This document shows, piece after piece, positions 1 to 64,000 of a stretch of 64,000 nt of DNA. The stretch's first letter is position 1. The number at the start of each line of letters is the position of its first letter. Below the pieces are notes generated by a model that worked only from the letters and a program-made list of their open reading frames with translations, searched no databases and was not told the origin of the DNA. The stretch is from the NCBI RefSeq assembly GCF_003917135.1, contig NZ_RPDI01000017.1, positions 1-64,000 of the forward strand. Direction: 5' to 3'. This DNA is from Leucobacter chromiireducens. Lineage in GTDB: Bacteria > Actinomycetota > Actinomycetes > Actinomycetales > Microbacteriaceae. The position numbers and the translations under genes were made by a program.

Positions 1-530
1 ACCTGGGGCGGCTCAAAGCGGAGGACGTGGTGCGGCGGCACGGCGAAGACATCGCGGCGCTCGGCGGCGGCCTCGTGTTCGGCGGCGACTCGATGTTCCT
101 GCTGGACGGCGAGATCCTGGGGAAGCCCCACGAGCCGGACGTCGCCCTCGCCCGCGCGCAGCACCACCGCGGCCGCACGGGCGTGCTGCACTCGGGGCAC
201 TGGCTGATTGACTGCACCAGCGGATCGGGATCGGGGCCGGGCGCCCCGGAGCTGCCGGCGGTGGGCGGCGTTGATACCGCGAGCGTGACCCTGTCCGCGG
301 ACCTCACCGACGAGGAGCTCGCGGCGTACGTGGCGACGGGCGAGCCGCTCGAACTCGCGGGAGGATTCGCGATCGACGGCCTCGCCGGCGCCTTCATCGA
401 GCGCATCGAGGGCGCGCCGAGCTGCGTGATCGGGTTGTCGCTGCCGAAGCTGCGCGAGCTCGTGCGCGCGCTGGGCCACCCTTACCAGTCCCTCTGGACC
501 CCCACCCCCGCCCCGAGCCAAGCCCAGTGA
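1..530 (+). CDS. maf: Maf family nucleotide pyrophosphatase, C-terminal part
   Basis: The reading frame is open from the window edge (first full codon at 3) to TGA at 528-530, so the true start lies upstream. Maf proteins hydrolyse non-canonical or modified nucleoside triphosphates in the cytoplasm. The visible part has the family segment around LDGEILGKPHEP followed by RTGVLHSGHWLID, and the closing block ASCVIGLSLPKLRELVRALG, which matches the C-terminal (s)NVMGLPL-type motif. The N-terminal SxSPRR phosphate-binding motif lies outside the window. An insertion rich in Gly, Ser and Pro sits around residue 70 of the visible part. A long hairpin begins 2 nt after the stop and separates this gene from the convergent regulator gene. 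Confidence 0.85.
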   Translation, partial: LGRLKAEDVVRRHGEDIAALGGGLVFGGDSMFLLDGEILGKPHEPDVALARAQHHRGRTGVLHSGHWLIDCTSGSGSGPGAPELPAVGGVDTASVTLSADLTDEELAAYVATGEPLELAGGFAIDGLAGAFIERIEGAPSCVIGLSLPKLRELVRALGHPYQSLWTPTPAPSQAQ

Positions 531-531
531 G

Positions 532-579
532 AAGTGGCAAACCGACCCTTCAGCCGCGCGAAGGGTCAGTTTGCCACTT
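532..579. terminator. Bidirectional terminator hairpin (maf / pucR-type gene)
   Basis: Arms 532-550 and 561-579 (19 nt each, one internal C/A mismatch) around a 10-nt loop. The left arm begins AAGTGGCAAAC and the right ends GTTTGCCACTT, so the A/T-rich ends give a U-tract on both strands. It lies between convergent genes. The last four codons and the TGA stop of the PucR-type gene lie inside the right arm. Confidence 0.75.
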
Positions 580-2287
580 TTCGATCGGGGGGCCTGGGGT
601 CGGGGGGCCGGGGGTCGGGGGCCTGGGGCCTGGGGCCCGGGGCGCGGGCGAGCAGCGCAACGGCGAGCGTGGCAATCGTGGTGCCGTCGGTGAGATCCAC
701 ATCGAGGAGCTCCTCGATGAGCGCCAGCCGCTGGTAGAACACCGAGCGTGAGAGTCGCGCGCGCTGCGCCGCGAGCGAGCGATTCGTCGGGTGGTCGAGG
801 TACGCGCGCAATACATCGATGAGGTCGCCGGCGTGGCCGGGGCCCGTCGCCGCGTCGTGCGCGAGGAGCGGGCCGAGCGTGCTCGCGGCGTACTCCTGCA
901 CCTCGGGCGCCGCCGACAGACCGCGCACCAGGTACGCGAGCGCCTGCAGTTCCGCCTGCTGCGCGGTGACCCGCCCGACGGACCCCGAGGGGCGGAGCTG
1001 GCCCGCCGCGCGCACGCGCTCCAGCGAGGTGATGAGCGCCCGCACGCCGCGGCTCGCTGCGCCGAGCGAGAGGTGCGCGCGCCACGGCGCCGGCGTGGTC
1101 GACGGGAGCAGCATGTCGAGCTCGCGCGCGAGCCGAGCGGCGAGCGGGGGAGCCGCCCCACCGGCGGGCGGGGCAACGCGCGGATCGCCGTGCGGGAAGG
1201 AGAGGAGCGCGATGAGTGCGGCGTTGCCGCCGGCTGCGCGATCGTCCGGCACGAGGATCACCCGCCCCTCCGGAGCGACGGCCCGGCGCAGCGCGGTCTC
1301 GAGCACGGCGCGCTCCAGGGACTCGTGCGCGCCGAAGTCGCCGGTGCCGCGCAGCGTCGCGCCGAGCAGCACGCGATCCGCAACGGGCAGCCCGGCGGCG
1401 GCGAGCTGGGTCGCGAGCTCGGTGTCGCGCCGGTAGCGGCCGCTCAGCAGCGTGTCGAAGAGCTGCTTCGAGCTCAGCTGCAGCCACGCCTCGCCGCTCG
1501 CGTCGGCGAGGCGGCCGAGCGCGAGCGCGAACGCGCCGAGTTCGAGCACGGTGCGCCTCCCGGCTGGGTGCTGCGGCCCAGGCAGCGCGGAGAGCCGCCC
1601 CCAGCGCTGCTCCTGCGCCTCAACGGTCACCCAGTCGGAGCCGGCGGGGAGCTCGGCGGCTGCGCCGCTCGCCCACGGGCGCAGCACCCGCTCGGGATCC
1701 CGGTCGGGCGCCGCCCACGCGACCACGTGCTCGGCGGAGTCCTCGAGCACGACGGGCGCGTCGAGCGTCTCCGAGAGCCGCTCGATCACGTAGTCGACGG
1801 GGCTGCGGTTCAGGCCGAGCTCGGTGAGCATCGTGTGCACTTCGGCGCGCGCCGACAGCGCCGCGGTCTGCGCGGCGAGCACGAGCTGGTGGATCCGCTG
1901 TGTGATCTGGACGAAGCGGACCTCGCGGTGGAGGGCGATGAGCGGGATCCCGCGCTGCTCGCAGACCGTGGCGAGTGCGTCGGGGGCGCTCGCGAAGTGC
2001 GTGCCGAGCTCGAACACGACGGCCGCGGGGTTCGCGCTGACGAGCTTCCGCGCGAGCTCGTCGAGCGCGTCGCGATCGGTCGGCCAGCCGGCGCCCGTGG
2101 TGAGGATCAGCTCGTCGCCGTCGAGCAGTTCGAGCGCGCCAGTGCCCGCAACGACGTGCGCCCAGCGGAGGCTGCGCCCGAGCCCGGCCGAGCCAGCGAC
2201 GAGCTCGGGCTCGCTGGCCTGCAGCTCGGGCAGCGCGAGCACGTCGGACACCGTGATCGGGGCGAAGTCTGGAGTGGGATTCTGCAT
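566..2287 (-). CDS. PucR/CdaR-family transcriptional regulator
   Basis: This DNA-binding regulator is divergent from the semialdehyde dehydrogenase/aminotransferase operon and probably controls it. The 573-residue protein has an N-terminal PucR ligand-sensing domain (ITVSDVLALPELQ near the start), a central GGDEF-derived CdaR region, and a C-terminal PucR-type helix-turn-helix (ALAYLVRGL, then YLDHPTNRSLAAQRARLSRS). I chose ATG at 2287: a TACAAT box (2302-2297 on the minus strand) ends 9 nt before it and there is no ribosome-binding site, so the mRNA is probably leaderless. A GTG at 2296 abuts the -10 box and is less likely. The last ~25 residues are a Pro/Arg/Asp-rich tail encoded by G/C tandem repeats at about 587-642, and the stop lies inside the terminator hairpin. 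The family commonly governs purine, GABA or amino-acid catabolism; the exact effector is unknown. Confidence 0.88.
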   Translation of the reverse strand: MQNPTPDFAPITVSDVLALPELQASEPELVAGSAGLGRSLRWAHVVAGTGALELLDGDELILTTGAGWPTDRDALDELARKLVSANPAAVVFELGTHFASAPDALATVCEQRGIPLIALHREVRFVQITQRIHQLVLAAQTAALSARAEVHTMLTELGLNRSPVDYVIERLSETLDAPVVLEDSAEHVVAWAAPDRDPERVLRPWASGAAAELPAGSDWVTVEAQEQRWGRLSALPGPQHPAGRRTVLELGAFALALGRLADASGEAWLQLSSKQLFDTLLSGRYRRDTELATQLAAAGLPVADRVLLGATLRGTGDFGAHESLERAVLETALRRAVAPEGRVILVPDDRAAGGNAALIALLSFPHGDPRVAPPAGGAAPPLAARLARELDMLLPSTTPAPWRAHLSLGAASRGVRALITSLERVRAAGQLRPSGSVGRVTAQQAELQALAYLVRGLSAAPEVQEYAASTLGPLLAHDAATGPGHAGDLIDVLRAYLDHPTNRSLAAQRARLSRSVFYQRLALIEELLDVDLTDGTTIATLAVALLARAPGPRPQAPDPRPPDPRPPDRKVAN

Positions 2288-2296
2288 CTCATACAC

Positions 2297-2321
2297 ATTG
2301 TACGGAATTGACCGGATTCCG
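2297..2321 (-). promoter_or_regulatory. pucR-type promoter with inverted-repeat operator
   Basis: On the minus strand TACAAT (2302-2297) is a good -10 box, 9 nt before the ATG. Directly upstream is an inverted repeat, CGGAAT-N7-ATTCCG (2303-2321), placed where a bound regulator would block the -35/-10 spacer. A related CCCGGAATGACCCGG lies near 2398-2412, closer to the divergent operon. Binding by the local regulator is inference. Confidence 0.45.
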
Positions 2322-2461
2322 CGATGCTTTGTCGGTCGTGTTGCGATCCACGCCCTGTCACACTGGTGTCAGCGGGGCAGTATGCCCCGAACACATTGCC
2401 CGGAATGACCCGGACAGTGCGCACGATCACCACGAATCACAGGAGAGAGAGGGCGAGCGGC

Positions 2462-3946
2462 ATGGCACGCATTCCCCACGTCATTGGCGGCGAAAAGGTC
2501 GACGCAGGCGAGCGGTACCAGGCGGTATTCAACCCCGCGACGGGCGAGCAGCAGCACGAGCTGGGCATCGCCTCGGTCGAGACCGTCGAGCAGGCCATTG
2601 CGGCAGCTCAGGCCGCATTGCCGATGTGGCGCAAGACGAGCCTCACGAAGCGTGCCGACGTCTTCTTCAACCTGCGTCAGCTGCTGAAGCAGCGCACCCC
2701 GGAGCTCGCGGCGATCGTCACGAGCGAGCACGGCAAGGTGCTCTCGGACGCCGCGGGTGAGATCGCGCGCGGCCTCGAGAACGTCGAGTTCGCCTCGGGT
2801 CTCCTGCACCTCCTCAAGGGTGAGCGTGACGAGCAGGTCTCCACCGGCGTCGACGTGCACTCGGTGAAGCAGCCGGTCGGCGTCGTCGCGGCGATCACCC
2901 CCTTCAACTTCCCCGTGATGGTGCCCCTCTGGATGATCGCCTCGGCGATCGCGTGCGGCAACACGGTCGTCCTGAAGCCCTCCGAGCGCGATCCCTCCGC
3001 CTCGGTGTTCATCGCGGATCTCTTCCGCGAGGCCGGCCTGCCCGACGGCGTGCTCAACGTCGTGCACGGCGACAAGGTCGCCGTCGACACGCTGCTCGAC
3101 AGCCCGACGGTCAAGGCGATCAGCTTCGTCGGCTCGACCCCCATCGCGAAGTACATCTACGAGCGCGCGGCTGCCAACGGCAAGCGCGTGCAGGCGCTCG
3201 GCGGCGCGAAGAACCACATGATCGTGATGCCCGACGCTGACCTCAACATGTCGGCCGACGCCGCGGTCTCCGCCGCGTACGGCTCGGCTGGCGAGCGCTG
3301 CATGGCCGTCTCGGTCGTCGTCGCCGTCGGCAACACGGGTGACGAGCTCGTGCAGAAGATCGCCGACCGCATGAAGGACCTCAAGATCGGCGACGGCACG
3401 GATCCCGCTTCGGAGATGGGCCCGCTCATCACGAAGGAGGCCAAGGAGCGCGTCGAGTCCTACGTCGCGGGCGCTGCGGCTGAGGGCGCGACGGTCGTCG
3501 TCGACGGCCGTGAGACCCAGTTCGAGGGCAACGGCTTCTTCACCGGCGTCTCGCTCATCGATCACGTGAAGACCGACTCGAAGGTGTACCGCGAGGAGAT
3601 CTTCGGACCCGTGCTCGCGGTCGTGCGCGTCGACACCTACGAGGAGGGCGTCACGCTGATCAACGAGCACCAGTTCGGCAACGGAACCGCGATCTTCACC
3701 CGCGACGGTGGCCTCGCGCGCCAGTTCGAGTTCGAGGTTGAGGCCGGCATGGTGGGCATCAACGTGCCGATCCCCGTTCCCGTCGGCTCGTTCTCCTTCG
3801 GCGGCTGGAAGGACTCGCTCTTCGGCGACGCCCACATCTACGGCCCCGAGTCGGTGCACTTCTACACCCGCTCCAAGGTCGTCACCACCCGCTGGCCGAA
3901 CCCGGACCAGTCGAAGGTCGACCTCGGCTTCCCGAGCAACAGCTAA
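2462..3946 (+). CDS. mmsA: CoA-acylating methylmalonate-/malonate-semialdehyde dehydrogenase
   Basis: Cytoplasmic enzyme of 494 residues that oxidises malonate or methylmalonate semialdehyde to acetyl- or propionyl-CoA with NAD and CoA. The aldehyde dehydrogenase fold is clear: PFNFPVMVPLWM (the MMSDH version of the WNFP motif), SFVGSTPIA nucleotide-binding turn, and nucleophile Cys280 in GSAGERCMAVSVVV. The usual general-base Glu of the hydrolytic ALDH family is replaced by an LGGAKNHM-type segment, as expected for the CoA-dependent MmsA/IolA branch. I chose ATG 2462 because it follows a purine-rich ribosome-binding region (GGAGAGAGAGGG) and matches the family N-terminus IPHVIGG; an upstream in-frame start would add an unrelated tail. 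The aminotransferase follows 24 bp downstream. Together they suit beta-alanine or beta-aminoisobutyrate breakdown. Confidence 0.9.
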   Translation: MARIPHVIGGEKVDAGERYQAVFNPATGEQQHELGIASVETVEQAIAAAQAALPMWRKTSLTKRADVFFNLRQLLKQRTPELAAIVTSEHGKVLSDAAGEIARGLENVEFASGLLHLLKGERDEQVSTGVDVHSVKQPVGVVAAITPFNFPVMVPLWMIASAIACGNTVVLKPSERDPSASVFIADLFREAGLPDGVLNVVHGDKVAVDTLLDSPTVKAISFVGSTPIAKYIYERAAANGKRVQALGGAKNHMIVMPDADLNMSADAAVSAAYGSAGERCMAVSVVVAVGNTGDELVQKIADRMKDLKIGDGTDPASEMGPLITKEAKERVESYVAGAAAEGATVVVDGRETQFEGNGFFTGVSLIDHVKTDSKVYREEIFGPVLAVVRVDTYEEGVTLINEHQFGNGTAIFTRDGGLARQFEFEVEAGMVGINVPIPVPVGSFSFGGWKDSLFGDAHIYGPESVHFYTRSKVVTTRWPNPDQSKVDLGFPSNS

Positions 3947-3970
3947 TTCGGAATCGAAGGAGACTGAGTC

Positions 3971-5359
3971 ATGGCTGACTACATCGACCTGAACGGCGCC
4001 GAGCAGCAGTTCGGCGACACCGAGGCGCAGCGCGAGGTGCGCGCGAACGACCGCCAGTACGTCTTCCACTCGTGGTCGGCGCAGGGGGCCATCAACCCGC
4101 TGCCCATCGCGAAGGGCGAGGGCGTGCGCTTCTGGGACTACGACGGGACCGAGTACCTCGACTTCTCGTCGCAGCTCGTGAACCTGAACCTGGGGCACCA
4201 GCACCCGGGGCTCGTGCGCGCGATTCAGGAGCAGGCGGGCCGTCTTGCGACGATCCAGCCCGCGCTGGCCAACGACGTGCGCGGCGAGCTCGCGAAGCGC
4301 ATCGTCGAGCACTCCTTCGAGGGTGCGCGCTCGGTGTTCTTTACGAACGGCGGGGCGGACGCGATCGAGTACGCGGTGCGCATGGCGCGCCACCACACCG
4401 GCCGTCAGAAGGTGCTCTCGCGCTACCGCTCGTACCACGGCTCCACCGGCACCGCGATCACCCTCACGGGTGAGCCCCGCCGGTGGGCGAACGGCACGCT
4501 CGACGCGGGCGTCGTCCACTTCATTGGGCCGTACGCGTACCGCTCGGCGTTCTACGCTGAGACCCCCGAGCAGGAGTCGGAGCGCGCGCTCGCGCACCTG
4601 CGCCAGACCATCGAGCTTGAGGGCCCCGGCACGATCGCCGCGATCATTCTCGAGTCCGTGACCGGAACGAACGGCATCCTCGTGCCGCCGCCCGGCTACC
4701 TCGAGGGCGTGCGTGCGCTGTGCGACGAGTTCGGCATCGTCATGGTGTGCGACGAGGTCATGGCCGGCTTCGGCCGCACGGGCCACTGGTTCGCCTTCCA
4801 GGCGTTCGGCGTGAACCCCGATCTCGTGACCTTCGCGAAGGGGGTCAACTCGGGCTACGTGCCGCTCGGCGGCGTGGTGATCAGCGAGGCGATCCACAAC
4901 ACGTTCGACCAGAAGTCGTTCCCCGGCGGGCTCACCTACTCGGGCCACCCGCTCGCCTGCGCCGCCGGCGTCGCCACCTTCGACATCTTCGAGGAGGAGG
5001 GGATCCTGGAGCGCGTGCGCGATCTGGGCGAGCGCGTCGTGCGTCCCCGCCTCGAGGCGATGGCGGCGAAGCACCCCTCGGTCGGCGAGGTGCGCGGCAC
5101 CGGCCTCTTCTGGGCGATCGAGCTCGTGAAGAACGGCGAGACGCGCGAGCCGCTCGTGCCCTTCAACGCGGCGGGCGAGGCTGCGGCCCCGTTCAACGCG
5201 GTGGTTGCGGCGTGCAAGTCGGCTGGCCTCTGGCCGTTCGCAGCTGGCAACCGCCTGCAGGTCGCGCCCCCGCTCGTCATCTCCGAGGAAGATCTCATCG
5301 CGGGCCTCGAGATCATCGACGCGGCGCTCGACGTCGCTGACGGCTACGTCACGGCGTAG
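3971..5359 (+). CDS. Class III PLP-dependent omega-aminotransferase
   Basis: Fold-type I aminotransferase of 462 residues (family also annotated as aspartate aminotransferase family or beta-alanine--pyruvate transaminase). Evidence: GHQHPGLVRAIQ, the PLP-phosphate cup FFTNGGADAIEYAVRMAR, the Asp that binds the pyridine nitrogen in VCDEVMAGFGRTG, and the Schiff-base Lys290 in FAKGVNSGY. Ribosome-binding site AAGGAGA (3957-3963) is 7 nt before the ATG. It shares an operon with the upstream CoA-acylating dehydrogenase, so the likely route is omega-amino acid to semialdehyde to acyl-CoA under the divergent PucR regulator. The natural substrate (beta-alanine, GABA, beta-aminoisobutyrate or taurine) cannot be fixed from sequence. 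A strong hairpin follows. Confidence 0.88.
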   Translation: MADYIDLNGAEQQFGDTEAQREVRANDRQYVFHSWSAQGAINPLPIAKGEGVRFWDYDGTEYLDFSSQLVNLNLGHQHPGLVRAIQEQAGRLATIQPALANDVRGELAKRIVEHSFEGARSVFFTNGGADAIEYAVRMARHHTGRQKVLSRYRSYHGSTGTAITLTGEPRRWANGTLDAGVVHFIGPYAYRSAFYAETPEQESERALAHLRQTIELEGPGTIAAIILESVTGTNGILVPPPGYLEGVRALCDEFGIVMVCDEVMAGFGRTGHWFAFQAFGVNPDLVTFAKGVNSGYVPLGGVVISEAIHNTFDQKSFPGGLTYSGHPLACAAGVATFDIFEEEGILERVRDLGERVVRPRLEAMAAKHPSVGEVRGTGLFWAIELVKNGETREPLVPFNAAGEAAAPFNAVVAACKSAGLWPFAAGNRLQVAPPLVISEEDLIAGLEIIDAALDVADGYVTA

Positions 5360-5372
5360 TCGCTGCACCACC

Positions 5373-5405
5373 GAAAGGCCGGATCCCAGTGGGATCCGGC
5401 CTTTC
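5373..5405 (+). terminator. Terminator after the aminotransferase gene
   Basis: Perfect 15-bp stem, GAAAGGCCGGATCCC (5373-5387) and its complement (5391-5405), with an AGT loop. It starts 13 nt after the stop codon. It contains a BamHI-like GGATCC core. Confidence 0.85.
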
Positions 5406-5461
5406 AGTGTTTCCGGGAGCCAGAACCCGCTGGTGCATAGCGTACCTATGTATGTGAGTGG

Positions 5462-5467
5462 TATGAT
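5462..5467 (+). promoter_or_regulatory. Probable leaderless promoter of marR-mfs operon
   Basis: TATGAT is 8 nt before the ATG at 5476, and no ribosome-binding site precedes the gene, as expected for a leaderless transcript. The surrounding 5441-5475 stretch is AT-rich, with repeated TATG steps and GAG/CTC half-symmetry that may be the MarR operator. No clear -35 box is visible. Confidence 0.4.
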
Positions 5468-5475
5468 CTCATGTT

Positions 5476-5949
5476 ATGACTGGAAAAGTGCCTGAGACTG
5501 CATCGCAGAAAGATCGGACTGCGGTGGATCTCCTCCTGGCAACGAGCCGCTTCACGCGAACGCTCGGCCGCGTGCCCGGCGTGCACCACTCCACCGTCGC
5601 CTGGCGTGTGCTCGGTGAGGTGAGTCGCACCCCCAGCCGGATCAGTGCGCTCGCCCAGCAGCAGCGCGTCGCGCAGCCCACCATGACGTCGCTCGTGCAG
5701 CGCCTCGAGGGGGAGGGGTGGCTCACGCGTGCGCCGGACCCCGAGGACGGGCGGGCCACCCTCGTCGCCGCAACCGACGCGGGCCGTGCTGCACTCGCCG
5801 ACTACCGCGAGACCGCGGCAGCCGCGGTGGACCCCCACCTCGCCAGGCTCACCGACTTCGATCGTGCCACCCTGCTGCGCGCCGCCGAGCTCCTCCACCA
5901 GCTCAGCGACCACATCGACGCTGCCACCGGCGACGCGGCCAGGGCATAG
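5476..5949 (+). CDS. MarR-family transcriptional regulator (exporter-linked)
   Basis: Small cytoplasmic regulator, 157 residues, normal MarR length. The winged helix-turn-helix is visible as RISALAQQQRVAQPTMTSLV (recognition helix) followed by the wing RAPDPEDGRATLVAATDAG, with its conserved D-x-R. The flanking helices form the dimer interface. It is the first gene of a two-gene unit with the MFS transporter, 50 bp apart. By analogy with many MarR-exporter pairs, it would repress its own promoter and release it when a toxic ligand binds. The ligand is unknown. The start is ATG 5476, predicted to be leaderless from the TATGAT box 8 nt upstream. Confidence 0.87.
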   Translation: MTGKVPETASQKDRTAVDLLLATSRFTRTLGRVPGVHHSTVAWRVLGEVSRTPSRISALAQQQRVAQPTMTSLVQRLEGEGWLTRAPDPEDGRATLVAATDAGRAALADYRETAAAAVDPHLARLTDFDRATLLRAAELLHQLSDHIDAATGDAARA

Positions 5950-5999
5950 CGTGCAGCGATCCCCATCTCGACCCATCCACGCCCGCGAAGGAGACTCCC

Positions 6000-7301
6000 A
6001 CGTCCACTGACACCGCACCCCAGACCGCGCAGGCTGCAGCGCCGCGCCCCTCGATCCTGAAGCAGCCCACCGCGGTGTGGGCCATCGCGTTCGCCTGCGC
6101 CGTGTCCTTCATGGGCATCGGGCTCGTCGACCCGATCCTCCCCGCGATCAGCCGGGAGCTCGGGGCCACCCCGAGCGAGACGATGCTGCTCTTCACGAGC
6201 TACCTGTTCATCACGGGCATCGCGATGTTCTTCACCAGCTGGGTGTCGAGCCGCATCGGGGTGAAGCGCACGTTGCTCGCCGGGCTGGTGCTGGTGGTCC
6301 TCTTCGCCGCGCTCGCCGGGGCGGCGAACTCCGTCGACGCGATCATCGGCTTCCGCGCCGGCTGGGGCCTCGGGAACGCGCTCTTCATCTCGACCGCGCT
6401 CGCCGCCATCGTCGGCGCGGCTGCTGGCGGTGCGCGCCAGGCTATCGTGCTCTACGAGGCGGCGCTCGGGATCGGGCTCGCGACCGGGCCGCTGATCGGC
6501 GGCGCGCTCGGCTCCGTGTCGTGGCGCGGCCCGTTCTTCGGCACGGCGACACTCATGGCCATCGCGCTGCTCGCGATCCTGATCCTGCTGCGCAGCCCGC
6601 GCCCCGTCGCCGGTGACTCAGCCGCAGCACCCGCGAAGGTGTCGATCCTCGCGAGCTTCCGCGCGCTGCGCACGCCGGCGCTCCTCGCGCTCTCGCTCGT
6701 GGCGCTCTGCTACAACTTCGGGTTCTTCATGCTGCTGGCCTACAGCCCCTACCCGCTCGAAGCCGCAGCGCACGCGAGCGGCAGCGAGTTCGGGGCGAGC
6801 GAGCTCGGCCTCGTGTTCTTCGGGTGGGGGCTCGCGCTCGCGATCACCTCGGTGCTCATTGCCCCGGCGCTCACGCGCCGGCTCGGCCTCCGCCCCGTGC
6901 TCTTCGCCATGCTCGGCGGGCTGACGGTCTGCCTGATCCTGCTCGGCGTGCTCATCGACTCCGTGCCCGGGCTCGTCACCGTGATCGTCGTCAGTGGGCT
7001 CCTGCTCGGCGTGATGAACACGGCGCTCACGGAAGCGGTGATGGAGGCCACCGAGCTGCCGCGCAACGTCGCCTCGTCGACGTACTCGGGCGTGCGTTTC
7101 ATGGGCGGCGCGATCGCTCCAGCCGTCGCGGGCCCGCTCGCCGCCGCCCTCGGTGCCCCGGTGCCGTACTACGTCGGCGCGGCTGCGGTGCTGCTCGCCA
7201 TCGTCGCGCTGCTGATCGGTGGGCGCGCGCTCGCGCACATCGGCCGCCCGCACGAGACGGCGGCGGGGGAGGCCGCGGCGATCTCGGTGGGCGACGCGTA
7301 G
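6000..7301 (+). CDS. MFS transporter (drug exporter-like), apparent ACG start
   Basis: Twelve-helix major facilitator of 433 residues. Motif A-like loop FFTSWVSSRIGVKRTLLAG follows TM2, and motif C-type GIGLATGPLIGGALGS lies in TM5, as in DHA1-type proton-driven drug exporters. No suitable ATG or GTG exists: in-frame GTG 5718 lies deep inside marR, and GTG 6075 would remove the cytoplasmic N-terminus and start at the edge of TM1. A perfect AAGGAG (5988-5993) stands 6 nt before an ACG codon (6000-6002). The protein from there, (M)STDTAPQTAQ, looks like a normal exporter N-terminus. Either ACG initiates or an ATG was lost by mutation or sequencing error. The partner MarR gene is immediately upstream. 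Confidence 0.8.
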   Translation, partial: TSTDTAPQTAQAAAPRPSILKQPTAVWAIAFACAVSFMGIGLVDPILPAISRELGATPSETMLLFTSYLFITGIAMFFTSWVSSRIGVKRTLLAGLVLVVLFAALAGAANSVDAIIGFRAGWGLGNALFISTALAAIVGAAAGGARQAIVLYEAALGIGLATGPLIGGALGSVSWRGPFFGTATLMAIALLAILILLRSPRPVAGDSAAAPAKVSILASFRALRTPALLALSLVALCYNFGFFMLLAYSPYPLEAAAHASGSEFGASELGLVFFGWGLALAITSVLIAPALTRRLGLRPVLFAMLGGLTVCLILLGVLIDSVPGLVTVIVVSGLLLGVMNTALTEAVMEATELPRNVASSTYSGVRFMGGAIAPAVAGPLAAALGAPVPYYVGAAAVLLAIVALLIGGRALAHIGRPHETAAGEAAAISVGDA

Positions 7302-7313
7302 GAGGGGGCGCGC

Positions 7314-7352
7314 GGGGCTGGTGGGCTGGTGTGCCAGCTGCCAGCCCGCTGG
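7314..7352. terminator. Weak palindromic spacer between convergent genes
   Basis: The gap 7302-7383 between the MFS gene and the convergent FMN reductase gene is rich in GGCTGG and CCAGCC pieces that can pair in several registers. It may act as a bidirectional terminator, but no single strong stem with a T-tract is visible. Confidence 0.3.
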
Positions 7353-7383
7353 CTGGGCAGCCCGCAGGACTATCGCCCCCGGT

Positions 7384-8076
7384 CTACCGCCCGCCCGTCG
7401 CGAGGCGCATGAGGTCGGAGTCGAGGTTGATGCCGAACTCCGTGCCGCCCGCGCTGCCGAAGGAGTGCTGGTACGCGCCCCAGGTCTCGTCGCGCACGGC
7501 GTCCCGGAAGCCGCCCACCACGAGCGCGACGAGCTCGGCCGCTGCGCGCTCGATGCGCGTGCCGAAGTCGCTGTGGTTCCAGTCGTCGGGTGCCGCGAAG
7601 AGCCCGGTCGGCACGGTGACCGTGCGGAGGTAGGCGAAGAGGCCGCGCAGCTGGTCGTCGACCACGAGGGCGTGGCGCGCGCTGCCAGCGGTCGCGGCGA
7701 GCACGACGGGGGTGCCGATCAGGAGATCGTTGTCGAGCACCTGGAAGAAGCTCGTGAACAGTCCGCTCGCGCCGGCCTTGTAGACCGGGGTCGAGGCGAC
7801 GATCGCGTCGGCGTCGCGCATGATGTCGCTCGCCTCCTGGAGGGCTGGGGAGATGTGCTGCGACACCATCGCGGTCGTCACGTCGGCGGCGAGGGCGCGC
7901 AGGTCAACCATGCGGATCTGCGCCTCGACGCCGTGGCGTGCGGCGAGGGTCGCGGCCTTGTCGGCGACGCGGCGGGCGAGCATGGTGGTGGTGGACGGGT
8001 CGCTTGTTCCGGCGCTGACCACCGCGATGCTCACGGTGCGCGTTGGGGTGCTCCCGCCGTCGAGGGGTGCGTTCAT
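7384..8076 (-). CDS. CE1759-type NADPH-dependent FMN reductase
   Basis: Flavodoxin-like reductase, 230 residues, that would supply reduced FMN to the monooxygenase encoded upstream in the same direction. The N-terminal beta-strand and phosphate-binding loop read SIAVVSAGTSDPSTT. ADAIVASTPVYKAGASGLFTSFF is the family P-Y-x-G-x-x-G-x-x-K-like FMN-binding region, and VVLAATAGSARHALVVDDQLR is the second flavin segment. Start ATG 8076 is preceded by GGAAGGGAA. It is the last gene of a luciferase-like monooxygenase, MarR, reductase set, but a 193-bp gap containing a 71-bp palindrome separates it from marR, so it may be partly independent in expression. The family name comes from the linked pair first catalogued in Corynebacterium efficiens. 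Confidence 0.85.
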   Translation of the reverse strand: MNAPLDGGSTPTRTVSIAVVSAGTSDPSTTTMLARRVADKAATLAARHGVEAQIRMVDLRALAADVTTAMVSQHISPALQEASDIMRDADAIVASTPVYKAGASGLFTSFFQVLDNDLLIGTPVVLAATAGSARHALVVDDQLRGLFAYLRTVTVPTGLFAAPDDWNHSDFGTRIERAAAELVALVVGGFRDAVRDETWGAYQHSFGSAGGTEFGINLDSDLMRLATGGR

Positions 8077-8154
8077 GATGGGGTGTTCCCTTCCAAGAGT
8101 GTGGTGTGGTGCGGCCCGGGGCCCTGCCCCTGCCCCCGGGCCTGCCCAGGCCCC

Positions 8155-8225
8155 GGATCGGGGTCACTTAGGCAGGGTGTCGAGCGTGGAACGGGGCCGA
8201 CACCCTGCCCAACTGACCCGAATCC
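8155..8225. repeat. 71-bp intergenic palindrome, copy 1
   Basis: Arms 8155-8182 and 8198-8225 (28 nt each) with a 15-nt loop. This is the most degenerate of five copies: the stem core GGGTGTCG/CGACACCC is intact, but the outer arm has several mismatches. It lies between marR (8270) and the FMN reductase gene (8076), inside what otherwise looks like one operon. Confidence 0.8.
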
Positions 8226-8269
8226 ACTGAGGCGGGGAGGCCGAGGCGGCGGGGCAGAGCGGGGACGGG

Positions 8270-8722
8270 CTACGCCGCGGGCGGCGCGACGAGCTTCCGC
8301 GCGAGGCGGGTGAGCTCGTGCATCTCGTCGGTGGAGAGCCGGGATCCCACCTCGCGGGCGACGCTCTTCGCGTGTGCCCGGCCGATCTCGCGCTGCACGC
8401 GCGCGCCCTCCGCGGTGAGCGAGACGCGCACCGCGCGGCCGTCGCGTTCGTCGGCGGCGCGTGCGAGGAGCCCGCGTGTGGTGAGCCGGTCGATCATGCG
8501 CGAGAGCGCTGGCTGGCTGAGCAGCACGGCGCTCTGGATCTCACAGATGCGCATGGGGGCGCCGTGCTTGGCGAGCGTGTAGAGCACGTCGTACTCGCGC
8601 ACGCTCGCCTCGCCCCAGATGTGTTCAGCCCCGAAGGTGCCCATGAGGGTGGCGTGAGCGGTCATCAGCGCCTCCCACGACTCGTTGCTGAGCCGAATGT
8701 CAGCGCGCTTCGCGGTGCTCAT
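8270..8722 (-). CDS. MarR-family transcriptional regulator (monooxygenase operon)
   Basis: 150-residue regulator with the MarR winged helix: MRICEIQSAVLLSQPALSRM is the recognition region and ARAADERDGRAVRVSLTAEG the wing, with the conserved D-x-R. The N-terminal helices (WEALMTAHATLMGTF) are dimerisation helices. The start ATG 8722 has GAAAGGAA about 7 nt upstream. It lies 44 bp after the luciferase-like monooxygenase gene and before the FMN reductase gene, so it is probably a local autorepressor. A TTGCATGTAA palindrome in front of the monooxygenase gene (9977-9986) is the best operator candidate. The signal molecule is unknown; the enzymes suggest a small aromatic or redox-active compound. 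Confidence 0.87.
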   Translation of the reverse strand: MSTAKRADIRLSNESWEALMTAHATLMGTFGAEHIWGEASVREYDVLYTLAKHGAPMRICEIQSAVLLSQPALSRMIDRLTTRGLLARAADERDGRAVRVSLTAEGARVQREIGRAHAKSVAREVGSRLSTDEMHELTRLARKLVAPPAA

Positions 8723-8766
8723 GGGCGTTCCTTTCGGATGTCATGCTGGCAGGGTGCTGGCGGGCG

Positions 8767-9951
8767 TTAGAGCCCGAATGAGGCGCCGGGCTTGGCCGCC
8801 GAATCCTGGTAGGGCGAGCCGCCCGTCACGTTGTCGCCGCGGTTGGCGTTCGGTCGGGGCTGGCGGGGCGCCTCGTCGCCGTACTTGGCCTTGACCAGGC
8901 TTTCGTGGCTCGGCGACTCGGGCACCTCTGGGTCTCGGCGCGCGGCCATTTCCGCGCGGAGCACGGGGATGACCTCGGAGCCCAGCATATCGAGCTGCTC
9001 GAGCACCGTCTTGAGCGGCAGGCCAGCGTGGTCGACGAGGAACATCTGCCGCTGGTAGTCGCCGAAGGTCTCACGGAACGTGAGCGTCTTGTCGATGACC
9101 TCCTGCGGGCTGCCGACGGTGAGCGGGGTCTGCTGCGTGAAGTCCTCCATGCGCGGGCCGTGGCCGTAGACGGGGGCCTCGTTGAAGTACGGGCGGAACT
9201 GCGCGACGGCGTCCTGCGACTTCTTCGCGATGAATGCCTGGCCGCCGAGGCCGACGATCGCCTGCTTCTGCGTGCCGTGGCCGTAGTGCTCGAAGCGCTC
9301 GCGGTAGAACTTCACGAGGCGCAGGAAGTGCTCGGACGGCGCGAACAGGTGGTTCGCGAAGAAACCGTCGCCGTAGTACGCGGCCTGCTCGGCGATCTCC
9401 GGGGTGCGGATGGAGCCGTGCCACACGAACGGCGGCACGTCGTCGAGCGGGCGGGGCGTCGAGGTGAAGCCCTGCAGCGGGGTGCGGAAGTTGCCCTCGT
9501 AATCGACGACGTCCTCGCGCCACAGGCGGTGCAGCAGGTTGTAGTTCTCGAGCGCGAGCGGCAGTGCCGAGCGGATGTCTTTGCCGAACCAGGGGTACAC
9601 GGGCGCGGTGTTGCCGCGGCCGAGCATGAGGTCCATGCGACCCTTCGCGAGGTGCTGCAGCATCGCGTACTCCTCGGCGATGCGCACCGGGTCGTTCGTG
9701 GTGATGAGCGTGGTGCTCGTCGAGAGCTTCAGCGTCTTCGTCTGCGCCGCGATGTACGCGAGGAACGTGGTGGGGCTCGACGAGAAGAAGGGTGGGTTGT
9801 GGTGCTCGCCGATTGCGAAGACGTCGAGGCCGACTTCCTCAGCGTGGACGGCGATCTTCGCGAGCCCGTCGATGCGTTCCGCCTCACTGGGCGTGTAGTC
9901 GGCCACCGGGTCGCGCGTGACGTCGCTGACCGAGAAGATCCCAAATTCCAT
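8767..9951 (-). CDS. CE1758-type FMN-dependent luciferase-like monooxygenase
   Basis: 394-residue member of the bacterial luciferase superfamily, a TIM-barrel enzyme that uses FMNH2 and O2 to oxygenate an unidentified substrate. Visible family features are the N-terminal strand MEFGIFSVSD, GLDVFAIGEHHNPPFFSSSP (substrate and flavin pocket with EHH), STSTTLITTNDPVRIAEEYAMLQHLAKGRMDLMLGRGN, the classic barrel segment, and the late VGSPQEVIDKTLTFRE. Start ATG 9951 has GGAGG about 9 nt upstream. The last ~45 residues are a low-complexity hydrophilic tail. It is first in the operon with MarR and the FMN reductase, the usual two-component monooxygenase arrangement. Its promoter region faces that of the ABC/YhgE operon. 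Confidence 0.87.
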   Translation of the reverse strand: MEFGIFSVSDVTRDPVADYTPSEAERIDGLAKIAVHAEEVGLDVFAIGEHHNPPFFSSSPTTFLAYIAAQTKTLKLSTSTTLITTNDPVRIAEEYAMLQHLAKGRMDLMLGRGNTAPVYPWFGKDIRSALPLALENYNLLHRLWREDVVDYEGNFRTPLQGFTSTPRPLDDVPPFVWHGSIRTPEIAEQAAYYGDGFFANHLFAPSEHFLRLVKFYRERFEHYGHGTQKQAIVGLGGQAFIAKKSQDAVAQFRPYFNEAPVYGHGPRMEDFTQQTPLTVGSPQEVIDKTLTFRETFGDYQRQMFLVDHAGLPLKTVLEQLDMLGSEVIPVLRAEMAARRDPEVPESPSHESLVKAKYGDEAPRQPRPNANRGDNVTGGSPYQDSAAKPGASFGL

Positions 9952-9976
9952 GATGCGTGCCTCCGTTTATATGCGC

Positions 9977-9986
9977 TTGCATGTAA
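9977..9986 (-). promoter_or_regulatory. Candidate MarR operator upstream of the monooxygenase gene
   Basis: TTGCATGTAA is a near-perfect palindrome in an AT-rich patch (about 9966-9995), 26-35 bp before the monooxygenase start and just upstream of its GGAGG site. Position and symmetry fit a MarR-family site; binding by the operon's own regulator is inference. Confidence 0.4.
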
Positions 9987-10024
9987 ATGTAACACGGGCA
10001 ATCCGGATCTATTCCCCACTTCAT

Positions 10025-10065
10025 TTGACGATTCGCCCCGCATTGTTTTAGACTGACTAGTCAGT
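10025..10065 (+). promoter_or_regulatory. Promoter and TetR-type operator of the ABC/YhgE operon
   Basis: TTGACG (10025-10030), an 18-bp spacer and TAGACT (10049-10054) form a clear promoter. A perfect 14-bp palindrome ACTGACTAGTCAGT (10052-10065) overlaps the -10 box and the start of transcription, the usual place for a TetR-family repressor. The TetR gene at 13438 ends this operon. Confidence 0.65.
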
Positions 10066-10096
10066 TTAAGAAATCAGCGAAGGATCAAGGATCACC

Positions 10097-10801
10097 GTGA
10101 CCACACTGCACGCCGCGCCCAGCTCAGCGCCCAGCCCCATCAGCGCCGCCCGCGCGCCCGTCGTCGCGCTGAGCGGGGCACTGGTGCGCGGCGAGCACGG
10201 CCCCGTGTTCGGCCCGCTCACCGCGACGAGCGAGCGGCCCATCACCGCGATCGTTGGCACGCGCGGCAGCGGGCGCACCTCGCTGCTGCTCAGCATCGCC
10301 GGGCGTATGCGCCTGCACGAGGGCACGCTCAACACCCTCGGCACGGCGAAGCTCGGCGAGATCCGCCGCCGCACCGGCATCGCCGGCTTCGAGGCGATCG
10401 ACGCGCTCGAGCCGCAGGTCACCGTGAGCGACATCCTCCGCGAGCGGCTCTCCTGGGCGCTGCCGTGGTACCGCCGCGTGCCGCGCATCACGCAGGAGCT
10501 CGCGGCGGATCTGCTCGAACCGGCGTTCGGGGCCACCTCACTGATCCCGATCGAGACGCTGGTGCGCGATCTCACCCCGGCCGCCGAGCAGCTGCTGCGC
10601 ATCGGTCTCGCGCTCCTGGAGGAGCCCGAGCTGCTCGTGCTTGACGACTTCGATGCCCTGCGCGACCCCGCAGATCGGGATCTCGTCGCCGAGCGCCTCA
10701 GCGCCCTCGCCGGGCGCGGCGTCCGCACCGTGTTCGCGACGAGCGACCCGGGCGACGTCGAGCGATTCGCCGCGCTCGAACCGGCCGTGATCGCGCTCTA
10801 A
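10097..10801 (+). CDS. Atypical ABC-type ATPase subunit paired with YhgE/Pip protein
   Basis: 234-residue ABC nucleotide-binding domain with altered catalytic motifs. Walker A reads GTRGSGRT, with Arg60 where Lys is expected. The signature region is LTPAAEQ in place of LSGGQ. Walker B is ELLVLDDFDAL, with Asp in the position of the catalytic Glu. The switch region is ATSD rather than THD. It may bind nucleotide but is unlikely to be a standard transport ATPase. GTG 10097 follows AAGGATC and sits 32 nt after the operator palindrome. The next gene, for a YhgE/Pip membrane protein, begins 34 bp downstream, and a TetR gene follows. Similar small ABC-like proteins are known beside YhgE genes in actinomycetes; the biochemical role is not established. 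Confidence 0.8.
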   Translation: MTTLHAAPSSAPSPISAARAPVVALSGALVRGEHGPVFGPLTATSERPITAIVGTRGSGRTSLLLSIAGRMRLHEGTLNTLGTAKLGEIRRRTGIAGFEAIDALEPQVTVSDILRERLSWALPWYRRVPRITQELAADLLEPAFGATSLIPIETLVRDLTPAAEQLLRIGLALLEEPELLVLDDFDALRDPADRDLVAERLSALAGRGVRTVFATSDPGDVERFAALEPAVIAL

Positions 10802-10835
10802 TCCCACCGACACTCACACAAAGAAGACGAAAGAC

Positions 10836-13361
10836 ATGTCACTGTTCACACGCGGCACCGAGCTGCAACGTTTCCGCAGGGGAACCCTGCCCAAGATCTC
10901 CCTGGTCGTGCTGCTGGTCATCCCGCTCATCTACGGCGCGCTGTACCTGTGGGCGTTCTGGGCCCCGACCGACAACATGGACAAGCTGCCCGTCGCGGTC
11001 GTCAACCTGGACGAGCCGGCCGAGCAGCCGGGCGGTGAGACGCTCACGGCGGGCGACGACGTGCTCGAAGAGCTGCAATCAGGGAAGGATCTCGACTGGC
11101 AGCCACTGGGCGCCGCTGACGCGGCGAGCGCGGTGGCCGACGGCGACGTGTATTTCTCCGTGACGATCCCGAAGGACTTCTCGCGCACGCTTGCCGGGCT
11201 GCAGGACGACCCGAAGGCCGGCACGCTCGAGGTGCAGTACAATGACAACAACTCCTTCCTCGCCTCGACGCTCGGGAAGCAGGCCATGGTGCAGCTGCGC
11301 GACGCGGTTGCCGAGACGACCACGCAGACCGCCGCGGAGCAGGTGCTCGTCGGCGTCGAGAAGCTGAGTGACGGCACGCGCGACGCGGCGGCCGCCGCCG
11401 ACACCCTCGAGTCGGGCACGAAGCAGGTGTCCTCTGGCACGCAGAAGCTGAGCGTCGGGCTCGGGGAACTGGCCGACGGCACCGCGCAGATCGTGGCGAA
11501 GTCGCCAGAGCTCGTCGACGGCACGCAGCGACTGGCCGGTGGCCTCGACACCGCACGCGCCGGGAGCGCGAAGCTGGCCGACGGGAGCGCGAAGCTCGCG
11601 GCGGGCGCCGGCGAAGCCGCCGACAAGTCCGGGCAGCTGCGCGATGGCCTCGGCCAGCTCAGCGAAGGCGCCGGGGCACTCGCCGGCGGCAGCGCCGCGG
11701 TGACCGAGGGCAGCGGCAAGCTCGCCCAGGGTGCAGGGGCGCTGCACTCGGGGGCGAGCGACCTCTCACAGGGCATGCAGCAGTTGAGCGCCGGCACCGT
11801 AACGCTGAACACCAAGGTCGGCGAGCTCGCGGCGGGCGCGGACGCGCTCTCCGCCGGTGTGGGGGACCTCGCCGCCGGCACCGCCAACGCGGCACAGGGC
11901 GCGGCAAGCCTCTCCGAGAACGCGGGTGCGCTCTCGGGCGGCGCGGCTCAGGTGTCCCAGGGCACCGCCGCGATCGCGAGTTTCGCTGCCGCCAATCCTG
12001 CGGCCACCATCGCGGAGCTCGAAGCCGCGCTTGCGGCGAACGGCACCTCGCTTTCCGCGGTCTCCGCGGGCGCGCAGCAGCTGGCTGGGGGCGCCCAGCA
12101 GCTCGCGGGCGGGGCGGATCAGCTGTCGAGCGGGATCGCTGCAGCGAACGCGGGAGCGCAGACGCTCGCCACGAAGTCGGGTGAACTCGCTGGCGGCACG
12201 CACCAGCTGGCAGACAAGACCGGCGAGCTGCAGAGCAGCGCGGCGAAGCTCGCCGACGGCTCGAACACCGTCGCGTCCGGGCTCGGCTCGCTGAGTTCGA
12301 AGGCCAGCGAACTGAACGCCGGCGCGGCGAAGGTGTCGTCGGGGGCTGGCACGCTCGCCGAGAAGTCGACGGTCGCGCGCGACGGCAGCGGGCAGCTGGC
12401 TGCCGGCCTCGGCACGCTCGCCGGGGGAACGCGCGACGCCGCGGCCGGCAGCTCAGCGCTCGCGGCAGGCGTCGGAACCGCCGCCGACGGCGCGAACCAG
12501 CTCGCCGCGGGCGCTGGCCAGCTCGCCGACGGGGCGACGAAGCTGAATGACGGCGCGCAGGAGGCGAGCGCGAAGTCGGGGGAACTCGCGACGGGCGCCA
12601 AGAAGGTCACCGACGGCGCGGACACGTTCGCGTCGAAGCTCGCCGACGGCGCCGAGGAGGCGCCGGAGTTCAGCGCCGGGCAGACCGCGAAGATCGCCGA
12701 GACCATGGCGAAGCCGGTCGCGCTCGACGAGCACACGGAGAACGCGGTGCAGGGCTTCGGCGAGGGCTTCGCCCCGTTCTTCATCGCCCTGGCTTCGTTC
12801 GTCGGCGCGCTGATCACGTGGCTGATCCTGCGCCCGCTGCCCAGGCGCCCGCTCGCCTCGAACGTGTCCGGGCTGCGCTCGGTGCTCGCCGGCTTCTGGC
12901 CGGCCGCGCTGATCGCCGTTGGCCAGGTGGTCATCATGATGCTGGTGCTCGTGTACGGGATCGGCATGCGGCCAACGCACTGGGTGGGCATGGCGGCGTT
13001 CATGCTGCTCGTCACGCTCGCGTTCCTGGCGCTGCAGCAGATGTTCATTGCACTGCTCGGCACGGCTGCGGGACGCGTCGTGAGCCTCGTGCTCCTGATG
13101 CTCCAGCTCTCCTCCTCCGGCGGCACCTACCCGGTGGAGACGACGCCGCAGTTCTTCCAGATCCTGCACCCGTTCATGCCGGCCTCCTACGTGGTCGATG
13201 GGCTGCGGCAGCTGATCGGTGGCGGCATCGACGGGCGTTTCTGGGTGGCGCTCGGGGTGATGACGGCGGTGCTGCTCGGCTCGCTCGCCATCAGCGCGGT
13301 GGCCGCGCGTCGCCAGAAGGTGTGGACGGTCTCGCGGCTCCACCCGGCGCTCGCGATCTAG
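10836..13361 (+). CDS. YhgE/Pip-domain membrane protein (ABC-2/MmpL-like)
   Basis: 841-residue membrane protein. One transmembrane helix near residues 20-42 (LVVLLVIPLIYGALYLWAFW) is followed by the YhgE/Pip N-terminal domain (PVAVVNLDEP, VYFSVTIPKDFS). A long extracytoplasmic region holds many degenerate heptad-like repeats of the xxxLxxGxxxL type (LADGSAKLAAGA, LSEGAGALAGGS and others, about residues 170-610). About five C-terminal helices follow (from ALASFVGALITWLILR to AVLLGSLAISAVAARR), with the SSSGGTYPVETTPQFFQILHPFMP segment typical of the family. Homologues are linked to phage infection (Pip) and to late type VII secretion (EsaA). The ATPase-like upstream gene and downstream TetR suggest an efflux or envelope-export unit. 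Confidence 0.88.
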   Translation: MSLFTRGTELQRFRRGTLPKISLVVLLVIPLIYGALYLWAFWAPTDNMDKLPVAVVNLDEPAEQPGGETLTAGDDVLEELQSGKDLDWQPLGAADAASAVADGDVYFSVTIPKDFSRTLAGLQDDPKAGTLEVQYNDNNSFLASTLGKQAMVQLRDAVAETTTQTAAEQVLVGVEKLSDGTRDAAAAADTLESGTKQVSSGTQKLSVGLGELADGTAQIVAKSPELVDGTQRLAGGLDTARAGSAKLADGSAKLAAGAGEAADKSGQLRDGLGQLSEGAGALAGGSAAVTEGSGKLAQGAGALHSGASDLSQGMQQLSAGTVTLNTKVGELAAGADALSAGVGDLAAGTANAAQGAASLSENAGALSGGAAQVSQGTAAIASFAAANPAATIAELEAALAANGTSLSAVSAGAQQLAGGAQQLAGGADQLSSGIAAANAGAQTLATKSGELAGGTHQLADKTGELQSSAAKLADGSNTVASGLGSLSSKASELNAGAAKVSSGAGTLAEKSTVARDGSGQLAAGLGTLAGGTRDAAAGSSALAAGVGTAADGANQLAAGAGQLADGATKLNDGAQEASAKSGELATGAKKVTDGADTFASKLADGAEEAPEFSAGQTAKIAETMAKPVALDEHTENAVQGFGEGFAPFFIALASFVGALITWLILRPLPRRPLASNVSGLRSVLAGFWPAALIAVGQVVIMMLVLVYGIGMRPTHWVGMAAFMLLVTLAFLALQQMFIALLGTAAGRVVSLVLLMLQLSSSGGTYPVETTPQFFQILHPFMPASYVVDGLRQLIGGGIDGRFWVALGVMTAVLLGSLAISAVAARRQKVWTVSRLHPALAI

Positions 13362-13437
13362 GTCGGTGCGGCGCGGGCGAGTTGGCTCGCGCCGCGCCGG
13401 ATCCCGCACGAATCGCGCAGTAGGGGAAGATAGAGGC

Positions 13438-13998
13438 ATGGCACGCGTCAACACCAAACAGCTCATCACCGAGGCCGCGGTGCGCGTCGCCGCGCAGCAC
13501 GGGATCAGCGGCGCGTCCATGGACCAGATCGCCGAGGCCGCCGGGGTGGCCAAGGGGAGCCTGTACTACAACTTCGCGTCGAAGGACGCGATCTTTGAGG
13601 AAGTGATTCGCGTGGGCTTCGAGAAGCTCGCGGCGGCGATCGACGGGGCCCGAGCGGCTGTCGCTCCGGCCGACGCCCCGCGCGCCGTCGCCGCGGCGAC
13701 GCTCGAAACGCTGCGCGGCAACCTCGACCTCGCGAAGCTCATGGCGTCCGAGGTGTTTCGCACGGATCGGCCGTGGGCCGACACCATGGCGCTCGCGCGC
13801 GGATCGGTGACCGTGCGGTTCCGCGACGTGCTGCGCGCGGCGCGCGAGGCGAACGGCGATCCCCGCTCAGCGGAGACCACCGAGACGGCGGGCGCCGCGT
13901 TCTTCGGGGCCCTCGCTGGCGCCTGCCTCGACTGGCTGCTGTTCCGTGAGGACCAGCCCGTGGAGCTCGTGCTCGACCAGGTGCTCGAGGCGTTCTAG
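13438..13998 (+). CDS. TetR/AcrR-family transcriptional repressor
   Basis: 186-residue regulator. The N-terminal helix-turn-helix is clear: ITEAAVRVAAQHGISGASMD, then IAEAAGVAKGSLYYNFASKD with the conserved YYNFxSKxxL-like end. The C-terminal part is the ligand-binding dimer domain and is not diagnostic. I chose ATG 13438, preceded by GGGGAAGA; the frame stays open upstream but has no TetR features. It closes the ABC/YhgE operon, 76 bp after the YhgE gene. The ACTGACTAGTCAGT palindrome at 10052-10065 in the operon promoter is the likely operator. The ligand is unknown. Confidence 0.88.
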   Translation: MARVNTKQLITEAAVRVAAQHGISGASMDQIAEAAGVAKGSLYYNFASKDAIFEEVIRVGFEKLAAAIDGARAAVAPADAPRAVAAATLETLRGNLDLAKLMASEVFRTDRPWADTMALARGSVTVRFRDVLRAAREANGDPRSAETTETAGAAFFGALAGACLDWLLFREDQPVELVLDQVLEAF

Positions 13999-14020
13999 CC
14001 GCGGCGGCCCCCGCAAACGT

Positions 14021-14059
14021 CGCGCGGCGGCGGCTCCCAGTGGGAACCGCCGCCGCGCG
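14021..14059. terminator. Bidirectional terminator between tetR and aminotransferase genes
   Basis: Arms 14021-14039 and 14041-14059 form a 19-bp near-perfect hairpin (CGCGCGGCGGCGG and complement, TCCCA/TGGGA inner stem) between convergent genes. There is no T-tract, as is common for actinobacterial terminators. Confidence 0.7.
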
Positions 14060-14076
14060 TCGGTGTTCGGTGCGTA

Positions 14077-15279
14077 CTACTCAGACAGCAGCGCCTGGAT
14101 GCGCTGCACGCCCTCCAGGATCGCGTCGTCGCCGAGCGCGTAGCTGAAACGCAGGTAGCCGGACGGGCCGAACGCCTCGCCTGGCACCGCTGCGACCTCG
14201 GCGTGCTCGAGGATGAGGTCAGCGAGCTCGAGCGAGGTGGTCGGAGTGACGCCGCGGACGGGCTTGCCGAGCGCCGCGGTGACGTCCACGTACGCGTAGA
14301 ACGCGCCCTCGGGGGTGGGGCAGGTGAAGCCCGGAACCTTGTTCAGCTCGCTCACGATGAGCTTGCGGCGGCGATCGAACGCGAGACGCATCTCCTCGAT
14401 CGGCTCCTGCGGGCCCGTGAGCGCCGCGATGGCCGCGCGCTGCGCGATGTTGTTGATGTTCGACGTGAGGTGCGACTGCAGGTTCGCTGCGCCCTTGATG
14501 ACGTCGGCGGGGCCGAGCATCCAGCCGAGGCGCCAGCCCGTCATCGCGTAGGTCTTCGCGACGCCGTTGACGAGGATCGCGCGGTCCTGCAGCGCGGGGG
14601 TCGCCTCGACGATCGACACGGCGCGCACGCCGTCGTAGGTGAGGTTCTGGTAGATCTCGTCGGCGATCACCCAGAGGCCGTTCGCGTCCGCCCAGTCGCC
14701 GATCGCCTTCGTCTCCTCCGGCGTGTACACCGCGCCGGTGGGGTTCGACGGCGAGACGAAGAGCAGCACCTTCGTGCGCTCGGTGCGCGCGGCCTCGAGC
14801 TGCGCGACGGTCACCTTGTAGCCCTGATCCGAGCCGGCGAACACCTCGACGGGAACGCCGTCGGCCAGCTGGATCGCCTCGGGGTACGTGGTCCAGTACG
14901 GTGCGGGGAGGAGCACCTCGTCACCCGGATCGAGGAGCGCCTGGAACGCCTGGTAGACGGCCTGCTTGCCGCCGTTCGTGACGATCACCTGTGCGGGATC
15001 GATCGCCCACCCGGAATCGCGCGCGGTCTTTGCGGCGATGGCCTGCTTCAGCTCGGGCAGGCCGGCTGCCGCGGTGTAGCGGAAATTCTTGGGGTCTTCG
15101 AGCGCGGCGCGTGCGGCATCAACGATGTGCTGCGGCGTCGCGAAATCGGGCTCACCGGCGGCGTAGCTGATGACGGGCCGGCCCTCGGCCTGGAGGGCCT
15201 TCGCCTTGGCGTCGACTTTGAGCGTGGCGGACTCGGCGATAGCGCCGAGCTTCTTTGACAGACGAGAGTTGGTGGTCAC
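14077..15279 (-). CDS. aspC: PLP-dependent aspartate-type aminotransferase
   Basis: 400-residue fold-type I aminotransferase (class I/II, subgroup Ib) that exchanges the amino group between aspartate or a related amino acid and 2-oxoglutarate in the cytoplasm. Motifs: [13 protein letters not shown] at the N-terminus, [21 protein letters not shown] (cofactor phosphate site), [13 protein letters not shown] with the invariant Asn, [14 protein letters not shown] with Asp and Tyr contacting PLP, and the Schiff-base Lys in [15 protein letters not shown]. The C-terminal [16 protein letters not shown] has the substrate-carboxylate Arg. GTG 15279 is the first plausible start. A transaminase next to tRNA-Trp/secE is common in related actinomycetes, but here a 791-residue phosphoesterase gene lies between. 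Alanine or aromatic amino acids cannot be excluded as substrates. Confidence 0.87.
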
Positions 15280-15451
15280 GAGGCCAGTCTAAGACGTGCG
15301 GGCGTGCGGCGGGGAATGCGCGCGAGTCGACGGGTGAATCCGGAGTGAAGCAGTGTTCATGCAGCTTTCACACCGAGGCCAAAGCGCCGTCATCCTGTAT
15401 CGACAACTTGGGTTCAGATGTGCCTATCTCGGGCACCGAGGAGAGGAATCC

Positions 15452-17827
15452 ATGTCGAAGAGAAGGATCGCTGCGCTGGCGTTGAGCGGCGTCGCACTGC
15501 TCGGCGCGCAGGCGGCGCTACCCGCGCCGGTCGCGGCCAACGCGGTGGTGAGCGGCGACGTCGCCCCGCCCGTGTCAAGCCACGAGAGCGGCCGCTACGT
15601 CGGCACGCAGTCCGTCACCCTGACGGCGGCGGCCGGCACCGAGGTTCGATTCACGCTCGACGGCACGCATCCCACGCGCGACAGTGCGCTCGCGAGCGGG
15701 CCGATCCAGATCGAGCGGACCGCGAATCTCACGGCCGTCGCCTTCACGGAGCGCGCGGAGAGTCGCCCAATGATTCGCGGGATCCTTGTCAAGACAGCCG
15801 AGGAGCCGCTTGCGCAGTTCGCCGTGATGAGCGACATTCACCTCTCTACGGGGACGGGCCCTGCGATGGCGAAGTGGGACGGCTATTTCGACACGCTCCG
15901 GCGGATCGCGCCGAGCCCGGATGCGCTCATCTCCAACGGCGACCAGATCAACGACAATTACTTCAACTCGGCGGCGGACCACCAGTACCCCCGCGCGATG
16001 CTGGAGCGCAACCTCGCGCGCACGGGCATGACGGACACGCGGGTGATGATGTCGTTCGGCAACCACGACGACTACGTGACGCGCATGGCCGAGCAGTATC
16101 CGGAGGAGTGGTTCCCGGGAACCACGGGCTACTACGAGTCGAAGATCGGCGAGTTTCCCGCGTTTGTCGTGAACACGGAGGCGTGGAACAGTACCCAGGC
16201 GAGCTGGCTCTCGGGACGGCTCGGCGCGCTGAGCGCGGATCCGGCGACGCAGGGCCAGCCCGTGTTCGTGTTCGGGCACCGGCCCATTCCCGCAACGGTG
16301 TGGGACGGGGCGCAGGCCTCGAACGGCGGCTTGAAATCGACCCTGAGCGCTTTCCCGCAGGTGGTCTACTTCTCCGGGCACTCGCACCTGAACATCACCG
16401 ATGAGCGTTCGATCCACCAGCAGGACTTCACCTCCGTGAACGAGGGCTCCATGTCCTACGGGGAGAACGACGGGAAGTTCCAGGCCTTCGGTTCGGGGCT
16501 CGCCCGCGATGCCACGATCCCCACCGCGCAGTCTGTGGTCGTCGATGTGTACGGCGACCGGATCGAGATCGACCGGATCAACTACGCCGCAGACCCCGGC
16601 CGCACGTACACCGACGACGGGACGTGGGCGTTCCAGGAGAATCCGCCGTTCGCGTCCTCCGGCTCACTCGCCGGCCCGAGCTGGGTGATCGCGCGCGGCG
16701 CGACGCCAGCCGAGACGAAGGGGCAGTTCACCTACACGCAGGCGAACCGCAACCGGGTCGCGCCGGGCTGGGGCGAGCCGCAGCCGACCGTGCGCCAGAC
16801 CGCGGACGGCCCCGTGCTGCGCCTCCCGCAGGCCGGGGATGATCAGTTCACCGCCGAGTACACGCTCACCGTCACCGACGTGCAGACCGGGCAGGTGACC
16901 GATCTGGTGCCGGCAAATGGGCGCATCTATTCCGACTACGTCGTCGCGCCGAAGCCGGCAGTGCTCGACATTCCGCTCGCCGTGCGCGCGGGGAATCGGG
17001 TGGGGCAGCCGATTGATCGGGCGCTCACGATCGGGCGGGAGTACGAGGCGACGCTCGTCGCCTACGACTCGTACCAAAACCAGAGCGCTCCGCGCAGCTT
17101 CCGCTTCGTCGCCGGGGCGCTGGATGAGGCCGCGCACGCTGCCGCGAACGAACGGGCGGACGCCGCGATCGCTCGGGTCGAGCGGGTGCTTGGGGTGGTG
17201 ACCCCGGCGCAGGACGCGGACTTCGGGGTAGTGATCGCCGATGTGCCTGCGGCGGAGGCCGCCGTGGCGGAGCTGCGCGCCCAGCAGGCGAGCGAGGCGG
17301 CGACGCAGGACGAGGTGGACGCGCTCGCCTGGGCCATTGCGGACGGGACGGCGGCGCTCGAGCAGCGGCTGGTCACCGTCGATCGCGGCGCCCTGACCGC
17401 GGCGATTGCGGAGGTGGAGACCGCGCTCGGGGTCACGCGCATGGCCTCCGCGGACCCCGCGAGCGCTGAGCGTGCGCTCCGCGCTGAGCTCGCCGCGGCG
17501 ATGGAGCTTCGTGACACCCTCAACGTGTCGCAGACGCAGCTCGACACGGCCACGGAGGAATTGCGTGCGGCGCATGCAGCCTGGCGCGACGCCGGCGAAA
17601 CCGAGCAGCCGGGCACCGGGGAGCCGGGGAAGCCAGCGGAACCGGGGAATCCAGACGGGTCCGGGGTCGCCGGGCCGGGCGGCGGGAGTGCCAGTGGCGG
17701 GGCCGCAGCAGGGGAGCAGCTCGCGCAGACCGGCGCGGCCGGGCTGCCAGTGCTCGCGGCCGCTGGGGTGCTGCTCGTCGCCGGCGCGGCAGCGCTCGGG
17801 CTTCGCCGCCGCGCGAAGCGCGCGTAG
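15452..17827 (+). CDS. Sortase-anchored calcineurin-like phosphoesterase
   Basis: 791-residue cell-wall protein. Order: signal peptide (RRIAALALSGVALLGAQAAL); a chitobiase-C-like beta domain (GTEVRFTLDGTHPTRDSA); a metallophosphatase domain with the expected metal ligands DIHLS, GDQIND, GNHDD, GHRP and GHSHLN; a beta-rich region; a helical FIVAR-like region (about residues 570-710); a Pro/Gly-rich stretch; and a C-terminal sorting signal LAQTG (residues 757-761), a hydrophobic span and RRRAKRA. It should therefore be exported and attached to peptidoglycan by sortase. The target is an extracellular phosphoester, otherwise unknown. ATG 15452 follows GAGGAGAGGAA. It is monocistronic with a strong terminator. 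Confidence 0.87.
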   Translation: MSKRRIAALALSGVALLGAQAALPAPVAANAVVSGDVAPPVSSHESGRYVGTQSVTLTAAAGTEVRFTLDGTHPTRDSALASGPIQIERTANLTAVAFTERAESRPMIRGILVKTAEEPLAQFAVMSDIHLSTGTGPAMAKWDGYFDTLRRIAPSPDALISNGDQINDNYFNSAADHQYPRAMLERNLARTGMTDTRVMMSFGNHDDYVTRMAEQYPEEWFPGTTGYYESKIGEFPAFVVNTEAWNSTQASWLSGRLGALSADPATQGQPVFVFGHRPIPATVWDGAQASNGGLKSTLSAFPQVVYFSGHSHLNITDERSIHQQDFTSVNEGSMSYGENDGKFQAFGSGLARDATIPTAQSVVVDVYGDRIEIDRINYAADPGRTYTDDGTWAFQENPPFASSGSLAGPSWVIARGATPAETKGQFTYTQANRNRVAPGWGEPQPTVRQTADGPVLRLPQAGDDQFTAEYTLTVTDVQTGQVTDLVPANGRIYSDYVVAPKPAVLDIPLAVRAGNRVGQPIDRALTIGREYEATLVAYDSYQNQSAPRSFRFVAGALDEAAHAAANERADAAIARVERVLGVVTPAQDADFGVVIADVPAAEAAVAELRAQQASEAATQDEVDALAWAIADGTAALEQRLVTVDRGALTAAIAEVETALGVTRMASADPASAERALRAELAAAMELRDTLNVSQTQLDTATEELRAAHAAWRDAGETEQPGTGEPGKPAEPGNPDGSGVAGPGGGSASGGAAAGEQLAQTGAAGLPVLAAAGVLLVAGAAALGLRRRAKRA

Positions 17828-17839
17828 GCGCCGATGCAC

Positions 17840-17875
17840 GGCATGGCTCCGGCGCCCGCTCGCCGGAGCCATGCC
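17840..17875 (+). terminator. Terminator after the phosphoesterase gene
   Basis: Perfect 15-bp stem GGCATGGCTCCGGCG (17840-17854) with complement 17861-17875 and a 6-nt loop, 12 nt after the stop codon. Confidence 0.8.
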
Positions 17876-17952
17876 AGCCCAGCGCGACATTCCGGCTGGC
17901 GCGTCCCAGTTCGACAAACGCGCCCGGGATCCCGTAAGGTAGTCCTCGGTAG

Positions 17953-17990
17953 TTGACTTCTGCCATACTTTCCTATGCCTGAAGGTATTC
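17953..17990 (+). promoter_or_regulatory. Probable tRNA-Trp promoter region
   Basis: Within the otherwise featureless spacer 17876-18026, GTTGACT near 17952-17958 gives a plausible -35 box, followed by an AT-richer stretch. The -10 assignment is uncertain (TATGCC or TATTCC). It lies 40-75 bp before the tRNA. Confidence 0.3.
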
Positions 17991-18026
17991 CCTCACAGGC
18001 GTGGAAGTTCTGAAGTCAGTTTCCAT

Positions 18027-18099
18027 AGGGCGGTGGCTCAATTGGTAGAGCAGCGGTCTCCAAAACCGCAGGTTGCAGGTTCGAGTCCTGTCCGCCCTG
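18027..18099 (+). tRNA. trpT: tRNA-Trp (anticodon CCA)
   Basis: Cloverleaf read directly: acceptor AGGGCGG pairs with CCGCCCT (18092-18098), with discriminator G at 18099. The D arm contains GGCTCAATTGGTAGAGC. The anticodon stem GCGGT/ACCGC encloses loop CTCCAAA, so the anticodon is CCA (18060-18062). The T arm contains GGTTCGAGTCC. The 3' CCA is not encoded. Its position directly before secE is the usual actinobacterial order. Confidence 0.97.
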
Positions 18100-18103
18100 C
18101 CGC

Positions 18104-18133
18104 ACCCGTTCGGCGCTCCGGCGCCGAACGGGT
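18104..18133 (+). terminator. Terminator/attenuator between tRNA-Trp and secE
   Basis: Perfect 13-bp stem ACCCGTTCGGCGC (18104-18116) with complement 18121-18133 and a TCCG tetraloop, followed by TCTATTG. It starts 5 nt after the tRNA, so it may end the tRNA transcript or attenuate read-through into secE. Confidence 0.7.
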
Positions 18134-18152
18134 CTATTGAAAGGAACGGCGA

Positions 18153-18425
18153 GTGAGCACCAGTGAAGTCGAGGAGAGCGGCGGCGTTGTCGACCGCGCG
18201 ACCAGCGACCGCGCTGCAAAGCGCAACTGGTTCAGCCGGATCGTGCTCTTCATCCAGCAGGTCATCGCCGAGCTGAAGAAGGTCGTCACCCCGACCCGCA
18301 AGGAGCTCATCAACTACACCCTCGTGGTGATCGCGTTCGTCGTGATCATGATGGCGCTGGTGTGGGCCCTCGACAAGGTATTCAGCTTCATCACCGTCTT
18401 TATCTTCGGGACGCCGCTCGGATAG
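18153..18425 (+). CDS. secE: Preprotein translocase subunit SecE
   Basis: 90-residue single-span SecE, the small essential subunit that clamps SecY in the inner membrane translocon. The conserved amphipathic segment [20 protein letters not shown] precedes the one transmembrane helix ([21 protein letters not shown]), with a cytoplasmic Ser/Arg-rich N-terminus. The GTG start at 18153 follows GAAAGGAAC. It sits between tRNA-Trp and nusG (61 bp apart), the standard neighbourhood. The short single-helix form is normal for Gram-positive bacteria. Confidence 0.97.
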
Positions 18426-18486
18426 TCGCGCACGGCGCGCTACTCCCAGCCCCGAATTCAGTCAGTACAGAAAGCAAGAGCAGCAG

Positions 18487-19308
18487 ATGACGAGCGAGAC
18501 GAGCAACACTCCAGAGGCCGACCTCGACGCGGCCCTCGATGCGCTGGCGCACACCGCGGACCCCGTCGTCGACGCAGCGGTTGAGGACGCCCTCGACATC
18601 GATTCCGTCGAGGAGGCAGAGGCAGCAGCCTCCGCGATCGTCGACGAGGAGACCGAGGACGGTGCAGCGGCGGACGCCGAGGCGGAAACCGCTGAGGATC
18701 CCTACAAGGCCTTCAAAAAGGACCTGCGTCGTCGCCCGGGCAAGTGGTTTGTGATCCACACCTACGCCGGCTACGAGCGCAAGGTGAAGTCGAACCTGTG
18801 GAACCGTCGCGAGACGATGGGTGCGGTCGACGACATCTACGAGATCCAGGTCCCCATGGAAGAGGTCATGGAGGTCAAGAACGGCCAGCGCAAGATGGTG
18901 ACGCGCGTGCGCATCCCCGGCTACGTGCTCGTTCGCATGAACCTCACCGAGACCACCTGGTCGGTTGTTCGCCACACGCCGGGTGTGACCGGCTTCGTCG
19001 GCAACGCGCACAACCCGGTTCCGCTGCGCATCAACGAGGCCTTCGAGATGCTGAAGAGCACCGTCGAGCTCGAGCCCGCTGCGACCGCCAAGGGCAAGGC
19101 TGCCGCCAACGCCGCGGCGCAGGGCAACGTCGAGATCGACTTCGAGGTCGGCGAGACGATCACGATCAAGTCCGGCTCCTTCGAGGGGCTGCCCGGCACG
19201 ATCAGCGAGATCAACCCGGCGGCCGGCAAGCTCACCGTGCTCGTGTCGCTGTTCGAGCGCGAGACTCCGGTGGAGCTCGGCTTCGACCAGGTCACCAAGA
19301 TGGTCTAA
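18487..19308 (+). CDS. nusG: Transcription termination/antitermination factor NusG
   Basis: 273-residue NusG that binds RNA polymerase and couples it to Rho or ribosomes. The first ~80 residues are an acidic, alanine-rich extension ([20 protein letters not shown]), a feature of high-GC Gram-positive bacteria. The NGN domain follows ([39 protein letters not shown]) and then the KOW domain ([19 protein letters not shown]). It is co-oriented with secE, and a strong hairpin lies 16 nt after the stop, so rplK is probably transcribed separately. The start is ATG 18487. Confidence 0.97.
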
Positions 19309-19324
19309 CCGGACTCCCGGTTTC

Positions 19325-19358
19325 GAGAGGGCCCCGTGCTTCGGCGCGGGGCCCTCTC
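19325..19358 (+). terminator. Terminator after nusG
   Basis: GAGAGGGCCCCG (19325-19336) pairs with CGGGGCCCTCTC (19347-19358) around a 10-nt loop, 16 nt after the nusG stop. Confidence 0.8.
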
Positions 19359-19393
19359 TGCGTTCGCCCCCCGTCCCGCCCCACGCCCCGGCC

Positions 19394-19464
19394 GGATCGG
19401 GGTCACTTGGGCAGGGTGTCGAGGCCCATCCCGCGCCGACACCCTGCCCGAGTGACCCCGATCC
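19394..19464. repeat. 71-bp intergenic palindrome, copy 2
   Basis: Arms 19394-19421 and 19437-19464 with a 15-nt loop; 27 of 28 positions are Watson-Crick pairs and one is a T/G wobble. It lies between the nusG terminator and the rplK promoter. Confidence 0.9.
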
Positions 19465-19504
19465 GCAGCGGGGGGCGCGGGATGCGGAGCGCGCCGATGT
19501 GGGG

Positions 19505-19510
19505 TACGAT
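19505..19510 (+). promoter_or_regulatory. rplK-rplA promoter (-10 box)
   Basis: TACGAT stands about 95 nt before the rplK start, downstream of the nusG terminator and palindrome copy 2. No strong -35 box is visible. The implied leader is about 90 nt, long enough for L1-mediated control. Confidence 0.45.
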
Positions 19511-19569
19511 TGTGAAGTTGTGCGTTCGCGCACGACCGCACCGCGTCCGGATCGGCCGGATCTGCGGGA

Positions 19570-19587
19570 GAGCGGGGAGACCCGCTC
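19570..19587 (+). promoter_or_regulatory. GNRA-capped hairpin in the rplK leader
   Basis: GAGCGGG, loop GAGA, CCCGCTC form a perfect 7-bp stem with a GNRA-type tetraloop, directly before GAAGGAAAGG and 18 nt before the rplK ATG. L1 binding sites occur in the leaders of L11-L1 operons; whether this hairpin is one is unproven. Confidence 0.3.
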
Positions 19588-19605
19588 GAAGGAAAGGAAA
19601 CAATC

Positions 19606-20034
19606 ATGGCAAAGGCCAAGAAGGTTACCGGTCTGATTAAGCTTCAGATCGCTGCCGGCGCCGCCAACCCGGCACCCCCCGTGGGTCCCGCGCTGGGTCA
19701 GCACGGCGTCAACATCATGGAATTCTGCAAGGCGTACAACGCTGCAACGGAGTCCCAGCGCGGCAACATCGTCCCGGTGGAGATCACCGTGTACGAGGAC
19801 CGCTCGTTCACCTTCGTCCTGAAGACCCCGCCCGCCGCTGAGCTCCTGAAGAAGGCTGCTGGCGTGCAGAAGGGCTCCGGCACCCCGCACACCGTCAAGG
19901 TGGCAAAGGTGACGGCTGAGCAGGTTCGCCAGATCGCCGAGCAGAAGCAGGCCGATCTCAACGCGAACGACCTCGACGCTGCGTCGAAGATCATCGCGGG
20001 CACCGCTCGCTCCATGGGCATCACGGTCGAGTAA
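19606..20034 (+). CDS. rplK: 50S ribosomal protein L11
   Basis: 142-residue L11, part of the GTPase-associated centre on 23S rRNA. Family signatures: [27 protein letters not shown] at the N-terminus (the Pro-rich switch region), [14 protein letters not shown], and the C-terminal RNA-binding domain ending [17 protein letters not shown] 19606 is preceded by GAAGGAAAGG. rplA follows 11 bp downstream, so the two are cotranscribed. Nothing unusual is visible in the protein. Confidence 0.98.
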
Positions 20035-20045
20035 GGGTACTGAAG

Positions 20046-20735
20046 ATGGCACAGAAGTCGAAGGCGTACCGCGCCGCTGCCGAGAAGATCCAGGCAGACA
20101 AGTTCTACGCTCCCGCCGAGGCAGTCGCCCTGGCGAAGGAGACCGGTTCCGCAAAGACCGACTCGACCGTTGAGGTCGCAGTCAAGCTCGGCGTGGATCC
20201 CCGCAAGGCAGACCAGATGGTGCGCGGCACCGTCAGCCTGCCCCACGGCACGGGCAAGACCGCCCGCGTCATCGTGTTCGCGGTTGGCCCCGCGGCCGAG
20301 GCAGCGATCGCTGCTGGCGCCGACGAGGTCGGTGGCGACGAGCTGATCGAGAAGGTGGCCGCTGGCTACACCGACTTCGATTCGGCCGTGTCGACCCCCG
20401 AGCTCATGGGCAAGGTTGGCCGCCTCGGTAAGGTGCTGGGTCCCCGTGGCCTCATGCCCAACCCGAAGACCGGCACCGTCACCCCGGACCCGGCGAAGGC
20501 CGTGACCGACATCAAGGGCGGCAAGATCGAGTTCCGCGTCGACAAGCACGCAAACGTGCACTTCATCGTCGGCAAGGCCTCCTTCACGGCTGAGCAGCTC
20601 TCGGACAACATCACGTCCGTGCTCGACGAGATCTCGCGTCTCAAGCCGTCGTCGGCCAAGGGCAAGTACGTGATCAAGGGCGCCGTCTCGACGACCTTCG
20701 GTCCCGGCATCCCGCTCGACGTTTCGGGTCTCTAA
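20046..20735 (+). CDS. rplA: 50S ribosomal protein L1
   Basis: 229-residue L1, which forms the L1 stalk and usually represses its own operon by binding the mRNA leader. Signatures: [35 protein letters not shown] in the N-terminal domain, [20 protein letters not shown] (the L1 hallmark), and [22 protein letters not shown]. The ribosome-binding site AAGGGTACTGAAG overlaps the rplK end. A hairpin 40 nt downstream ends the unit. Confidence 0.98.
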
Positions 20736-20774
20736 ACCCGCGCGTTCGCCGGTGCGCTCGCGCCGGCGCCGACA

Positions 20775-20806
20775 CGATCCCCTCGCTCCACGGAGCGGGG
20801 GGATCG
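20775..20806 (+). terminator. Terminator after rplA
   Basis: CGATCCCCTCGCTCC (20775-20789) pairs with 20792-20806 around a short loop (one mismatch), followed by CGTCGTTTGG. Confidence 0.75.
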
Positions 20807-20837
20807 CGTCGTTTGGGAGCGCCACAGCGCGATCTCC

Positions 20838-20843
20838 TATCAT
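20838..20843 (+). promoter_or_regulatory. Promoter (-10) of the kinase-to-FHA operon
   Basis: TATCAT stands just after the rplA terminator and 6 nt before an ATG (20850) that opens a 15-codon reading frame. It is the only promoter-like element before the seven-gene operon. Confidence 0.4.
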
Positions 20844-20849
20844 GGGAGC

Positions 20850-20897
20850 ATGCAGCCCAGCCACGCGTCGTGCCCCCGGTTCGGGGCCGGGGGATAG
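20850..20897 (+). CDS. Possible leaderless 15-codon leader peptide before the kinase gene
   Basis: ATG 20850 lies 6 nt after TATCAT and opens MQPSHASCPRFGAGG, ending with TAG at 20895-20897. The kinase GTG begins at 20900, 2 nt later, and the GGGGGA that would serve as the kinase ribosome-binding site lies inside the last codons. This layout would let terminating ribosomes feed the kinase start (translational coupling). It is short and may be chance; coding is unproven. Confidence 0.25.
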   Translation: MQPSHASCPRFGAGG

Positions 20898-20899
20898 CT

Positions 20900-22018
20900 G
20901 TGGCGACTCAGCGTGTGGCGTCCCACCCGGCGATCCCGGGGTTCAGCTACGTGCGCCCGCTCGGCTCAGGCGGATTCGCGCAGGTGTACTTGTACGAGCA
21001 GGACTTTCCGCGCCGCGAGGTCGCGGTGAAGGTGCTCGATGCCGCCCCGCAGCAGCGCGCGGCGTTCGAGCGCGAGGCCGACGCGATGGCCGCGCTGAGC
21101 AGCCACCCGTCGATCGTGTCGATCTTTCAGGCTGGCATTTCGCTCGCCGGTCAGCCCTTCCTCGTGATGGAGTACTGCCCGGCGTCCCTCGGCGCACTCA
21201 CGAAGCGCAATCCCGCGCAGCTGCGCGATGTCCTCGACGCCGGGGTGCGGCTCGCCGGCGCGCTGGAGACGGCGCACCGCGCCGGAGTGCTGCACCGCGA
21301 CATCAAGCCGGCGAACGTGCTGCTCACCTCGCTCGGCAAGCCGGCGCTGTCGGACTTCGGCATCGCGGGCGGCCACGCCGTCCTCGAGAACGGCGCGCTG
21401 GCCGGCCCCGTACCGGCCGATGAGGCTGCGATGTCGATTCCCTGGTCGGCGCCCGAGGTGGTGCGACTCGAGACGCGCGGCAGCGTCGCCACCGAGGTGT
21501 GGGCGCTCGGCGCAACGCTGTTCTCGTTCGCGGCGGGCGTTTCGCCGTTCGAGGAGGCGTCGCGGGAGCGCAACACGCGCTCGCTGCTCATCGAGCGGAT
21601 CGTGCGCGGCTCCGTGCGGCCGATCCCCGGTGCGCAGGGCTACGGGCCGTTCGATGCGGTGCTCGCGCGCGCGATGCGCCGAACGCCCGACGACCGCTTC
21701 GCCTCCATGGCCGAGTTCGGCGCCGCGCTCCAGGACGTGCAGCGCGGCTACGGCTTCGACGTCACCCCGCTTGAGGTGGTCGCCGAGGCGTGGACCCCGC
21801 AGACGGGCGCGGTGCCCGTCGGGGTGCGCGGACCCGTGGTGTCCGAGCTTCCGGGCCGCACGACGCGCGCGGAGCTCCGCGCGGTCGACTCCGACGGGGT
21901 GATCGTCGAGCGGCCGCGGTCTGCGCGGCGTGCCGCACTGATCGGAGCCGGCATCGCGCTCGCCGGCGTCGCCGTGGTTGGCGCGACGCTGTGGGCCGTG
22001 TGGGGCGGTGGCGGGTGA
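20900..22018 (+). CDS. Membrane-anchored Ser/Thr protein kinase without PASTA domains
   Basis: 372-residue Hanks-type kinase. The kinase domain carries the Gly-rich loop GSGGFAQVY, ATP-binding Lys44 in VAVKVLD, the catalytic loop HRDIKPANVLL (His132, Asp134) and DFG-type SDFGIAG (Asp152), so it looks active. The activation region MSIPWSAPEVV matches the usual APE motif. A linker follows, then one C-terminal transmembrane helix (ALIGAGIALAGVAVVGATLWAVW) with almost no extracellular part, so it has no PASTA sensor. I chose GTG 20900, preceded by GGGGGA; the upstream frame lacks kinase homology. It overlaps the next gene by GTGA. It leads an operon that ends with an FHA protein, a likely phosphothreonine reader. 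Confidence 0.88.
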   Translation: MATQRVASHPAIPGFSYVRPLGSGGFAQVYLYEQDFPRREVAVKVLDAAPQQRAAFEREADAMAALSSHPSIVSIFQAGISLAGQPFLVMEYCPASLGALTKRNPAQLRDVLDAGVRLAGALETAHRAGVLHRDIKPANVLLTSLGKPALSDFGIAGGHAVLENGALAGPVPADEAAMSIPWSAPEVVRLETRGSVATEVWALGATLFSFAAGVSPFEEASRERNTRSLLIERIVRGSVRPIPGAQGYGPFDAVLARAMRRTPDDRFASMAEFGAALQDVQRGYGFDVTPLEVVAEAWTPQTGAVPVGVRGPVVSELPGRTTRAELRAVDSDGVIVERPRSARRAALIGAGIALAGVAVVGATLWAVWGGGG

Positions 22019-25000
22019 CCCCCACGCAGCGGGGGTGGCAGACACGTACGGGGAAGACCGTGTCGCGACGACGCCTGTGGGCGTGGGGCGCGACCGGTGT
22101 GGCGACGGCGCTCGTCGCGACGATCGCGATCGTCTCCGGCGGCTACGACGCTCGAGATACGCCGCGCGTTGAGCCGGGCGTGTGGGTGGCGCGCGACGCC
22201 GGCCAGTACGGGCGCGTCAACACCGACACGGGTGAGCTCGACACCGTGCGGAAGGTCGCCGAGCCGAGCGGCGTGGTGCAGGCCGGCGGCAGCGCTGCGG
22301 TGCTCACCAACGGGGCTGGCGAGGCCTGGCCGATCGCCGCTGGCTCCCCGCAGGATCTGGGCGCGCGGGATCAGGCCGACGACAGCGACAACGCCGACGG
22401 CAGCGACGAAGCCGACGACGCCGAGGTGACTCGATCGGGATCGGGGCCGGCCGCGGACGCCGCGCGCAGCGTGCGCCTCCCCGAGGGCGCGCGCGAGGTG
22501 CTGGTGGCCGGGCGCTTCGTCGTGGTGCGCACCGAGGCGGGCGGCGTCCTCACCGGCGAGCTCGGCGGCGCCGGGCTCGGTGACGTGCAGGACCAGGCGG
22601 ACGTTGAGCGGCAGCTCTCGGGACTTCGCCCCATCGACGAGGACGCCGACGCCGCAGCGGCCATCGCACTCACGGAGCGCGGCACGCTCGCGGTGTACTC
22701 GTCGGCGGAGCACACGGTGCGCCGCTTCGACGCCGCGCGCGGCACCGAGCGCGGCGGGCCAGCCGAGCTGCCTGGCGCGCCGCTCGCTGAACCGCAGCTC
22801 GCGCTCGTCGGCGAGGACTGGGTGCTGCTCGACGCGGCGGACGGGCGGCTGCTGCGGGCCGGGGCCGATCCCGATCAGCTGGTGACGGAGGGCAGCCCGC
22901 GCCTGCAGCTGAGCAGCTCGGGTCGGGGCGCGGACGGCACCGCGGCCCTGATCGCGGACCAGGCCGGCCTGCTCGCGGTGGCGCCCGGGGCCGATCCCGA
23001 GCGGATCGCCGAGGCGAGTGGTGCGCCGGCGCGGCCCACCGAGGTGGCGGGGGAGCGCTTCGCTGCGTGGCTGGGATCGGGCGCTGGATCGCTGTGGCGC
23101 AGCGGCAGCGCCGAACCGCTGCCGCTGCAGTTCGACGACGCGGTGCGCGACGCCTCGGACCTCGCGCCCGTGATCCAGAGCAACGGCGACCGGGCCGTGC
23201 TGAGCGAGCCGCGCACCGGCATGCTGTGGACGCTGCCGGACGGCGCGCTGATCCCGCTCTCGCAGTGGAGTCTCGCCGATCCGCCGCAGGAGCTGCGTGG
23301 CGCCGTGGTCGTCGAGGAGGTGACCGAGCAGGTCGCGCCCACCGCGGTCGACGACGCGTTCGGCGCCCGCCCAGGCATGCCGACCCCGCTTCCCGTGCTG
23401 CTCAACGACTTCGACGCGAACGTGCGCGACGTGCTGACGATCGTGCCCGACTCGATCAGCGACGCGTCGCTCCCGAAGGAGTTCGGCTCGCTCGAACTCC
23501 TGGCCGACCGGCAGTCGCTCGTGTTCCAGGCGGCGCCAGGCGCCACGGGCACCGCGAGCTTCAGCTACCGGATCTCCGACGGGTCGCTTGAGTCTGCGCC
23601 CGCGACGGTGACGCTGCGGATCGCTGCCGGCGACGAGAACGCCGCCCCGGCCTGGTGCGCGGTGGAGGGCTGCCAGCGCGAGTGGGGCGTGCCAGCGGTG
23701 GCGCCAGGCGGCACGCTCGTGGCGCCGCTGCTCGAGGGCTGGGTCGACCCGGAGGGCGACGTGCTCACGCTCGCGAAGGTGACGCCGGTGCGCGCCGCCG
23801 ACCCGGTGCGCGCGCTCGTCACCGCCGACGGGCGGCTGGCCGTGCGGCACACCGATCCGAACGCCGGCCCCGCGGACATCGGGCTGCGCGTCACCGTGCG
23901 CGACAGCCGCGGCGCGGAGGCCGAGCGCGAGCTCACCCTGCAGGTGCGCGCCGACGCGGTGCCCGTGGTGACCGGCACCGCCGCGACGATCGCCGCGGGG
24001 CAGCCGACGACGGTCCGCCCGCTCGAGCGGGTGGCCGGCGGCTCGGGCGCGGTCACGCTCGTCGACGTGGTGTCGCTCGCCGGCACGGCGCAGGCCGCGC
24101 CGCAGCAGACGGCCGGGACAGTGCAGGTCACCGCGAGCGACCCCGGGGTGTCGAGCTACGCCGTGACCGTGCGCGACGCGGTGACGGGCGCGGAGGCGAC
24201 GGGCACGCTGCGGGTCACCGCCGTCGCCGGCGGGCCGGAGCTCGTGCTGCCGCCGCTGCGCGCCTACGTGCGCCCGCTCGCCGACTCCACCGTCGAGGTG
24301 CTCGACGCGATCCCCGGCGCGCAGGACCGCGCGCTCGCGGTGCGCAGTGTCGCCGTGGTGGACGGCGATCTGAGCGCCGACGTCGTCGAGCACGCGCGCG
24401 TGCGCGTCGCAGGGAACACCGCGGACGGCGCACCAGGCAGGATCGGCTCGGCCGACGTGACGGTCGCGGAGGGCGACGCGAGCGCGAGCGGCAGGCTGAC
24501 CGTCTTCCAGGTGCCGGAGACGAGCGGCGCCGGGGTGATCGCGGTCGGCAACTCGGCGACGGTGCGCGCCGGCTCAACGGTCGACGTGCGCGTCCTGGAG
24601 AACGACGTCGCCCCGCCGGGGGAGCGGCTGCTGCTCGACCCCAAGGTCACCTCGTCCGGGGCGGAAGGCGAGCTCGCGTTCGCGGCTGGCGGCACGCTCC
24701 GCTACGTCGCCCCCGACGCGCCAGGCACGTACCGCGTGAGCTACTCCGCGTACGCCGCGGGCGCGCCGGAGCTGAGCGACTCCGGCGAGGTCGTGTTCAC
24801 GGTCGTGGGCGGCGGCGCGAACCGCGATCCGCAGCCCGGCGCGGTGACGGCGCGCGTTGCGCCCGGTGGCACGACGAGCGTTCGCGTGCCCGTCACCGGC
24901 GTCGACCCCGACGGCGACCGCGTGCGCCTCACCGGTATCGACGCCGGCGACGATCCGCGCATCGCCGCGGCGCTCGACTCGGCAGGCGCCGGCATCGAGG

Positions 25001-27951
25001 TCACGGCGTCGGCCGCGGCGGACGCCGGAACCCAGACGCTCAGCTACGAGGTGAGCGATGGGCGCGGCGGCACCGGACGCGGGACGCTGCACGTCGTCGT
25101 GACCGGCGACGACGGCGGTGCGCCCACCGCGATGACGGATCAGGTGCGCCTGGTGCCCGGGGGCGAGACCGTGATCCGCCCGCTCGATAACGACGTCGAC
25201 CCGGCAGGCGGCACCCTCACCCTCGGATCGGTGGTGCCCAACACTACGGCCGCCGAGGACAGCGCAGAGTACCGGGCGCTCGCCGACGCCATCGACCTGT
25301 CCGCGCTCGCCGAGGGCCGCGTCGGCGTGCGCGCCGGCGCCGAGGTCGGCACGGTGTCGTACCGCTACACGGTGCGCTCCGAGCAGAGCGGTAGCACCGC
25401 TGATGGGCTGATCGTGGTGCAGACCTCCGAGCGCGTCGGCGCGCAGGCGCCGGCCGTGCGCGACACCGTGCTGAGCGTGCGCGACCGCTCGCAGCTCGCG
25501 GGCCGCGGCGTTGACGTGCTCACCGGGAAGGTGCGCTGGCAGGGCGGGGATCCGGATCAGCTCACGCTGTCGCTGTGGGACGCGCAGCGCGGGGAGTATC
25601 GTGCGGCGGGATCGCGCATCTCGGGCGACTACGACCCGGCTGGCGACCTCGTGGTGTTCAAGGTCAGCGGCACCGACGCGAACGGCACCGCGGTCGCGAG
25701 CTACGGCTTCCTGGTCATCCCGCCGCTCGACGAGCTGCGGCTCACGCTGCAGCCCGGCCTCGCCCCGCTCGAGGTGGGCGAGGGCGAGACCGTCACCGCG
25801 CGCGTGTCGGAGCTCGTCGACGCCGGGCCGGCCGATCGCGTCGAGCTGCGCAGCGGTGTGTTCGCGAGCGGCAGACCGGGTGCGCGCTGCGAGGCCGACG
25901 GCGCGAGTGCGATCCGCTACGCCGCCGGCCGCGGTGCACCGTGGACCGACAGCTGCCAGATCGAGGTGCGCCTCGCCGGCCAGGAGCGGTGGACGGTGCT
26001 CCCGGTTCCCGTGCGCGTCGTGCCGGACGAGCCCATCGCCGAGCTGCGGCAGCTCACCCGCACGATCGCGCCTGGCGCGACCGAAACGATCGCGCTCACC
26101 GACATGGTGACCTGGCAGGGCGAGCGCGCGGGATCGGCGTCGGCGCTCCGCTTCACGGTGAGCGGCGGCGGCGACGCGTTCGAGGTGACCACCGACGGCG
26201 GCACGGTGCGCGCGACGGCGCGCGCGGACGCGCGCGCCGGGGTCCAGGAGTCGCTCACCGTCGCGGTGAGCGGCGCGGGAGAGTCGCGCGCGGCGCTCAC
26301 CCTGCGCGTCGGCGAGAGCCCGCGCGACCTGCCGCGCGGCGGCACCGTCGCCCTGAACTGCACGGTGGGCGAGGCCTGCGCCGCCGACCTCGTCGGGGTC
26401 GCCGGCGAGCACGACCCGTTCGCCGGCAAGCGCGGCGGCGGGCTGCGGGTCACCTCCGTGGACGGCGCCGGCTGCGCGATCGCCCGCTTCGCAGTGTCCG
26501 GCGAGCGCCGCGTGAGCGTCAGCTGGCCCGACGCGAGCGGGCCGGGCGGCACCTGCACCGTTGGCTACAGCGTGCGCGACGCGCAGGGGCGCGCGGGATC
26601 GGGATCGATCGAGCTCGACGCGCAGGGGCTGCCCGATGCGCCGGCGAGTATCACGCAGACCGGGTTCACGGCGTCGAGCGCGACGTTCCGCGTGGTCCTC
26701 GGCGGCAGGCAGGCCCACCCCGAGGTCACGGGCGTGCGCGTGCAGGGCGCCGGCTCCTCCAGCTGTTCCCCCGCGGGGGCCGGAGCCTTCGACTGCGTCG
26801 TGAGCGGGCTCGAGAGCGGTGCGCGGAGCAGCTTCACCGCGCGCGCACAGAACGCGGTGGGCGAGTCGGCGCCGTCGAGCGCGATCACCGCCTGGGCGTA
26901 CCGTGCGCCCGAGCAGCCGACCGTGACGGTGTCGTCGCTGCAGGATGCGGGAAACACCGACCAAGCGCGCGGCGGGCTCCGCGTCTCCGCGGTGGGCTCT
27001 GCGGACACCCGCGAGCTCCGCGTCGCGGTCGGCGGCGTCGCGCAGGACACGATCTCCGGCAGCCGCGGCAGCGTCGAACTGCGCGGCCTCCCCGTCGGGG
27101 CCGCGACGGTGACGGTTACGCCGGTCACCGCGCACGAGCTGCCCCCGGTGCCCGGCGGCTCCGACACGGGAACCGCGGCTCAGGCCGACGGGCGCGTGAT
27201 CGGCGCGCCGATCCTCCGCGGCGCGACCCTGCAGAGCGCGGTCGGATCGACGAGCGTCACCGTCGTCGCCGACGGCGGCACCGCGCACGGGAGCGAGACC
27301 GTGACGCTGCGCTACGCGGTCGCGCAGCGCGGCGTCACGCCCGACTGCGTGGCCGGCGGGTCAGCCGCGGCGACCTTCGGCGATCGCACGCGCGGCGAGT
27401 GGGTGCGAGGGGCCGCGTGCGCGTCGAGCGCGTACGGCGTGAGCTCGGCGGTCTCCGGCGAGGTGCAGGTCGGCGGGGCGATTCCGGACCCGAGGGCGAG
27501 CTACGCCGTCTCGACGACCCCAACCGGCGACGGCAGTCGCGCGAGCTACGGGTACGCTGGCGCGCCCACCGCCGAGCAGCAGCTGCCCGGGGCGACGCTC
27601 GTGTTCTCGCCTGGCGGCGGCGCGCTGCCGCCGGACAACCCGAACGACGCGACCCCGATCACCGTGCAGCAGTGCCTCGGCGGACAGTGCTCGGAGCCGG
27701 CGCCGGCGCGCTGGAGCGGTGCGCCGCGCCCCGTGGTCGTGGAACTGAACGGCAGCTGCGTCGCCCCGGCCGCGGTGGGGGATCCGGCCGCGGCGGCGAA
27801 GGCCGTGACCGTCTCCTCGGCCGCTGCGGGAAGCGCGAGCTTCGCGGTCGGCGCGCCTGCTGGCGGAACCGCCCAGCTCACGGTGAGCTGGGTGGGCGAC
27901 TACGGCGCGCTCGCCCCGGCAACACTGCAGGTGCCCGTGTGCTCCCCATAA
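22015..27951 (+). CDS. Giant membrane-anchored Ig-like / FN3 surface protein
   Basis: 1978-residue protein. The short cytoplasmic N-terminus and one signal-anchor helix (WAWGATGVATALVATIAIVS) place the rest outside the cell. The first ~400 residues look like a beta-propeller-type region, with short repeats ending in sets such as GTLAVYSS and DWVLLDAADG. Then come several Ig-like or cadherin-like domains recognisable by V-x-x-N-D and D-x-D-G motifs (TPLPVLLNDFDANVRD; VDPDGDRVRLTGID; VIRPLDNDVDPAGGTLTLGS). A fibronectin type III domain (ARAQNAVGESAPSSAITAWA) lies about residues 1540-1630, followed by further beta domains. GTG 22015 overlaps the kinase stop. Such proteins precede moxR/DUF58 genes in related actinomycetes. 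A wall-spanning sensor or adhesin role is inference. Confidence 0.85.
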   Translation: MTPTQRGWQTRTGKTVSRRRLWAWGATGVATALVATIAIVSGGYDARDTPRVEPGVWVARDAGQYGRVNTDTGELDTVRKVAEPSGVVQAGGSAAVLTNGAGEAWPIAAGSPQDLGARDQADDSDNADGSDEADDAEVTRSGSGPAADAARSVRLPEGAREVLVAGRFVVVRTEAGGVLTGELGGAGLGDVQDQADVERQLSGLRPIDEDADAAAAIALTERGTLAVYSSAEHTVRRFDAARGTERGGPAELPGAPLAEPQLALVGEDWVLLDAADGRLLRAGADPDQLVTEGSPRLQLSSSGRGADGTAALIADQAGLLAVAPGADPERIAEASGAPARPTEVAGERFAAWLGSGAGSLWRSGSAEPLPLQFDDAVRDASDLAPVIQSNGDRAVLSEPRTGMLWTLPDGALIPLSQWSLADPPQELRGAVVVEEVTEQVAPTAVDDAFGARPGMPTPLPVLLNDFDANVRDVLTIVPDSISDASLPKEFGSLELLADRQSLVFQAAPGATGTASFSYRISDGSLESAPATVTLRIAAGDENAAPAWCAVEGCQREWGVPAVAPGGTLVAPLLEGWVDPEGDVLTLAKVTPVRAADPVRALVTADGRLAVRHTDPNAGPADIGLRVTVRDSRGAEAERELTLQVRADAVPVVTGTAATIAAGQPTTVRPLERVAGGSGAVTLVDVVSLAGTAQAAPQQTAGTVQVTASDPGVSSYAVTVRDAVTGAEATGTLRVTAVAGGPELVLPPLRAYVRPLADSTVEVLDAIPGAQDRALAVRSVAVVDGDLSADVVEHARVRVAGNTADGAPGRIGSADVTVAEGDASASGRLTVFQVPETSGAGVIAVGNSATVRAGSTVDVRVLENDVAPPGERLLLDPKVTSSGAEGELAFAAGGTLRYVAPDAPGTYRVSYSAYAAGAPELSDSGEVVFTVVGGGANRDPQPGAVTARVAPGGTTSVRVPVTGVDPDGDRVRLTGIDAGDDPRIAAALDSAGAGIEVTASAAADAGTQTLSYEVSDGRGGTGRGTLHVVVTGDDGGAPTAMTDQVRLVPGGETVIRPLDNDVDPAGGTLTLGSVVPNTTAAEDSAEYRALADAIDLSALAEGRVGVRAGAEVGTVSYRYTVRSEQSGSTADGLIVVQTSERVGAQAPAVRDTVLSVRDRSQLAGRGVDVLTGKVRWQGGDPDQLTLSLWDAQRGEYRAAGSRISGDYDPAGDLVVFKVSGTDANGTAVASYGFLVIPPLDELRLTLQPGLAPLEVGEGETVTARVSELVDAGPADRVELRSGVFASGRPGARCEADGASAIRYAAGRGAPWTDSCQIEVRLAGQERWTVLPVPVRVVPDEPIAELRQLTRTIAPGATETIALTDMVTWQGERAGSASALRFTVSGGGDAFEVTTDGGTVRATARADARAGVQESLTVAVSGAGESRAALTLRVGESPRDLPRGGTVALNCTVGEACAADLVGVAGEHDPFAGKRGGGLRVTSVDGAGCAIARFAVSGERRVSVSWPDASGPGGTCTVGYSVRDAQGRAGSGSIELDAQGLPDAPASITQTGFTASSATFRVVLGGRQAHPEVTGVRVQGAGSSSCSPAGAGAFDCVVSGLESGARSSFTARAQNAVGESAPSSAITAWAYRAPEQPTVTVSSLQDAGNTDQARGGLRVSAVGSADTRELRVAVGGVAQDTISGSRGSVELRGLPVGAATVTVTPVTAHELPPVPGGSDTGTAAQADGRVIGAPILRGATLQSAVGSTSVTVVADGGTAHGSETVTLRYAVAQRGVTPDCVAGGSAAATFGDRTRGEWVRGAACASSAYGVSSAVSGEVQVGGAIPDPRASYAVSTTPTGDGSRASYGYAGAPTAEQQLPGATLVFSPGGGALPPDNPNDATPITVQQCLGGQCSEPAPARWSGAPRPVVVELNGSCVAPAAVGDPAAAAKAVTVSSAAAGSASFAVGAPAGGTAQLTVSWVGDYGALAPATLQVPVCSP

Positions 27952-28001
27952 CCGCGCACGCCGCGCACCCCCCCCGACCACCACACACCACCCGAGGACT
28001 C

Positions 28002-29156
28002 ATGAACGCACAGCCGCAGGATCCGCGCGAACTCCCCGTTGACGACGATCCAACGCTCGTCCCGGCGTCCCCGAGCACGGAACCGGCGACGCGGCCGAGC
28101 GCGCCCCTCGGGGGAACGCCTGGCGGCGGTGCCGGTGGTGCAGGTGGTGCCCTCTCGGCAGGGGGCGCCGCAGCGCGGGACGACGGCCGGGAGGCGCTGA
28201 GCCCCGAGCAGGCGCGCTGGGTGCAGCAGGTCTTCGCGGCATGCGCCGACGCGCTCGGCGAGGTGATCCAGGGCAAGCGCCGCGTCATCGAGCTCGTGCT
28301 CGCGAGCACCTTCGCCGGCGGCCACGTGCTGCTGGAGGACGTGCCAGGCACGGGCAAGACCGCGCTCGCGCGCGCGCTCGCCGCGGTGATCCAGGGCACC
28401 GCGTCGCGCATCCAGTTCACCCCCGACCTGCTGCCAGGCGACGTGACCGGCATCTCCGTGTTCGACCAGCGTGCCGGCGTGTTCGAGTTCCACGCCGGCC
28501 CCGTGTTCGCGAACGTGGTGCTCGCCGACGAGATCAACCGCGCGAGCCCGAAGACGCAGTCCGCGCTGCTCGAGGTCATGGAGGAGGCGCGGGTCACCGT
28601 CGACGGGGTCTCGCACGAGGTGGGCCACCCGTTCCTCGTGATCGCCACGCAGAACCCGATCGAGCAGGCCGGCACCTACCGGCTGCCGGAAGCGCAGCTC
28701 GACCGCTTCATGATCAAAACCACGATCGGCTATCCCGACGCGTCGGCGATGCTCCGCATCCTGGAGCAGCACCGCCGTGCCCAGGCGCCCATCGAGCCGG
28801 TCGTCACGACCGCGATGGTGGCGCAGGCGCAGGCGCTCGTCGACCGCGTGCACGTCAGCCCGCTCGTCGCCGACTACGCGGTGCAGATCGTCGAGGCCAC
28901 CCGCCGCGCGCGGGAGGTGCGGCTCGGTGCGAGCGTGCGCGGGGCGCTCGCGCTCGTGCGGCTCGCGACCGCCTGGGCGGCCGCGGCGGGACGGCACTAC
29001 GTGACCCCGGACGACGTGCGCGACCTCGCACTGCCGACGCTCGCGCACCGCCTCGTGCTCGAACCCGAGGCCGAGTTCGACGGGGTGACCGCCGAGCAGA
29101 TCGTCGGCCAGGTGCTCCTCGACGTGCCGCTGCCGCGGGAGAACGGCACCGCGTGA
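28002..29156 (+). CDS. MoxR-family AAA+ ATPase
   Basis: 384-residue MoxR ATPase, a chaperone-like AAA+ that usually works with von Willebrand or DUF58 proteins. A disordered Gly/Pro/Ala N-terminus (about 70 residues) precedes the AAA+ core. Walker A is VPGTGKT (Lys119), Walker B is VVLADEINRASPKTQSALLE, sensor 1 is VIATQNPIEQAGTYRLPEAQ with LDRFM, and the lid domain ends the protein. ATG 28002 has GAGGAC upstream and starts 50 bp after the Ig-like gene. The stop overlaps the DUF58 start (GTGA), so the pair is translationally coupled. Confidence 0.93.
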   Translation: MNAQPQDPRELPVDDDPTLVPASPSTEPATRPSAPLGGTPGGGAGGAGGALSAGGAAARDDGREALSPEQARWVQQVFAACADALGEVIQGKRRVIELVLASTFAGGHVLLEDVPGTGKTALARALAAVIQGTASRIQFTPDLLPGDVTGISVFDQRAGVFEFHAGPVFANVVLADEINRASPKTQSALLEVMEEARVTVDGVSHEVGHPFLVIATQNPIEQAGTYRLPEAQLDRFMIKTTIGYPDASAMLRILEQHRRAQAPIEPVVTTAMVAQAQALVDRVHVSPLVADYAVQIVEATRRAREVRLGASVRGALALVRLATAWAAAAGRHYVTPDDVRDLALPTLAHRLVLEPEAEFDGVTAEQIVGQVLLDVPLPRENGTA

Positions 29157-30412
29157 GCCAGCCCGACCCCACCCGGCCAGCGCGGCGGAGCTGGCTCGCC
29201 GCACTGCGCGCCGGCGCCTCCCGCGCGCTGCGCGTCGCGACCCCTGCTGGCGGCTTCGTGCTGCTCGGGGGCGCGATCGCCGCGGTGCTGGGCGCCTGGC
29301 TCGGCTGGGTGGAGGCGTGGGCGCTCGCGATCGCCGCGGCGCTGCTCATCGCGGCGGCACTGCCGTTCCTGCTCGGTGGCCGCGCGTACCGCGTGGAGCT
29401 GCACGCCGAGCGCGAGCGGGTCGTCGCCGGCGGGGAGGCCGCCCTGCGCGTCGAGGTGACCAACACGAGCCGCGCGGCCGCGCTGCCCGCGACCGCGGAA
29501 CTGCCGGTGGGGGCCGCGCTCCGCGAGCTCCCGATCCCCTTCCTCGGGGCCGGCGCCGACACGACGGTCGCCGTCGCGGTCCCGACGCCGCACCGCGGCG
29601 TCATCGACGTCGGCCCGCTCACGCTCACCCGCCGCGACCCGATCGGCCTCCTCCAGCGCGAGCTCAGCTGGCCGGCACACCGCCGCATCCACGTGCACCC
29701 CGTGACCGCGCAGCTGCCGCCGTCGAGCGCCGGCCTGATCCGCGACCTCGAGGGTGAGGCGAGCCGCCGCCTCACGGACGCCGACCTCTCCTTCCACGCC
29801 GTGCGCGAGTACGTCGCCGGTGACGCGCGCAGGCACATCCACTGGCGCTCCACCGCGAAGACCGGGCGGCTCATGGTGCGGCAGTACGAGGAATCGCAGA
29901 CGGCGCGCTCGGCGATCCTGTTCGACAGCCGCCGTGAGTCGTACGCGAGCCCGGAGGAGTTCGAGCTAGGTGTGAGCGTCGCCGCGTCGTTCGGCGCGCA
30001 CGCGGTGCGCGAGGGACGGGACCGCTTCGTCGCGACCCAGTGGGTGCCCGGCCGCACGCGCGCCGCGCTCGCCGGAACGAGCGAGCTGCCGAGCCGCGCT
30101 GGGCGGCAGCTTCTCGACGCGTGGGCCGAGCTCCAGCCGAGCGACGACGGCGCGCCGCTCGAACAGCTCGCGCGCGGCCTCGCCGAGTCGGGGCGGCAGC
30201 TCTCGCTCGTGGTGCTCATCACGGGCTCCCGCGTCGAGCCGCAGCGCCTGCGCCGCGCCGCCGTCCCGTTCAGCGCGGACGTTGCGCTCCTCACGGCGCG
30301 CTGCGCGCTGCACGCCGACCCGGCGATCCAGCGCGGCTCGGCGGCGGCGCTGCTCACGATCGGGGCGCTGCAGGACACCGCCCAGCTGCTGCTCCGCAGG
30401 GGAAACGCGTGA
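29153..30412 (+). CDS. DUF58-domain membrane protein
   Basis: 419 residues with two N-terminal transmembrane helices (about 35-75: FVLLGGAIAAVLGAWLGWV and ALAIAAALLIAAALPFLL). A beta domain on the outer or peripheral side follows, then the DUF58 core with REYVAGDARRHIHWRSTAKT, the family signature R-x-Y-x-x-G-D-x-x-R-x-I-H-W, which has a degenerate vWA-like fold. It is coupled by GTGA overlaps to moxR upstream and the transglutaminase-like gene downstream. DUF58 proteins are the usual MoxR partners. The complex is believed to act on envelope proteins, but its substrate here is unknown. Confidence 0.92.
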   Translation: MSQPDPTRPARRSWLAALRAGASRALRVATPAGGFVLLGGAIAAVLGAWLGWVEAWALAIAAALLIAAALPFLLGGRAYRVELHAERERVVAGGEAALRVEVTNTSRAAALPATAELPVGAALRELPIPFLGAGADTTVAVAVPTPHRGVIDVGPLTLTRRDPIGLLQRELSWPAHRRIHVHPVTAQLPPSSAGLIRDLEGEASRRLTDADLSFHAVREYVAGDARRHIHWRSTAKTGRLMVRQYEESQTARSAILFDSRRESYASPEEFELGVSVAASFGAHAVREGRDRFVATQWVPGRTRAALAGTSELPSRAGRQLLDAWAELQPSDDGAPLEQLARGLAESGRQLSLVVLITGSRVEPQRLRRAAVPFSADVALLTARCALHADPAIQRGSAAALLTIGALQDTAQLLLRRGNA

Positions 30413-32901
30413 GCGCGCGGAGCGCCGGGGTCCGCCGCGGCGCCGGGCCGGGCTTCGGCGCCGTCGTCCTCACCCTCGCGATCGCGCTGGTCGCCCTCGC
30501 TGCGGCCTGGCCGATCTACCGGGATCCGCGCGCCGCGCTCACGGTCCTCGCCGCCGCGGCGGCGGCGCTCGGCGTCGTCTGGGCCGGCACCAGGTGGCGG
30601 TGGGGGATCGGCACCGGGATCACGCTCGCGGCCGTCGGCGTCGCGCTCCTCGTGCCCGCCGCGGTGCCGACCGCGCTCGGCGGTGGCGCGCGCGCGTTCT
30701 TCCTCGGCCTCGGGGACGGCCTCGCCGCGGTGGCGCTCGGCTGGAAGCAACTGCTCACGCTCACCCTCCCGGTGGGGCACTACCAGACCGTGCTCGTGCC
30801 GCTCTTCGTCGTCGTGCTGCTCTCCGTCGCCGCGGCCACCCGGCTCGCGGCAGGCGGCCAGCGAGCGCACGCGTGCGCCGCGCTGCCGATCCTCGCCCCG
30901 CTCCTGTTCGGCACCGTGTTCGGGCCGGCGACGCCGAGCGATCCGATCCGCGTCGGGCCGATCCCCATCGACGCGCCGCGCGAGCTCGCACTGTGGGGTG
31001 CGAGCGCCGTCGTGGTGACCGCGTGGATCGCCTGGAGCTCTGGCCGCGCGAGGCGCGCCGCGCTCCGCCTCGGCGGCGGGCACCGGGCGCCGGGCCGTCG
31101 GCTGCTCCGCGGCGGGCTCGCGGCGCTCCTCACCGTGTGCGCGCTCGCTGCCGGCACCGTGCTCGCCCCCGGCGTCACCGCGACCCCGCGCACCATCCCG
31201 CGCGACCAGGTGGATCCCGTCGTCGTGGTCCGCGCGCAGAGCAGCCCGCTCTCCGGCTACCGCGTCTGGAAGCGCGACGCCGCGTTCGACGCCCCACTCT
31301 TCACCGTGACGAGCGAGGGGGCGCTGCCCGAGCGGCTCCGCCTCGCCGTGCTCGACGACGCGAACGGCGTCGACTTCGCGGTCACCGCGGAGCGCGGCAC
31401 CTTCACCCGCTTCCCGAGCGGCACCGCCGTCGCAGACCCGAGCTGGATCACCGTGCAACTCGTGTCGGGCGCGACGGGCATCTGGGTGCCGCTCCCCGCC
31501 GAGCTCGGCGAGCCCCCGCGCTTCACCGGAGCCCGCGCCGCGGAACTCGCCGACGGCTTCTTCCTCGACCGCGACACCGGCGCCGGCATCGCGGTGCCAA
31601 CCGCGGCCGGCCTGCGCGCGGGCGACGGCTACACGGCGAGCGCCAGCGCGGCCCCCGATCCGCGGCTCGACCCCGTGCCGGCGACGGCGACGCCGCAGCT
31701 CGACCGCACCGCGTTCCCCGAACTTGACCGCTGGCTGCGCATGCAGCAGCTCCCGGCCACCGGCGCGGGGCTCGAACGGGCGGTCGAGCTGCTGCGCGAG
31801 CGCGGCTACCTGAGCCACGCGCTGAGCGACGACCCCGACGCGCGCGCCTGGCTCGACGAACTGAGCGCCGAGTTCGGCACGCGGTTCGTCGCGAGCGCGG
31901 GCGGGCACTCGGACGCGCGCATCGAGGAGCTCTTCGGGCAGCTCGCCGATCGGCAGGCCGCCGCGGGCGACGGGGCGCGCGGCGCCGAGCTCGTCGCGGG
32001 CATCGGCGACGATGAGCAGTTCGCCGTCGCCGCGGCGCGGCTCGCGGAGGCATTCGGCTACGAGTCGCGGGTGGTGCTCGGGGTCCGGCTCGCGGGCGCT
32101 GGCGCTGGCGCGGACGCTGGCGACAGCGCTGACGCCGTCCCCGGCGTCCCCGCCTGCGCGGAGACCTGCACCGGCAGGAACATCGCGGCATGGGCCGAGG
32201 CGCGGGGCGCAGACGGGGTGTGGGCCCCGCTCGACGCCACCCCGCAGGTCACCACGCCGCCGGCATCGCTCACCGAGGGCGAGCGCCTCCCCGAGCACCC
32301 CACCGTCCCCGAGGAGCGCGACGCGCACGAGAGCGACCCCGAGTACGGCGCGGGCACCGGCGACACCGCCGCGGATCCCGCTCCGCAGCGCGCCGAGCCC
32401 GGCAGCCTCTGGGCCTGGGTGCGCGGCGTCTCCCTCGGACTGCTCGGCGTGCTGCTGCTCGCGACGCTCGCGCTCTTCATCCTCGCGGTGAAGGCGCTGC
32501 GCACCCGGCGCAGGCGGCGCGCAACGCACCCCGAGGTGCGCGCGCTCGGCGCCTGGGAGGAATTCGTCGACGTGCACGTCGACGCAGGAGCGCTCCCGCC
32601 GCGCGGCGGCAGCGCCGCAGCGGAGAGCCGCCGCGAGCTGGGGGCGCGCCTGCCGGGCGGCACCGAGTTCGCTGCGCGTGTCGACCACGCGGTGTTCTCC
32701 CCGGAGGGCACCACCGCGGCGGAGGCTGGCGAGCTCTGGTCCCTCGTCGATCGAGCGCGGGATCAGCTGCGCGCCCAGCAGTCCGCCGGCGCGCGCCTGC
32801 GCACGCGATTCACGCTCGCCTCGTTCGGGATCGGGCGCGGGGCCGCTGGCCGCACACGCTCCGGCGCTGCAACGACCGCCGAGGAGGTGCGGAATGCGTG
32901 A
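30409..32901 (+). CDS. TgpA-type transglutaminase-like membrane protein, catalytic residues lost
   Basis: 830 residues. About six N-terminal transmembrane helices precede an extracytoplasmic region with a transglutaminase-like fold and a last transmembrane helix (VSLGLLGVLLLATLALFILAV, about residues 673-693) with a cytoplasmic tail. In catalytic members the active site reads G-x-C-E-Q-F-A and H-A-W. Here the matching segments are GDDEQFA (Asp535 in the Cys position) and NIAAWAE (Ala593 in the His position), while VWAPLDATP keeps Asp609. It is therefore predicted to be non-enzymatic, perhaps a peptide- or glycan-binding scaffold. GTG 30409 overlaps the DUF58 stop, and its own 3' end overlaps the next gene by 8 nt. 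Confidence 0.87.
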   Translation: MSARSAGVRRGAGPGFGAVVLTLAIALVALAAAWPIYRDPRAALTVLAAAAAALGVVWAGTRWRWGIGTGITLAAVGVALLVPAAVPTALGGGARAFFLGLGDGLAAVALGWKQLLTLTLPVGHYQTVLVPLFVVVLLSVAAATRLAAGGQRAHACAALPILAPLLFGTVFGPATPSDPIRVGPIPIDAPRELALWGASAVVVTAWIAWSSGRARRAALRLGGGHRAPGRRLLRGGLAALLTVCALAAGTVLAPGVTATPRTIPRDQVDPVVVVRAQSSPLSGYRVWKRDAAFDAPLFTVTSEGALPERLRLAVLDDANGVDFAVTAERGTFTRFPSGTAVADPSWITVQLVSGATGIWVPLPAELGEPPRFTGARAAELADGFFLDRDTGAGIAVPTAAGLRAGDGYTASASAAPDPRLDPVPATATPQLDRTAFPELDRWLRMQQLPATGAGLERAVELLRERGYLSHALSDDPDARAWLDELSAEFGTRFVASAGGHSDARIEELFGQLADRQAAAGDGARGAELVAGIGDDEQFAVAAARLAEAFGYESRVVLGVRLAGAGAGADAGDSADAVPGVPACAETCTGRNIAAWAEARGADGVWAPLDATPQVTTPPASLTEGERLPEHPTVPEERDAHESDPEYGAGTGDTAADPAPQRAEPGSLWAWVRGVSLGLLGVLLLATLALFILAVKALRTRRRRRATHPEVRALGAWEEFVDVHVDAGALPPRGGSAAAESRRELGARLPGGTEFAARVDHAVFSPEGTTAAEAGELWSLVDRARDQLRAQQSAGARLRTRFTLASFGIGRGAAGRTRSGAATTAEEVRNA

Positions 32902-33370
32902 TCCAGAGGACGTGACCGGTGGTACGGGTGGCGCCGGGAATACCGGCGGCACCGGCGGCACGAGCGGCACCCCGGCACCGCCGATCCCCGAGCCGACCGA
33001 CGACCGCTCAGCGCAGGCGCTCGCCGCCCTGATGTTCAAGCCCAAGCTCGATCCCGAGCGGCGGTTGCCGCAGGCCCCGGACGCGCCGCCAGCGCCGGTG
33101 CACGGTGGCGAGCGGCCCGAGATCCCCGTCGTGTACGGCGCGCGAGCCGTGCCCGAGCCGGCCAGTCCAGCGCCGGTCCAGGCGGCGCCCAGCGCCGGGC
33201 GGGCCGATCCCGCGCAGGATCCCGCGCCGCTCAGTCCCGGCCGAACTGCGCTGCCCTCACTGGCCCGCCAGAACTCCCGGTTCCGGCGCGCGGTGCTCGT
33301 CGGCGGGCCGGCGCTCCTCGTCGGTGTGAGCGCCGGAATCGCGGCGATCGTCTGGCTGCTGCTCGGCTGA
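32894..33370 (+). CDS. Small single-span protein of the MoxR operon
   Basis: 158-residue protein that I do not recognise as a named family. A Gly/Thr-rich N-terminus (GGTGGAGNTGGTGGTSGT) and a long Pro/Ala-rich cytoplasmic region are followed by one C-terminal helix (AVLVGGPALLVGVSAGIAAIVWLLL), which makes it a tail-anchored protein. The ribosome-binding site GGAGGTG is excellent and the start overlaps the transglutaminase-like gene, so it is real and coupled. A Thr-rich disordered region beside a Ser/Thr kinase and FHA gene makes it a plausible phosphorylation target. That is inference only. Confidence 0.75.
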   Translation: MRDPEDVTGGTGGAGNTGGTGGTSGTPAPPIPEPTDDRSAQALAALMFKPKLDPERRLPQAPDAPPAPVHGGERPEIPVVYGARAVPEPASPAPVQAAPSAGRADPAQDPAPLSPGRTALPSLARQNSRFRRAVLVGGPALLVGVSAGIAAIVWLLLG

Positions 33371-33493
33371 GTCGCGGCCGCGCAATCAGGCGGGCGCATG
33401 CCCGCCCCGCGTAGACTAGCGGTGCAGCGAATCGGCCGTGTTTCGGCGGGGTTCGCTCCCGATTCCCCGAGCGAATGGACTGGTGGCGATCCG

Positions 33494-34903
33494 ATGAGTG
33501 CTGAACTCACGAACGGTGGCTTCACGGTGCTGATCGCGATGCTCAGCATTTGGGGCCTCGTGGCACTCGTGCTGTACGTCTGGTACCTCTGGGCGCTCTC
33601 GAAGCTGTTCCCCTACCTCGGGCTCCCCGCGCGTGATGGCTGGATCCCCGTGTGGAATCAGTGGCAGCTGCTGCGGCGCGGTGGCCTCCCCGGGTGGCTC
33701 GTGCTGCTCGGCTTCGTGCCGGGGCTCGTGGTCGTGGTCGTCATCGTGAGCATCATCGCCGTGCACCGCCTCAATCGCGAGTTCGGCAAGGACGCCTGGT
33801 ACACCGTGCTCGGCGCGGTCCTCCCGCCGATCTGGGCCATGCTGCTCGCCAGCCACATCGGCGACGGCATGTACGCCGGGGCGCGGGTCTACCAGGGGGA
33901 ATCGGCGTTCCCGCCGCTGTCGCCCGCTCGCCGGGCCGCCTCCGCGGCCGCCGGCGCTGAGCACGCTGGTTCCGAGTCTGCGGCGGAGCCAGCGGCGTGG
34001 CGTGGGCTGCCGCCCGTGCCGGAGGGCGCGCTCACCGACGCGCCCGTCGCCCCGCGTGGTGCGGGGGATCGCACCTCAGCGCAGGATCATGGCCGCCCGG
34101 CGGCCGACCCGCACGACATGAACGACTGGGGCTTCAGCAACACTACGATCGGCAACTTCGAGCGCCTCGCGGCGGAGGAGTTGGAGGAGCGACCGGCGAT
34201 GCCCCTGGGGGTGCAGCAGGCCCCGCAGCCCTTCGCGTGGCCCGAGCCGCGGGCTCCCAGGCAGGCGCCGCCGGCTGAGGAACCGGCTCCGGCACCGGCC
34301 CTGGCTCCGGAGCCGGCCGCGGCCCCCGAGCCCGCTCCGGCCCCGGATCCATCCGCGGCCCCCGAGCCCGCTCCGGCCCCGGATCCATCCCCGGCTCCCG
34401 AGCCAGTTCCCGCTGCCGTCCCGGCACCCGCCGCGACGCAGGCGCCAACCGTGGCCCCTGCGACCCCGGCGGCTGAGCCTGCCGAGGAACCCGTGCCGCT
34501 GCCCGCAGCCGAGCCGGTCCTCGATCCCGCACCGCAGGCGAGCGCCGACGCCGTGCCCGAGGCCCTCCCCGACGCCGCACCCGAGACCCGGTGGGGGCTC
34601 GAGCTCCCTGACGGTGAGGTCCTCGAACTCGTCGGCACCGACATCATTGCCGGACGGAAGCCGAGCAGCGTCGATGGTGCGCACACGCTGCTGCTCGCGG
34701 ATCCGACGCGCACGGTCTCGAAGTCGCATGTGCGGTTGCGTCGCGCCGACGGCGAGTGGACGGTGGAGGACCTCAACTCGACGAACGGCTTGACCCTGGT
34801 CTCGTCGAGTGGGCAGCGCGCGCAGCTGCCGCCTGGGCTCACGTTCCCGGCAACGGAGCACATGGTGTTCGGCACCCTCGAGGTGCGCTTGCGCGAGCTC
34901 TGA
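33494..34903 (+). CDS. DUF5684 membrane protein with C-terminal FHA domain
   Basis: 469 residues. The N-terminal part is a three-helix DUF5684-like membrane domain (LIAMLSIWGLVALVLYVWYLWAL; LVLLGFVPGLVVVVVIVSII; TVLGAVLPPIWAMLLASHI) with the internal motif YLGLPARDGWIPVWNQWQ. A long Pro/Ala linker includes a 36-bp tandem duplication (34321-34392). The C-terminal FHA domain (about 385-469) has GRKPSS, VSKSHVRLRR and DLNSTNGL, the phosphothreonine-binding Arg, Ser-His and Asn set. I chose ATG 33494 because the upstream codons are unrelated; a TAGACT at 33412-33417 may be an internal promoter. It ends the kinase operon and is a natural reader of kinase targets. Confidence 0.88.
   Translation: MSAELTNGGFTVLIAMLSIWGLVALVLYVWYLWALSKLFPYLGLPARDGWIPVWNQWQLLRRGGLPGWLVLLGFVPGLVVVVVIVSIIAVHRLNREFGKDAWYTVLGAVLPPIWAMLLASHIGDGMYAGARVYQGESAFPPLSPARRAASAAAGAEHAGSESAAEPAAWRGLPPVPEGALTDAPVAPRGAGDRTSAQDHGRPAADPHDMNDWGFSNTTIGNFERLAAEELEERPAMPLGVQQAPQPFAWPEPRAPRQAPPAEEPAPAPALAPEPAAAPEPAPAPDPSAAPEPAPAPDPSPAPEPVPAAVPAPAATQAPTVAPATPAAEPAEEPVPLPAAEPVLDPAPQASADAVPEALPDAAPETRWGLELPDGEVLELVGTDIIAGRKPSSVDGAHTLLLADPTRTVSKSHVRLRRADGEWTVEDLNSTNGLTLVSSSGQRAQLPPGLTFPATEHMVFGTLEVRLREL
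34321..34392 (+). repeat. 36-bp tandem repeat in the Pro/Ala linker of the FHA protein
   Basis: Two consecutive 36-bp units (34321-34356, 34357-34392) differ only near their ends and encode PEPAPAPDPS-type segments. A flexible wall- or cytosol-spanning linker that can change length by slippage is implied. Confidence 0.85.
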
Positions 34904-34940
34904 CCCGCCCTCCCTCCCCGTCCCCACCTCACCCGCATCC

Positions 34941-35011
34941 GGATCGGGGTCACTTGGGCAGGGTGTCGGCGCGGGAGCGTGCGCGACACCCTGCCCAAGT
35001 GACCCCGATCC
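34941..35011. repeat. 71-bp intergenic palindrome, copy 3
   Basis: Arms 34941-34968 and 34984-35011 are perfectly complementary over 28 bp, with a 15-nt loop. It lies between the convergent FHA and putA genes, before their hairpin terminator. Confidence 0.92.
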
Positions 35012-35083
35012 GGGGCGGGGTGGGGCCTGGGCGGCGGTGGGGAGCCGGGCGGTGAGGAGTGGGCGCCCGCAGGAGCGCGCGTT

Positions 35084-35120
35084 CTGCCCCATACCCCAAC
35101 AAAGTTGGAGTATGGGGCAG
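35084..35120. terminator. Bidirectional terminator (FHA gene / putA)
   Basis: 17-nt arms 35084-35100 and 35104-35120 with an AAA loop and one mismatch; the stem starts CTGCCCCATAC. It is 7 nt from the putA stop. The 224-bp spacer 34904-35127 holds only this and palindrome copy 3. Confidence 0.85.
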
Positions 35121-35127
35121 ATCGGGG

Positions 35128-38100
35128 CTAGATGAGGCCGGCCGAGAGCTGGCTCGGCGTGCCGAAGCGGTGCGCCGTGATCGACACCGCCTGCTCGCGC
35201 AGGTGCGGCAGCAGTTCGATGCGACCGGCGGACACGACAGGCCCGGCGTAGACCGCGATATCGGGCTTTCCGCCCGTCGCCTCGTGGATGCGCGCGGCCT
35301 CGGCGTCGCGCGAGGCGCCAGCGACGAGCCGCACGCGCGCACCCGCGGTCGGCCCGTCCTGGGCCGCAAGCCCGGCGAGCCGCTGCTCCCAGGCCGCGTC
35401 GTCCTCCAGCTGCACGATGACCCCGGCCTGCACAAGCGCGGTGGCGAGCGGCGTCGGCAGCGCGAACGCGGCGCTCACCACGGGGGAGGTGCGCGCGGCG
35501 TCGCCAGCGCGCTCGGCCCCCGACCCTGCGGCCCCCGAGCCGGCGGCCCCGGCGGACCCGGCGAGCACCCCGGCAGCGATCGCGCGCACTGCCTCGCTGG
35601 TCGTGGCGTCGGCCGCCACGCGAATCGTCGTACTCACCGGGTGGTACCGGAGCAGGTTGCGCTCGACGCCCAGCTGGGAGGCGTCGCGCGCGATCCCGAA
35701 CTCCGCCGCCCACGCCGCAGCGTCGCTCGCGAGCGCCGCACGCAGCCACGCGAGCTCGGTCCCGGCGACCCCCGAGCGCTCGGCCGCCGCAAGGAGCGAC
35801 GCCACGGCGGGGTGGGGGGCGTCCGCTCCGGCGCGCACCGCAGCGTCGCGCCAGGAGCCGAGCCCGTGCAGGTAGTTCGGCCCGCCGGCCTTCGTGCCGG
35901 CGCCGATGGCCGACTTCTTCCAGCCACCGAACGACTGCCGCCGCACGATCGCGCCGGTGATGCCGCGGTTGACGTAGAGATTGCCCGCTTGGATGCGGCG
36001 CAGCCACGTGCTGAGCTCATCGCGGTCGAGCGAGTGCAGCCCGCTCGTGAGTCCGTAGTCGGTGTCGTTCACGATGTCGATCGCCTCGTCGAGCGTGTCG
36101 GCGGTCATGATGCCGAGGATCGGCCCGAAGTACTCGGTGAGGTGGTACTCGGAGCCGCGCTGCACGCCATCGCGCACGCCGGGACTCCACAGCTTCGTGC
36201 CGCCGTCCGCGTCGCGCGCGAGCGGGCTGTCGCTCTCCACCGGCGCGGGCTCGATGAGCCACCGCTCGCCCGTCCCGAGCTGCGTGAGCCCGCGGAGCAG
36301 CTTGCCGGACGGCGCGGTGATGATGGGCCCCATCTGGGTGCCGAGGCGATCCGGGGTGCCAACGCGGAGCGAGCGCACGGCGTCGAGGAGCTGCCCGCGG
36401 AAGCGCTCGGAGGTGGCGACCGAGCCGACGAGGATCACGAGCGACGCCGCGGAGCACTTCTGGCCGGCGTGGCCGAAGGCCGACTGCGCGACGTCGCGCG
36501 CCGCGAGATCCAGATCCGCGTTGGGGGTCACGATGATCGCGTTCTTGCCGCTCGTCTCGGCGAGGATCGGGAGGTCGGCGCGCAGCTCGCGGAAGCGCAC
36601 GGCGGTCTCGTACGCGCCGGTGAGGATGAGCCGGTCGACGCGGGGATCCGCGACGAGGCGCGAGCCGAGATCCCGATCGGGGAACTGCACGAGCTGCAGC
36701 ACGTCCCTGGGCACGCCGGCCTCCCACAGCGCCTCCACCATCACCGCGCCGGAGCGCGCGGAGTTGGCCGCCGGCTTGATGATCACCGACGAGCCTGCGG
36801 CGAGGGCAGCGAGCGCCCCGCCTGCCGGGATCGCGACCGGGAAGTTCCACGGCGGGATGACCGCGGTGAGGGCAACGGGCTCGAAGGTGGCGCCGTCGAC
36901 CTGGTCGAGGAGCTGGCCGAGCATCGCGTAGTAGTTCGCGAAGTCGATGGCCTCGGACACCTCGGGATCGCCCTGGTCGAGCGTCTTGCCGCACTCGGAG
37001 CCCATCACTTCGAGGAGCTCGCCGCGGCGCGCCTCGAGCCGCTCGCCCGCGCGCATGAGGATGCGTGCGCGCGCGTCAGCGCCGAGCGCCTGCCACCCCG
37101 CCGCGGCAGCGATCCCGCGCTCGATGATCGTGTCGAGCGCCGCCTGATCCGGCACGCTGGCGTCGGCGACGAGTTGCGTGCCGAGCTGCGATTCGGCCAT
37201 GCGGTCGGCGATGCCGAGCCCCCACACGCGGTTTCCCGGCAGATCGGGATCGGTGTCGGGCGTGTTCTCGAACTCGCCCCGCCTGCCGGCGGCGACGCGG
37301 GCCTCGACCCGTTCCTCGGCGCCCGCGGCGTCGAAGGTGCGGCGATCCTGCGCGCGGTTGGGTGGTGGCACCGCGAGGCCGGCTGCGGTTCCGTCGCCCG
37401 TGATCGCGGTGAGCGCGTCGAGCGAGGCGAGGAAGCGGTCGCGCTCCCGGTCGAAGAGGGTGCGGTTCTCGCCGAGCTCGAACACTGCGGACATGAAGTT
37501 CTCCTGGCTCGCGCCCTCCTCGAGGCGGCGGATCAGGTACGCGATCGCGACGTCGAACTCCGCGGGGTGCACGACGGGGGTGTAGAGCAGCAGGGAGCCG
37601 ACCTCGCGTTTCACGGCCTCGGCCTGCCCGGTGGCCATGCCGAGCAGCATCTCGAACTCGATCCCGCGCTCGGCGCCGCGCGCCTTCGCGAGCAGCCAGG
37701 CGAGGGCGACGTCGAAGAGGTTGTGGCCCGCGACGCCGATGCGCACGTTGCGCACGCGATCGGGGTGGAGGGCGTAGTCGATGACGGCCTTGTAGCTCGT
37801 GTCCGACTCCTGCTTCGATCCCCAGGTGGCGGCCGGCCAGCCGTGGATCGCGGCGTCGACGAGCTCCATCGGGAGGTTCGCGCCCTTCACGATGCGCACC
37901 TTGATGGGGGCGCCGCCGCGGGCGACGCGGCCGGCTGACCACTGCTGCAGCCGGATCATCGCGCCGAGCGCGTCGGGGAGGTACGCCTGCAGCACGATCC
38001 CCGCCTCGAGCTCCAGGAACTCCGGCCGGTCGAGGATGCTCGTGAACACCGCGAGGGTGAGGTCGAGGTCCTTGTACTCCTCCATGTCGAGGTTGATGAA

Positions 38101-38754
38101 CTTCTGCGGGCTCGCCGCCGCGGCGCGCGCGAAGAGCGGGATCAGCTGCTCCTCGATGTGCGCGACGGCCTCGTCGAACGCCCAGTGGTTGTGCGGGGCG
38201 ACGGTCGAGGACACCTTGATGGAGACGTAGTCGACGTCGGGGCGGGCCAGCAGCCGGTGCGTGCCCGCGAGGCGGCGCTCGGCCTCGTGCTCGCCGAGGA
38301 TCGCCTCGCCGAGCAGGTTGATGTTGAGGCGCACGTCGTCGGTGCGGAGCTTCGCGATCGCGCGGCCGAGCTTCTGGTCGCTCGCGTCGATGATGAGGTG
38401 GCTGACCATCTGGCGGAGCACGCGCCGCGCGATGGGGACAACGACGCCGGGGAGCGGGCCAGCGAACGCGCCGCCCAGGCCGATCGCGCCGCGCAGGGGA
38501 GCGGCGAGGAACTTCGGGGTGAGCGGGGTGAGCTCCTGCAGCTTCTTGGCCGCGGCGCGCACGTCCTCCGGGCGCACGACGCCGTCGACGAAGCCAACGG
38601 TGAAATCGAGCCCGTGCGGATCGCGGAGCACCCCGGCGAGGCGTGCGGCGGAGGGGTCGGCTGGGATGTCCGCGGCCTCGCGGATCCAGCGCTCGACGAG
38701 TGCGATGGCCTCGGCTGCGAGGTCTTGCGGGCGGGTGGTGGCGTGCACGGTCAC
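35128..38754 (-). CDS. putA: Bifunctional proline dehydrogenase / L-glutamate gamma-semialdehyde dehydrogenase
   Basis: 1208-residue PutA that converts proline to glutamate: FAD-linked proline oxidation to pyrroline-5-carboxylate, then NAD-dependent oxidation. The N-terminal proline dehydrogenase barrel has FINLDMEEYKDLDLTL, VRIVKGANLPME and VAGHNLFDVA. The aldehyde dehydrogenase half has IPPWNFPVAIPAGG, ILAETSGKNAIIV (general-base region) and the nucleophile in GHAGQKCSAASL. An additional C-terminal region of about 170 residues is less conserved. It lacks the ribbon-helix-helix repressor domain of enteric PutA. I chose GTG 38754, preceded by GAAAGG at 6 nt; the upstream extension is unrelated. 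The divergent LysR gene is the likely activator. Confidence 0.93.
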   Translation of the reverse strand: MTVHATTRPQDLAAEAIALVERWIREAADIPADPSAARLAGVLRDPHGLDFTVGFVDGVVRPEDVRAAAKKLQELTPLTPKFLAAPLRGAIGLGGAFAGPLPGVVVPIARRVLRQMVSHLIIDASDQKLGRAIAKLRTDDVRLNINLLGEAILGEHEAERRLAGTHRLLARPDVDYVSIKVSSTVAPHNHWAFDEAVAHIEEQLIPLFARAAAASPQKFINLDMEEYKDLDLTLAVFTSILDRPEFLELEAGIVLQAYLPDALGAMIRLQQWSAGRVARGGAPIKVRIVKGANLPMELVDAAIHGWPAATWGSKQESDTSYKAVIDYALHPDRVRNVRIGVAGHNLFDVALAWLLAKARGAERGIEFEMLLGMATGQAEAVKREVGSLLLYTPVVHPAEFDVAIAYLIRRLEEGASQENFMSAVFELGENRTLFDRERDRFLASLDALTAITGDGTAAGLAVPPPNRAQDRRTFDAAGAEERVEARVAAGRRGEFENTPDTDPDLPGNRVWGLGIADRMAESQLGTQLVADASVPDQAALDTIIERGIAAAAGWQALGADARARILMRAGERLEARRGELLEVMGSECGKTLDQGDPEVSEAIDFANYYAMLGQLLDQVDGATFEPVALTAVIPPWNFPVAIPAGGALAALAAGSSVIIKPAANSARSGAVMVEALWEAGVPRDVLQLVQFPDRDLGSRLVADPRVDRLILTGAYETAVRFRELRADLPILAETSGKNAIIVTPNADLDLAARDVAQSAFGHAGQKCSAASLVILVGSVATSERFRGQLLDAVRSLRVGTPDRLGTQMGPIITAPSGKLLRGLTQLGTGERWLIEPAPVESDSPLARDADGGTKLWSPGVRDGVQRGSEYHLTEYFGPILGIMTADTLDEAIDIVNDTDYGLTSGLHSLDRDELSTWLRRIQAGNLYVNRGITGAIVRRQSFGGWKKSAIGAGTKAGGPNYLHGLGSWRDAAVRAGADAPHPAVASLLAAAERSGVAGTELAWLRAALASDAAAWAAEFGIARDASQLGVERNLLRYHPVSTTIRVAADATTSEAVRAIAAGVLAGSAGAAGSGAAGSGAERAGDAARTSPVVSAAFALPTPLATALVQAGVIVQLEDDAAWEQRLAGLAAQDGPTAGARVRLVAGASRDAEAARIHEATGGKPDIAVYAGPVVSAGRIELLPHLREQAVSITAHRFGTPSQLSAGLI

Positions 38755-38863
38755 GACGAACCTTTCGGGAGCGGGTGGAGCGGGTGGGCGGCGGCGGTGC
38801 GCGCCCGTAGTGACAGTGTGGGCTCCGGGAAGCGTGAAGTACAGCAATTGTTTTGATGGAATA

Positions 38864-38884
38864 TCATGAAGAAAAACTGCATGA
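38864..38884. promoter_or_regulatory. Candidate LysR-type operator between putA and lysR-type gene
   Basis: TCATGAA-N7-TGCATGA (6 of 7 positions symmetric) lies in an unusually AT-rich patch (about 38840-38890) of the 156-bp divergent promoter region. Size and dyad spacing fit a LysR-family recognition site. Confidence 0.45.
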
Positions 38885-38910
38885 ATACATCGCGCTGAAG
38901 GGCGGCTCAC

Positions 38911-39819
38911 GTGCTCGAAATGAAACGGCTCCGCCTGCTCTGGGAGCTGCACGCCCGCGGCACCATCGCCGCCGTCGCCCAGGCGCTGAACTACAGCCCA
39001 TCAGCGGTGTCGCAGCAACTCGCCCTGCTCGAGCGTGAGGCGGGCGTCGAGCTGCTGCGCAAGAGCGGCAGAACGCTGGAACTCACCCCGGCGGGGGCCG
39101 CGCTCGCCGCCGAGGCCGAGACGCTGCTCGCCGGGCTCGAGCGCGCGGAGTCCGCGCTCCACCGCGCGCGCGACGAGGTGTCGGGCACCGTGCGGGTGGC
39201 CGCGTTCCAGACCGCGATGCTCGCGTTCGTGCCCGAGGCGCTCCGCGCGCTCCGCGAGCGGCACCCGGCGCTGCGTGTCGAGGTGGTGCAGGTCGAGCCG
39301 GGTGCCGCCCTGTACGAAACCTGGGCGCGCGGCTTCGACCTCGTGGTCGCCGAGCAGTACCCCGGGCATTCGGCGCCGCACTTCCAGGGGCTCGACCGGG
39401 AGCCGCTCACCCGCGATCCCATCCGGCTCGGCCTCCCACTGCTCCGCGCGGGCGACCCCCGCTTCGACGCCGTGACGCAGCTCGCGGATCTCGCCGAGCT
39501 GCCCTGGGTCATGGAACCGCACGGCGCGGCCACCAGGCACTGGGCCGAGCAGGCGTGCCGCAGCGCCGGCTTCGAACCGGACGTGCGCTACGAGACCGCC
39601 GACCTGCAGGCGCACCTCAGGCTCATCGAATCGGGCAACGCCGTCGCCCTGCTGCCTGGGCTCGTGCGCGCCGGCGGCGCGGTCCGGATGCTCGAGCTGC
39701 CCGATCGGCCGCACCGCACCGTGTTCACCGCGGCGCGTGCGGCGAGCGTCGACCACCCGGCGCTCGCCGCCGTGCGTGCCGCACTGGGGGATGCGGCGCG
39801 CAGCGTGCAGTTCGATTGA
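38911..39819 (+). CDS. LysR-family transcriptional regulator, probably of putA
   Basis: 302 residues. N-terminal winged helix-turn-helix: LRLLWELHARGTIAAVAQAL, NYSPSAVSQQLALLEREAG, ELLRKSGRTLELTPAG. The C-terminal type 2 periplasmic-binding-protein fold (RVAAFQTAMLAFVPEAL onward) is the effector-binding part. GTG 38911 has GAAGGGCGG upstream; ATG three codons later is an alternative. It is divergent from putA, so it likely activates proline use and represses itself, with proline as the probable inducer. That pairing is inference from position. The short gap to the nuclease gene downstream does not show obvious coupling. Confidence 0.87.
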   Translation: MLEMKRLRLLWELHARGTIAAVAQALNYSPSAVSQQLALLEREAGVELLRKSGRTLELTPAGAALAAEAETLLAGLERAESALHRARDEVSGTVRVAAFQTAMLAFVPEALRALRERHPALRVEVVQVEPGAALYETWARGFDLVVAEQYPGHSAPHFQGLDREPLTRDPIRLGLPLLRAGDPRFDAVTQLADLAELPWVMEPHGAATRHWAEQACRSAGFEPDVRYETADLQAHLRLIESGNAVALLPGLVRAGGAVRMLELPDRPHRTVFTAARAASVDHPALAAVRAALGDAARSVQFD

Positions 39820-39927
39820 GTGCGCACCCGGCAACTTTCCGTGGAATCCGCTGCAGACACTCAGCTTCGCGAGCGTAGGGTGGTGCCTGTCGGCATGGCC
39901 CGGGAGTTCACCGGGGAAGGGCGCGGT

Positions 39928-40623
39928 ATGAAGATCATCAGCTACAACCTGCGGAAGAACCGCGCGGTCACCGAGATCGCGGCGCTCGCCGCAGACCACG
40001 AGATCGATGTGCTCTGCCTGCAGGAAGCGGAGGCCGTCGCGCTTCCCGCCGCACTCGGCGAGCTGCGCCTCGTGCACGCCACCGAGCGCAACCGGCTCGG
40101 GCTCGCCATGTACGTGCGCGGCGACCGCTTCGAGACGCGCTCGGCGCACACGTTCCAGCTGAAGAAGTCGCTGCACGATCGCCTGCTCGCGCCCGCGCAC
40201 GAGCGGCTGCTCGGCGCGCGCCTGCACGACCGCGAGACGAGCCGCGACCTCGTGGTGGCCTCGTTCCACGCGGCCCCGCTCACCGCGCTCAACTCGCTGC
40301 GCCGACACCAGATCCACGCCGCGCTCGGTGAGCTGCGGGAGCTCGGCCCCGGCCTGCCAGCGCTCATGGTCGGCGACTACAACTACCCCGTGTTCAAGGG
40401 GCGGCTGGACACTGAGATGCGGGATCACGGCTACGAGCTCAGTCTGAGCGATAAGCGCACCTACACGCGATACAAGATGTTCCGCGGACACTTCGACTTC
40501 GCGACCTCGGCCGGCCTCGATATCTCGAGTGTGTCGACGCTCGGCCGCGGCCTCTCGGACCACCTGCCCATCCTGGTGTCGGCCGAGCTGCGCGCTGAGC
40601 AGCGCGTGCCGAGCCTCGTGTAG
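39928..40623 (+). CDS. Endonuclease/exonuclease/phosphatase (EEP) family protein
   Basis: 231-residue hydrolase with the EEP (DNase I-like) fold. Diagnostic pieces: KIISYNLRKNRAVTEIAALA, DVLCLQEAEA (metal-binding Glu), SFHAAPLTALNSLRRHQ, MVGDYNYPV (catalytic Asp and Asn), and the final SDHLPILV with the catalytic Asp-His. Substrates in this family range from DNA to phospholipids and inositol phosphates, so the target is unknown; no export signal is visible. I chose ATG 39928, which has GGGGAAGGG directly upstream; an in-frame GTG at 39820 would overlap the regulatory leader. A 30-bp perfect hairpin follows. Confidence 0.83.
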   Translation: MKIISYNLRKNRAVTEIAALAADHEIDVLCLQEAEAVALPAALGELRLVHATERNRLGLAMYVRGDRFETRSAHTFQLKKSLHDRLLAPAHERLLGARLHDRETSRDLVVASFHAAPLTALNSLRRHQIHAALGELRELGPGLPALMVGDYNYPVFKGRLDTEMRDHGYELSLSDKRTYTRYKMFRGHFDFATSAGLDISSVSTLGRGLSDHLPILVSAELRAEQRVPSLV

Positions 40624-40652
40624 CGGTTCGGGCTCGCCGCGCGCGGGCTGAG

Positions 40653-40717
40653 CTAAGCGATTCGGCCAAGCCCAGCCCGAATCCCCGATTCGGGCTGGGC
40701 TTGGCCGAATCGCTTAG
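40653..40717. terminator. 30-bp perfect hairpin (bidirectional terminator)
   Basis: Arms 40653-40682 and 40688-40717 are exact complements over 30 bp with a 5-nt loop CCCCG. It lies between the convergent EEP and HAD genes, and its right end overlaps the HAD stop region (40714-40716). The stem is far longer than a typical terminator. Confidence 0.85.
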
Positions 40718-41490
40718 GGAAGCTCGGTGGGGGCGGCGGTGGCGGCGGGGGTGGCAGCGGCGGCGAGGAACGCCGGCACCTCGGCGACGCCGGCCAGCAC
40801 CGCCGTGGCCTCCGCCGGGAAATCCGCGCGGCCGAGCTTGCCGGTGAGCACGCCGATCGCGTGCGCCGCGCCAGCGTGCGCCCCAGCCTGCACGTCGACC
40901 GCCGTGTCGCCTGCGACGAGCACCGTGCGCACGTCGAGCGTGCCGGTCAGCTCCATCGCGCGCTGGATCATGTACGGCGCCGGCCGCCCGGCGAGTACCT
41001 CGTCGCCGCACACGAGCGCGTCGACCACCACGGCGTCGGCGCTGCCCGCCGGCGTCACCGGCGCGCTCGGGACGCTCACCTCGTGCGCGGCCGGCGCGAT
41101 CCGCCACCCGATCCGGTCGAGGATCGCGGCCGCGACATCGCGCGAGAAGCCGGTGGTGAGTGCGACGCGCACCCCGCGCGCGCGGAGCTCCGCGATCGCC
41201 GCCGGCACGCCGGGGATCGCGGTCGGCGGGGCCGCGGCGTAGCGCTCGGCCAGGATCTGCTGGAATCGCTCGAACGCCCGGTCAACGACCCCGTCTCGCG
41301 CGGGATCGCCGCCGCCGAGCCGCATGAGCGCGGTGATGGCGGCGCGCTTCTCGGTGCCCATCCACGCCTGGAGGTCGGCCGCCGCGACCGTCGCGCCGGT
41401 CTCGGTGACCGCGTCCTCGAGCGCGCGATACACCTCCCCGCCGTCGTCGATGGTGGTGCCGGCCATGTCGAATACGGCGAGGGTGATCAT
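40714..41490 (-). CDS. Phosphonatase-like HAD hydrolase (PhnX-like)
   Basis: 258-residue HAD-superfamily enzyme of the phosphonatase-like group (TIGR03351 type), expected to break the C-P bond of a phosphonoaldehyde. Motif I is FDMAGTTIDD, with the nucleophile Asp. The cap carries MGTEKRAAI, where Lys48 aligns with the Schiff-base Lys of phosphonoacetaldehyde hydrolase; the following His of true PhnX is Ala here. Motif II is ALTTGFSR and motif III/IV VLVAGDTAVDVQAGAHAGA. ATG 41490 has AGGAG upstream. It follows the GntR gene by 32 bp on the same strand and faces away from the FAD oxidase and phosphonate transporter genes, so all form one phosphonate-use locus. Confidence 0.83.
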   Translation of the reverse strand: MITLAVFDMAGTTIDDGGEVYRALEDAVTETGATVAAADLQAWMGTEKRAAITALMRLGGGDPARDGVVDRAFERFQQILAERYAAAPPTAIPGVPAAIAELRARGVRVALTTGFSRDVAAAILDRIGWRIAPAAHEVSVPSAPVTPAGSADAVVVDALVCGDEVLAGRPAPYMIQRAMELTGTLDVRTVLVAGDTAVDVQAGAHAGAAHAIGVLTGKLGRADFPAEATAVLAGVAEVPAFLAAAATPAATAAPTELP

Positions 41491-41522
41491 TGGGTGCTCC
41501 TGAGCGGTGTGTGGTGGGAAAA

Positions 41523-42305
41523 TCAACGTGCGGCCGGCGGTTCGACGCGCGCAGCGGCGGTGACGGCCTGCCGGGTGAGTGGGATGCGGTGCTCCGCACT
41601 GTTCTCCACGGCGAAGTTGGTCATCGACGGGAGGTAGCGGTCGTCCGCGGTCTCGATGATCGTGCCCAGCTCGTTGGTGGCGACGCGGCGCACGCGAAGC
41701 AGCGGGCTGCCCGGCGCGACGCTGAGCTGCTCGACCTCGAGCGGGTGCGCCGCGATCGCGTCGATGACGTGGCGTGCACGCACGGGCACCACCCCGGCCG
41801 CGGCGAGCGCCTGGTAGATCGAGCCGCCGTCGAGGTCGGCGGAGAGCAGGTGCCGCCCGATCTCGTAGGGGTAGAGGGAGCGCTCGAGCATCGCGGGCTT
41901 CCCGTCGAGCGAGCGCACCCGGATGATCTCGACGATCGGGGCGTCCGGGGCGATGTGCAGCTCCGTCGCGATCCGCTCGGACGCCGGGCGCCGGCTCGCC
42001 TCGATGACGCGCTGCCCTGGCACATAGCCGAGATCCCGCGCCCACTCCGTGAACGACATGAACGTGTCGAACGACTGCACGGGCGCGGTGCGCTGCACGC
42101 GGGGCGGCGTGCCCCGCCCGCCGACGATCATGCCCTCGGCGCGGAGCGCAGCGAGCGCCTGGCGCACGGGGCCGCGTGAGGTGCCGAACTCGGCGATGAG
42201 CGACTTCTCGCTGGGCACTTTGTCGCCCTGCTGCCACGCGCCGGTGCGGATGCGGCGGATCATCTCCTCGTACAGCTGGACGTGAAGGGGAGCGGTGGTG
42301 GTCAT
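41523..42305 (-). CDS. GntR/HutC-family regulator (PhnF-like) of the phosphonate locus
   Basis: 260 residues. The N-terminal GntR winged helix reads LYEEMIRRIRTGAWQQGDKVPSEKSLIAEFGTSRGPVRQALAALRAEGMI. The C-terminal UTRA domain (ASERIATELHIAPDAPIVEI through the final beta-strand DRYLPSMTNF) binds a small effector. This architecture is the HutC/PhnF subfamily. It lies between the phosphonatase-like gene it precedes and the divergent FAD oxidase gene. Both flanking promoter regions contain the same 15-bp element AAGTTGTNNTGACTA, probably its operator. The effector is likely a phosphonate or its aldehyde. Confidence 0.88.
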   Translation of the reverse strand: MTTTAPLHVQLYEEMIRRIRTGAWQQGDKVPSEKSLIAEFGTSRGPVRQALAALRAEGMIVGGRGTPPRVQRTAPVQSFDTFMSFTEWARDLGYVPGQRVIEASRRPASERIATELHIAPDAPIVEIIRVRSLDGKPAMLERSLYPYEIGRHLLSADLDGGSIYQALAAAGVVPVRARHVIDAIAAHPLEVEQLSVAPGSPLLRVRRVATNELGTIIETADDRYLPSMTNFAVENSAEHRIPLTRQAVTAAARVEPPAAR

Positions 42306-42312
42306 GCCGAAA

Positions 42313-42334
42313 GACTACAAGTTGTCATGACTAG
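42313..42334. promoter_or_regulatory. GntR operator candidate 1
   Basis: Contains AAGTTGTCATGACTA (42319-42333) with the dyad GTCATGAC, 8-29 bp before the gntR-type start codon. It is shared, with two differences, with a site upstream of the divergent oxidase gene. Confidence 0.55.
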
Positions 42335-42430
42335 CTGAGCGGTGCGCGGGTGACATCGCCGTGAACGAATCGTGAAGTTTCTGGACCGATCCCGCGCCCG
42401 CGGTGAACGCTCGGCGAACACCGGCTCCGC

Positions 42431-42445
42431 AAGTTGTGTTGACTA
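42431..42445. promoter_or_regulatory. GntR operator candidate 2
   Basis: AAGTTGTGTTGACTA matches site 1 at 13 of 15 positions and lies 25-39 bp before the FAD oxidase start. It includes TTGACT (42439-42444), a possible -35 box. Confidence 0.55.
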
Positions 42446-42469
42446 CTTTCGGCGGTTCAGGATCGAGGC

Positions 42470-43606
42470 ATGACCTCGCAGACTCACGCCACACGCATCG
42501 TCATCGTCGGTGCTGGCATCATCGGCCTCGCGCACGCCGTTGCCGCGCTCGACGCCGGCTACCGCGTCACCGTGCTCGAACAGGACGCCGCCGCGGTGAC
42601 CGCAAGCGTGCGCAACTTCGGCCACGTCTGCGCCTCGGTGCAGTACGGGGAGCTCGGGGAGCTCGCCGCGGAGAGCCTGCCCATCTGGCTGCGCCTCGCG
42701 GAGCGCGCCGGCGTCACCGCGCGCCGCTCCGGCACGCTCGCCGTTGCGCGGTCTGCGGCCGAGGACGCGGTGCTCGCCGAGCTCCTCGCCGAGCGCGCAC
42801 CGGCCGGCGCGCGCCTCCTCACCGGCGCGCAGGCCGCGGCGGCCCTCCACCTCGAACCGGGCGGCTCCGCCGCCGGCGCGGTCCGCTCGGGGCTCCTCCT
42901 CACCGACGATGTGACCGCCGATCCCCGCACCGCGGTGGCGCGCATCGCCGCGTGGGTGGACGCCCACGAGCGGGGAGAGGTGCGCTTCTCGACCACCGTG
43001 CATGCTGTCCATACCGGTGCCGTCGAGACGAACCGCGGCAGCGTCGCGGCTGATCACATCATCGTCGCGACCGGGCACCTGCTCGGGCGGCTCTTCCCCG
43101 AGATCGCCGCGGCCGCCGGCGTGCGCGAGTGCGCGCTGAACATGGCACGCGTGCGCGCCCCGCACGCGATGGGGCTGGGCCCCGCGGTGCTGACGGGCAC
43201 CTCGATGCTGCGCTACGGTCGCTTCGCCGGCCCGGCAGCCGACGCGCTGCGCGCGGAGCTCTTCGCGCAGCGGCCCGAGTTCGCGGAGATCGAGGCGAAC
43301 GTGATGTTCACCCAGCAGGCCGACGGCACTCTGCTCGTCGGCGACTCGCACGCCAGCCACGACGCGGCCCCGCCATTCCTCGACGAGCGGTGGTCACGGA
43401 TCCTGCTCGACGAGGTCGCGACGCTGCTCGGCGCCGAGCGCCTCGACGTGCTCGAGCGCTGGCAGGGGCTCTACGCGACGAGCGAGCTCGGCGACCTCTG
43501 CCGCGAGACCCCCGAACCCGGCGTCTCGATCGTCACGCTGACCACGGGCGTCGGCATGACCGTCGGCCTCGGCCTCGGCGCGCGCACCATTGCGGCGCTG
43601 ACGTGA
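42470..43606 (+). CDS. FAD-dependent amine oxidase, phosphonate-linked (TIGR03364/HpnW type)
   Basis: 378-residue glycine-oxidase-like flavoprotein of the DAO family. The N-terminal Rossmann fold reads IVIVGAGIIGLAHAVAALDAGYRVTVLEQD. The substrate domain begins SVRNFGHVC, and the C-terminal VTLTTGVGMTVGLGLGART closes the FAD site. Members of this subgroup are found beside phosphonatase-like hydrolases and phosphonate transporters. The probable reaction is oxidative deamination of a 2-aminoethylphosphonate-type amine to a phosphonoaldehyde, which the HAD enzyme then cleaves. ATG 42470 has AGGA 7 nt upstream. The transporter genes follow 77 bp downstream. Confidence 0.83.
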   Translation: MTSQTHATRIVIVGAGIIGLAHAVAALDAGYRVTVLEQDAAAVTASVRNFGHVCASVQYGELGELAAESLPIWLRLAERAGVTARRSGTLAVARSAAEDAVLAELLAERAPAGARLLTGAQAAAALHLEPGGSAAGAVRSGLLLTDDVTADPRTAVARIAAWVDAHERGEVRFSTTVHAVHTGAVETNRGSVAADHIIVATGHLLGRLFPEIAAAAGVRECALNMARVRAPHAMGLGPAVLTGTSMLRYGRFAGPAADALRAELFAQRPEFAEIEANVMFTQQADGTLLVGDSHASHDAAPPFLDERWSRILLDEVATLLGAERLDVLERWQGLYATSELGDLCRETPEPGVSIVTLTTGVGMTVGLGLGARTIAALT

Positions 43607-43683
43607 GCCGCGACGCCCCGAGCCGCACTGCCCAGCTGTTCCCACCCCATCCCACGCACCGCAGGACACACACAAGGAGAATC

Positions 43684-44592
43684 GTGAAGAAGAACGCCGC
43701 CCTCGCCGCCACCGCGCTGGCCGCCCTCACCCTGGGCCTCGCCGCCTGCGCTCCGGCAGCCGAGGACACCGCCGCAGCGTCGGCCACCTGCCCCGACGGC
43801 AAGATCCGCTTCGGGATCCTGCCCTACGAGGACCCGGAGCGGCTGGAGCCCGCCTACCAGGTGCTCGCGAAGGCCCTCTCGGAGAAGCTCGACTGCGAGG
43901 TCGAGGTGTCCATCACGGAGGACTACGCCGCCGAGGTGCTCGCGATGGAGAACGACCAGCTCGAGATCGCACAGTTCGGGCCGCTCGGCTTCGTGTTCGC
44001 GAACGAGCGCGCGCAGGCCGAGCCGCTCGCCTCCTTCGGTGACGCCGAGGGCAAGCCGACCACCTACACGGGCGGCATCTGGGTGCCGAAGGACTCGAAG
44101 ATCCAGACGATCGAGCATCTGCCGGGCCACACGCTGGCGCTCGGCAGCCCCGGCTCGACGTCGGGCGACGCGCTCCCCATGTCCGCGCTCACCGACGCCG
44201 GCATCGCCGATGAGGTCACCGCCGACTACGCGGGCGGGCACCCCGAGGCGCTCCTCGCCCTCGTGAACGGCACTGTCGACGCTGCGCAGATCAACTCGCA
44301 GACCCTCGCGACGGCGACCGCCGAGGGCACCTTCGACGCGAGCCAGTTCCGCCAGATCTGGGAGTCGAACCCGATCCCGAACGACCCGATCACCGTGCGT
44401 GGCAACCTCCCGCAGGAGTTCCAGGACGCCGTCTCCGAGGCGCTCCTGAGCCTCGACGCGGAGGACGTCGCAGCCGTGTCCGGCTTCCTCGGGGTGGACC
44501 CGGCTGGGCCGCTCATCCCGGCGACCACTGAGGACTACCAGCCGCTCTTCGACCTCGCGGAGACCATGGGCCTCACCGAGGCAGACGTCTAA
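43684..44592 (+). CDS. phnD: Phosphonate ABC transporter, substrate-binding lipoprotein
   Basis: 302 residues. The signal peptide ends in the lipobox LGLAAC with the lipidated Cys22. The mature part is a PhnD-type periplasmic-binding fold (IRFGILPYEDPERLEPAYQ, EIAQFGPLGFVFANE, LALGSPGSTSGDALP, VNGTVDAAQINSQTL), where GSPxSTSG matches the phosphonate-binding loop. GTG 43684 has AAGGAG upstream. Its stop overlaps the phnC ATG (TAATG). It is the extracellular capture component for the organophosphonate metabolised by the two flanking enzymes. Confidence 0.92.
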   Translation: MKKNAALAATALAALTLGLAACAPAAEDTAAASATCPDGKIRFGILPYEDPERLEPAYQVLAKALSEKLDCEVEVSITEDYAAEVLAMENDQLEIAQFGPLGFVFANERAQAEPLASFGDAEGKPTTYTGGIWVPKDSKIQTIEHLPGHTLALGSPGSTSGDALPMSALTDAGIADEVTADYAGGHPEALLALVNGTVDAAQINSQTLATATAEGTFDASQFRQIWESNPIPNDPITVRGNLPQEFQDAVSEALLSLDAEDVAAVSGFLGVDPAGPLIPATTEDYQPLFDLAETMGLTEADV

Positions 44593-45374
44593 TGAGCACC
44601 GTCACCGCACGCAGGGCCGCCGCCCCGGCGGCCGAACGGGAGGTGCTGCTCGATGTGCGGGCCATCTCCAAGAGCTTCGGGGACCGCGTCGTGCTGCAAG
44701 ACATGAGCATGCGCGTGCACGCCGGCGAAGTGGTCGCGTTCCTCGGGGCCAACGGCTCGGGCAAGTCGACCACCCTGCGCGCGGTGAACGGGCTCATCGA
44801 GGCGGACTCCGGCGACATCACGATCGCCGGGGTTCGCCTCACCGAGGCGAGCGGCCAGCGCCGCGCCGAGGCGCGACGCACCGCCGCAACCGTGTTCCAG
44901 AAGATCCACCTCGTGCAGCGCCGCACCGCGCTGCAGAACGTCTGCGCCGGCGGCTTCTCACGGCTCCCCGGCTGGCGCTCGCTGCCGCCGCTCTTCGGGC
45001 GCGAGCTGCAGGAGGAGGCGATGGCCTGCCTCGACCGTGTCGGCCTGGCCGACCGGGCGCACGACCGCGCGGGGAGTCTCTCCGGCGGCCAGCAGCAGCG
45101 CGTCGCGATCGCCCGTGCGCTCTGCCAGCGCCCGCGCATGATCCTCGCCGACGAGCCGGTCTCGGCGCTCGACCCGAAGGCCGCCGACGACGTGATGCAG
45201 CTGCTCCACGACCTCGCGGTGAACGAGGGACTCGGCGTCGCCGCGGTGCTGCACCAGCCGCACCTCGCGCGGGCGTACGCCGACCGGGTGATCGGCCTCC
45301 GCGGCGGGAAGCTCGTCTTCGACGCGCCCACCGCCGACATCGATGACGCCAGCCTGGCGTCCCTCTACCTGTGA
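44592..45374 (+). CDS. phnC: Phosphonate ABC transporter, ATP-binding protein
   Basis: 260-residue ABC ATPase. Walker A GANGSGKST, Q-loop VFQKIHLVQ, signature LSGGQQQRVAIARAL, Walker B MILADEPVSALDP and the switch VLHQP are all intact. The insertion between Walker A and the signature (GGFSRLPGWRSLPPLFGREL) is typical of PhnC. The start ATG overlaps the phnD stop by one base. phnE begins 17 bp after its stop, or overlaps it if GTG 45371 is used. Confidence 0.94.
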   Translation: MSTVTARRAAAPAAEREVLLDVRAISKSFGDRVVLQDMSMRVHAGEVVAFLGANGSGKSTTLRAVNGLIEADSGDITIAGVRLTEASGQRRAEARRTAATVFQKIHLVQRRTALQNVCAGGFSRLPGWRSLPPLFGRELQEEAMACLDRVGLADRAHDRAGSLSGGQQQRVAIARALCQRPRMILADEPVSALDPKAADDVMQLLHDLAVNEGLGVAAVLHQPHLARAYADRVIGLRGGKLVFDAPTADIDDASLASLYL

Positions 45375-45391
45375 TCCCCGAGGAGCCAGCC

Positions 45392-46255
45392 ATGACCGAC
45401 ACCCTCGCCCGCGACCGGGCGCGCGCAACCGAGCAGCCGGCGCACGTCGCAGCGCCGCGCGCGCTCAGCGTTCCCCGCGACCCGCGCGTGCCCTATCGCG
45501 CGGGATCCTGGACCGTGATCATTGTCGTGCTGGTGGTGCTCCACCTGCTCGCGTTTCAGGCAACGGACTTCCGCCCGGAGAAGCTCGTCACCGGCGCGCA
45601 TGGGATGGCGAACTTCCTGTCAGAGGCGTTCCCGCCCGACCTGAGTCCCGAGGTCGTGCAGGCTGGCCTGCACGGCGCGCTCACGACGCTCTGGGTCGGC
45701 CTGCTCGGCACGACCGTGTCGATCCCGCTCGCGCTGCTGCTCGCCGTGCTCGGTGCGCGCACCACGACACCGAACCAGGCCGTCTACCAGGTGGCGCGCG
45801 GCATCCTGTCGTTCTTCCGCGCGGTGCCAGACATCGTGTTCGCCCTCATCTTCGTGACCGCCGTCGGGCTCGGCCCGTTCGCCGGCGTGCTCGCGCTCAT
45901 CGCGCACAACACCGGCGTGATGGGCAAGCTCTGGTCCGAGGCGATGGAGGACATCGACCCCGGTCCTGAGCAGGCGCTCCGCACCGCTGGCGCGAGCCGG
46001 TGGCAGGTGGTCGCGAATGCGACGATCCCGAGCGTGCTGCCCCAGCTCGCCGGTCTGCTGCTCTACCGCTTCGACGTGAACGTACGATCCTCGCTCGTGC
46101 TCGGCCTCGTCGGGGCCGGCGGCATCGGGCTGCTGATCAACAAGTCGATCAAGACGTTCCAGTTCGACGAGATGATGACCTACCTCATCATCATCCTCGT
46201 GGTGATCGTGCTCGTCGACCTCGCATCAGCCTGGATCCGGAAGCGGCTCCAGTAG
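45392..46255 (+). CDS. phnE: Phosphonate ABC transporter, permease
   Basis: 287-residue permease with about six helices (the first is WTVIIVVLVVLHLLAF). The conserved EAA loop of binding-protein-dependent permeases is seen as EQALRTAGASRWQVVANATIPSVLPQ, and the PhnE C-terminal block GLVGAGGIGLLINKSIKTFQFDEMMTYLI is clear. I chose ATG 45392, with GAGGAG 6 nt upstream; GTG 45371, overlapping phnC, is the alternative. Only one permease gene is present, so the channel is probably a homodimer. It is the last gene of the phosphonate unit; a convergent MarR gene lies 41 bp away. Confidence 0.93.
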   Translation: MTDTLARDRARATEQPAHVAAPRALSVPRDPRVPYRAGSWTVIIVVLVVLHLLAFQATDFRPEKLVTGAHGMANFLSEAFPPDLSPEVVQAGLHGALTTLWVGLLGTTVSIPLALLLAVLGARTTTPNQAVYQVARGILSFFRAVPDIVFALIFVTAVGLGPFAGVLALIAHNTGVMGKLWSEAMEDIDPGPEQALRTAGASRWQVVANATIPSVLPQLAGLLLYRFDVNVRSSLVLGLVGAGGIGLLINKSIKTFQFDEMMTYLIIILVVIVLVDLASAWIRKRLQ

Positions 46256-46296
46256 GCCGCGCGGGGCTCCGGCTGGGCGGCTGCGGAGCGCCGCGA

Positions 46297-46854
46297 CTAC
46301 GCCGCGGGGGATCCAGCAGGGGCATCGCCGCGCGCGCAGCGCCCCGACGGGGTGTCGAGCGGCACGCCGTGATCCGCCGTGGCGTTGAAGCGGTGGAGCC
46401 CGGCGCGCAGCTGCTCGAGGTCGGCCGGCGTCCACCCGCTGAAGCGCTCGTGGTAGGCGTCGCCCCACTTCTCGCGGATCGCGTCGATCAGGATCTGCGC
46501 CTGCGCGCTGCACGTGAGGAGCACCACGCGGCGGTCCTCCGGCGACGGCTCAGCCTTGACGAGCCCGAGCTCCCGCAGCTTCGAGATCTGGCGGCTCACC
46601 ACCGCCTTGTCCATGTCCAGCATCTGGCTGATCCCGGTGACGGTGAGCGGGCCCTTCCGCAGGATGAGCTGCAGCACGATCAGGCCGACGCCGCGCAGAT
46701 CCGGGTGCACGTCCTCCGCGTAGCGCGCCCAGCGGCTCCGCGCGAACGCGATCACCTCGGAGAACTCGGCGATGATCTCGGCGATGGTGTCGTCGCTGCC
46801 GTCCGCCGGCCGTGAACGGGCGACGGGCGGCAGCGAGCGATCCTCCATGGTCAT
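46297..46854 (-). CDS. MarR-family regulator of the DHA2 exporter
   Basis: 185 residues, slightly longer than typical MarR because of a C-terminal tail of about 35 residues. The winged helix is evident in LTVTGISQMLDMDKAVVSRQ (recognition helix) and LVKAEPSPEDRRVVLLTCSA (wing with conserved D-R-R). ATG 46854 is 4 bp after the exporter stop, so the genes are cotranscribed; ATG 46848 is an alternative start. Two GTTGAC-N4-GTCAAC palindromes in the exporter promoter (48653-48696) are the probable operators, making this an autoregulated exporter/repressor pair. Confidence 0.87.
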   Translation of the reverse strand: MTMEDRSLPPVARSRPADGSDDTIAEIIAEFSEVIAFARSRWARYAEDVHPDLRGVGLIVLQLILRKGPLTVTGISQMLDMDKAVVSRQISKLRELGLVKAEPSPEDRRVVLLTCSAQAQILIDAIREKWGDAYHERFSGWTPADLEQLRAGLHRFNATADHGVPLDTPSGRCARGDAPAGSPAA

Positions 46855-46858
46855 GACC

Positions 46859-48571
46859 CTAGCGCGCGCTGCCGTCGGGGTCCGAACCGGCAACCCGGCC
46901 GTGGCGCGTCGGCAGGGCGATCGGGCCGGTGGCGTCGACGGGCACGGTCACCGCGTCAGCGGCGCGTCCCTGATCCAGCGCTGCGGTGCCGGCCCCAGCA
47001 TCGCCGGCCTGCTCGCGCATCTCGGCGATCTTCTCCGCGTTGCTCTTCGAGCTGAGCGGGATGTTCGGCAGGAAGATGATCGCGACGAGCGCGATGACCG
47101 CGACCGGGGCTGCGGCGAAGAAGATGTTGCCGATGCTGTGGCCGTACGCCGACTCGACGACGATGCGGATCGGCTCGGGCAGCTCGGCAATCTTCGGCAG
47201 CACGCCGCCCTGCAGCGCCTCAGCGCCGGCGAGCTCGGCTGGCGCGAGCTTCTCGAGCCCCTCCGTGACGTACTGGGTCACCTGGTGCGCGAGCATCGCA
47301 CCCATCGCCGACATGCCAGCGGTGCCGCCGATCGTGCGGAAGAACGTCACCGCCGAGCTCGCCGCGCCCATCTGGGTCGGCGCGACCGTGTTCTGCACGA
47401 CCAGCACGAGGTTCTGCATGGTCATGCCGACGCCAGCGCCCATCACGAACATCGAGACGCCGACGTACCAGTACGACGTGTCGTAGCGCAGCTGCCCCAT
47501 CATGGTGAGGCCGGCGAGCAGCGCGATCGCGCCGGTCACCATGTAGCGCTTCCACTTGCCGGTGCGCGTGATCACCTGGCCAACCACGGTGGAGGAGATC
47601 AGCACGCCGCCCATCATGGGGAGCGTGAGCAGGCTCGCCTCGATCACCGAGCGGCCGCGCGCGAGCTGCATGTACTGGCCGAGGAAGACCGCGGTGCCAA
47701 ACATCGCGAGGCCGACCGCGATGCTCGCGACCACGGAGAGCGTGAACGTGCGGTTGGTGAACATCGCGAGCGGGATCAGCGGCTCCTCAGCGCGGAGCTC
47801 AACGATCCCCGCGAGGATGAGTACGAGCACGCCGCCGCCCACCATGGCCGCGGTCTGCCAGGACCACCAGTCGAAGCTCGAGCCGCCGAGCGTCACCCAG
47901 ATCAGCAGGCTCGAGAAGCCGAGCGAGATGAGGGCAGCGCCCAGGTAGTCGATCTTGATCTTCCGCTTCACCGTCTGCAGGTGCAGCGTGCGCTGCAGCA
48001 TGATGATCGACACGACCGCGATGGGGGCCGCGACGTAGAAGTTCCAGCGCCAGCCGATCGTGTCGGTGATCAGGCCGCCGAGCAGCGGGCCGCCGACGGT
48101 CGCCACCGCCATGATCGCGCCCATGATGCCCATGTACTTGCCGCGCTCGAGCGGGCTGATGATGTCCGCGAGCACGATCTGGCCGAGCACGCCGAGGCCG
48201 CCGGCGCCGAGGCCCTGCAGCACGCGGAACGCGATGAGCCACGACGGCTCCTGCGCGGTGCCCGCGAGCGCCGAGCCGAGCGTGAAGACGATGAGCGCGA
48301 CCTGGAGCAGCACCTTCTTACTCGTGAGGTCGGCGAGCTTGCCCCAGATCGGGGTCGAGATCGCGCTCGCCAGCATAGTCGCGGTGACCACCCAGGTGAA
48401 GGCCGCCTGGGTGCCGCCGATGTCGGCGATGATGATCGGCATCGACGTGCCGACCACGTTCATGGCGAGCATCGACACGAACATGCTGAGGAACAGGCCC
48501 GCGAGCGCGAGGTGCTTCGCGCGGCCGGTGAGGATCGCCCCGGTGGGGGCGGCGGTGTGAACTGCGGTCAT
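46859..48571 (-). CDS. DHA2-family MFS multidrug exporter (14 helices)
   Basis: 570-residue EmrB/QacA-type major facilitator. Predicted 14 helices run from HLALAGLFLSMFVSMLAMNVV to a last span near AVIALVAIIFLPN. Motif A-like GKLADLTSKKVLLQVAL follows TM2, motif C-type LQGLGAGGLGVLGQIVLADI is in the middle, and WRWNFYVAAPIAV is the family W-R-W/x-x-F signature. The C-terminal ~70 residues are hydrophilic. I chose ATG 48571, preceded by AAGGAT; the upstream in-frame extension crosses the promoter. It is transcribed from a strong TTGACG-17-TATAGT promoter carrying two palindromes and is followed by the marR gene. Confidence 0.9.
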   Translation of the reverse strand: MTAVHTAAPTGAILTGRAKHLALAGLFLSMFVSMLAMNVVGTSMPIIIADIGGTQAAFTWVVTATMLASAISTPIWGKLADLTSKKVLLQVALIVFTLGSALAGTAQEPSWLIAFRVLQGLGAGGLGVLGQIVLADIISPLERGKYMGIMGAIMAVATVGGPLLGGLITDTIGWRWNFYVAAPIAVVSIIMLQRTLHLQTVKRKIKIDYLGAALISLGFSSLLIWVTLGGSSFDWWSWQTAAMVGGGVLVLILAGIVELRAEEPLIPLAMFTNRTFTLSVVASIAVGLAMFGTAVFLGQYMQLARGRSVIEASLLTLPMMGGVLISSTVVGQVITRTGKWKRYMVTGAIALLAGLTMMGQLRYDTSYWYVGVSMFVMGAGVGMTMQNLVLVVQNTVAPTQMGAASSAVTFFRTIGGTAGMSAMGAMLAHQVTQYVTEGLEKLAPAELAGAEALQGGVLPKIAELPEPIRIVVESAYGHSIGNIFFAAAPVAVIALVAIIFLPNIPLSSKSNAEKIAEMREQAGDAGAGTAALDQGRAADAVTVPVDATGPIALPTRHGRVAGSDPDGSAR

Positions 48572-48652
48572 TCGGGTGTGGGATCCTTCGCGACGGGAGT
48601 GGAGCGCAGCGTCGGTGGTCGAACCCCGTGGGGACCGCCGACGGCGCAAGTT

Positions 48653-48696
48653 GTTGACGAGGGTCAACTATAGGGGATTCGTTGACCGCCGTCAAC
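48653..48696 (-). promoter_or_regulatory. Exporter promoter with two MarR-type palindromes
   Basis: On the minus strand TTGACG (48695-48690), a 17-bp spacer and TATAGT (48672-48667) form a near-consensus promoter. Two identical palindromes GTTGAC-N4-GTCAAC lie at 48653-48668 and 48681-48696, 28 bp apart: one covers the -35 box, the other the region just after the -10 box. This is the expected geometry for tight repression. The rest of the 378-bp gap 48572-48949 holds a leader of about 90 nt, palindrome copy 4 and the DUF559 upstream region. Confidence 0.75.
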
Positions 48697-48757
48697 TACC
48701 TGCGGGGCGGGTGGCCCGGGGCTGTCCGGGCCGTCCGGCTGTCCCGCCACCTCCAGG

Positions 48758-48828
48758 CGATCGGGGTCAGTTCGGCAGGGTGTTGCGGTCCCCGGCTGCG
48801 CGACACCCTGCCGAACTGACCCCGATCC
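48758..48828. repeat. 71-bp intergenic palindrome, copy 4 (compensatory variant)
   Basis: Arms 48758-48785 and 48801-48828 with a 15-nt loop. Relative to the other copies, two bases of the left arm (CACTTGG to CAGTTCG) and their partners in the right arm (CCAAGTG to CGAACTG) have both changed, preserving pairing. It lies between divergent genes. Confidence 0.9.
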
Positions 48829-48949
48829 CGGGGGCGGGCGGGGCCGCGGCGTCGCTCACAGGCGAAGGGGGTACCGAGTTGTCCACTGTTCGTGCGTGCC
48901 TGGGAATCTCCGCACGGCGGGATGGCGGAATGGTGAGATCCTCGCCGGC

Positions 48950-49867
48950 ATGACCGAACGCTCGCCGATTCGCGCCAGGCCCGAGGCCTATCAGGTGGCC
49001 GAGCTGCGCGCGGGCGGGGTGTCTCGCAGCCGCCTCAGGGGCGCGGACGTGCGCAGAATCGGGCGAGGCATCGTGCTCCATCCAGGCGCTCGCTACGATC
49101 ACGGCAGTGCCCGCGACCGAACGATCGCCGTCGGCCAAGCGCTCTCGAAGGAGTTCTTCGTATCGCGGCGATCTGCTGCACTGCTCTGGGGAATGCCGTC
49201 ACCGCCGCCCGCGAACGGACGCGTCGAGGTGGGCTCGTTCAGCCCGCTGCGTGCGCCGCGCCGGCCCAGTGTTCAGGGGCACCGGGTGAAGAGCGGTGTG
49301 CTGCACTGGTCACGCCGGGCGGAACTCACGGTTCCCACTGCGGAAGACGTGTGGTGTCAACTCGCAGCGGTCGTCCCCCTCTCCACGCTCATCGTCGTGG
49401 GGGACTTCCTCATCTCGGGGAACTGGGTGCCGGTTGGTCGGACGCCACCGCTCTCGACGCTCGCCACGCTCGAAGCTGCGACTCGGCGGCACCGGGGCAC
49501 GACCGGCGCGCCCGCGAGGCGCGCCGCCCTCCCTCGCCTTCGCACTCCGGTGGACTCCCCGCCGGAAACCGAGTTGCGGCTGCTGATTGAGGATGCCGGC
49601 TTCCCCGAACCTCGCGTGAACTGCCCGATTCAGCTCGGCTCGAGCACGCTGCACGCTGATCTCGGGTACCCGGAACAGCGCGTAGCGATCGAGTACGAGG
49701 GGGCGCACCACTTCCAGGATCCCGGTCAAGTGCGGCGTGATCTCGAGCGGATTGAGCGGATGAGTGCCGCCGGGTGGCAGGTGCTGAGGGCGACCGCGCG
49801 CACACTCCGCGATCCGACCCAGTTCCTCAGGGGACTCGCCCTGGCGCTCTCCCGCGCGGCTGGGTAA
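48950..49867 (+). CDS. DUF559-domain protein (putative VSR/restriction-like endonuclease fold)
   Basis: 305 residues. The N-terminal half resembles the winged-helix part of AbiEi-like proteins (AYQVAELRAGGVSRSRLRGA). The C-terminal DUF559 nuclease-like domain has PPETELRLLIEDAGFPEPRV, ADLGYPEQRVAIEYEGAHHF (the E...D-x...E-x-E-like metal-site core) and a final helical part. Such proteins are common single genes in actinomycetes, with unknown substrate; a role in DNA repair or defence is unproven. ATG 48950 has no good ribosome-binding site. It stands alone between two 71-bp palindromes (copies 4 and 5). Confidence 0.75.
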   Translation: MTERSPIRARPEAYQVAELRAGGVSRSRLRGADVRRIGRGIVLHPGARYDHGSARDRTIAVGQALSKEFFVSRRSAALLWGMPSPPPANGRVEVGSFSPLRAPRRPSVQGHRVKSGVLHWSRRAELTVPTAEDVWCQLAAVVPLSTLIVVGDFLISGNWVPVGRTPPLSTLATLEAATRRHRGTTGAPARRAALPRLRTPVDSPPETELRLLIEDAGFPEPRVNCPIQLGSSTLHADLGYPEQRVAIEYEGAHHFQDPGQVRRDLERIERMSAAGWQVLRATARTLRDPTQFLRGLALALSRAAG

Positions 49868-49933
49868 CCCACCCCCGCCCGACCCGCGCCCCCCCTAATG
49901 TCCCCGCCCCGCGCCCAGGCGCCCGCACTCTCA

Positions 49934-50004
49934 GAATCGGGGTCACTTGGGCAGGGTGTCGGGCCCCGCTGCCAGGCGACACCCTGCCCAAGTGACCCCG
50001 ATCC
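49934..50004. repeat. 71-bp intergenic palindrome, copy 5
   Basis: Arms 49934-49961 and 49977-50004, nearly perfect (one mismatch near the outer end), with a 15-nt loop. It lies between the DUF559 gene and purK, 90 bp before the purK start. Confidence 0.92.
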
Positions 50005-50093
50005 GGCCGGGGCGCGGACCGGGATCCGGCGGGGGTGGGGCGCGGGGACGGCGGGGGCGCGAGGCAGGCCACGCGTACGGCAGAATAGATCGC

Positions 50094-51242
50094 ATGGGAC
50101 TTGAGACCGGCAGCATCCGCATCGGCGTCATCGGTGGCGGGCAGCTCGCCCGCATGATGGTGCCACCCGCGATCCACCTCGGCCTGCGCATCAGCGTGCT
50201 CGCCGAGAACGAGGGATCGAGCGCCGAGCGCGCGGCGGACATGGTGGGCGACTACCGCGATCCCGAGACGGTGTATGCGTTCGCCGACACGGTGGACGTG
50301 ATCACGTTCGATCACGAGCACGTTCCGCAGGAGATTCTCGTGGAGCTCGAGCGCCGCGGCGTCGCGGTGCACCCCCGCCCGGGATCGCTGCAGTTCGCGC
50401 AGGACAAGATCGTGATGCGCGAGAAGCTCGCCGAGCTCGGCGTCCCGATCCCCGCGTGGGCCGCGGTGTCGAACGAGGCCGAACTGCAGGAGTTCATCGC
50501 CGCGAACGGCGGCCGCGCCGTCGTGAAGACCGCCCGCGGCGGCTACGACGGGAAGGGCGTGCGCGTCGTCGCGGACGCCGCCGAGGTGCGCGACTGGTTC
50601 ACCGCCCTGAACGAGGACGGCCACGGCGGGCACCTGCTCGTCGAGGAGCTCGTTGACTTCACCCGCGAGCTGTCGCAGCTCGTCGCCCGCCGCCCGAGCG
50701 GCGAGACCCGCACCTGGCCGGTGGTGGAGACGATCCAGCGCGACGGCGTGTGCGCCGAGGTGCTCGCGCCCGCCCCCGTCGCCGACGCCGCGACGCTCGA
50801 CGAGGCGGCGCGCATCGGTGCCGTGGTGGCCGAGGGGGTCGCGGTGACCGGCGTGCTCGCCGTGGAGATGTTCGAGACCAGCGACGGCCGAGTGCTCGTC
50901 AACGAGCTCGCGATGCGCCCGCACAATTCGGGACACTTCTCGATCGAGGGATCGGTGACGAGCCAGTTCGAGCAGCACCTCCGCGCAGTGGCAGACCTGC
51001 CGCTCGGCGACACTCGCATGACCGCGCCGGCCGCCGTCATGGTGAACGTGCTCGGGGGACCGGCGGAGGGGCCGATGCCCGTGCGCTACGCCGCGGCGCT
51101 CGCCGCGCACCCCGGCGCGAAGATCCACAGCTACGACAAGCAGCCCCGCCCGGGCCGCAAGGTGGGCCACGTCACCGTGGTCGGCGACGACATGGCCGCG
51201 GTGCGCGCAGCTGCACAGGCCGCGGCAGCAGCCTTCGACTAG
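50094..51242 (+). CDS. purK: 5-(carboxyamino)imidazole ribonucleotide synthase
   Basis: 382-residue ATP-grasp enzyme of purine synthesis that carboxylates AIR to N5-CAIR with ATP and bicarbonate. Signatures: IGVIGGGQLARMM at the N-terminus, TFDHEHVPQEIL, the ATP-grasp pair AVVKTARGGYDGKGVRV and HLLVEELVDFTRELSQLVAR, and VNELAMRPHNSGHFSIEGS with magnesium ligands. I chose ATG 50094. CAGAAT ends 7 nt before it and no ribosome-binding site is seen, so it may be leaderless. purE, the next pathway enzyme, follows 45 bp downstream. Confidence 0.95.
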   Translation: MGLETGSIRIGVIGGGQLARMMVPPAIHLGLRISVLAENEGSSAERAADMVGDYRDPETVYAFADTVDVITFDHEHVPQEILVELERRGVAVHPRPGSLQFAQDKIVMREKLAELGVPIPAWAAVSNEAELQEFIAANGGRAVVKTARGGYDGKGVRVVADAAEVRDWFTALNEDGHGGHLLVEELVDFTRELSQLVARRPSGETRTWPVVETIQRDGVCAEVLAPAPVADAATLDEAARIGAVVAEGVAVTGVLAVEMFETSDGRVLVNELAMRPHNSGHFSIEGSVTSQFEQHLRAVADLPLGDTRMTAPAAVMVNVLGGPAEGPMPVRYAAALAAHPGAKIHSYDKQPRPGRKVGHVTVVGDDMAAVRAAAQAAAAAFD

Positions 51243-51275
51243 GACGGGAGCCCCCGCGGGCCGCGGTGCGCGCGG

Positions 51276-51281
51276 TACGAT
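51276..51281 (+). promoter_or_regulatory. Probable leaderless purE promoter (-10)
   Basis: TACGAT is 6 nt before the purE ATG, so purE may have its own transcript start in addition to read-through from purK. Confidence 0.4.
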
Positions 51282-51287
51282 TGGGGT

Positions 51288-51821
51288 ATGGCAGAGAGCG
51301 CGGCGCCCCTCGTTGGCGTCATCATGGGTTCCGATTCCGACTTCTCCGTGATGGGCGACGCCGTGCAGGTGCTGCGCGACTTCGGCATCCCGCACGAGGT
51401 CGAGGTGGTGAGCGCGCACCGCACGCCCGACAAAATGGTGAGCTACGCGCGCGGCGCGGCTGAGCGCGGCATCCGCGTGATCATCGCCGGAGCTGGCGGC
51501 GCGGCGCACCTGCCCGGCATGGTGGCGTCGATGACCACGCTGCCCGTGATCGGCGTGCCCGTGCCGCTCGCCATGCTCGACGGTATGGACTCGCTGCTCT
51601 CGATCGTGCAGATGCCGGGCGGGATCCCCGTCGCGACCGTGTCGATCGGTGGTGCGAAGAACGCCGGCATCCTCGCCGCGCGCATCCTCGGCACGAGTGA
51701 TCAGAATCTGGCCGAGCAGCTCGCCGAGTACGCGCAGAGCCTCACGGACATGGTCGAGCTGAAGAACGCCGCGCTGCAGGCGCGCGTGGACGCCGACGCA
51801 GAGGTGGACGGCGGCCGCTAG
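51288..51821 (+). CDS. purE: N5-CAIR mutase
   Basis: 177-residue class I PurE that moves the carboxyl group of N5-CAIR to give CAIR, directly after PurK. Signatures: [20 protein letters not shown] (substrate phosphate loop), [12 protein letters not shown] with the catalytic His, [14 protein letters not shown], and [21 protein letters not shown]. It follows purK by 45 bp. The C-terminal tail is slightly long. A hairpin downstream ends the unit opposite a convergent glycosyltransferase gene. Confidence 0.96.
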
Positions 51822-51878
51822 CTTGACTGGGGCCGCGAGCTGGGTGATCCGGCCCGCGCACCCGGGAAATTGCAGCGA

Positions 51879-51915
51879 GTCTGATCCGGATTGGGCACTC
51901 CGAATCGGATCAGAC
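51879..51915. terminator. Bidirectional terminator between purE and glycosyltransferase genes
   Basis: Arms 51879-51895 and 51900-51915 (GTCTGATCCG and complement) with one bulged base and a CACT loop, between convergent genes. Confidence 0.7.
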
Positions 51916-51978
51916 CCTCACTCAATGGGAGATTGGGCCGGAACCCATCCGGAACCAGCGCGGGATCAGCCCCACCGG

Positions 51979-53097
51979 CTAGAGGTTCGCGTGCGTCTCC
52001 CAGAGCTGCCACGCCGCGCCGTTCCAGCTGAAACCGCGCCCGCGGTCGCCCGCCAGCACGGCGAGCTTGGCGACCGAGTCGGGATCGCGGAGGAGCCGGC
52101 TGCCCTCCGCCGCGAACTCCTCCGCCGTGCTCGCGGCAACACCGGCGTCGAGCACCAGCTCGGCGGTCGCCGCGTTGCCGGCGTGGAGCACCGGCACGGA
52201 TGCGGTGAGCGCTGCGACTGTGAGATACCCCGTGCCGGCGAACGCCTGCGGCATGAGGAGGACGGCGGAGCCGGCGACGATCGCGCCGATGTCGGCGAGC
52301 TCGCGCGGCTGCACGACCTGCACGCGGTCGCGCAGCTCGTCCGGGATCGCTGCCGCGCACGGGTCGGCGGCGTTCTTGTCGCGCGTGGGTGGCGCCGGAT
52401 CGAAGCCGGACAGCACGACGAGCGGGAGCAGCTCCGAATCGCCGCGCATCGCGTCGAGGAGCCACTCGAGTCGCCCGTACTCGCCGGGGCTCGCGGTGGT
52501 GAGCGCGTAGCGCGCGGGAAGCTCGAGGGCGGCGCGACGCTCGGCGGCATCGGGCCCGGCGAGGTACTCGCGCGGCGGTGCCGGCTGGAGCACCTGAATC
52601 GGGAGATCGGTGCCGTAGTTCTCCTGCAGCACGCGCGCGGTCGCGTGCGTCGGCGTGAGGATCACGTCAGCGTGTCGAACCGCGCGCTTCGCGAACGCGC
52701 GGTAGAGCCGCGCCTGCGTGGTGCCGAGCAGGGCTGGTGCCTCCCACGCGAGCGCGTGCGAGATCGTCACCGAGGTCTGCGAGCCGTCGTCGTCGCCGCG
52801 CGAGCGCAGCGGGACGAGCGGCGTGAGCGCGTGCACGAACTCCCCGTCGAGGGGGCGGGCGGTTGCGCCGTTCTGCCACGCGAAGGGCAGCATCCCGGCG
52901 CGCATGGGCAGCTGCTCGGTGCGGATCCGCGGTGAGGTGAACTCCGGCTGCGCCGCCCCGCGCGACACGAGGTAGCGAGCGCTGCAGCTGCGCGGCGCGG
53001 TCTCGGCGATCGCCGCGGCGAGGTCGCGGGCGGCGGCGGCCTGCACTTCGGCCTCCCAATCGGGGAACGGGTCCGCGATGAGGGTCAGTGTCGCCAC
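51979..53097 (-). CDS. GT4-like (GT-B fold) glycosyltransferase
   Basis: 372 residues of GT-B glycosyltransferase character, group 1 type. N-terminal acceptor domain, then PIQVLQPAPPREYLAGP, YALTTASPGEYGRLEWLLDAM (the nucleotide-sugar domain start), DRVQVVQPRELADIGAIVAG, and the donor-site E-x7-E-like region LMPQAFAGTGYLTVAALTASVPVLHAGNAATAELV. The EX7E motif is poorly conserved, so specificity is uncertain; mannosyl or rhamnosyl transfer is common in the family. GTG 53097 has GAAAGGGGA upstream. It is the first gene of the surface-glycan region and is divergent from galE. Confidence 0.78.
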   Translation of the reverse strand: MATLTLIADPFPDWEAEVQAAAARDLAAAIAETAPRSCSARYLVSRGAAQPEFTSPRIRTEQLPMRAGMLPFAWQNGATARPLDGEFVHALTPLVPLRSRGDDDGSQTSVTISHALAWEAPALLGTTQARLYRAFAKRAVRHADVILTPTHATARVLQENYGTDLPIQVLQPAPPREYLAGPDAAERRAALELPARYALTTASPGEYGRLEWLLDAMRGDSELLPLVVLSGFDPAPPTRDKNAADPCAAAIPDELRDRVQVVQPRELADIGAIVAGSAVLLMPQAFAGTGYLTVAALTASVPVLHAGNAATAELVLDAGVAASTAEEFAAEGSRLLRDPDSVAKLAVLAGDRGRGFSWNGAAWQLWETHANL

Positions 53098-53125
53098 GCG
53101 CGATCCCCTTTCTCCCCGAACGGAG

Positions 53126-53148
53126 GTGACATCAAATCAGATGTTCAC
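53126..53148. promoter_or_regulatory. Imperfect dyad in the glycosyltransferase/galE promoter region
   Basis: GTGACATC-N6-GATGTTCAC is a dyad with one extra base, in the AT-richer part of the 238-bp divergent region, 29-51 bp before the glycosyltransferase start. Possible operator; no regulator gene is nearby. Confidence 0.25.
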
Positions 53149-53322
53149 ATTCTAGGGAGTGTGGTCAGGGGAAACTGCTCCGAGCGGGCCCCCCAGCGCG
53201 CGAGCGAGACCGAATCGCAACACTTTCACCCAGCGACCATTCGGTCAGTGTGCGAATCTGTTCGAGAAGTGGGGTTTTTCCGCTTCGGCGCGTGCTGACG
53301 GGAAGCGCACGGGCGAGCAAAG

Positions 53323-53328
53323 TACGCT
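53323..53328 (+). promoter_or_regulatory. Probable leaderless galE promoter (-10)
   Basis: TACGCT is 7 nt before the galE ATG, with no ribosome-binding site between. The 53159-53322 stretch upstream shows no other feature. Confidence 0.4.
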
Positions 53329-53335
53329 AGTGCTC

Positions 53336-54349
53336 ATGCGTGTATTGCTGACAGGTGGGGCCGGCTATATCGGGTCGCACACCGCACTGGTGCTCATCGA
53401 ACGCGGCCACGACGCGATCGTGCTCGACGACTTCTCGAACAGCAGCCCGGAGGCGGTGCGGCGTGTCGAGCAGCTGACGGGCGCAACGATCCCCGTGATC
53501 GAGGCGGATCTGGCCGACCGGGCCGCCGCAGCGGAAGCTCTCGACGGGGTTGAGTTCGACGCGGTGATCCACTTCGCCGGACTGAAGGCCGTCGGCGAGT
53601 CGGTGGCCGAGCCGACGCGCTACTACCGCGTGAATATCGACTCGACGCTCACGATCCTCGACCTCATGCGCGAGCGCGGCGTCACGAATCTCGTGTTCAG
53701 CTCGTCCGCGACCGTCTACGGCGACCCCGAGGTCTCGCCGATCGATGAGGCGCAGCGCGCCGGTGTCGGTCTCACGAACCCGTACGGGTGGTCGAAGTTC
53801 ATGAACGAGCAGATCATCCGTGACGCGCAGCACGCGTGGCCCGAGCTGGGCGCGGTGCTGCTCCGCTACTTCAACCCGGTCGGGGCGCACCCATCGGGCC
53901 GGATCGGGGAGGACCCGGCTGGGATCCCGAACAATCTGATGCCGTTCATCGCGCAGGTCGCGGTCGGCAAGCGCGCCGAGCTCAGCGTGTTCGGCGACAC
54001 CTACGACACCCCGGACGGCACGGGAGTGCGCGACTACATCCATGTCATGGATCTCGCCGAGGGGCACGTCGCTGCCCTCGAGCGCGGCGGTGCCGGCGTG
54101 CGCACGTACAACCTGGGCTCGGGCACCGGCTCGAGCGTGCTCGAGGTTGTGCGCGCCTTCGAGGAGGCCGCGAACCGGCCGGTGCCGTACCGGATCGCGC
54201 CGCCGCGCGCCGGGGACGTCGCCGAGGTAGTTGCCGATCCCGCGCGAGCGAACGCCGAGCTCGAGTGGCGCACCACGCGCACGCTCGCTGAGGCGTGCCG
54301 CGACTCGTGGGCCTGGCAGTCCGCGAACCCGGGTGGTTACCCCGCATGA
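53336..54349 (+). CDS. galE: UDP-glucose 4-epimerase
   Basis: 337-residue short-chain dehydrogenase fold enzyme that interconverts UDP-glucose and UDP-galactose for surface glycan synthesis. Signatures: LLTGGAGYIGSHTALVLIER (NAD-binding), FAGLKAVGESVAEP, NLVFSSSATVYGDP (catalytic Ser), NPYGWSKFMNEQII (Tyr-x3-Lys), RYFNPVGAHPSGRIGEDP and VRDYIHVMDLAEGH. ATG 53336 is chosen over upstream in-frame codons because it gives the family N-terminus, and a TACGCT box lies 7 nt upstream. It overlaps the LCP gene by ATGA. Confidence 0.94.
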   Translation: MRVLLTGGAGYIGSHTALVLIERGHDAIVLDDFSNSSPEAVRRVEQLTGATIPVIEADLADRAAAAEALDGVEFDAVIHFAGLKAVGESVAEPTRYYRVNIDSTLTILDLMRERGVTNLVFSSSATVYGDPEVSPIDEAQRAGVGLTNPYGWSKFMNEQIIRDAQHAWPELGAVLLRYFNPVGAHPSGRIGEDPAGIPNNLMPFIAQVAVGKRAELSVFGDTYDTPDGTGVRDYIHVMDLAEGHVAALERGGAGVRTYNLGSGTGSSVLEVVRAFEEAANRPVPYRIAPPRAGDVAEVVADPARANAELEWRTTRTLAEACRDSWAWQSANPGGYPA

Positions 54350-55734
54350 CGCTCGACCTCGAGCGGCCGCTGCGTCACCCGGATACCGAGTCCGCGCCGC
54401 TCATGACCAAGCGGGCGCGCTGGCTCGTGCTGATCGGGTTCCTGTTTCCCGGCAGTGCACAGTTGCTCGCGGGCAACCGCAAGCTCGGCCGCTTCGGCGC
54501 CGTCGCGACGTCGCTCCTGATCCTCGGCGTGCTCGCGGCGCTCGGCGGGCTGCTGTTCGCGCGCGTGGCGACGCTCTCGTTCTTCGCGAACAGCATTGTG
54601 CTGCTCGCGCTGCAGATCCTGCTCGTTGCGTACGCGGTGCTGTGGCTCGTGCTCGGCTTCGACACGCTGCGCCTCACCCGCTTGGTGAAGACGCACCGCG
54701 GCTGGCGCGTCCCGATCGCGATCCTGTCGGTGCTGCTCACGATCGTGCCGTCGGCCGGTGCGGCGTGGGCCGCCACGACGATCAACGCGGGCCGTGAGCT
54801 CCTGAGCGGGCTCTTCAGCGGCGCGCCAGCGGTCGAGCCGGTGGACGGGCGCTACAACATCCTGCTGCTCGGCACGGACGCCGGCGCCGACCGCGAGGGG
54901 CTGCGCCCGGACAGCATCTCGCTCGTGAGTATTGACGCGAAGACCGGGCAATCCGCGATCATCGGGATCCCGCGCGAGCTGTCCGGTGTGCCGTTCCCCG
55001 AGGACTCGCCGATGTACGAGCTCCACCCGAACGGCTTCGGCGTCGCCCCCAACGCGTACGGCGACTGGGGTGGCTGCGAGGTGGGCCGCTGCATCCTGAA
55101 CGGGCTCTACGCGGAGGTCGAGCTGTTCCAGCCCGAGCTCTACCCGGACGCGACGGCGAAGGGCTCGTCGCCAGGCATCGAGGCCACGAAGGACGCGGTG
55201 TCCGCGACCACGGGGCTCGAGGTGCAGTTCTACGTGCTGCTCAACATGGACGCCTTCGAGAGCATCATCGATGCGCTCGGCGGCGTGACGATCAACGTTG
55301 AGGAGCGCCTGCCCATCGGCGGCGACCAGTACGGCAACAACGTCGACGGCTACATTGAGCCGGGTCTGCAGAAGATGGACGGCTACACGGCGCAGTGGTA
55401 CGCGCGCTCGCGCTACGGATCGGATCGCGGCGACTATGACCGCATGGAGCGACAGCGCGAGCTGCAGGCAGCGATCCTTGACCAGATGAACCCGAGCAAC
55501 GTGCTGCTGAACTTCCAGAAGATCGCGGCCGCTGGCACCCAGCTCGTCGAGACCGACCTGCCCGAGTCGATGCTCGGCCGCTTCCTCGACCTCGCGACGA
55601 AGGCCAGGGAGCACGCACCGCTGAACGTGGAGCTCGTGCCACCAGCGGTGGATCCCGACTACCCGGACTACGACGTGATCCGCCAGCTCGTCGCTGAGGG
55701 CATCGCGGAGGCGTCGCCGGCCCCCGAGGAGTAG
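54346..55734 (+). CDS. LytR-CpsA-Psr (LCP) family wall-glycopolymer transferase
   Basis: 462 residues. Three to four N-terminal helices (RWLVLIGFLFPGSAQLLAG; LILGVLAALGGLLFARVA; IVLLALQILLVAYAVLWLVL; VPIAILSVLLTIVPSAGAAW) are followed by an extracytoplasmic LCP domain (NILLLGTDAGADREGLRPDS, SIDAKTGQSAIIGIPRE, VLLNMDAFESIIDALGG, ARSRYGSDRGDYDRMERQRE), with the conserved Arg/Asp set that binds polyprenyl phosphate. LCP enzymes attach teichoic-acid or capsule-like polymers to peptidoglycan. The number of N-terminal helices is greater than in most LCP proteins. The start overlaps the galE stop; a strong terminator follows. Confidence 0.92.
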   Translation: MTLDLERPLRHPDTESAPLMTKRARWLVLIGFLFPGSAQLLAGNRKLGRFGAVATSLLILGVLAALGGLLFARVATLSFFANSIVLLALQILLVAYAVLWLVLGFDTLRLTRLVKTHRGWRVPIAILSVLLTIVPSAGAAWAATTINAGRELLSGLFSGAPAVEPVDGRYNILLLGTDAGADREGLRPDSISLVSIDAKTGQSAIIGIPRELSGVPFPEDSPMYELHPNGFGVAPNAYGDWGGCEVGRCILNGLYAEVELFQPELYPDATAKGSSPGIEATKDAVSATTGLEVQFYVLLNMDAFESIIDALGGVTINVEERLPIGGDQYGNNVDGYIEPGLQKMDGYTAQWYARSRYGSDRGDYDRMERQRELQAAILDQMNPSNVLLNFQKIAAAGTQLVETDLPESMLGRFLDLATKAREHAPLNVELVPPAVDPDYPDYDVIRQLVAEGIAEASPAPEE

Positions 55735-55748
55735 CCGCCGCGGCAGCG

Positions 55749-55781
55749 ACCCGGCCGTGCGCGCTGCGTGCACGGCCGGGT
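55749..55781 (+). terminator. Terminator after the LCP gene
   Basis: ACCCGGCCGTGC (55749-55760) pairs perfectly with 55770-55781 around a 9-nt loop, 15 nt after the stop. A TAGACT box at 55797-55802 then serves the next gene. Confidence 0.8.
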
Positions 55782-55840
55782 GTCGGCGGTGCCGTCTAGA
55801 CTGTCCGAGGCCGAACACGAGTCGAAAGGGGTGTGAGCGC

Positions 55841-56818
55841 ATGCGCGTGACCGCCGTTCTGGTGGCCTACAACCGGCGTGAGTTGCTGCGGGAATCCCTC
55901 GCTGCCCTCGCCGCGCAGAGCCGACCCGTCGATCGTCTCGTCGTTGTGGACAACGCCTCGGACGACGACTCCGCGGCGGTCGCGGCCGAGATGCTGGAGC
56001 ACTGGGGTGCGCGCGGGCGCCTGATCCGGCTCACCGAGAACACGGGCGGCGCCGGCGGATTCGCGACCGGGATCGCTGCCGCGGTCGCCGAGGAGTGCAT
56101 CGACTGGGTCTGGGTGATGGACGATGACACCGTGCCGGGCCCCGACGCGCTCGCCGGCGCGCTCGACGCACACGAGCGGTACCGCGCCTCTGGCCAGGAC
56201 GATCTCGCGGTGATGGGCTCGCGCGTGGTCTGGACTGACGGGGCGGATCACCCGATGAACACGCCGAAGGCGAAGATCCGCGCGGATCGGACCGAGCGCT
56301 CGCGCGCCGCGGCGGCCGGCGGCATGGAGATTCGCTCGATCTCCTTCGTCTCCGCGTTCCTGCGTGCCGACCGGGTGCGCGATCTGGGGCTCCCCATCGC
56401 GGACTACTTCCTCTGGAACGACGATTTCGAGTACTCCGCGCGGCTGCTGCGCGGGGCGCGCGGGCTCTACGTCCCCGGGTCGGTCGTGACGCACAAGACC
56501 GTGAAGCGGGGATCGAGCGATCAGGATCCCGGCGCGCGCTTCTACTTCGAGGTGCGCAACAAGCTGTGGGTGTTCCGCACGAGCCGCGCGCTCGCCGGCT
56601 GGGAGAAGCTGCTCTACGGTGCGGCGACCGCCCGCCGCTGGTTCCGCACGTTCCGGGCCTCGTCCGATCGCGCGCAGCTGCGCGACTGCCTGCGCCGCGG
56701 CTGGCGTGATGGCTGGCGCACGGCGCCGCGCTCCACGCGCGAGGTGCTGCGGGACACGGGCGTGCCGGTCGACGTGATGGTCGCGGTGGATCAGCTCTCG
56801 AAGCTGGAGGAGCGCTAG
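55841..56818 (+). CDS. GT2 family glycosyltransferase (GlfT-like)
   Basis: 325 residues, GT-A fold. N-terminal TAVLVAYNRRELLRESLAAL, VVVDNASDD, NTGGAGGFATGI, and the D-x-D metal motif WVWVMDDDTVPGPDAL. ADYFLWNDDFEYSARLLRG is the catalytic W-x-D-D-x-E-Y block of the galactofuranosyl/rhamnosyltransferase group (GlfT1-like). A galactofuranose- or rhamnose-adding role in wall polymer assembly fits the galE and LCP neighbours, but the sugar is not fixed by sequence. ATG 55841 has GAAAGGGG about 10 nt upstream. It has its own TAGACT promoter. Confidence 0.86.
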   Translation: MRVTAVLVAYNRRELLRESLAALAAQSRPVDRLVVVDNASDDDSAAVAAEMLEHWGARGRLIRLTENTGGAGGFATGIAAAVAEECIDWVWVMDDDTVPGPDALAGALDAHERYRASGQDDLAVMGSRVVWTDGADHPMNTPKAKIRADRTERSRAAAAGGMEIRSISFVSAFLRADRVRDLGLPIADYFLWNDDFEYSARLLRGARGLYVPGSVVTHKTVKRGSSDQDPGARFYFEVRNKLWVFRTSRALAGWEKLLYGAATARRWFRTFRASSDRAQLRDCLRRGWRDGWRTAPRSTREVLRDTGVPVDVMVAVDQLSKLEER

Positions 56819-56883
56819 CGCGGCCTCAGGGCGCACACTTTGCCGCTACACTCAGAAGTCTCTGGAAAAACATAGGAGACTGC

Positions 56884-58659
56884 ATGCGCAAGTTGCTCGG
56901 GGTTCTGCTCACCGCTGGCCTGGTGCTCGGCCTGCCCGCCGGTCCGGCGCTTGCCGTCGGCGAGGACGGGAGCGGTGTTGGCGCCGAGCAGGCTCCCGTG
57001 GCCGCGGTGGCCGATGCGCCCGTCGGCGCGCCGCTCACCGCGCCGAGCGACCCCGCGGAACCGGGCGCGGGCGGCGAGTTCACCGATCCCAATCCCGAAG
57101 CCGGGGAGGGGGAGCCCGGTGCTGCCGAGCCGATCGCGGCTCCGACGCAGCTGCCCGCGATTGCGGGCACCGCGCGCGTGGGGCAGACCATCCTGGGCAC
57201 CCGCGGGGAGTGGAACGCCGAGGATCTCGAGTTCGCCCTGCAGTGGCAGATCGACGGCGTCGACGCCGCAGGCGCCACCGGTGAGAGCTTCTCGCTGCTG
57301 CCCGAGCACGCCGGCGCGAGCGTGCGCCTCGCCGTCACCGCGTCGCGGAGCGGTGCCGAACCGCTCACCGCGTACTCCGAGCCGGTCCTCGTGGAGCCTG
57401 GCACGCTCAGCGTCGGGGCGCTCCGCGTCGCTGGCGCCACGGTGGTCGGGCAGAAGCTCAGCGTCACCGCGGGGGAGTCCTCGCCGAGCGGCGCGACCCT
57501 GCAGTTCCAGTGGAAGCGCGCGGGCGTCGCGATCGCCGGGGCGACGGGGACGAGCTACACGCTCACCGCGAAGGATCTCGGCACGCGGGTCACGGTCACG
57601 GCCACCGCGACGCTCGCCGGCTACACCACGGCGGCGGCCACGGCAGGCGGCGGCACGGCGGTCACCGCTGGTGCGCTCACCACCGCGACGCCGAAGATCT
57701 CCGGCTCCGCCGTGGTGGGCTCCACTCTGAAGAGCTCCGTTGGCAGCTGGAAGCCCAGCGGGGTCGCACTCAAGTACCAGTGGAAGCGCAACGGATCGGT
57801 GATCGCGAAGGCCACGGGCGCGAGCTACAAGCTCACCACCGCTGACGCCGGGAAGAAGATCACCCTGAGCGTCACCGGGTCGCTCGCCGGGTATACGGGC
57901 CGCACGGTCACCTCCGCAGCGACCGGCACCGTGCTCCGCACGCTCTCCGCGACGCCGACGCCAAAGATCTCCGGCACCTCCAAGGTGGGATCGAAGCTCA
58001 CGGTCTCGGCCGGCGCGTGGAAGCCTGCGAAGGTGTCGCTGTCCTACCAGTGGCTGCGGGGCGGCAGGGCGATCTCGGGGGCGACGAAATCGAGCTACAC
58101 GCTCACGAAGGCCGACGGCGGGGCCAAGATCAGCGTGCGCGTCACCGGCAAGAAGTCCGGGTACGTCTCCGTCTCGAAGACCTCCGGCGCGCGGAGCATC
58201 CCCAAAGTGCTGCGCACCGCGACCCCCACCATCTCGGGATCGGCGCTCGTCGGCTCAACGCTCACCGTGAAGCGCGGCACCTGGACGAGCGGCACGAAGC
58301 TCAGCACGCAGTGGCTGCGAAACGGCGCGGTGATCCGCGGCAAGACCGGTACGAGCTACACGCTCGGCAGCGCCGACCGGGGCGCGAAGATCTCCGTGCG
58401 CGTCACCGGCTCGAAGAGCGGGTACTCGACAGCATCGAAGGTGTCGCGCGCCACCGGCGCAGTGAAGACGCCGAGCCGTACGAGCCCCAATGCATCCTGG
58501 AACTGCCCAGCGTGGGCGCCCATCAAGGGCAACCAGGGCCGGGGGGACTGGATCTATCACGTCCCCGGGAGCACCTACTTCAGCCGCACGATCCCCGAGG
58601 AGTGCTTCTCCACGGTCGCCGCCGCGCAGGCCGCCGGCTACCGCGCGCCGCGCCGCTAG
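56884..58659 (+). CDS. Secreted Ig-like repeat protein with C-terminal sunset domain
   Basis: 591 residues. The signal peptide (MRKLLGVLLTAGLVLGLPAG) and a Pro/Glu-rich segment are followed by about five tandem repeats of ~80-90 residues with the pattern ISG...VGSTL...G.W...YQW.R.G..I.GATG.SYTLT.AD.G..I.VRVTG...GY (from about residue 95 to 530). The last ~55 residues (CPAWAPIKGNQGRGDWIYH, then TYFSRTIPEECFSTVAAAQ) are a sunset domain with two conserved Cys. No LPXTG signal is present, so it is released or held non-covalently. ATG 56884 has AGGAG 6 nt upstream. The repeats diverge from one another in sequence but keep spacing. Confidence 0.85.
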   Translation: MRKLLGVLLTAGLVLGLPAGPALAVGEDGSGVGAEQAPVAAVADAPVGAPLTAPSDPAEPGAGGEFTDPNPEAGEGEPGAAEPIAAPTQLPAIAGTARVGQTILGTRGEWNAEDLEFALQWQIDGVDAAGATGESFSLLPEHAGASVRLAVTASRSGAEPLTAYSEPVLVEPGTLSVGALRVAGATVVGQKLSVTAGESSPSGATLQFQWKRAGVAIAGATGTSYTLTAKDLGTRVTVTATATLAGYTTAAATAGGGTAVTAGALTTATPKISGSAVVGSTLKSSVGSWKPSGVALKYQWKRNGSVIAKATGASYKLTTADAGKKITLSVTGSLAGYTGRTVTSAATGTVLRTLSATPTPKISGTSKVGSKLTVSAGAWKPAKVSLSYQWLRGGRAISGATKSSYTLTKADGGAKISVRVTGKKSGYVSVSKTSGARSIPKVLRTATPTISGSALVGSTLTVKRGTWTSGTKLSTQWLRNGAVIRGKTGTSYTLGSADRGAKISVRVTGSKSGYSTASKVSRATGAVKTPSRTSPNASWNCPAWAPIKGNQGRGDWIYHVPGSTYFSRTIPEECFSTVAAAQAAGYRAPRR

Positions 58660-58665
58660 CCGGAT

Positions 58666-58704
58666 CCGGCGCTGGCGCGCTCCCGCGGCGCGCGCCAGCG
58701 CCGG
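58666..58704 (+). terminator. Terminator after the sunset-domain gene
   Basis: Perfect 15-bp stem CCGGCGCTGGCGCGC (58666-58680) with complement 58690-58704, 7 nt after the stop. A TAGGCT box (58707-58712) lies 9 nt before the next ATG. Confidence 0.78.
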
Positions 58705-58721
58705 GATAGGCTGGGTGGATC

Positions 58722-59591
58722 ATGTCGAATCCTGCTGCGCCGGCCGCCCCGACGGCCGAGTTCTCCCTGCTCCTGCCCGTCTACGCGGGCGACGACGCGG
58801 AGTTCCTGCGCCTCGCATTCGAGAGTTCGGTCGACCGGCAGACGCTGCGGCCAGCCGAGGCCGTGATCGTGCAGGACGGCCCGGTGCCCGCGGCGCTCGC
58901 CGAGGAGCTGATCCGGATCGAGTCGGAGAGCCCGATCCCGGTGGTGCGCGTCACCCTCCCAGAAAACCGGGGGCTCACCGAAGCGCTGAACCGCGGGCTC
59001 GACGCGTGCGCGTATCCGGTGGTCGCCCGGATGGACGCCGACGACGTGTCGCAGCCCGAGCGCTTCGCGCGCCAGTGGGCGCTGATCGAGGACGGCCTCG
59101 ACCTCGTCGGCACCGGTATGGCGGAGTTCGAGCGCGATCCCGATCAGATTTCCTCGGTGCGCACGCCGCCGGTCGGCGCTGAGCGGATCCGCGCCCACGC
59201 GCGCACGCACAACCCGTTCAACCACCCGACCATGATGTACCGCGTTGCCGCGCTCGATCGGGTGGGCCGCTATCAGCCGTTCGGCAAGATGGAGGACTAC
59301 TGGCTCGGGATCCGGCTCATCGACTCCGGCGCGCGGACCGAGAACATCGCAGAGCCGCTGCTGCGCTACCGCGTGGGCGCTGGCGCGTTCGCGCGCCGCG
59401 GCGGCTGGGCCGAGGCACGCACCGAGTGGCGCCTGCAGGGCGAGCTGCGGCGCATGGGCTTCATCTCGCGCGGCGAGTACCTGCGCAACGTGGTCATGAA
59501 GGGCGCATACCGGCTGCTGCCGGCCGGCCTGAAGCGCGTGCTCTTCCGCGGCCTCGTGAGCGGCGGGCTGCCGGGGGACCGGGCGGCCTGA
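58722..59591 (+). CDS. GT2 family glycosyltransferase
   Basis: 289 residues, GT-A fold. FSLLLPVYAGDDAEFLRLAF begins the nucleotide-sugar site. VIVQDGPVP, NRGLTEALNRGLD and the D-x-D motif ARMDADDVSQPERF follow, then MEDYWLGIRLIDSGAR in the catalytic-base position. It resembles beta-1,3-type capsule glycosyltransferases. A TAGGCT box 9 nt before ATG 58722 suggests a short or absent leader; GGTGG may serve as a ribosome-binding site. It is the last gene of the GC-rich part of the glycan region and faces the ABC exporter genes at a 23-bp gap. Confidence 0.86.
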   Translation: MSNPAAPAAPTAEFSLLLPVYAGDDAEFLRLAFESSVDRQTLRPAEAVIVQDGPVPAALAEELIRIESESPIPVVRVTLPENRGLTEALNRGLDACAYPVVARMDADDVSQPERFARQWALIEDGLDLVGTGMAEFERDPDQISSVRTPPVGAERIRAHARTHNPFNHPTMMYRVAALDRVGRYQPFGKMEDYWLGIRLIDSGARTENIAEPLLRYRVGAGAFARRGGWAEARTEWRLQGELRRMGFISRGEYLRNVVMKGAYRLLPAGLKRVLFRGLVSGGLPGDRAA

Positions 59592-59614
59592 AATCGCGCC
59601 GCCCTGGCCGTCAT

Positions 59615-60775
59615 CTAGTTCTCAGAGCTGTACGACTCGAGCACTCGCTCGTAGTCAGCTGACCCCTTCGCCGCAAAACTGAAACCCTCGTCAAGCGAGT
59701 ACCACGCAATACCGTTCTCGAAGGGCATTGCACGGACTTCGAAGTTCTCGAATCGGCCGCGAGGGCGTCCCGCCATCAGGCCCCACGGTCCTCTCGGGCC
59801 TCCTGAGCGCTCATAGGCCGAGAGGAAGACACCACGGGGGAGCCCGATAGCCTCGGATTCTGCGAGCTCGCCTGTCAGTGCCGTGATGACCCCGCGTTCA
59901 AACTCTTGGAATGTCCCAGTGGGGACCTCCTGCGATGGCCCCAAAGGGGCGCCATAGCCAGAAGGGTTGCGATCGTATACGGCGCTGAGCGGGTGAGGAA
60001 TCGGGAATTCGGGCGTGATGCCCTGCCCTCGCTGCGATCGTTCCAGCGCCTCCACCGCTTCTTCGATTGGTCCATCAAAGATCACTCGGCCATGCTCGAG
60101 AACGATGCCGCGCTCGCAGAGACGAAGCACTTGGCCGGCATTGTGACTCACAATGAACATCGTCTTCCCGCGCTCGCGAAGTTGAAGCATTCGTTCGTTG
60201 CACTTCTCTCGAAATGCTGCGTCACCAACGGAAAGCACTTCGTCGACCAGGAGTACATCAAACTCCGTATGAACTGCTACCGCGAAACCGAGACGGGCGT
60301 ACATTCCCGAGGAGTATCGCTTCACCTCGGTATCAATGAACTCTCCGATCTCGGAGAACTCGAGAATGTCATTGAACTTCGCGTCGGTCTCTTCTTTCGA
60401 CATCCCAAGAATGGCCGCGTTCAAATAGACGTTCTGGCGACCAGTGAGGTCCGGATGAAAACCTGCTCCGACCTCGATCAGGCCAGCGATCCTGCCTCGA
60501 GTGCGCACCCAACCGCCGTCTGGTGAGAGCACGCCAGAAAGAAGTTTCAACGTTGTTGATTTTCCCGAGCCATTGCTTCCCATCAACGCGACTGACTGCC
60601 CTTCGGGCACATCGAAGCTCACGCCATCAACGGCATTGAAATCGGTCGTGAGTTCCTTCCGTTTCAACGCGGCGATGAAGGTTTCCTTGAAGGAGTTCGT
60701 GTGTTTGATCTTGAACGTTTTCTTCGCCTCTGAGAAAACGATCGCGGGCTTCTGGGATTCAGAGGTTCTGGGCAA
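59615..60775 (-). CDS. Polysaccharide/teichoic-acid ABC exporter ATPase with LGFP-like C-terminal extension
   Basis: 386 residues. The ATPase (about 1-250) is of the Wzt/TagH type: Walker A MGSNGSGKST, the RGRIAGLIEVGAGFHPDLTG block specific to glycan exporters, signature RYSSGMYARLGFAVA, Walker B VLLVDEVLSVGD and switch VSHN. The C-terminal ~130 residues are not a Wzt sugar-binding beta-sandwich; GYGAPLGPSQEVPTGTFQEF and GLMAGRPRGRFENFEV resemble LGFP repeats, normally found on wall proteins. The start is TTG 60775 with GGAGG 6 nt upstream; it overlaps the permease gene by 17 nt. Base composition is clearly AT-richer than the genes before 59600. Confidence 0.87.
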   Translation of the reverse strand: MPRTSESQKPAIVFSEAKKTFKIKHTNSFKETFIAALKRKELTTDFNAVDGVSFDVPEGQSVALMGSNGSGKSTTLKLLSGVLSPDGGWVRTRGRIAGLIEVGAGFHPDLTGRQNVYLNAAILGMSKEETDAKFNDILEFSEIGEFIDTEVKRYSSGMYARLGFAVAVHTEFDVLLVDEVLSVGDAAFREKCNERMLQLRERGKTMFIVSHNAGQVLRLCERGIVLEHGRVIFDGPIEEAVEALERSQRGQGITPEFPIPHPLSAVYDRNPSGYGAPLGPSQEVPTGTFQEFERGVITALTGELAESEAIGLPRGVFLSAYERSGGPRGPWGLMAGRPRGRFENFEVRAMPFENGIAWYSLDEGFSFAAKGSADYERVLESYSSEN

Positions 60776-61625
60776 ATGAACCCTCCAGCTTTCGGAAGAC
60801 TAGTTGACCAATGAGCAAGGTGATGACGGCAAGAACGATGCCAACAAGGGTGAATGTCAAGAGTCCGTCCGGGCGTACTGAGTCAGGAGCCAGGGGGAGC
60901 CAAAAGGCGTCGTGGAACATCTCGACTGCAACGGTCATGGGGTTCACCATGTAGATGTTGTAGAGCCACTCCGGTGCGCGTTCTTGCACCATGGTCCAGG
61001 AGTAGAGCACCGGTGATGCCCAAGTTGAAAACATCAGGATGAGGTCTACAAAGTTGCGTGCATCTCGATAGGCAACGTTAACCGAGCCAAAAAAGAGACC
61101 GAGTCCGAGAGCGAAGCAGAGGATCAGAGCGACACCAACGATGAAGCCCACGACTTGCAACCATCCGATTGTCCACCCGCACGCCAGCGTTACGATGAGG
61201 AGCAAAGCGGCTTGGGGGAGGAAATGTACAAGCGCAACACCGATGGCTGACACTGGAAAGAGCGCGCGCGGGATGTAGATCTTCTTGATGAGGGAGGCGT
61301 TGTCGGTGATCGCGCTCGTGGTATTTCTGAGTGCCTCAGAGAAGAGGTTGACCGCGACGATTCCGGCGAACAAGTACACGGGGAACGCATCAATGCCTCG
61401 ACTCTGGCCCATAATGAGCCCGACAACGAGGTAGTACATCAGGAACTGAGCGCCCGGACGAACATAGGACCACACCCAGCCGAGGACTGAGCCATGGTAG
61501 CGAGTGGCGATGCCCTTTCTGAGGAGCAAAGCGAGCAGGTAGCGGTACTGGAAAACTCCGAAAAGGCCCTTGCTCTTGCCCGGAGTCTGGAACTCGGGAT
61601 CATTGAGCGCAGCTGTGTATGTCAC
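60759..61625 (-). CDS. Polysaccharide/teichoic-acid ABC exporter permease
   Basis: 288-residue ABC-2-type permease (Wzm/TagG). YRYLLALLLRKGIATRYHGS and LGWVWSYVRPGAQFLMYYLV are the N-terminal signature before TM1, about six helices follow, and the C-terminal NPMTVAVEMFHDAFW block is typical. It would carry a lipid-linked glycan across the membrane with the ATPase encoded next. I chose GTG 61625, which starts 11 nt after the upstream acyltransferase stop; a longer in-frame start at 61700 would overlap that gene by over 60 nt and adds unrelated residues. It overlaps the ATPase gene by 17 nt. Confidence 0.88.
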   Translation of the reverse strand: MTYTAALNDPEFQTPGKSKGLFGVFQYRYLLALLLRKGIATRYHGSVLGWVWSYVRPGAQFLMYYLVVGLIMGQSRGIDAFPVYLFAGIVAVNLFSEALRNTTSAITDNASLIKKIYIPRALFPVSAIGVALVHFLPQAALLLIVTLACGWTIGWLQVVGFIVGVALILCFALGLGLFFGSVNVAYRDARNFVDLILMFSTWASPVLYSWTMVQERAPEWLYNIYMVNPMTVAVEMFHDAFWLPLAPDSVRPDGLLTFTLVGIVLAVITLLIGQLVFRKLEGSFAQNL

Positions 61626-61636
61626 GACCTGTGAGC

Positions 61637-62383
61637 CTACAGTTCGTTTCTGAGCGAAGCCGCGATTGCAGCCGGATTGAGTGGTCCTTGACTGCGCCAC
61701 CAGGCGAACGCGCCGGTCAAAGCACCCAACTCTTCAGGCACCCAACCGGACCCGGTGAAGAACTCGCCTGCCGTGTAGTGCCCGAGAAGATGATCTGCAA
61801 CAGAAGCCTCGTGGCCTGCTCGCTCAACCCCCACCGAGTTCACCCCTGTGATCCGGGGTGGCGTGCCATAGACTTTCGCGAACGGGGGGACGTCTCGCGT
61901 GACGGGCGTGCCCATGCCAATCATGGCGCCGGTGGCAATCACACGACGCTGATGTACTACGGCGTTCATTCCAATATTGACGCGATCACCAATGACGCAA
62001 TGACCTCCGATGCTCACTCCAGCTGAAACGGTGCCATCTTCGCCAAGCAAGACATCGTGGGCCAGGTAGGCGCGATTCAGTACCCAACTGCGGGCACCAA
62101 CGGTTGTCGCGCGGTAGCTGCCTTGATGAATCACCGCAGATTCACGAATGACGGCGTCTGGACCTATGCTGACCCCCGCGTGATCGAGCTCCCCGGCCCA
62201 CGCCAGATTCTGCGTGAGTGAGCTCATTTCGGGCGGAGCGCCGATTTGCGCCCCAGGTCCGATCCACGCCCGATCTCCGACAGTCAGAGGCCCGAGGAGG
62301 ACTGCACCCGGGCCGACACTGACATTACTGCCGAGCTCGACACCCTGGCCGACAAAGGCGGCGGGACTAATACGAGTACTCAT
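61637..62383 (-). CDS. Left-handed beta-helix (hexapeptide) acyltransferase
   Basis: 248 residues of LpxA-like hexapeptide repeat. Isoleucine/valine-rich turns such as GSNVSVGPGAVLLGPLTVGD, AVIRESAVIHQGS, GVSIGGHCVIGDRVNIGMNAVV and a C-terminal helical part are clear. In a Gram-positive organism lipid A is absent, so it probably N- or O-acylates a nucleotide sugar for surface glycan. The neighbouring Gfo/Idh/MocA oxidoreductase supports a modified amino sugar. It shares one base with that gene (TAATG), indicating coupled translation. Confidence 0.83.
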   Translation of the reverse strand: MSTRISPAAFVGQGVELGSNVSVGPGAVLLGPLTVGDRAWIGPGAQIGAPPEMSSLTQNLAWAGELDHAGVSIGPDAVIRESAVIHQGSYRATTVGARSWVLNRAYLAHDVLLGEDGTVSAGVSIGGHCVIGDRVNIGMNAVVHQRRVIATGAMIGMGTPVTRDVPPFAKVYGTPPRITGVNSVGVERAGHEASVADHLLGHYTAGEFFTGSGWVPEELGALTGAFAWWRSQGPLNPAAIAASLRNEL

Positions 62384-63366
62384 TACAGGCTCAACGTCTC
62401 TCCGGTCTTGCCCGAGAGAATCGCGGTCTCTGCAACTCGGAGCGTCTCGAGACCTTCTCGGAGAGTAACCGTGTCTGCGCGGATTCCGAGAATTGCGTCA
62501 CGGAACGCTTCGTGCTCGGACTTCAGCGGTTCCCGCTTCTCAAGCGCGAAACGAGTGACCTCACCCTCGCTGACCCCCCGGAAGGCGGTGATCGCGTCCC
62601 ACTCGCCCTGGAAAGTACCATTCTCATAGAACGTGAGGTCTGCCGTCAGCGTATCCGCGACGAACGCTCCACGTTCTCCGGTCACGACCGTCAGACGCTC
62701 CTTGAACGGGCTCAACCAGTTCACGAGGTGATTGACGATGATGCCATTCTGGAGCTTTCCCGTCAGAGCAAGCATGTCTTCATGTTCGCGACCACTGCGG
62801 TACGTTGTCTGCGCCGAGACGGACGCGTACGGGGAGTGAGCAAGCCACGAAGTCAGATCGATGTCGTGGCTTCCCAGGTCCTTTACGACGCCTACGTCGG
62901 CGATTCTCGATGGGAACGGCCCCTGACGGCGAGTCTGAATCTGATACACCTCTCCCAGATCGCCGTGCTCGAGCCGGGTTCGCAGGCTCATCAGCGCAGG
63001 GTTAAAGCGCTCGACGTGTCCGACAGCCGCCGTGAGATTGCGTGACTCGAAAAGCTCGACGAGCCGCGTTGCGGCCTCTAGATCGTGTGCAACCGGCTTC
63101 TCGATGAGCGTATGCACGTCGGCCGCTGCGAGCGAGAGCCCTACGGGCTCGTGATAGATCGTGGGGACCGCAACGACTGCGGCGTCGATTCCTGCTGCAA
63201 TGAGATCCTCAACTTTCGAGTAGAGCGGCGTCTCGCCGGCTACGCCATGCGGGTCGCCCATCGCGTCGCAGAGTCCCACGAGCTCAACGCCCTCAATCTC
63301 ACGCAGCACCCGCGCGTGATGACGGCCCATCATTCCAAGCCCGATGAGACCAAACTTGAGGGTCAT
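62383..63366 (-). CDS. Gfo/Idh/MocA-family NAD(P)-dependent sugar oxidoreductase
   Basis: 327 residues. The Rossmann domain opens KFGLIGLGMMGRHHARVLRE, and the conserved EKPVAHDLEAA holds the Lys-Pro of the family. AVGHVERFNPALMSL and DLGSHDIDLTSWL carry the catalytic-region His. It oxidises or reduces a sugar or nucleotide sugar, plausibly a UDP-N-acetylglucosamine-type precursor. ATG 63366 has AAGGAG upstream. It is coupled to the acyltransferase gene and precedes the exporter genes, so the five co-directional genes read as sugar modification followed by export. Confidence 0.85.
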   Translation of the reverse strand: MTLKFGLIGLGMMGRHHARVLREIEGVELVGLCDAMGDPHGVAGETPLYSKVEDLIAAGIDAAVVAVPTIYHEPVGLSLAAADVHTLIEKPVAHDLEAATRLVELFESRNLTAAVGHVERFNPALMSLRTRLEHGDLGEVYQIQTRRQGPFPSRIADVGVVKDLGSHDIDLTSWLAHSPYASVSAQTTYRSGREHEDMLALTGKLQNGIIVNHLVNWLSPFKERLTVVTGERGAFVADTLTADLTFYENGTFQGEWDAITAFRGVSEGEVTRFALEKREPLKSEHEAFRDAILGIRADTVTLREGLETLRVAETAILSGKTGETLSL

Positions 63367-63434
63367 GTGTACTCCTTGCGAATCTACGCCGAACAACAGC
63401 GGCGTACTTAGTCTAGAAGATGGTGCATGTGCAT

Positions 63435-64000
63435 CTAGCACCCGGTGATTTCGTAGAGAACTGCCTCGCCCTCGCGATCGACCTCGGTAAGTGCGGTCGC
63501 ATCGGCAGAGTCGATGCCGCTGATGGTCCGATATGGTTCCGCCCGAGGCGTCTCCGGGAAGACGTAGTGTGTCCCTAAGTCCAGGACAAAACGTGCGTTG
63601 AGTTCATGGCTCAGGGAGCAGGCTTGCGGAGTTCCAGTTGCAATTCCTTCGAGCATTTCGTTGATGCGCGGGTCATACTTGCCTCCGGTGTGAGGAACCA
63701 AGACTTCTCGGTCAGCGATTGCGTATGCAAGTGCGCCCCCGTTCCAGGGGTTGTTGGCAATAACCTGCCCCTCTGGGACGTGACTCTCGAGACGTTCGAG
63801 GAGCGCTCGTTCGTCGGTGTCGAGCAGTGGAGCGGCCGCATCTGTCTCGTACTTAGTGCTCACGTACTGTACGCCAGCGAATGCCCCAGCACCTTGTGTT
63901 GCTGCGAGCAAAAAGAGTGCTCCAAAAGTAAGTCCCACAATGCGCGAAATCCGGGGATGCGGCAGAAAACGAGCGGATGAGCGCAGGCCAAGATCAAACC
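63435..64000 (-). CDS. DUF6541-like membrane protein, C-terminal part
   Basis: The reading frame is open through the right window edge, so the N-terminal membrane part lies outside. Visible are the end of a membrane helix (RIVGLTFGALFLLAATQGAG) and about 150 extracytoplasmic residues (ERLESHVPEGQVIANNPWNG, LVPHTGGKYDPRINEML, NARFVLDLGTHYVFP). Long multi-helix DUF6541 proteins with such tails are common in actinobacterial glycan clusters and may be glycan-modifying or polymerising, without a proven reaction. The gap to the oxidoreductase gene is 68 nt. Confidence 0.7.
   Translation of the reverse strand, partial: FDLGLRSSARFLPHPRISRIVGLTFGALFLLAATQGAGAFAGVQYVSTKYETDAAAPLLDTDERALLERLESHVPEGQVIANNPWNGGALAYAIADREVLVPHTGGKYDPRINEMLEGIATGTPQACSLSHELNARFVLDLGTHYVFPETPRAEPYRTISGIDSADATALTEVDREGEAVLYEITGC

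What the first reader, a model, noticed from the sequence alone, without database searches (positions are those of the whole stretch)
8155..50004. Five copies of an exactly 71-bp intergenic palindrome with a fixed 15-nt loop
Copies at 8155-8225, 19394-19464, 34941-35011, 48758-48828 and 49934-50004 share 28-nt arms (core GGGTCACTTGGGCAGGGTG), and all have a loop of exactly 15 nt with unrelated loop sequence. Every copy is intergenic, but contexts differ: inside an apparent operon, between nusG and rplK, convergent, divergent, and tandem. They are too uniform and too position-independent to be ordinary terminators. Conserved arms with a length-fixed but sequence-free loop suggest selection for a cruciform or RNA hairpin of set geometry, or a mobile REP-like element. 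No REP-associated transposase is visible in the window.
Basis: seen in the sequence. Interest (0 to 1): 0.8.

Follow-up and report, generated by a model that had tools for sequence, protein, structure and literature searches.

The report
Dispersed palindromes tied to a nuclease
The repeated 71-base palindrome looks like the scattered recognition site of a DNA-cutting enzyme whose own gene sits between two of the copies, and related bacteria carry differently spelled versions of the same enzyme-and-site pair.

Summary
All five copies exist, and the genome (a Leucobacter, by kinship to a named contig) has 39: 37 with a 15-nt loop, 2 with 16. They do not look like ordinary terminators, and no REP-type (Y1) transposase was found in 54 genus genomes.

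ORF 48896-49867 lies between copies 48758 and 49934 and encodes an AbiEi-like head fused to a Vsr/I-Bth0305I-like nuclease. Homologues in Leucobacter and Arthrobacter are often flanked by palindromes on both sides: arms particular to the nuclease, equal spacing, different loops. An unrelated arm family shows the same layout, with 18 and 14 site pairs in two genomes.

Outer lengths are almost always 49/50 or 59/60 bp. Published AbiEi-type operators are two 23-bp inverted repeats 3 or 13 bp apart (PMC7319586, passages), which gives 49 and 59.

Best reading: a nuclease-linked, REPIN-like population of sites bound by a nuclease dimer. Binding, cutting and dispersal are inferred, not shown.

The parts
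8155..8225 (.). palindrome copy 1 (24 of 28 arm positions paired), tandem genes; not found at the orthologous place in the sister genomes G007 and G029
19394..19464 (.). palindrome copy 2, between nusG and rplK; G007 has it at the same place, G029 has a shorter spacer without it; a separate terminator-like hairpin follows nusG in all three
34941..35011 (.). palindrome copy 3 (28 of 28 paired), convergent genes; G029 has a palindrome with different arms at this place
48758..48828 (.). palindrome copy 4, upstream of the nuclease gene (121 bp before its ATG at 48950)
48896..49867 (+). nuclease gene: AbiEi-like head (about residues 2-198 counted from ATG 48950) and Vsr/I-Bth0305I-like nuclease tail (about 203-305); start may be GTG 48896 or ATG 48950
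49934..50004 (.). palindrome copy 5, downstream of the nuclease gene (66 bp after its stop)

Best explanation
The palindromes are a genome-wide population of recognition sites for one enzyme family: a fusion of an AbiEi-type winged-helix head with a Vsr/EDxHD-type nuclease, encoded in this genome at 48896-49867 between two of the sites. Each arm is one half-site; two subunits bind the inverted arms on the same face of the double helix, which is why the spacer has a fixed length but free sequence and why its length changes in steps of one helical turn. The nuclease tails meet over the spacer and probably cut there. The gene with its two flanking sites is the source unit. The dispersed solo sites are its spread, maintained and co-evolving offspring, analogous to REPINs around a RAYT gene but with an unrelated enzyme. 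SHOWN here: site geometry, copy number, flanking of the gene, co-divergence of arms and nuclease, fold assignment of a predicted model. INFERRED: binding, dimerisation on the site, cutting in the spacer, and that the enzyme spreads or preserves the sites.
Against: No biochemistry. Not every homologue has palindromes: 31 of 56 loci did not show matching arms on both sides by the automatic test, some though not all of them because another stem scored higher, and a second homologue in this genome (L356) shows none. Three weaker homologues in Arthrobacter loci (L141, L174, L180) lie kilobases from the GGGTCA palindrome. The random control windows include coding DNA, while the flanks are mostly intergenic. 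Arms co-vary at positions that look free for a protein (29 symmetric double changes in 18 of 27 orthologous elements), which a pure half-site model does not require and a hairpin model would. G011 keeps 14 site pairs although its nuclease gene is broken. No Foldseek match of the model reaches E 0.001 (best 8e-3). Where the 23-bp arm is taken to begin is my choice; only the 10-bp step is free of that choice.
Confidence: 0.78

Rival explanations
1. Bidirectional transcription terminators or RNA-processing hairpins: the transcript folds into a 28-bp stem at gene ends in both directions.
For: Enriched between convergent genes: 16 convergent, 13 tandem, 5 divergent in the own genome against 21/39/25 for all gaps of 100 bp or more in the same loci; 43/19/4 against 36/155/73 in the mostly Arthrobacter loci. 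Very stable RNA fold for the copy at 34941 (-92.9 kcal/mol, z -15.3). Arms co-vary.
Against: No T-run: T is 8.5% and G 66% in the 10 nt after the stem in this genome. At nusG a separate terminator-like hairpin lies between the stop codon and the palindrome, and G029, without the palindrome, keeps it. RNA gives no reason for spacer lengths in 10-bp steps, for near-uniform arms genome-wide, for arms that switch together in another species, or for the flanked nuclease gene.
Confidence: 0.1
2. A chromosome-organising or regulatory site set: the AbiEi-nuclease protein (or another protein) uses the sites as landmarks or roadblocks and no longer cuts; dispersal was by ordinary recombination.
For: 27 of the 30 G007 copies found in the fetched stretches lie at the place of a G000 copy; arms are kept (90.6% identical) while loops are near random; sites avoid divergent gaps.
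Against: Active-site residues of the nuclease are invariant in 30 of 30, which passive use does not need. Sites also differ between close relatives (window copy 1 not found in G007 or G029).
Confidence: 0.25
3. REP/REPIN elements mobilised by a Y1 (RAYT/IS200-type) transposase acting on single-stranded hairpins.
For: Inverted conserved arms with diverse spacer and dispersed intergenic copies, as REPINs are described in PMC8049555 (passages).
Against: PF01797 was found in 0 of 54 Leucobacter genomes, while 5 of 14 control genomes ring. Helical-turn spacing steps argue for duplex DNA. No common tag beside the palindrome is seen by eye.
Confidence: 0.02
4. The sites are scars of repeated insertion and excision of a homing-type element: the nuclease gene moves between palindromes, leaving solo sites behind.
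For: The gene is bounded by a site on each side in many loci; in G029 the MFS-purK interval lacks both gene and sites; the nuclease tail resembles a homing endonuclease.
Against: Homologues are few per genome (4 in G000) against 39 sites; no place was found that holds the gene in one genome and a solo site in another; the 7 strong gene-bearing genome-contig loci share a chromosomal neighbour on at least one side, as for vertical inheritance.
Confidence: 0.2

Closest known systems
REPIN-RAYT systems (REP doublets with TnpAREP)
   Same: dispersed intergenic units of two inverted conserved arms with a free spacer; dedicated enzyme gene with few copies; arms differ between species
   Different: the enzyme is not a Y1/HuH transposase (0 of 54 genomes); arms are long; spacer steps suggest duplex recognition; the gene lies directly between two copies
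AbiEi antitoxin/repressor and its operator (type IV toxin-antitoxin AbiE; Rv2827c)
   Different: here fused to a nuclease, with no toxin-type hit among the four nearest neighbours, and sites are dispersed over the genome
I-Bth0305I and other EDxHD homing endonucleases; Vsr
   Different: lies between housekeeping genes, not known to sit in an intron or intein; different DNA-binding head; many target-like sites in the host genome
Engineered zinc-finger or TAL nucleases (comparison recalled, not from a call)
   Same: two long inverted half-sites, free spacer of set length, nuclease domains meeting over it
   Different: natural, and the site family co-diverges with the protein

Membership tests
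REP/REPIN-RAYT | Y1 (RAYT) transposase in the genome | tested here: not met
   PF01797: 0 of 54 genus genomes; 5 of 14 control genomes positive
REP/REPIN-RAYT | two inverted conserved arms separated by a diverse spacer, dispersed between genes | tested here: met
   definition from PMC8049555 passages
REP/REPIN-RAYT | GTAG/CGTC-type tag beside the hairpin | tested here: inconclusive
   no common tag seen by eye in the 10 nt beside 39 copies; no motif search was run
intrinsic terminator | hairpin followed by a T-run | tested here: not met
   T 8.5%, G 66% in the 10 nt after the stem, 39 copies pooled
EDxHD/Vsr-type nuclease | Vsr-like fold with conserved acidic/His site | tested here: met
homing endonuclease (functional sense) | cuts a site and is copied into it | not testable with these tools
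   no data on cleavage or copying
AbiE type IV toxin-antitoxin | two-domain AbiEi fold | tested here: met
AbiE type IV toxin-antitoxin | adjacent AbiEii nucleotidyltransferase toxin | tested here: not met
   the two neighbours on each side in the window hit MarR, MFS, PurK and AIRC families only
MITE of a DDE transposon | terminal inverted repeats shared with an autonomous transposase element | tested here: inconclusive
   the 76 core matches in G000 are the two arms of 38 palindromes, so no solo arm at up to 3 mismatches; transposase families were not searched

The most novel reading that the evidence does not exclude
A previously undescribed class of genome-resident site families driven by AbiEi-EDxHD fusion nucleases: each nuclease lineage owns a palindromic code of two long half-sites at helical-turn spacing, cuts in the spacer, and by break repair spreads, resets the loop and homogenises the arms of tens of sites. 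Protein and site code evolve together, so that sister species can carry a site at the same place but spelled for a different enzyme.
Probability: 0.45. Interest if true: 0.92.

Novelty: categorically new. Interest (0 to 1): 0.85.

Why it matters
From general knowledge, dispersed REP-type palindromes in bacteria are explained through one enzyme type, Y1 transposases. A second, unrelated enzyme linked to such a population would suggest that REP-like systems arose more than once and would give a direct test of how they persist. The family also offers many natural pairs of a long palindromic DNA code and the protein presumed to read it, which makes the rules of AbiEi-type DNA recognition testable from sequence.

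Tried and rejected
Terminator, RNA hairpin, REP/RAYT: see rivals. Phage or plasmid origin of the palindrome: no match in viral contigs (exact outer 10-mers), phages or plasmids. Nuclease relatives in viral contigs are only partial and weak (11 loci); no clear pair of flanking palindromes was seen in the 7 of them scanned. Three Arthrobacter plasmid homologues: in L387 and L388 palindromes with related arms lie on both sides of the match; in L389 only one was seen. Rfam at gathering cut-offs: only a tRNA in the window. PADLOC: nothing for the window protein, a weak hit for one of two homologues given with it. NCBIfam: nothing. Pfam hits of the window protein are below the curated cut-offs; 22 of 30 homologues hit PF18741 and 20 of 30 PF04480 at E 0.01. 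So the family call rests on profile, fold and conserved residues. One search used too loose a pattern and told nothing.

A guess that genome-specific palindromes beside nusG in G023, G049 and G022 also flank nuclease genes was made by eye; the profile did not detect a gene there, so it is not counted.

Literature: no paper linking this nuclease to repeats was seen in the listings of ten searches of the held open library (not all were aimed at that question). That library lacks most subscription papers and all bioRxiv preprints, so this is weak evidence of novelty. Passages only were read of PMC12306157, PMC3710099, PMC8049555, PMC8266576, PMC3943268 and PMC7319586. The I-Bth0305I primary paper is not held.

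Caveats on counts: gene context rests on my own codon-based caller, which missed the nuclease gene (score 6 for a part of it, below the cut-off of 12), so copies 48758 and 49934 are both classed divergent though 49934 is tandem once the gene is counted; the background gaps include the palindrome-bearing ones. One search drew 299 genomes evenly from a larger family; 4 of its 6 positives are in the same genus. One search listed G001, G006 and G008 in full, G024 in part and G049 and G025 not at all. (loops 183 of 390, arms 1421 of 1568) includes one wrongly paired element, dropped (27 pairs). In one search, L246 and L318 are the same G007 locus. One search used 24 of 58 loci, those whose two flanks agree, which favours clear cases. 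In G029 16 of 23 matches form 8 pairs; 7 arms had no partner within 3 mismatches. In one search three arms of G051 and five of G011 had no partner within 2 mismatches.
Full report
OBSERVATION. The five copies are present exactly where stated, each 71 bp with 28-nt arms and a 15-nt loop. The genome that holds the window (3.2 Mb, 93 contigs) has 39 complete copies. 37 have a 15-nt loop and 2 have 16. Arms are nearly uniform, loops are unrelated. At up to 3 mismatches the core is found 38 times on each strand, which is the two arms of 38 palindromes, against 0 and 1 for the reversed control. So this is a real, genome-wide family. The genus is Leucobacter: a same-genus genome (G007) is letter for letter L. 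chromiireducens L-1 at the two places compared.

DISTRIBUTION. A covariance model finds the family in 18 of 54 genus genomes, and in 6 of 299 genomes drawn from the family, 4 of these 6 again in the genus. It was not found in viral contigs, phage or plasmid records.

GEOMETRY. With the gap left free over 31 lengths, the outer GGGT..ACCC length was 49, 50, 59 or 60 in 59 of 59 sites of four genomes (24, 16, 2 and 17). A second pattern gave 49 in 23 of 23 sites of G001 and 20 of 20 of G006, and 49, 50, 59 or 60 in 26 of 27 of G008, the other being a 35-bp match without the arms; G024 was listed in part, with two matches of 53 and 60 bp that lack the arms, and G049 and G025 were not listed. Among sequences held: G000 35 at 59 and 2 at 60, G007 28 at 59, named contigs 112 at 49, 4 at 48, 1 at 50, 6 at 59, 1 at 60, 1 at 66. 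A step of 10 bp is one helical turn. RNA gives no reason for that; two proteins on one face of duplex DNA do.

ARMS. Both arms change together: pairing and double changes exceed all 500 shuffles. Between sister species 29 positions changed in both arms with symmetry kept, in 18 of 27 orthologous elements; 7 changed in both without symmetry, and 68 in one arm only. In Arthrobacter a variable triplet is the same in both arms in 71 of 109 sites against 19.9 by shuffling. Loops at orthologous sites are close to random (183 of 390 identical, random 40%), more diverged than fourfold sites of nearby genes (59.5% identical), while arms keep 90.6%. So arms and length are kept and the loop is free.

POSITION. 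Convergent gaps are enriched and divergent ones depleted. At nusG a terminator-like hairpin, with a clear T-run in G007 and G029, precedes the place of the palindrome, and G029, without the palindrome, keeps it. There is no T-run after the palindromes of this genome.

THE LINK. In Arthrobacter the homologue lies between two palindromes in L128, L151, L187 and, with a variant left copy, L135; L147, L149 and L209 show one side (L147 and L149 are cut by the fetched stretch); three weaker homologues (L141, L174, L180) lie kilobases away from the palindrome. In Leucobacter it lies between two in G000, G007, G002, G008, G023, G053 and, with other arms, in G033, G026, G031, G047, G005, G051, G025, G022 and others. 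Strong palindromes occur in 60.5% of 114 nuclease flanks against 7.8% of 102 random windows of the same loci, which include coding DNA. Left and right arms agree in 25 of 56 loci against 3.4% of 3193 cross pairs. The spacing of the two is equal in 24 of 26 that could be compared, off by one in another. Arm similarity follows nuclease similarity. Not all homologues show this: L356, a second homologue in this genome, has none.

GENERALITY. The arm GTGTAGCCATATTGC, taken from the flanks of the G051 nuclease, occurs as 18 pairs in G051 and 14 in G011, at one distance (36 bases start to start; one of the 32 pairs at 37), and 0 to 4 times in each of the other 52 genomes. In both genomes the nuclease gene lies between two of the pairs; in G011 the gene is broken. 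In G029 a family with arms near ATCGCATCGACTTTGATCC has 8 pairs at one distance and 7 arms without a partner in the search. Its nuclease carries a matching palindrome on one side, and at the place of window copy 3 it has these arms while the flanks align with G007. So one place keeps its site while the spelling differs between species.

MECHANISM. AbiEi binds two 23-bp inverted repeats 3 bp apart, and Rv2827c pairs of 23-bp repeats 13 bp apart (PMC7319586, passages): 49 and 59 bp in total, the two lengths that dominate here. I-Bth0305I dimerises on a target of nearly 60 bp (PMC3943268, passages). I therefore propose that two subunits bind the two arms and that the nuclease tails act in the spacer. 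Binding, cutting and any role in spreading or keeping the sites are inference. The arm-to-arm covariation is not explained by binding alone; break repair templated by the other arm, or selection for a hairpin stage, could add it.

NOVELTY. It works like a REPIN-RAYT system by layout but fails that membership test on its defining enzyme. It shares folds with AbiEi and EDxHD nucleases without being shown to be either system. No paper describing it was seen in ten searches of an open library that misses much of the literature.

Noticed in passing
flanks of the 39 own-genome copies, e.g. window 34904-35048: The nearest 10 bp are C-rich on the left (61%) and G-rich on the right (66%), a skew that fades by about 80 bp, whichever way genes run. 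Within 80 bp, G-quadruplex motifs occur in 26 right and 23 left flanks of 39 on the strand leading away and in 0 and 1 on the other strand. Arthrobacter shows a weaker A/C to G/T version within 20 bp (95 sites). Possibly linked to how the sites arise.
   Followed up: partly
window 8155-8225: By eye this copy, with its skewed flanks, looks like an insertion of roughly 100-150 bp relative to both sister genomes, so sites may still appear in new places.
   Followed up: partly
window 40653-40717: A perfect 31-bp hairpin with a 3-nt loop and arms unlike this family.
   Followed up: no
window 532-579: Hairpin with 20-nt arms (one mismatch) and an 8-nt loop, AAGTGGCAAACCGACCCTTC arm.
   Followed up: no
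G008 contig C1; G001 contig C1: Of 26 arm-bearing G008 sites, 25 are on the 2.82-Mb contig C1 and all 25 lie below 1.70 Mb, the other is on C2; in G001 22 of 23 lie below 2.51 of 3.56 Mb: a possible regional bias. Origin positions unknown.
   Followed up: no
L229 153-213 and 1244-1306 (G023): A third palindrome family in G023, CACCGATTCGACGAAA..GCATACA with a 15-nt loop, two copies near nusG.
   Followed up: no
G011:C1:324901-325877 (L375): Nuclease homologue broken into two frames with an in-frame stop, yet both flanking palindromes and dispersed copies remain.
   Followed up: no
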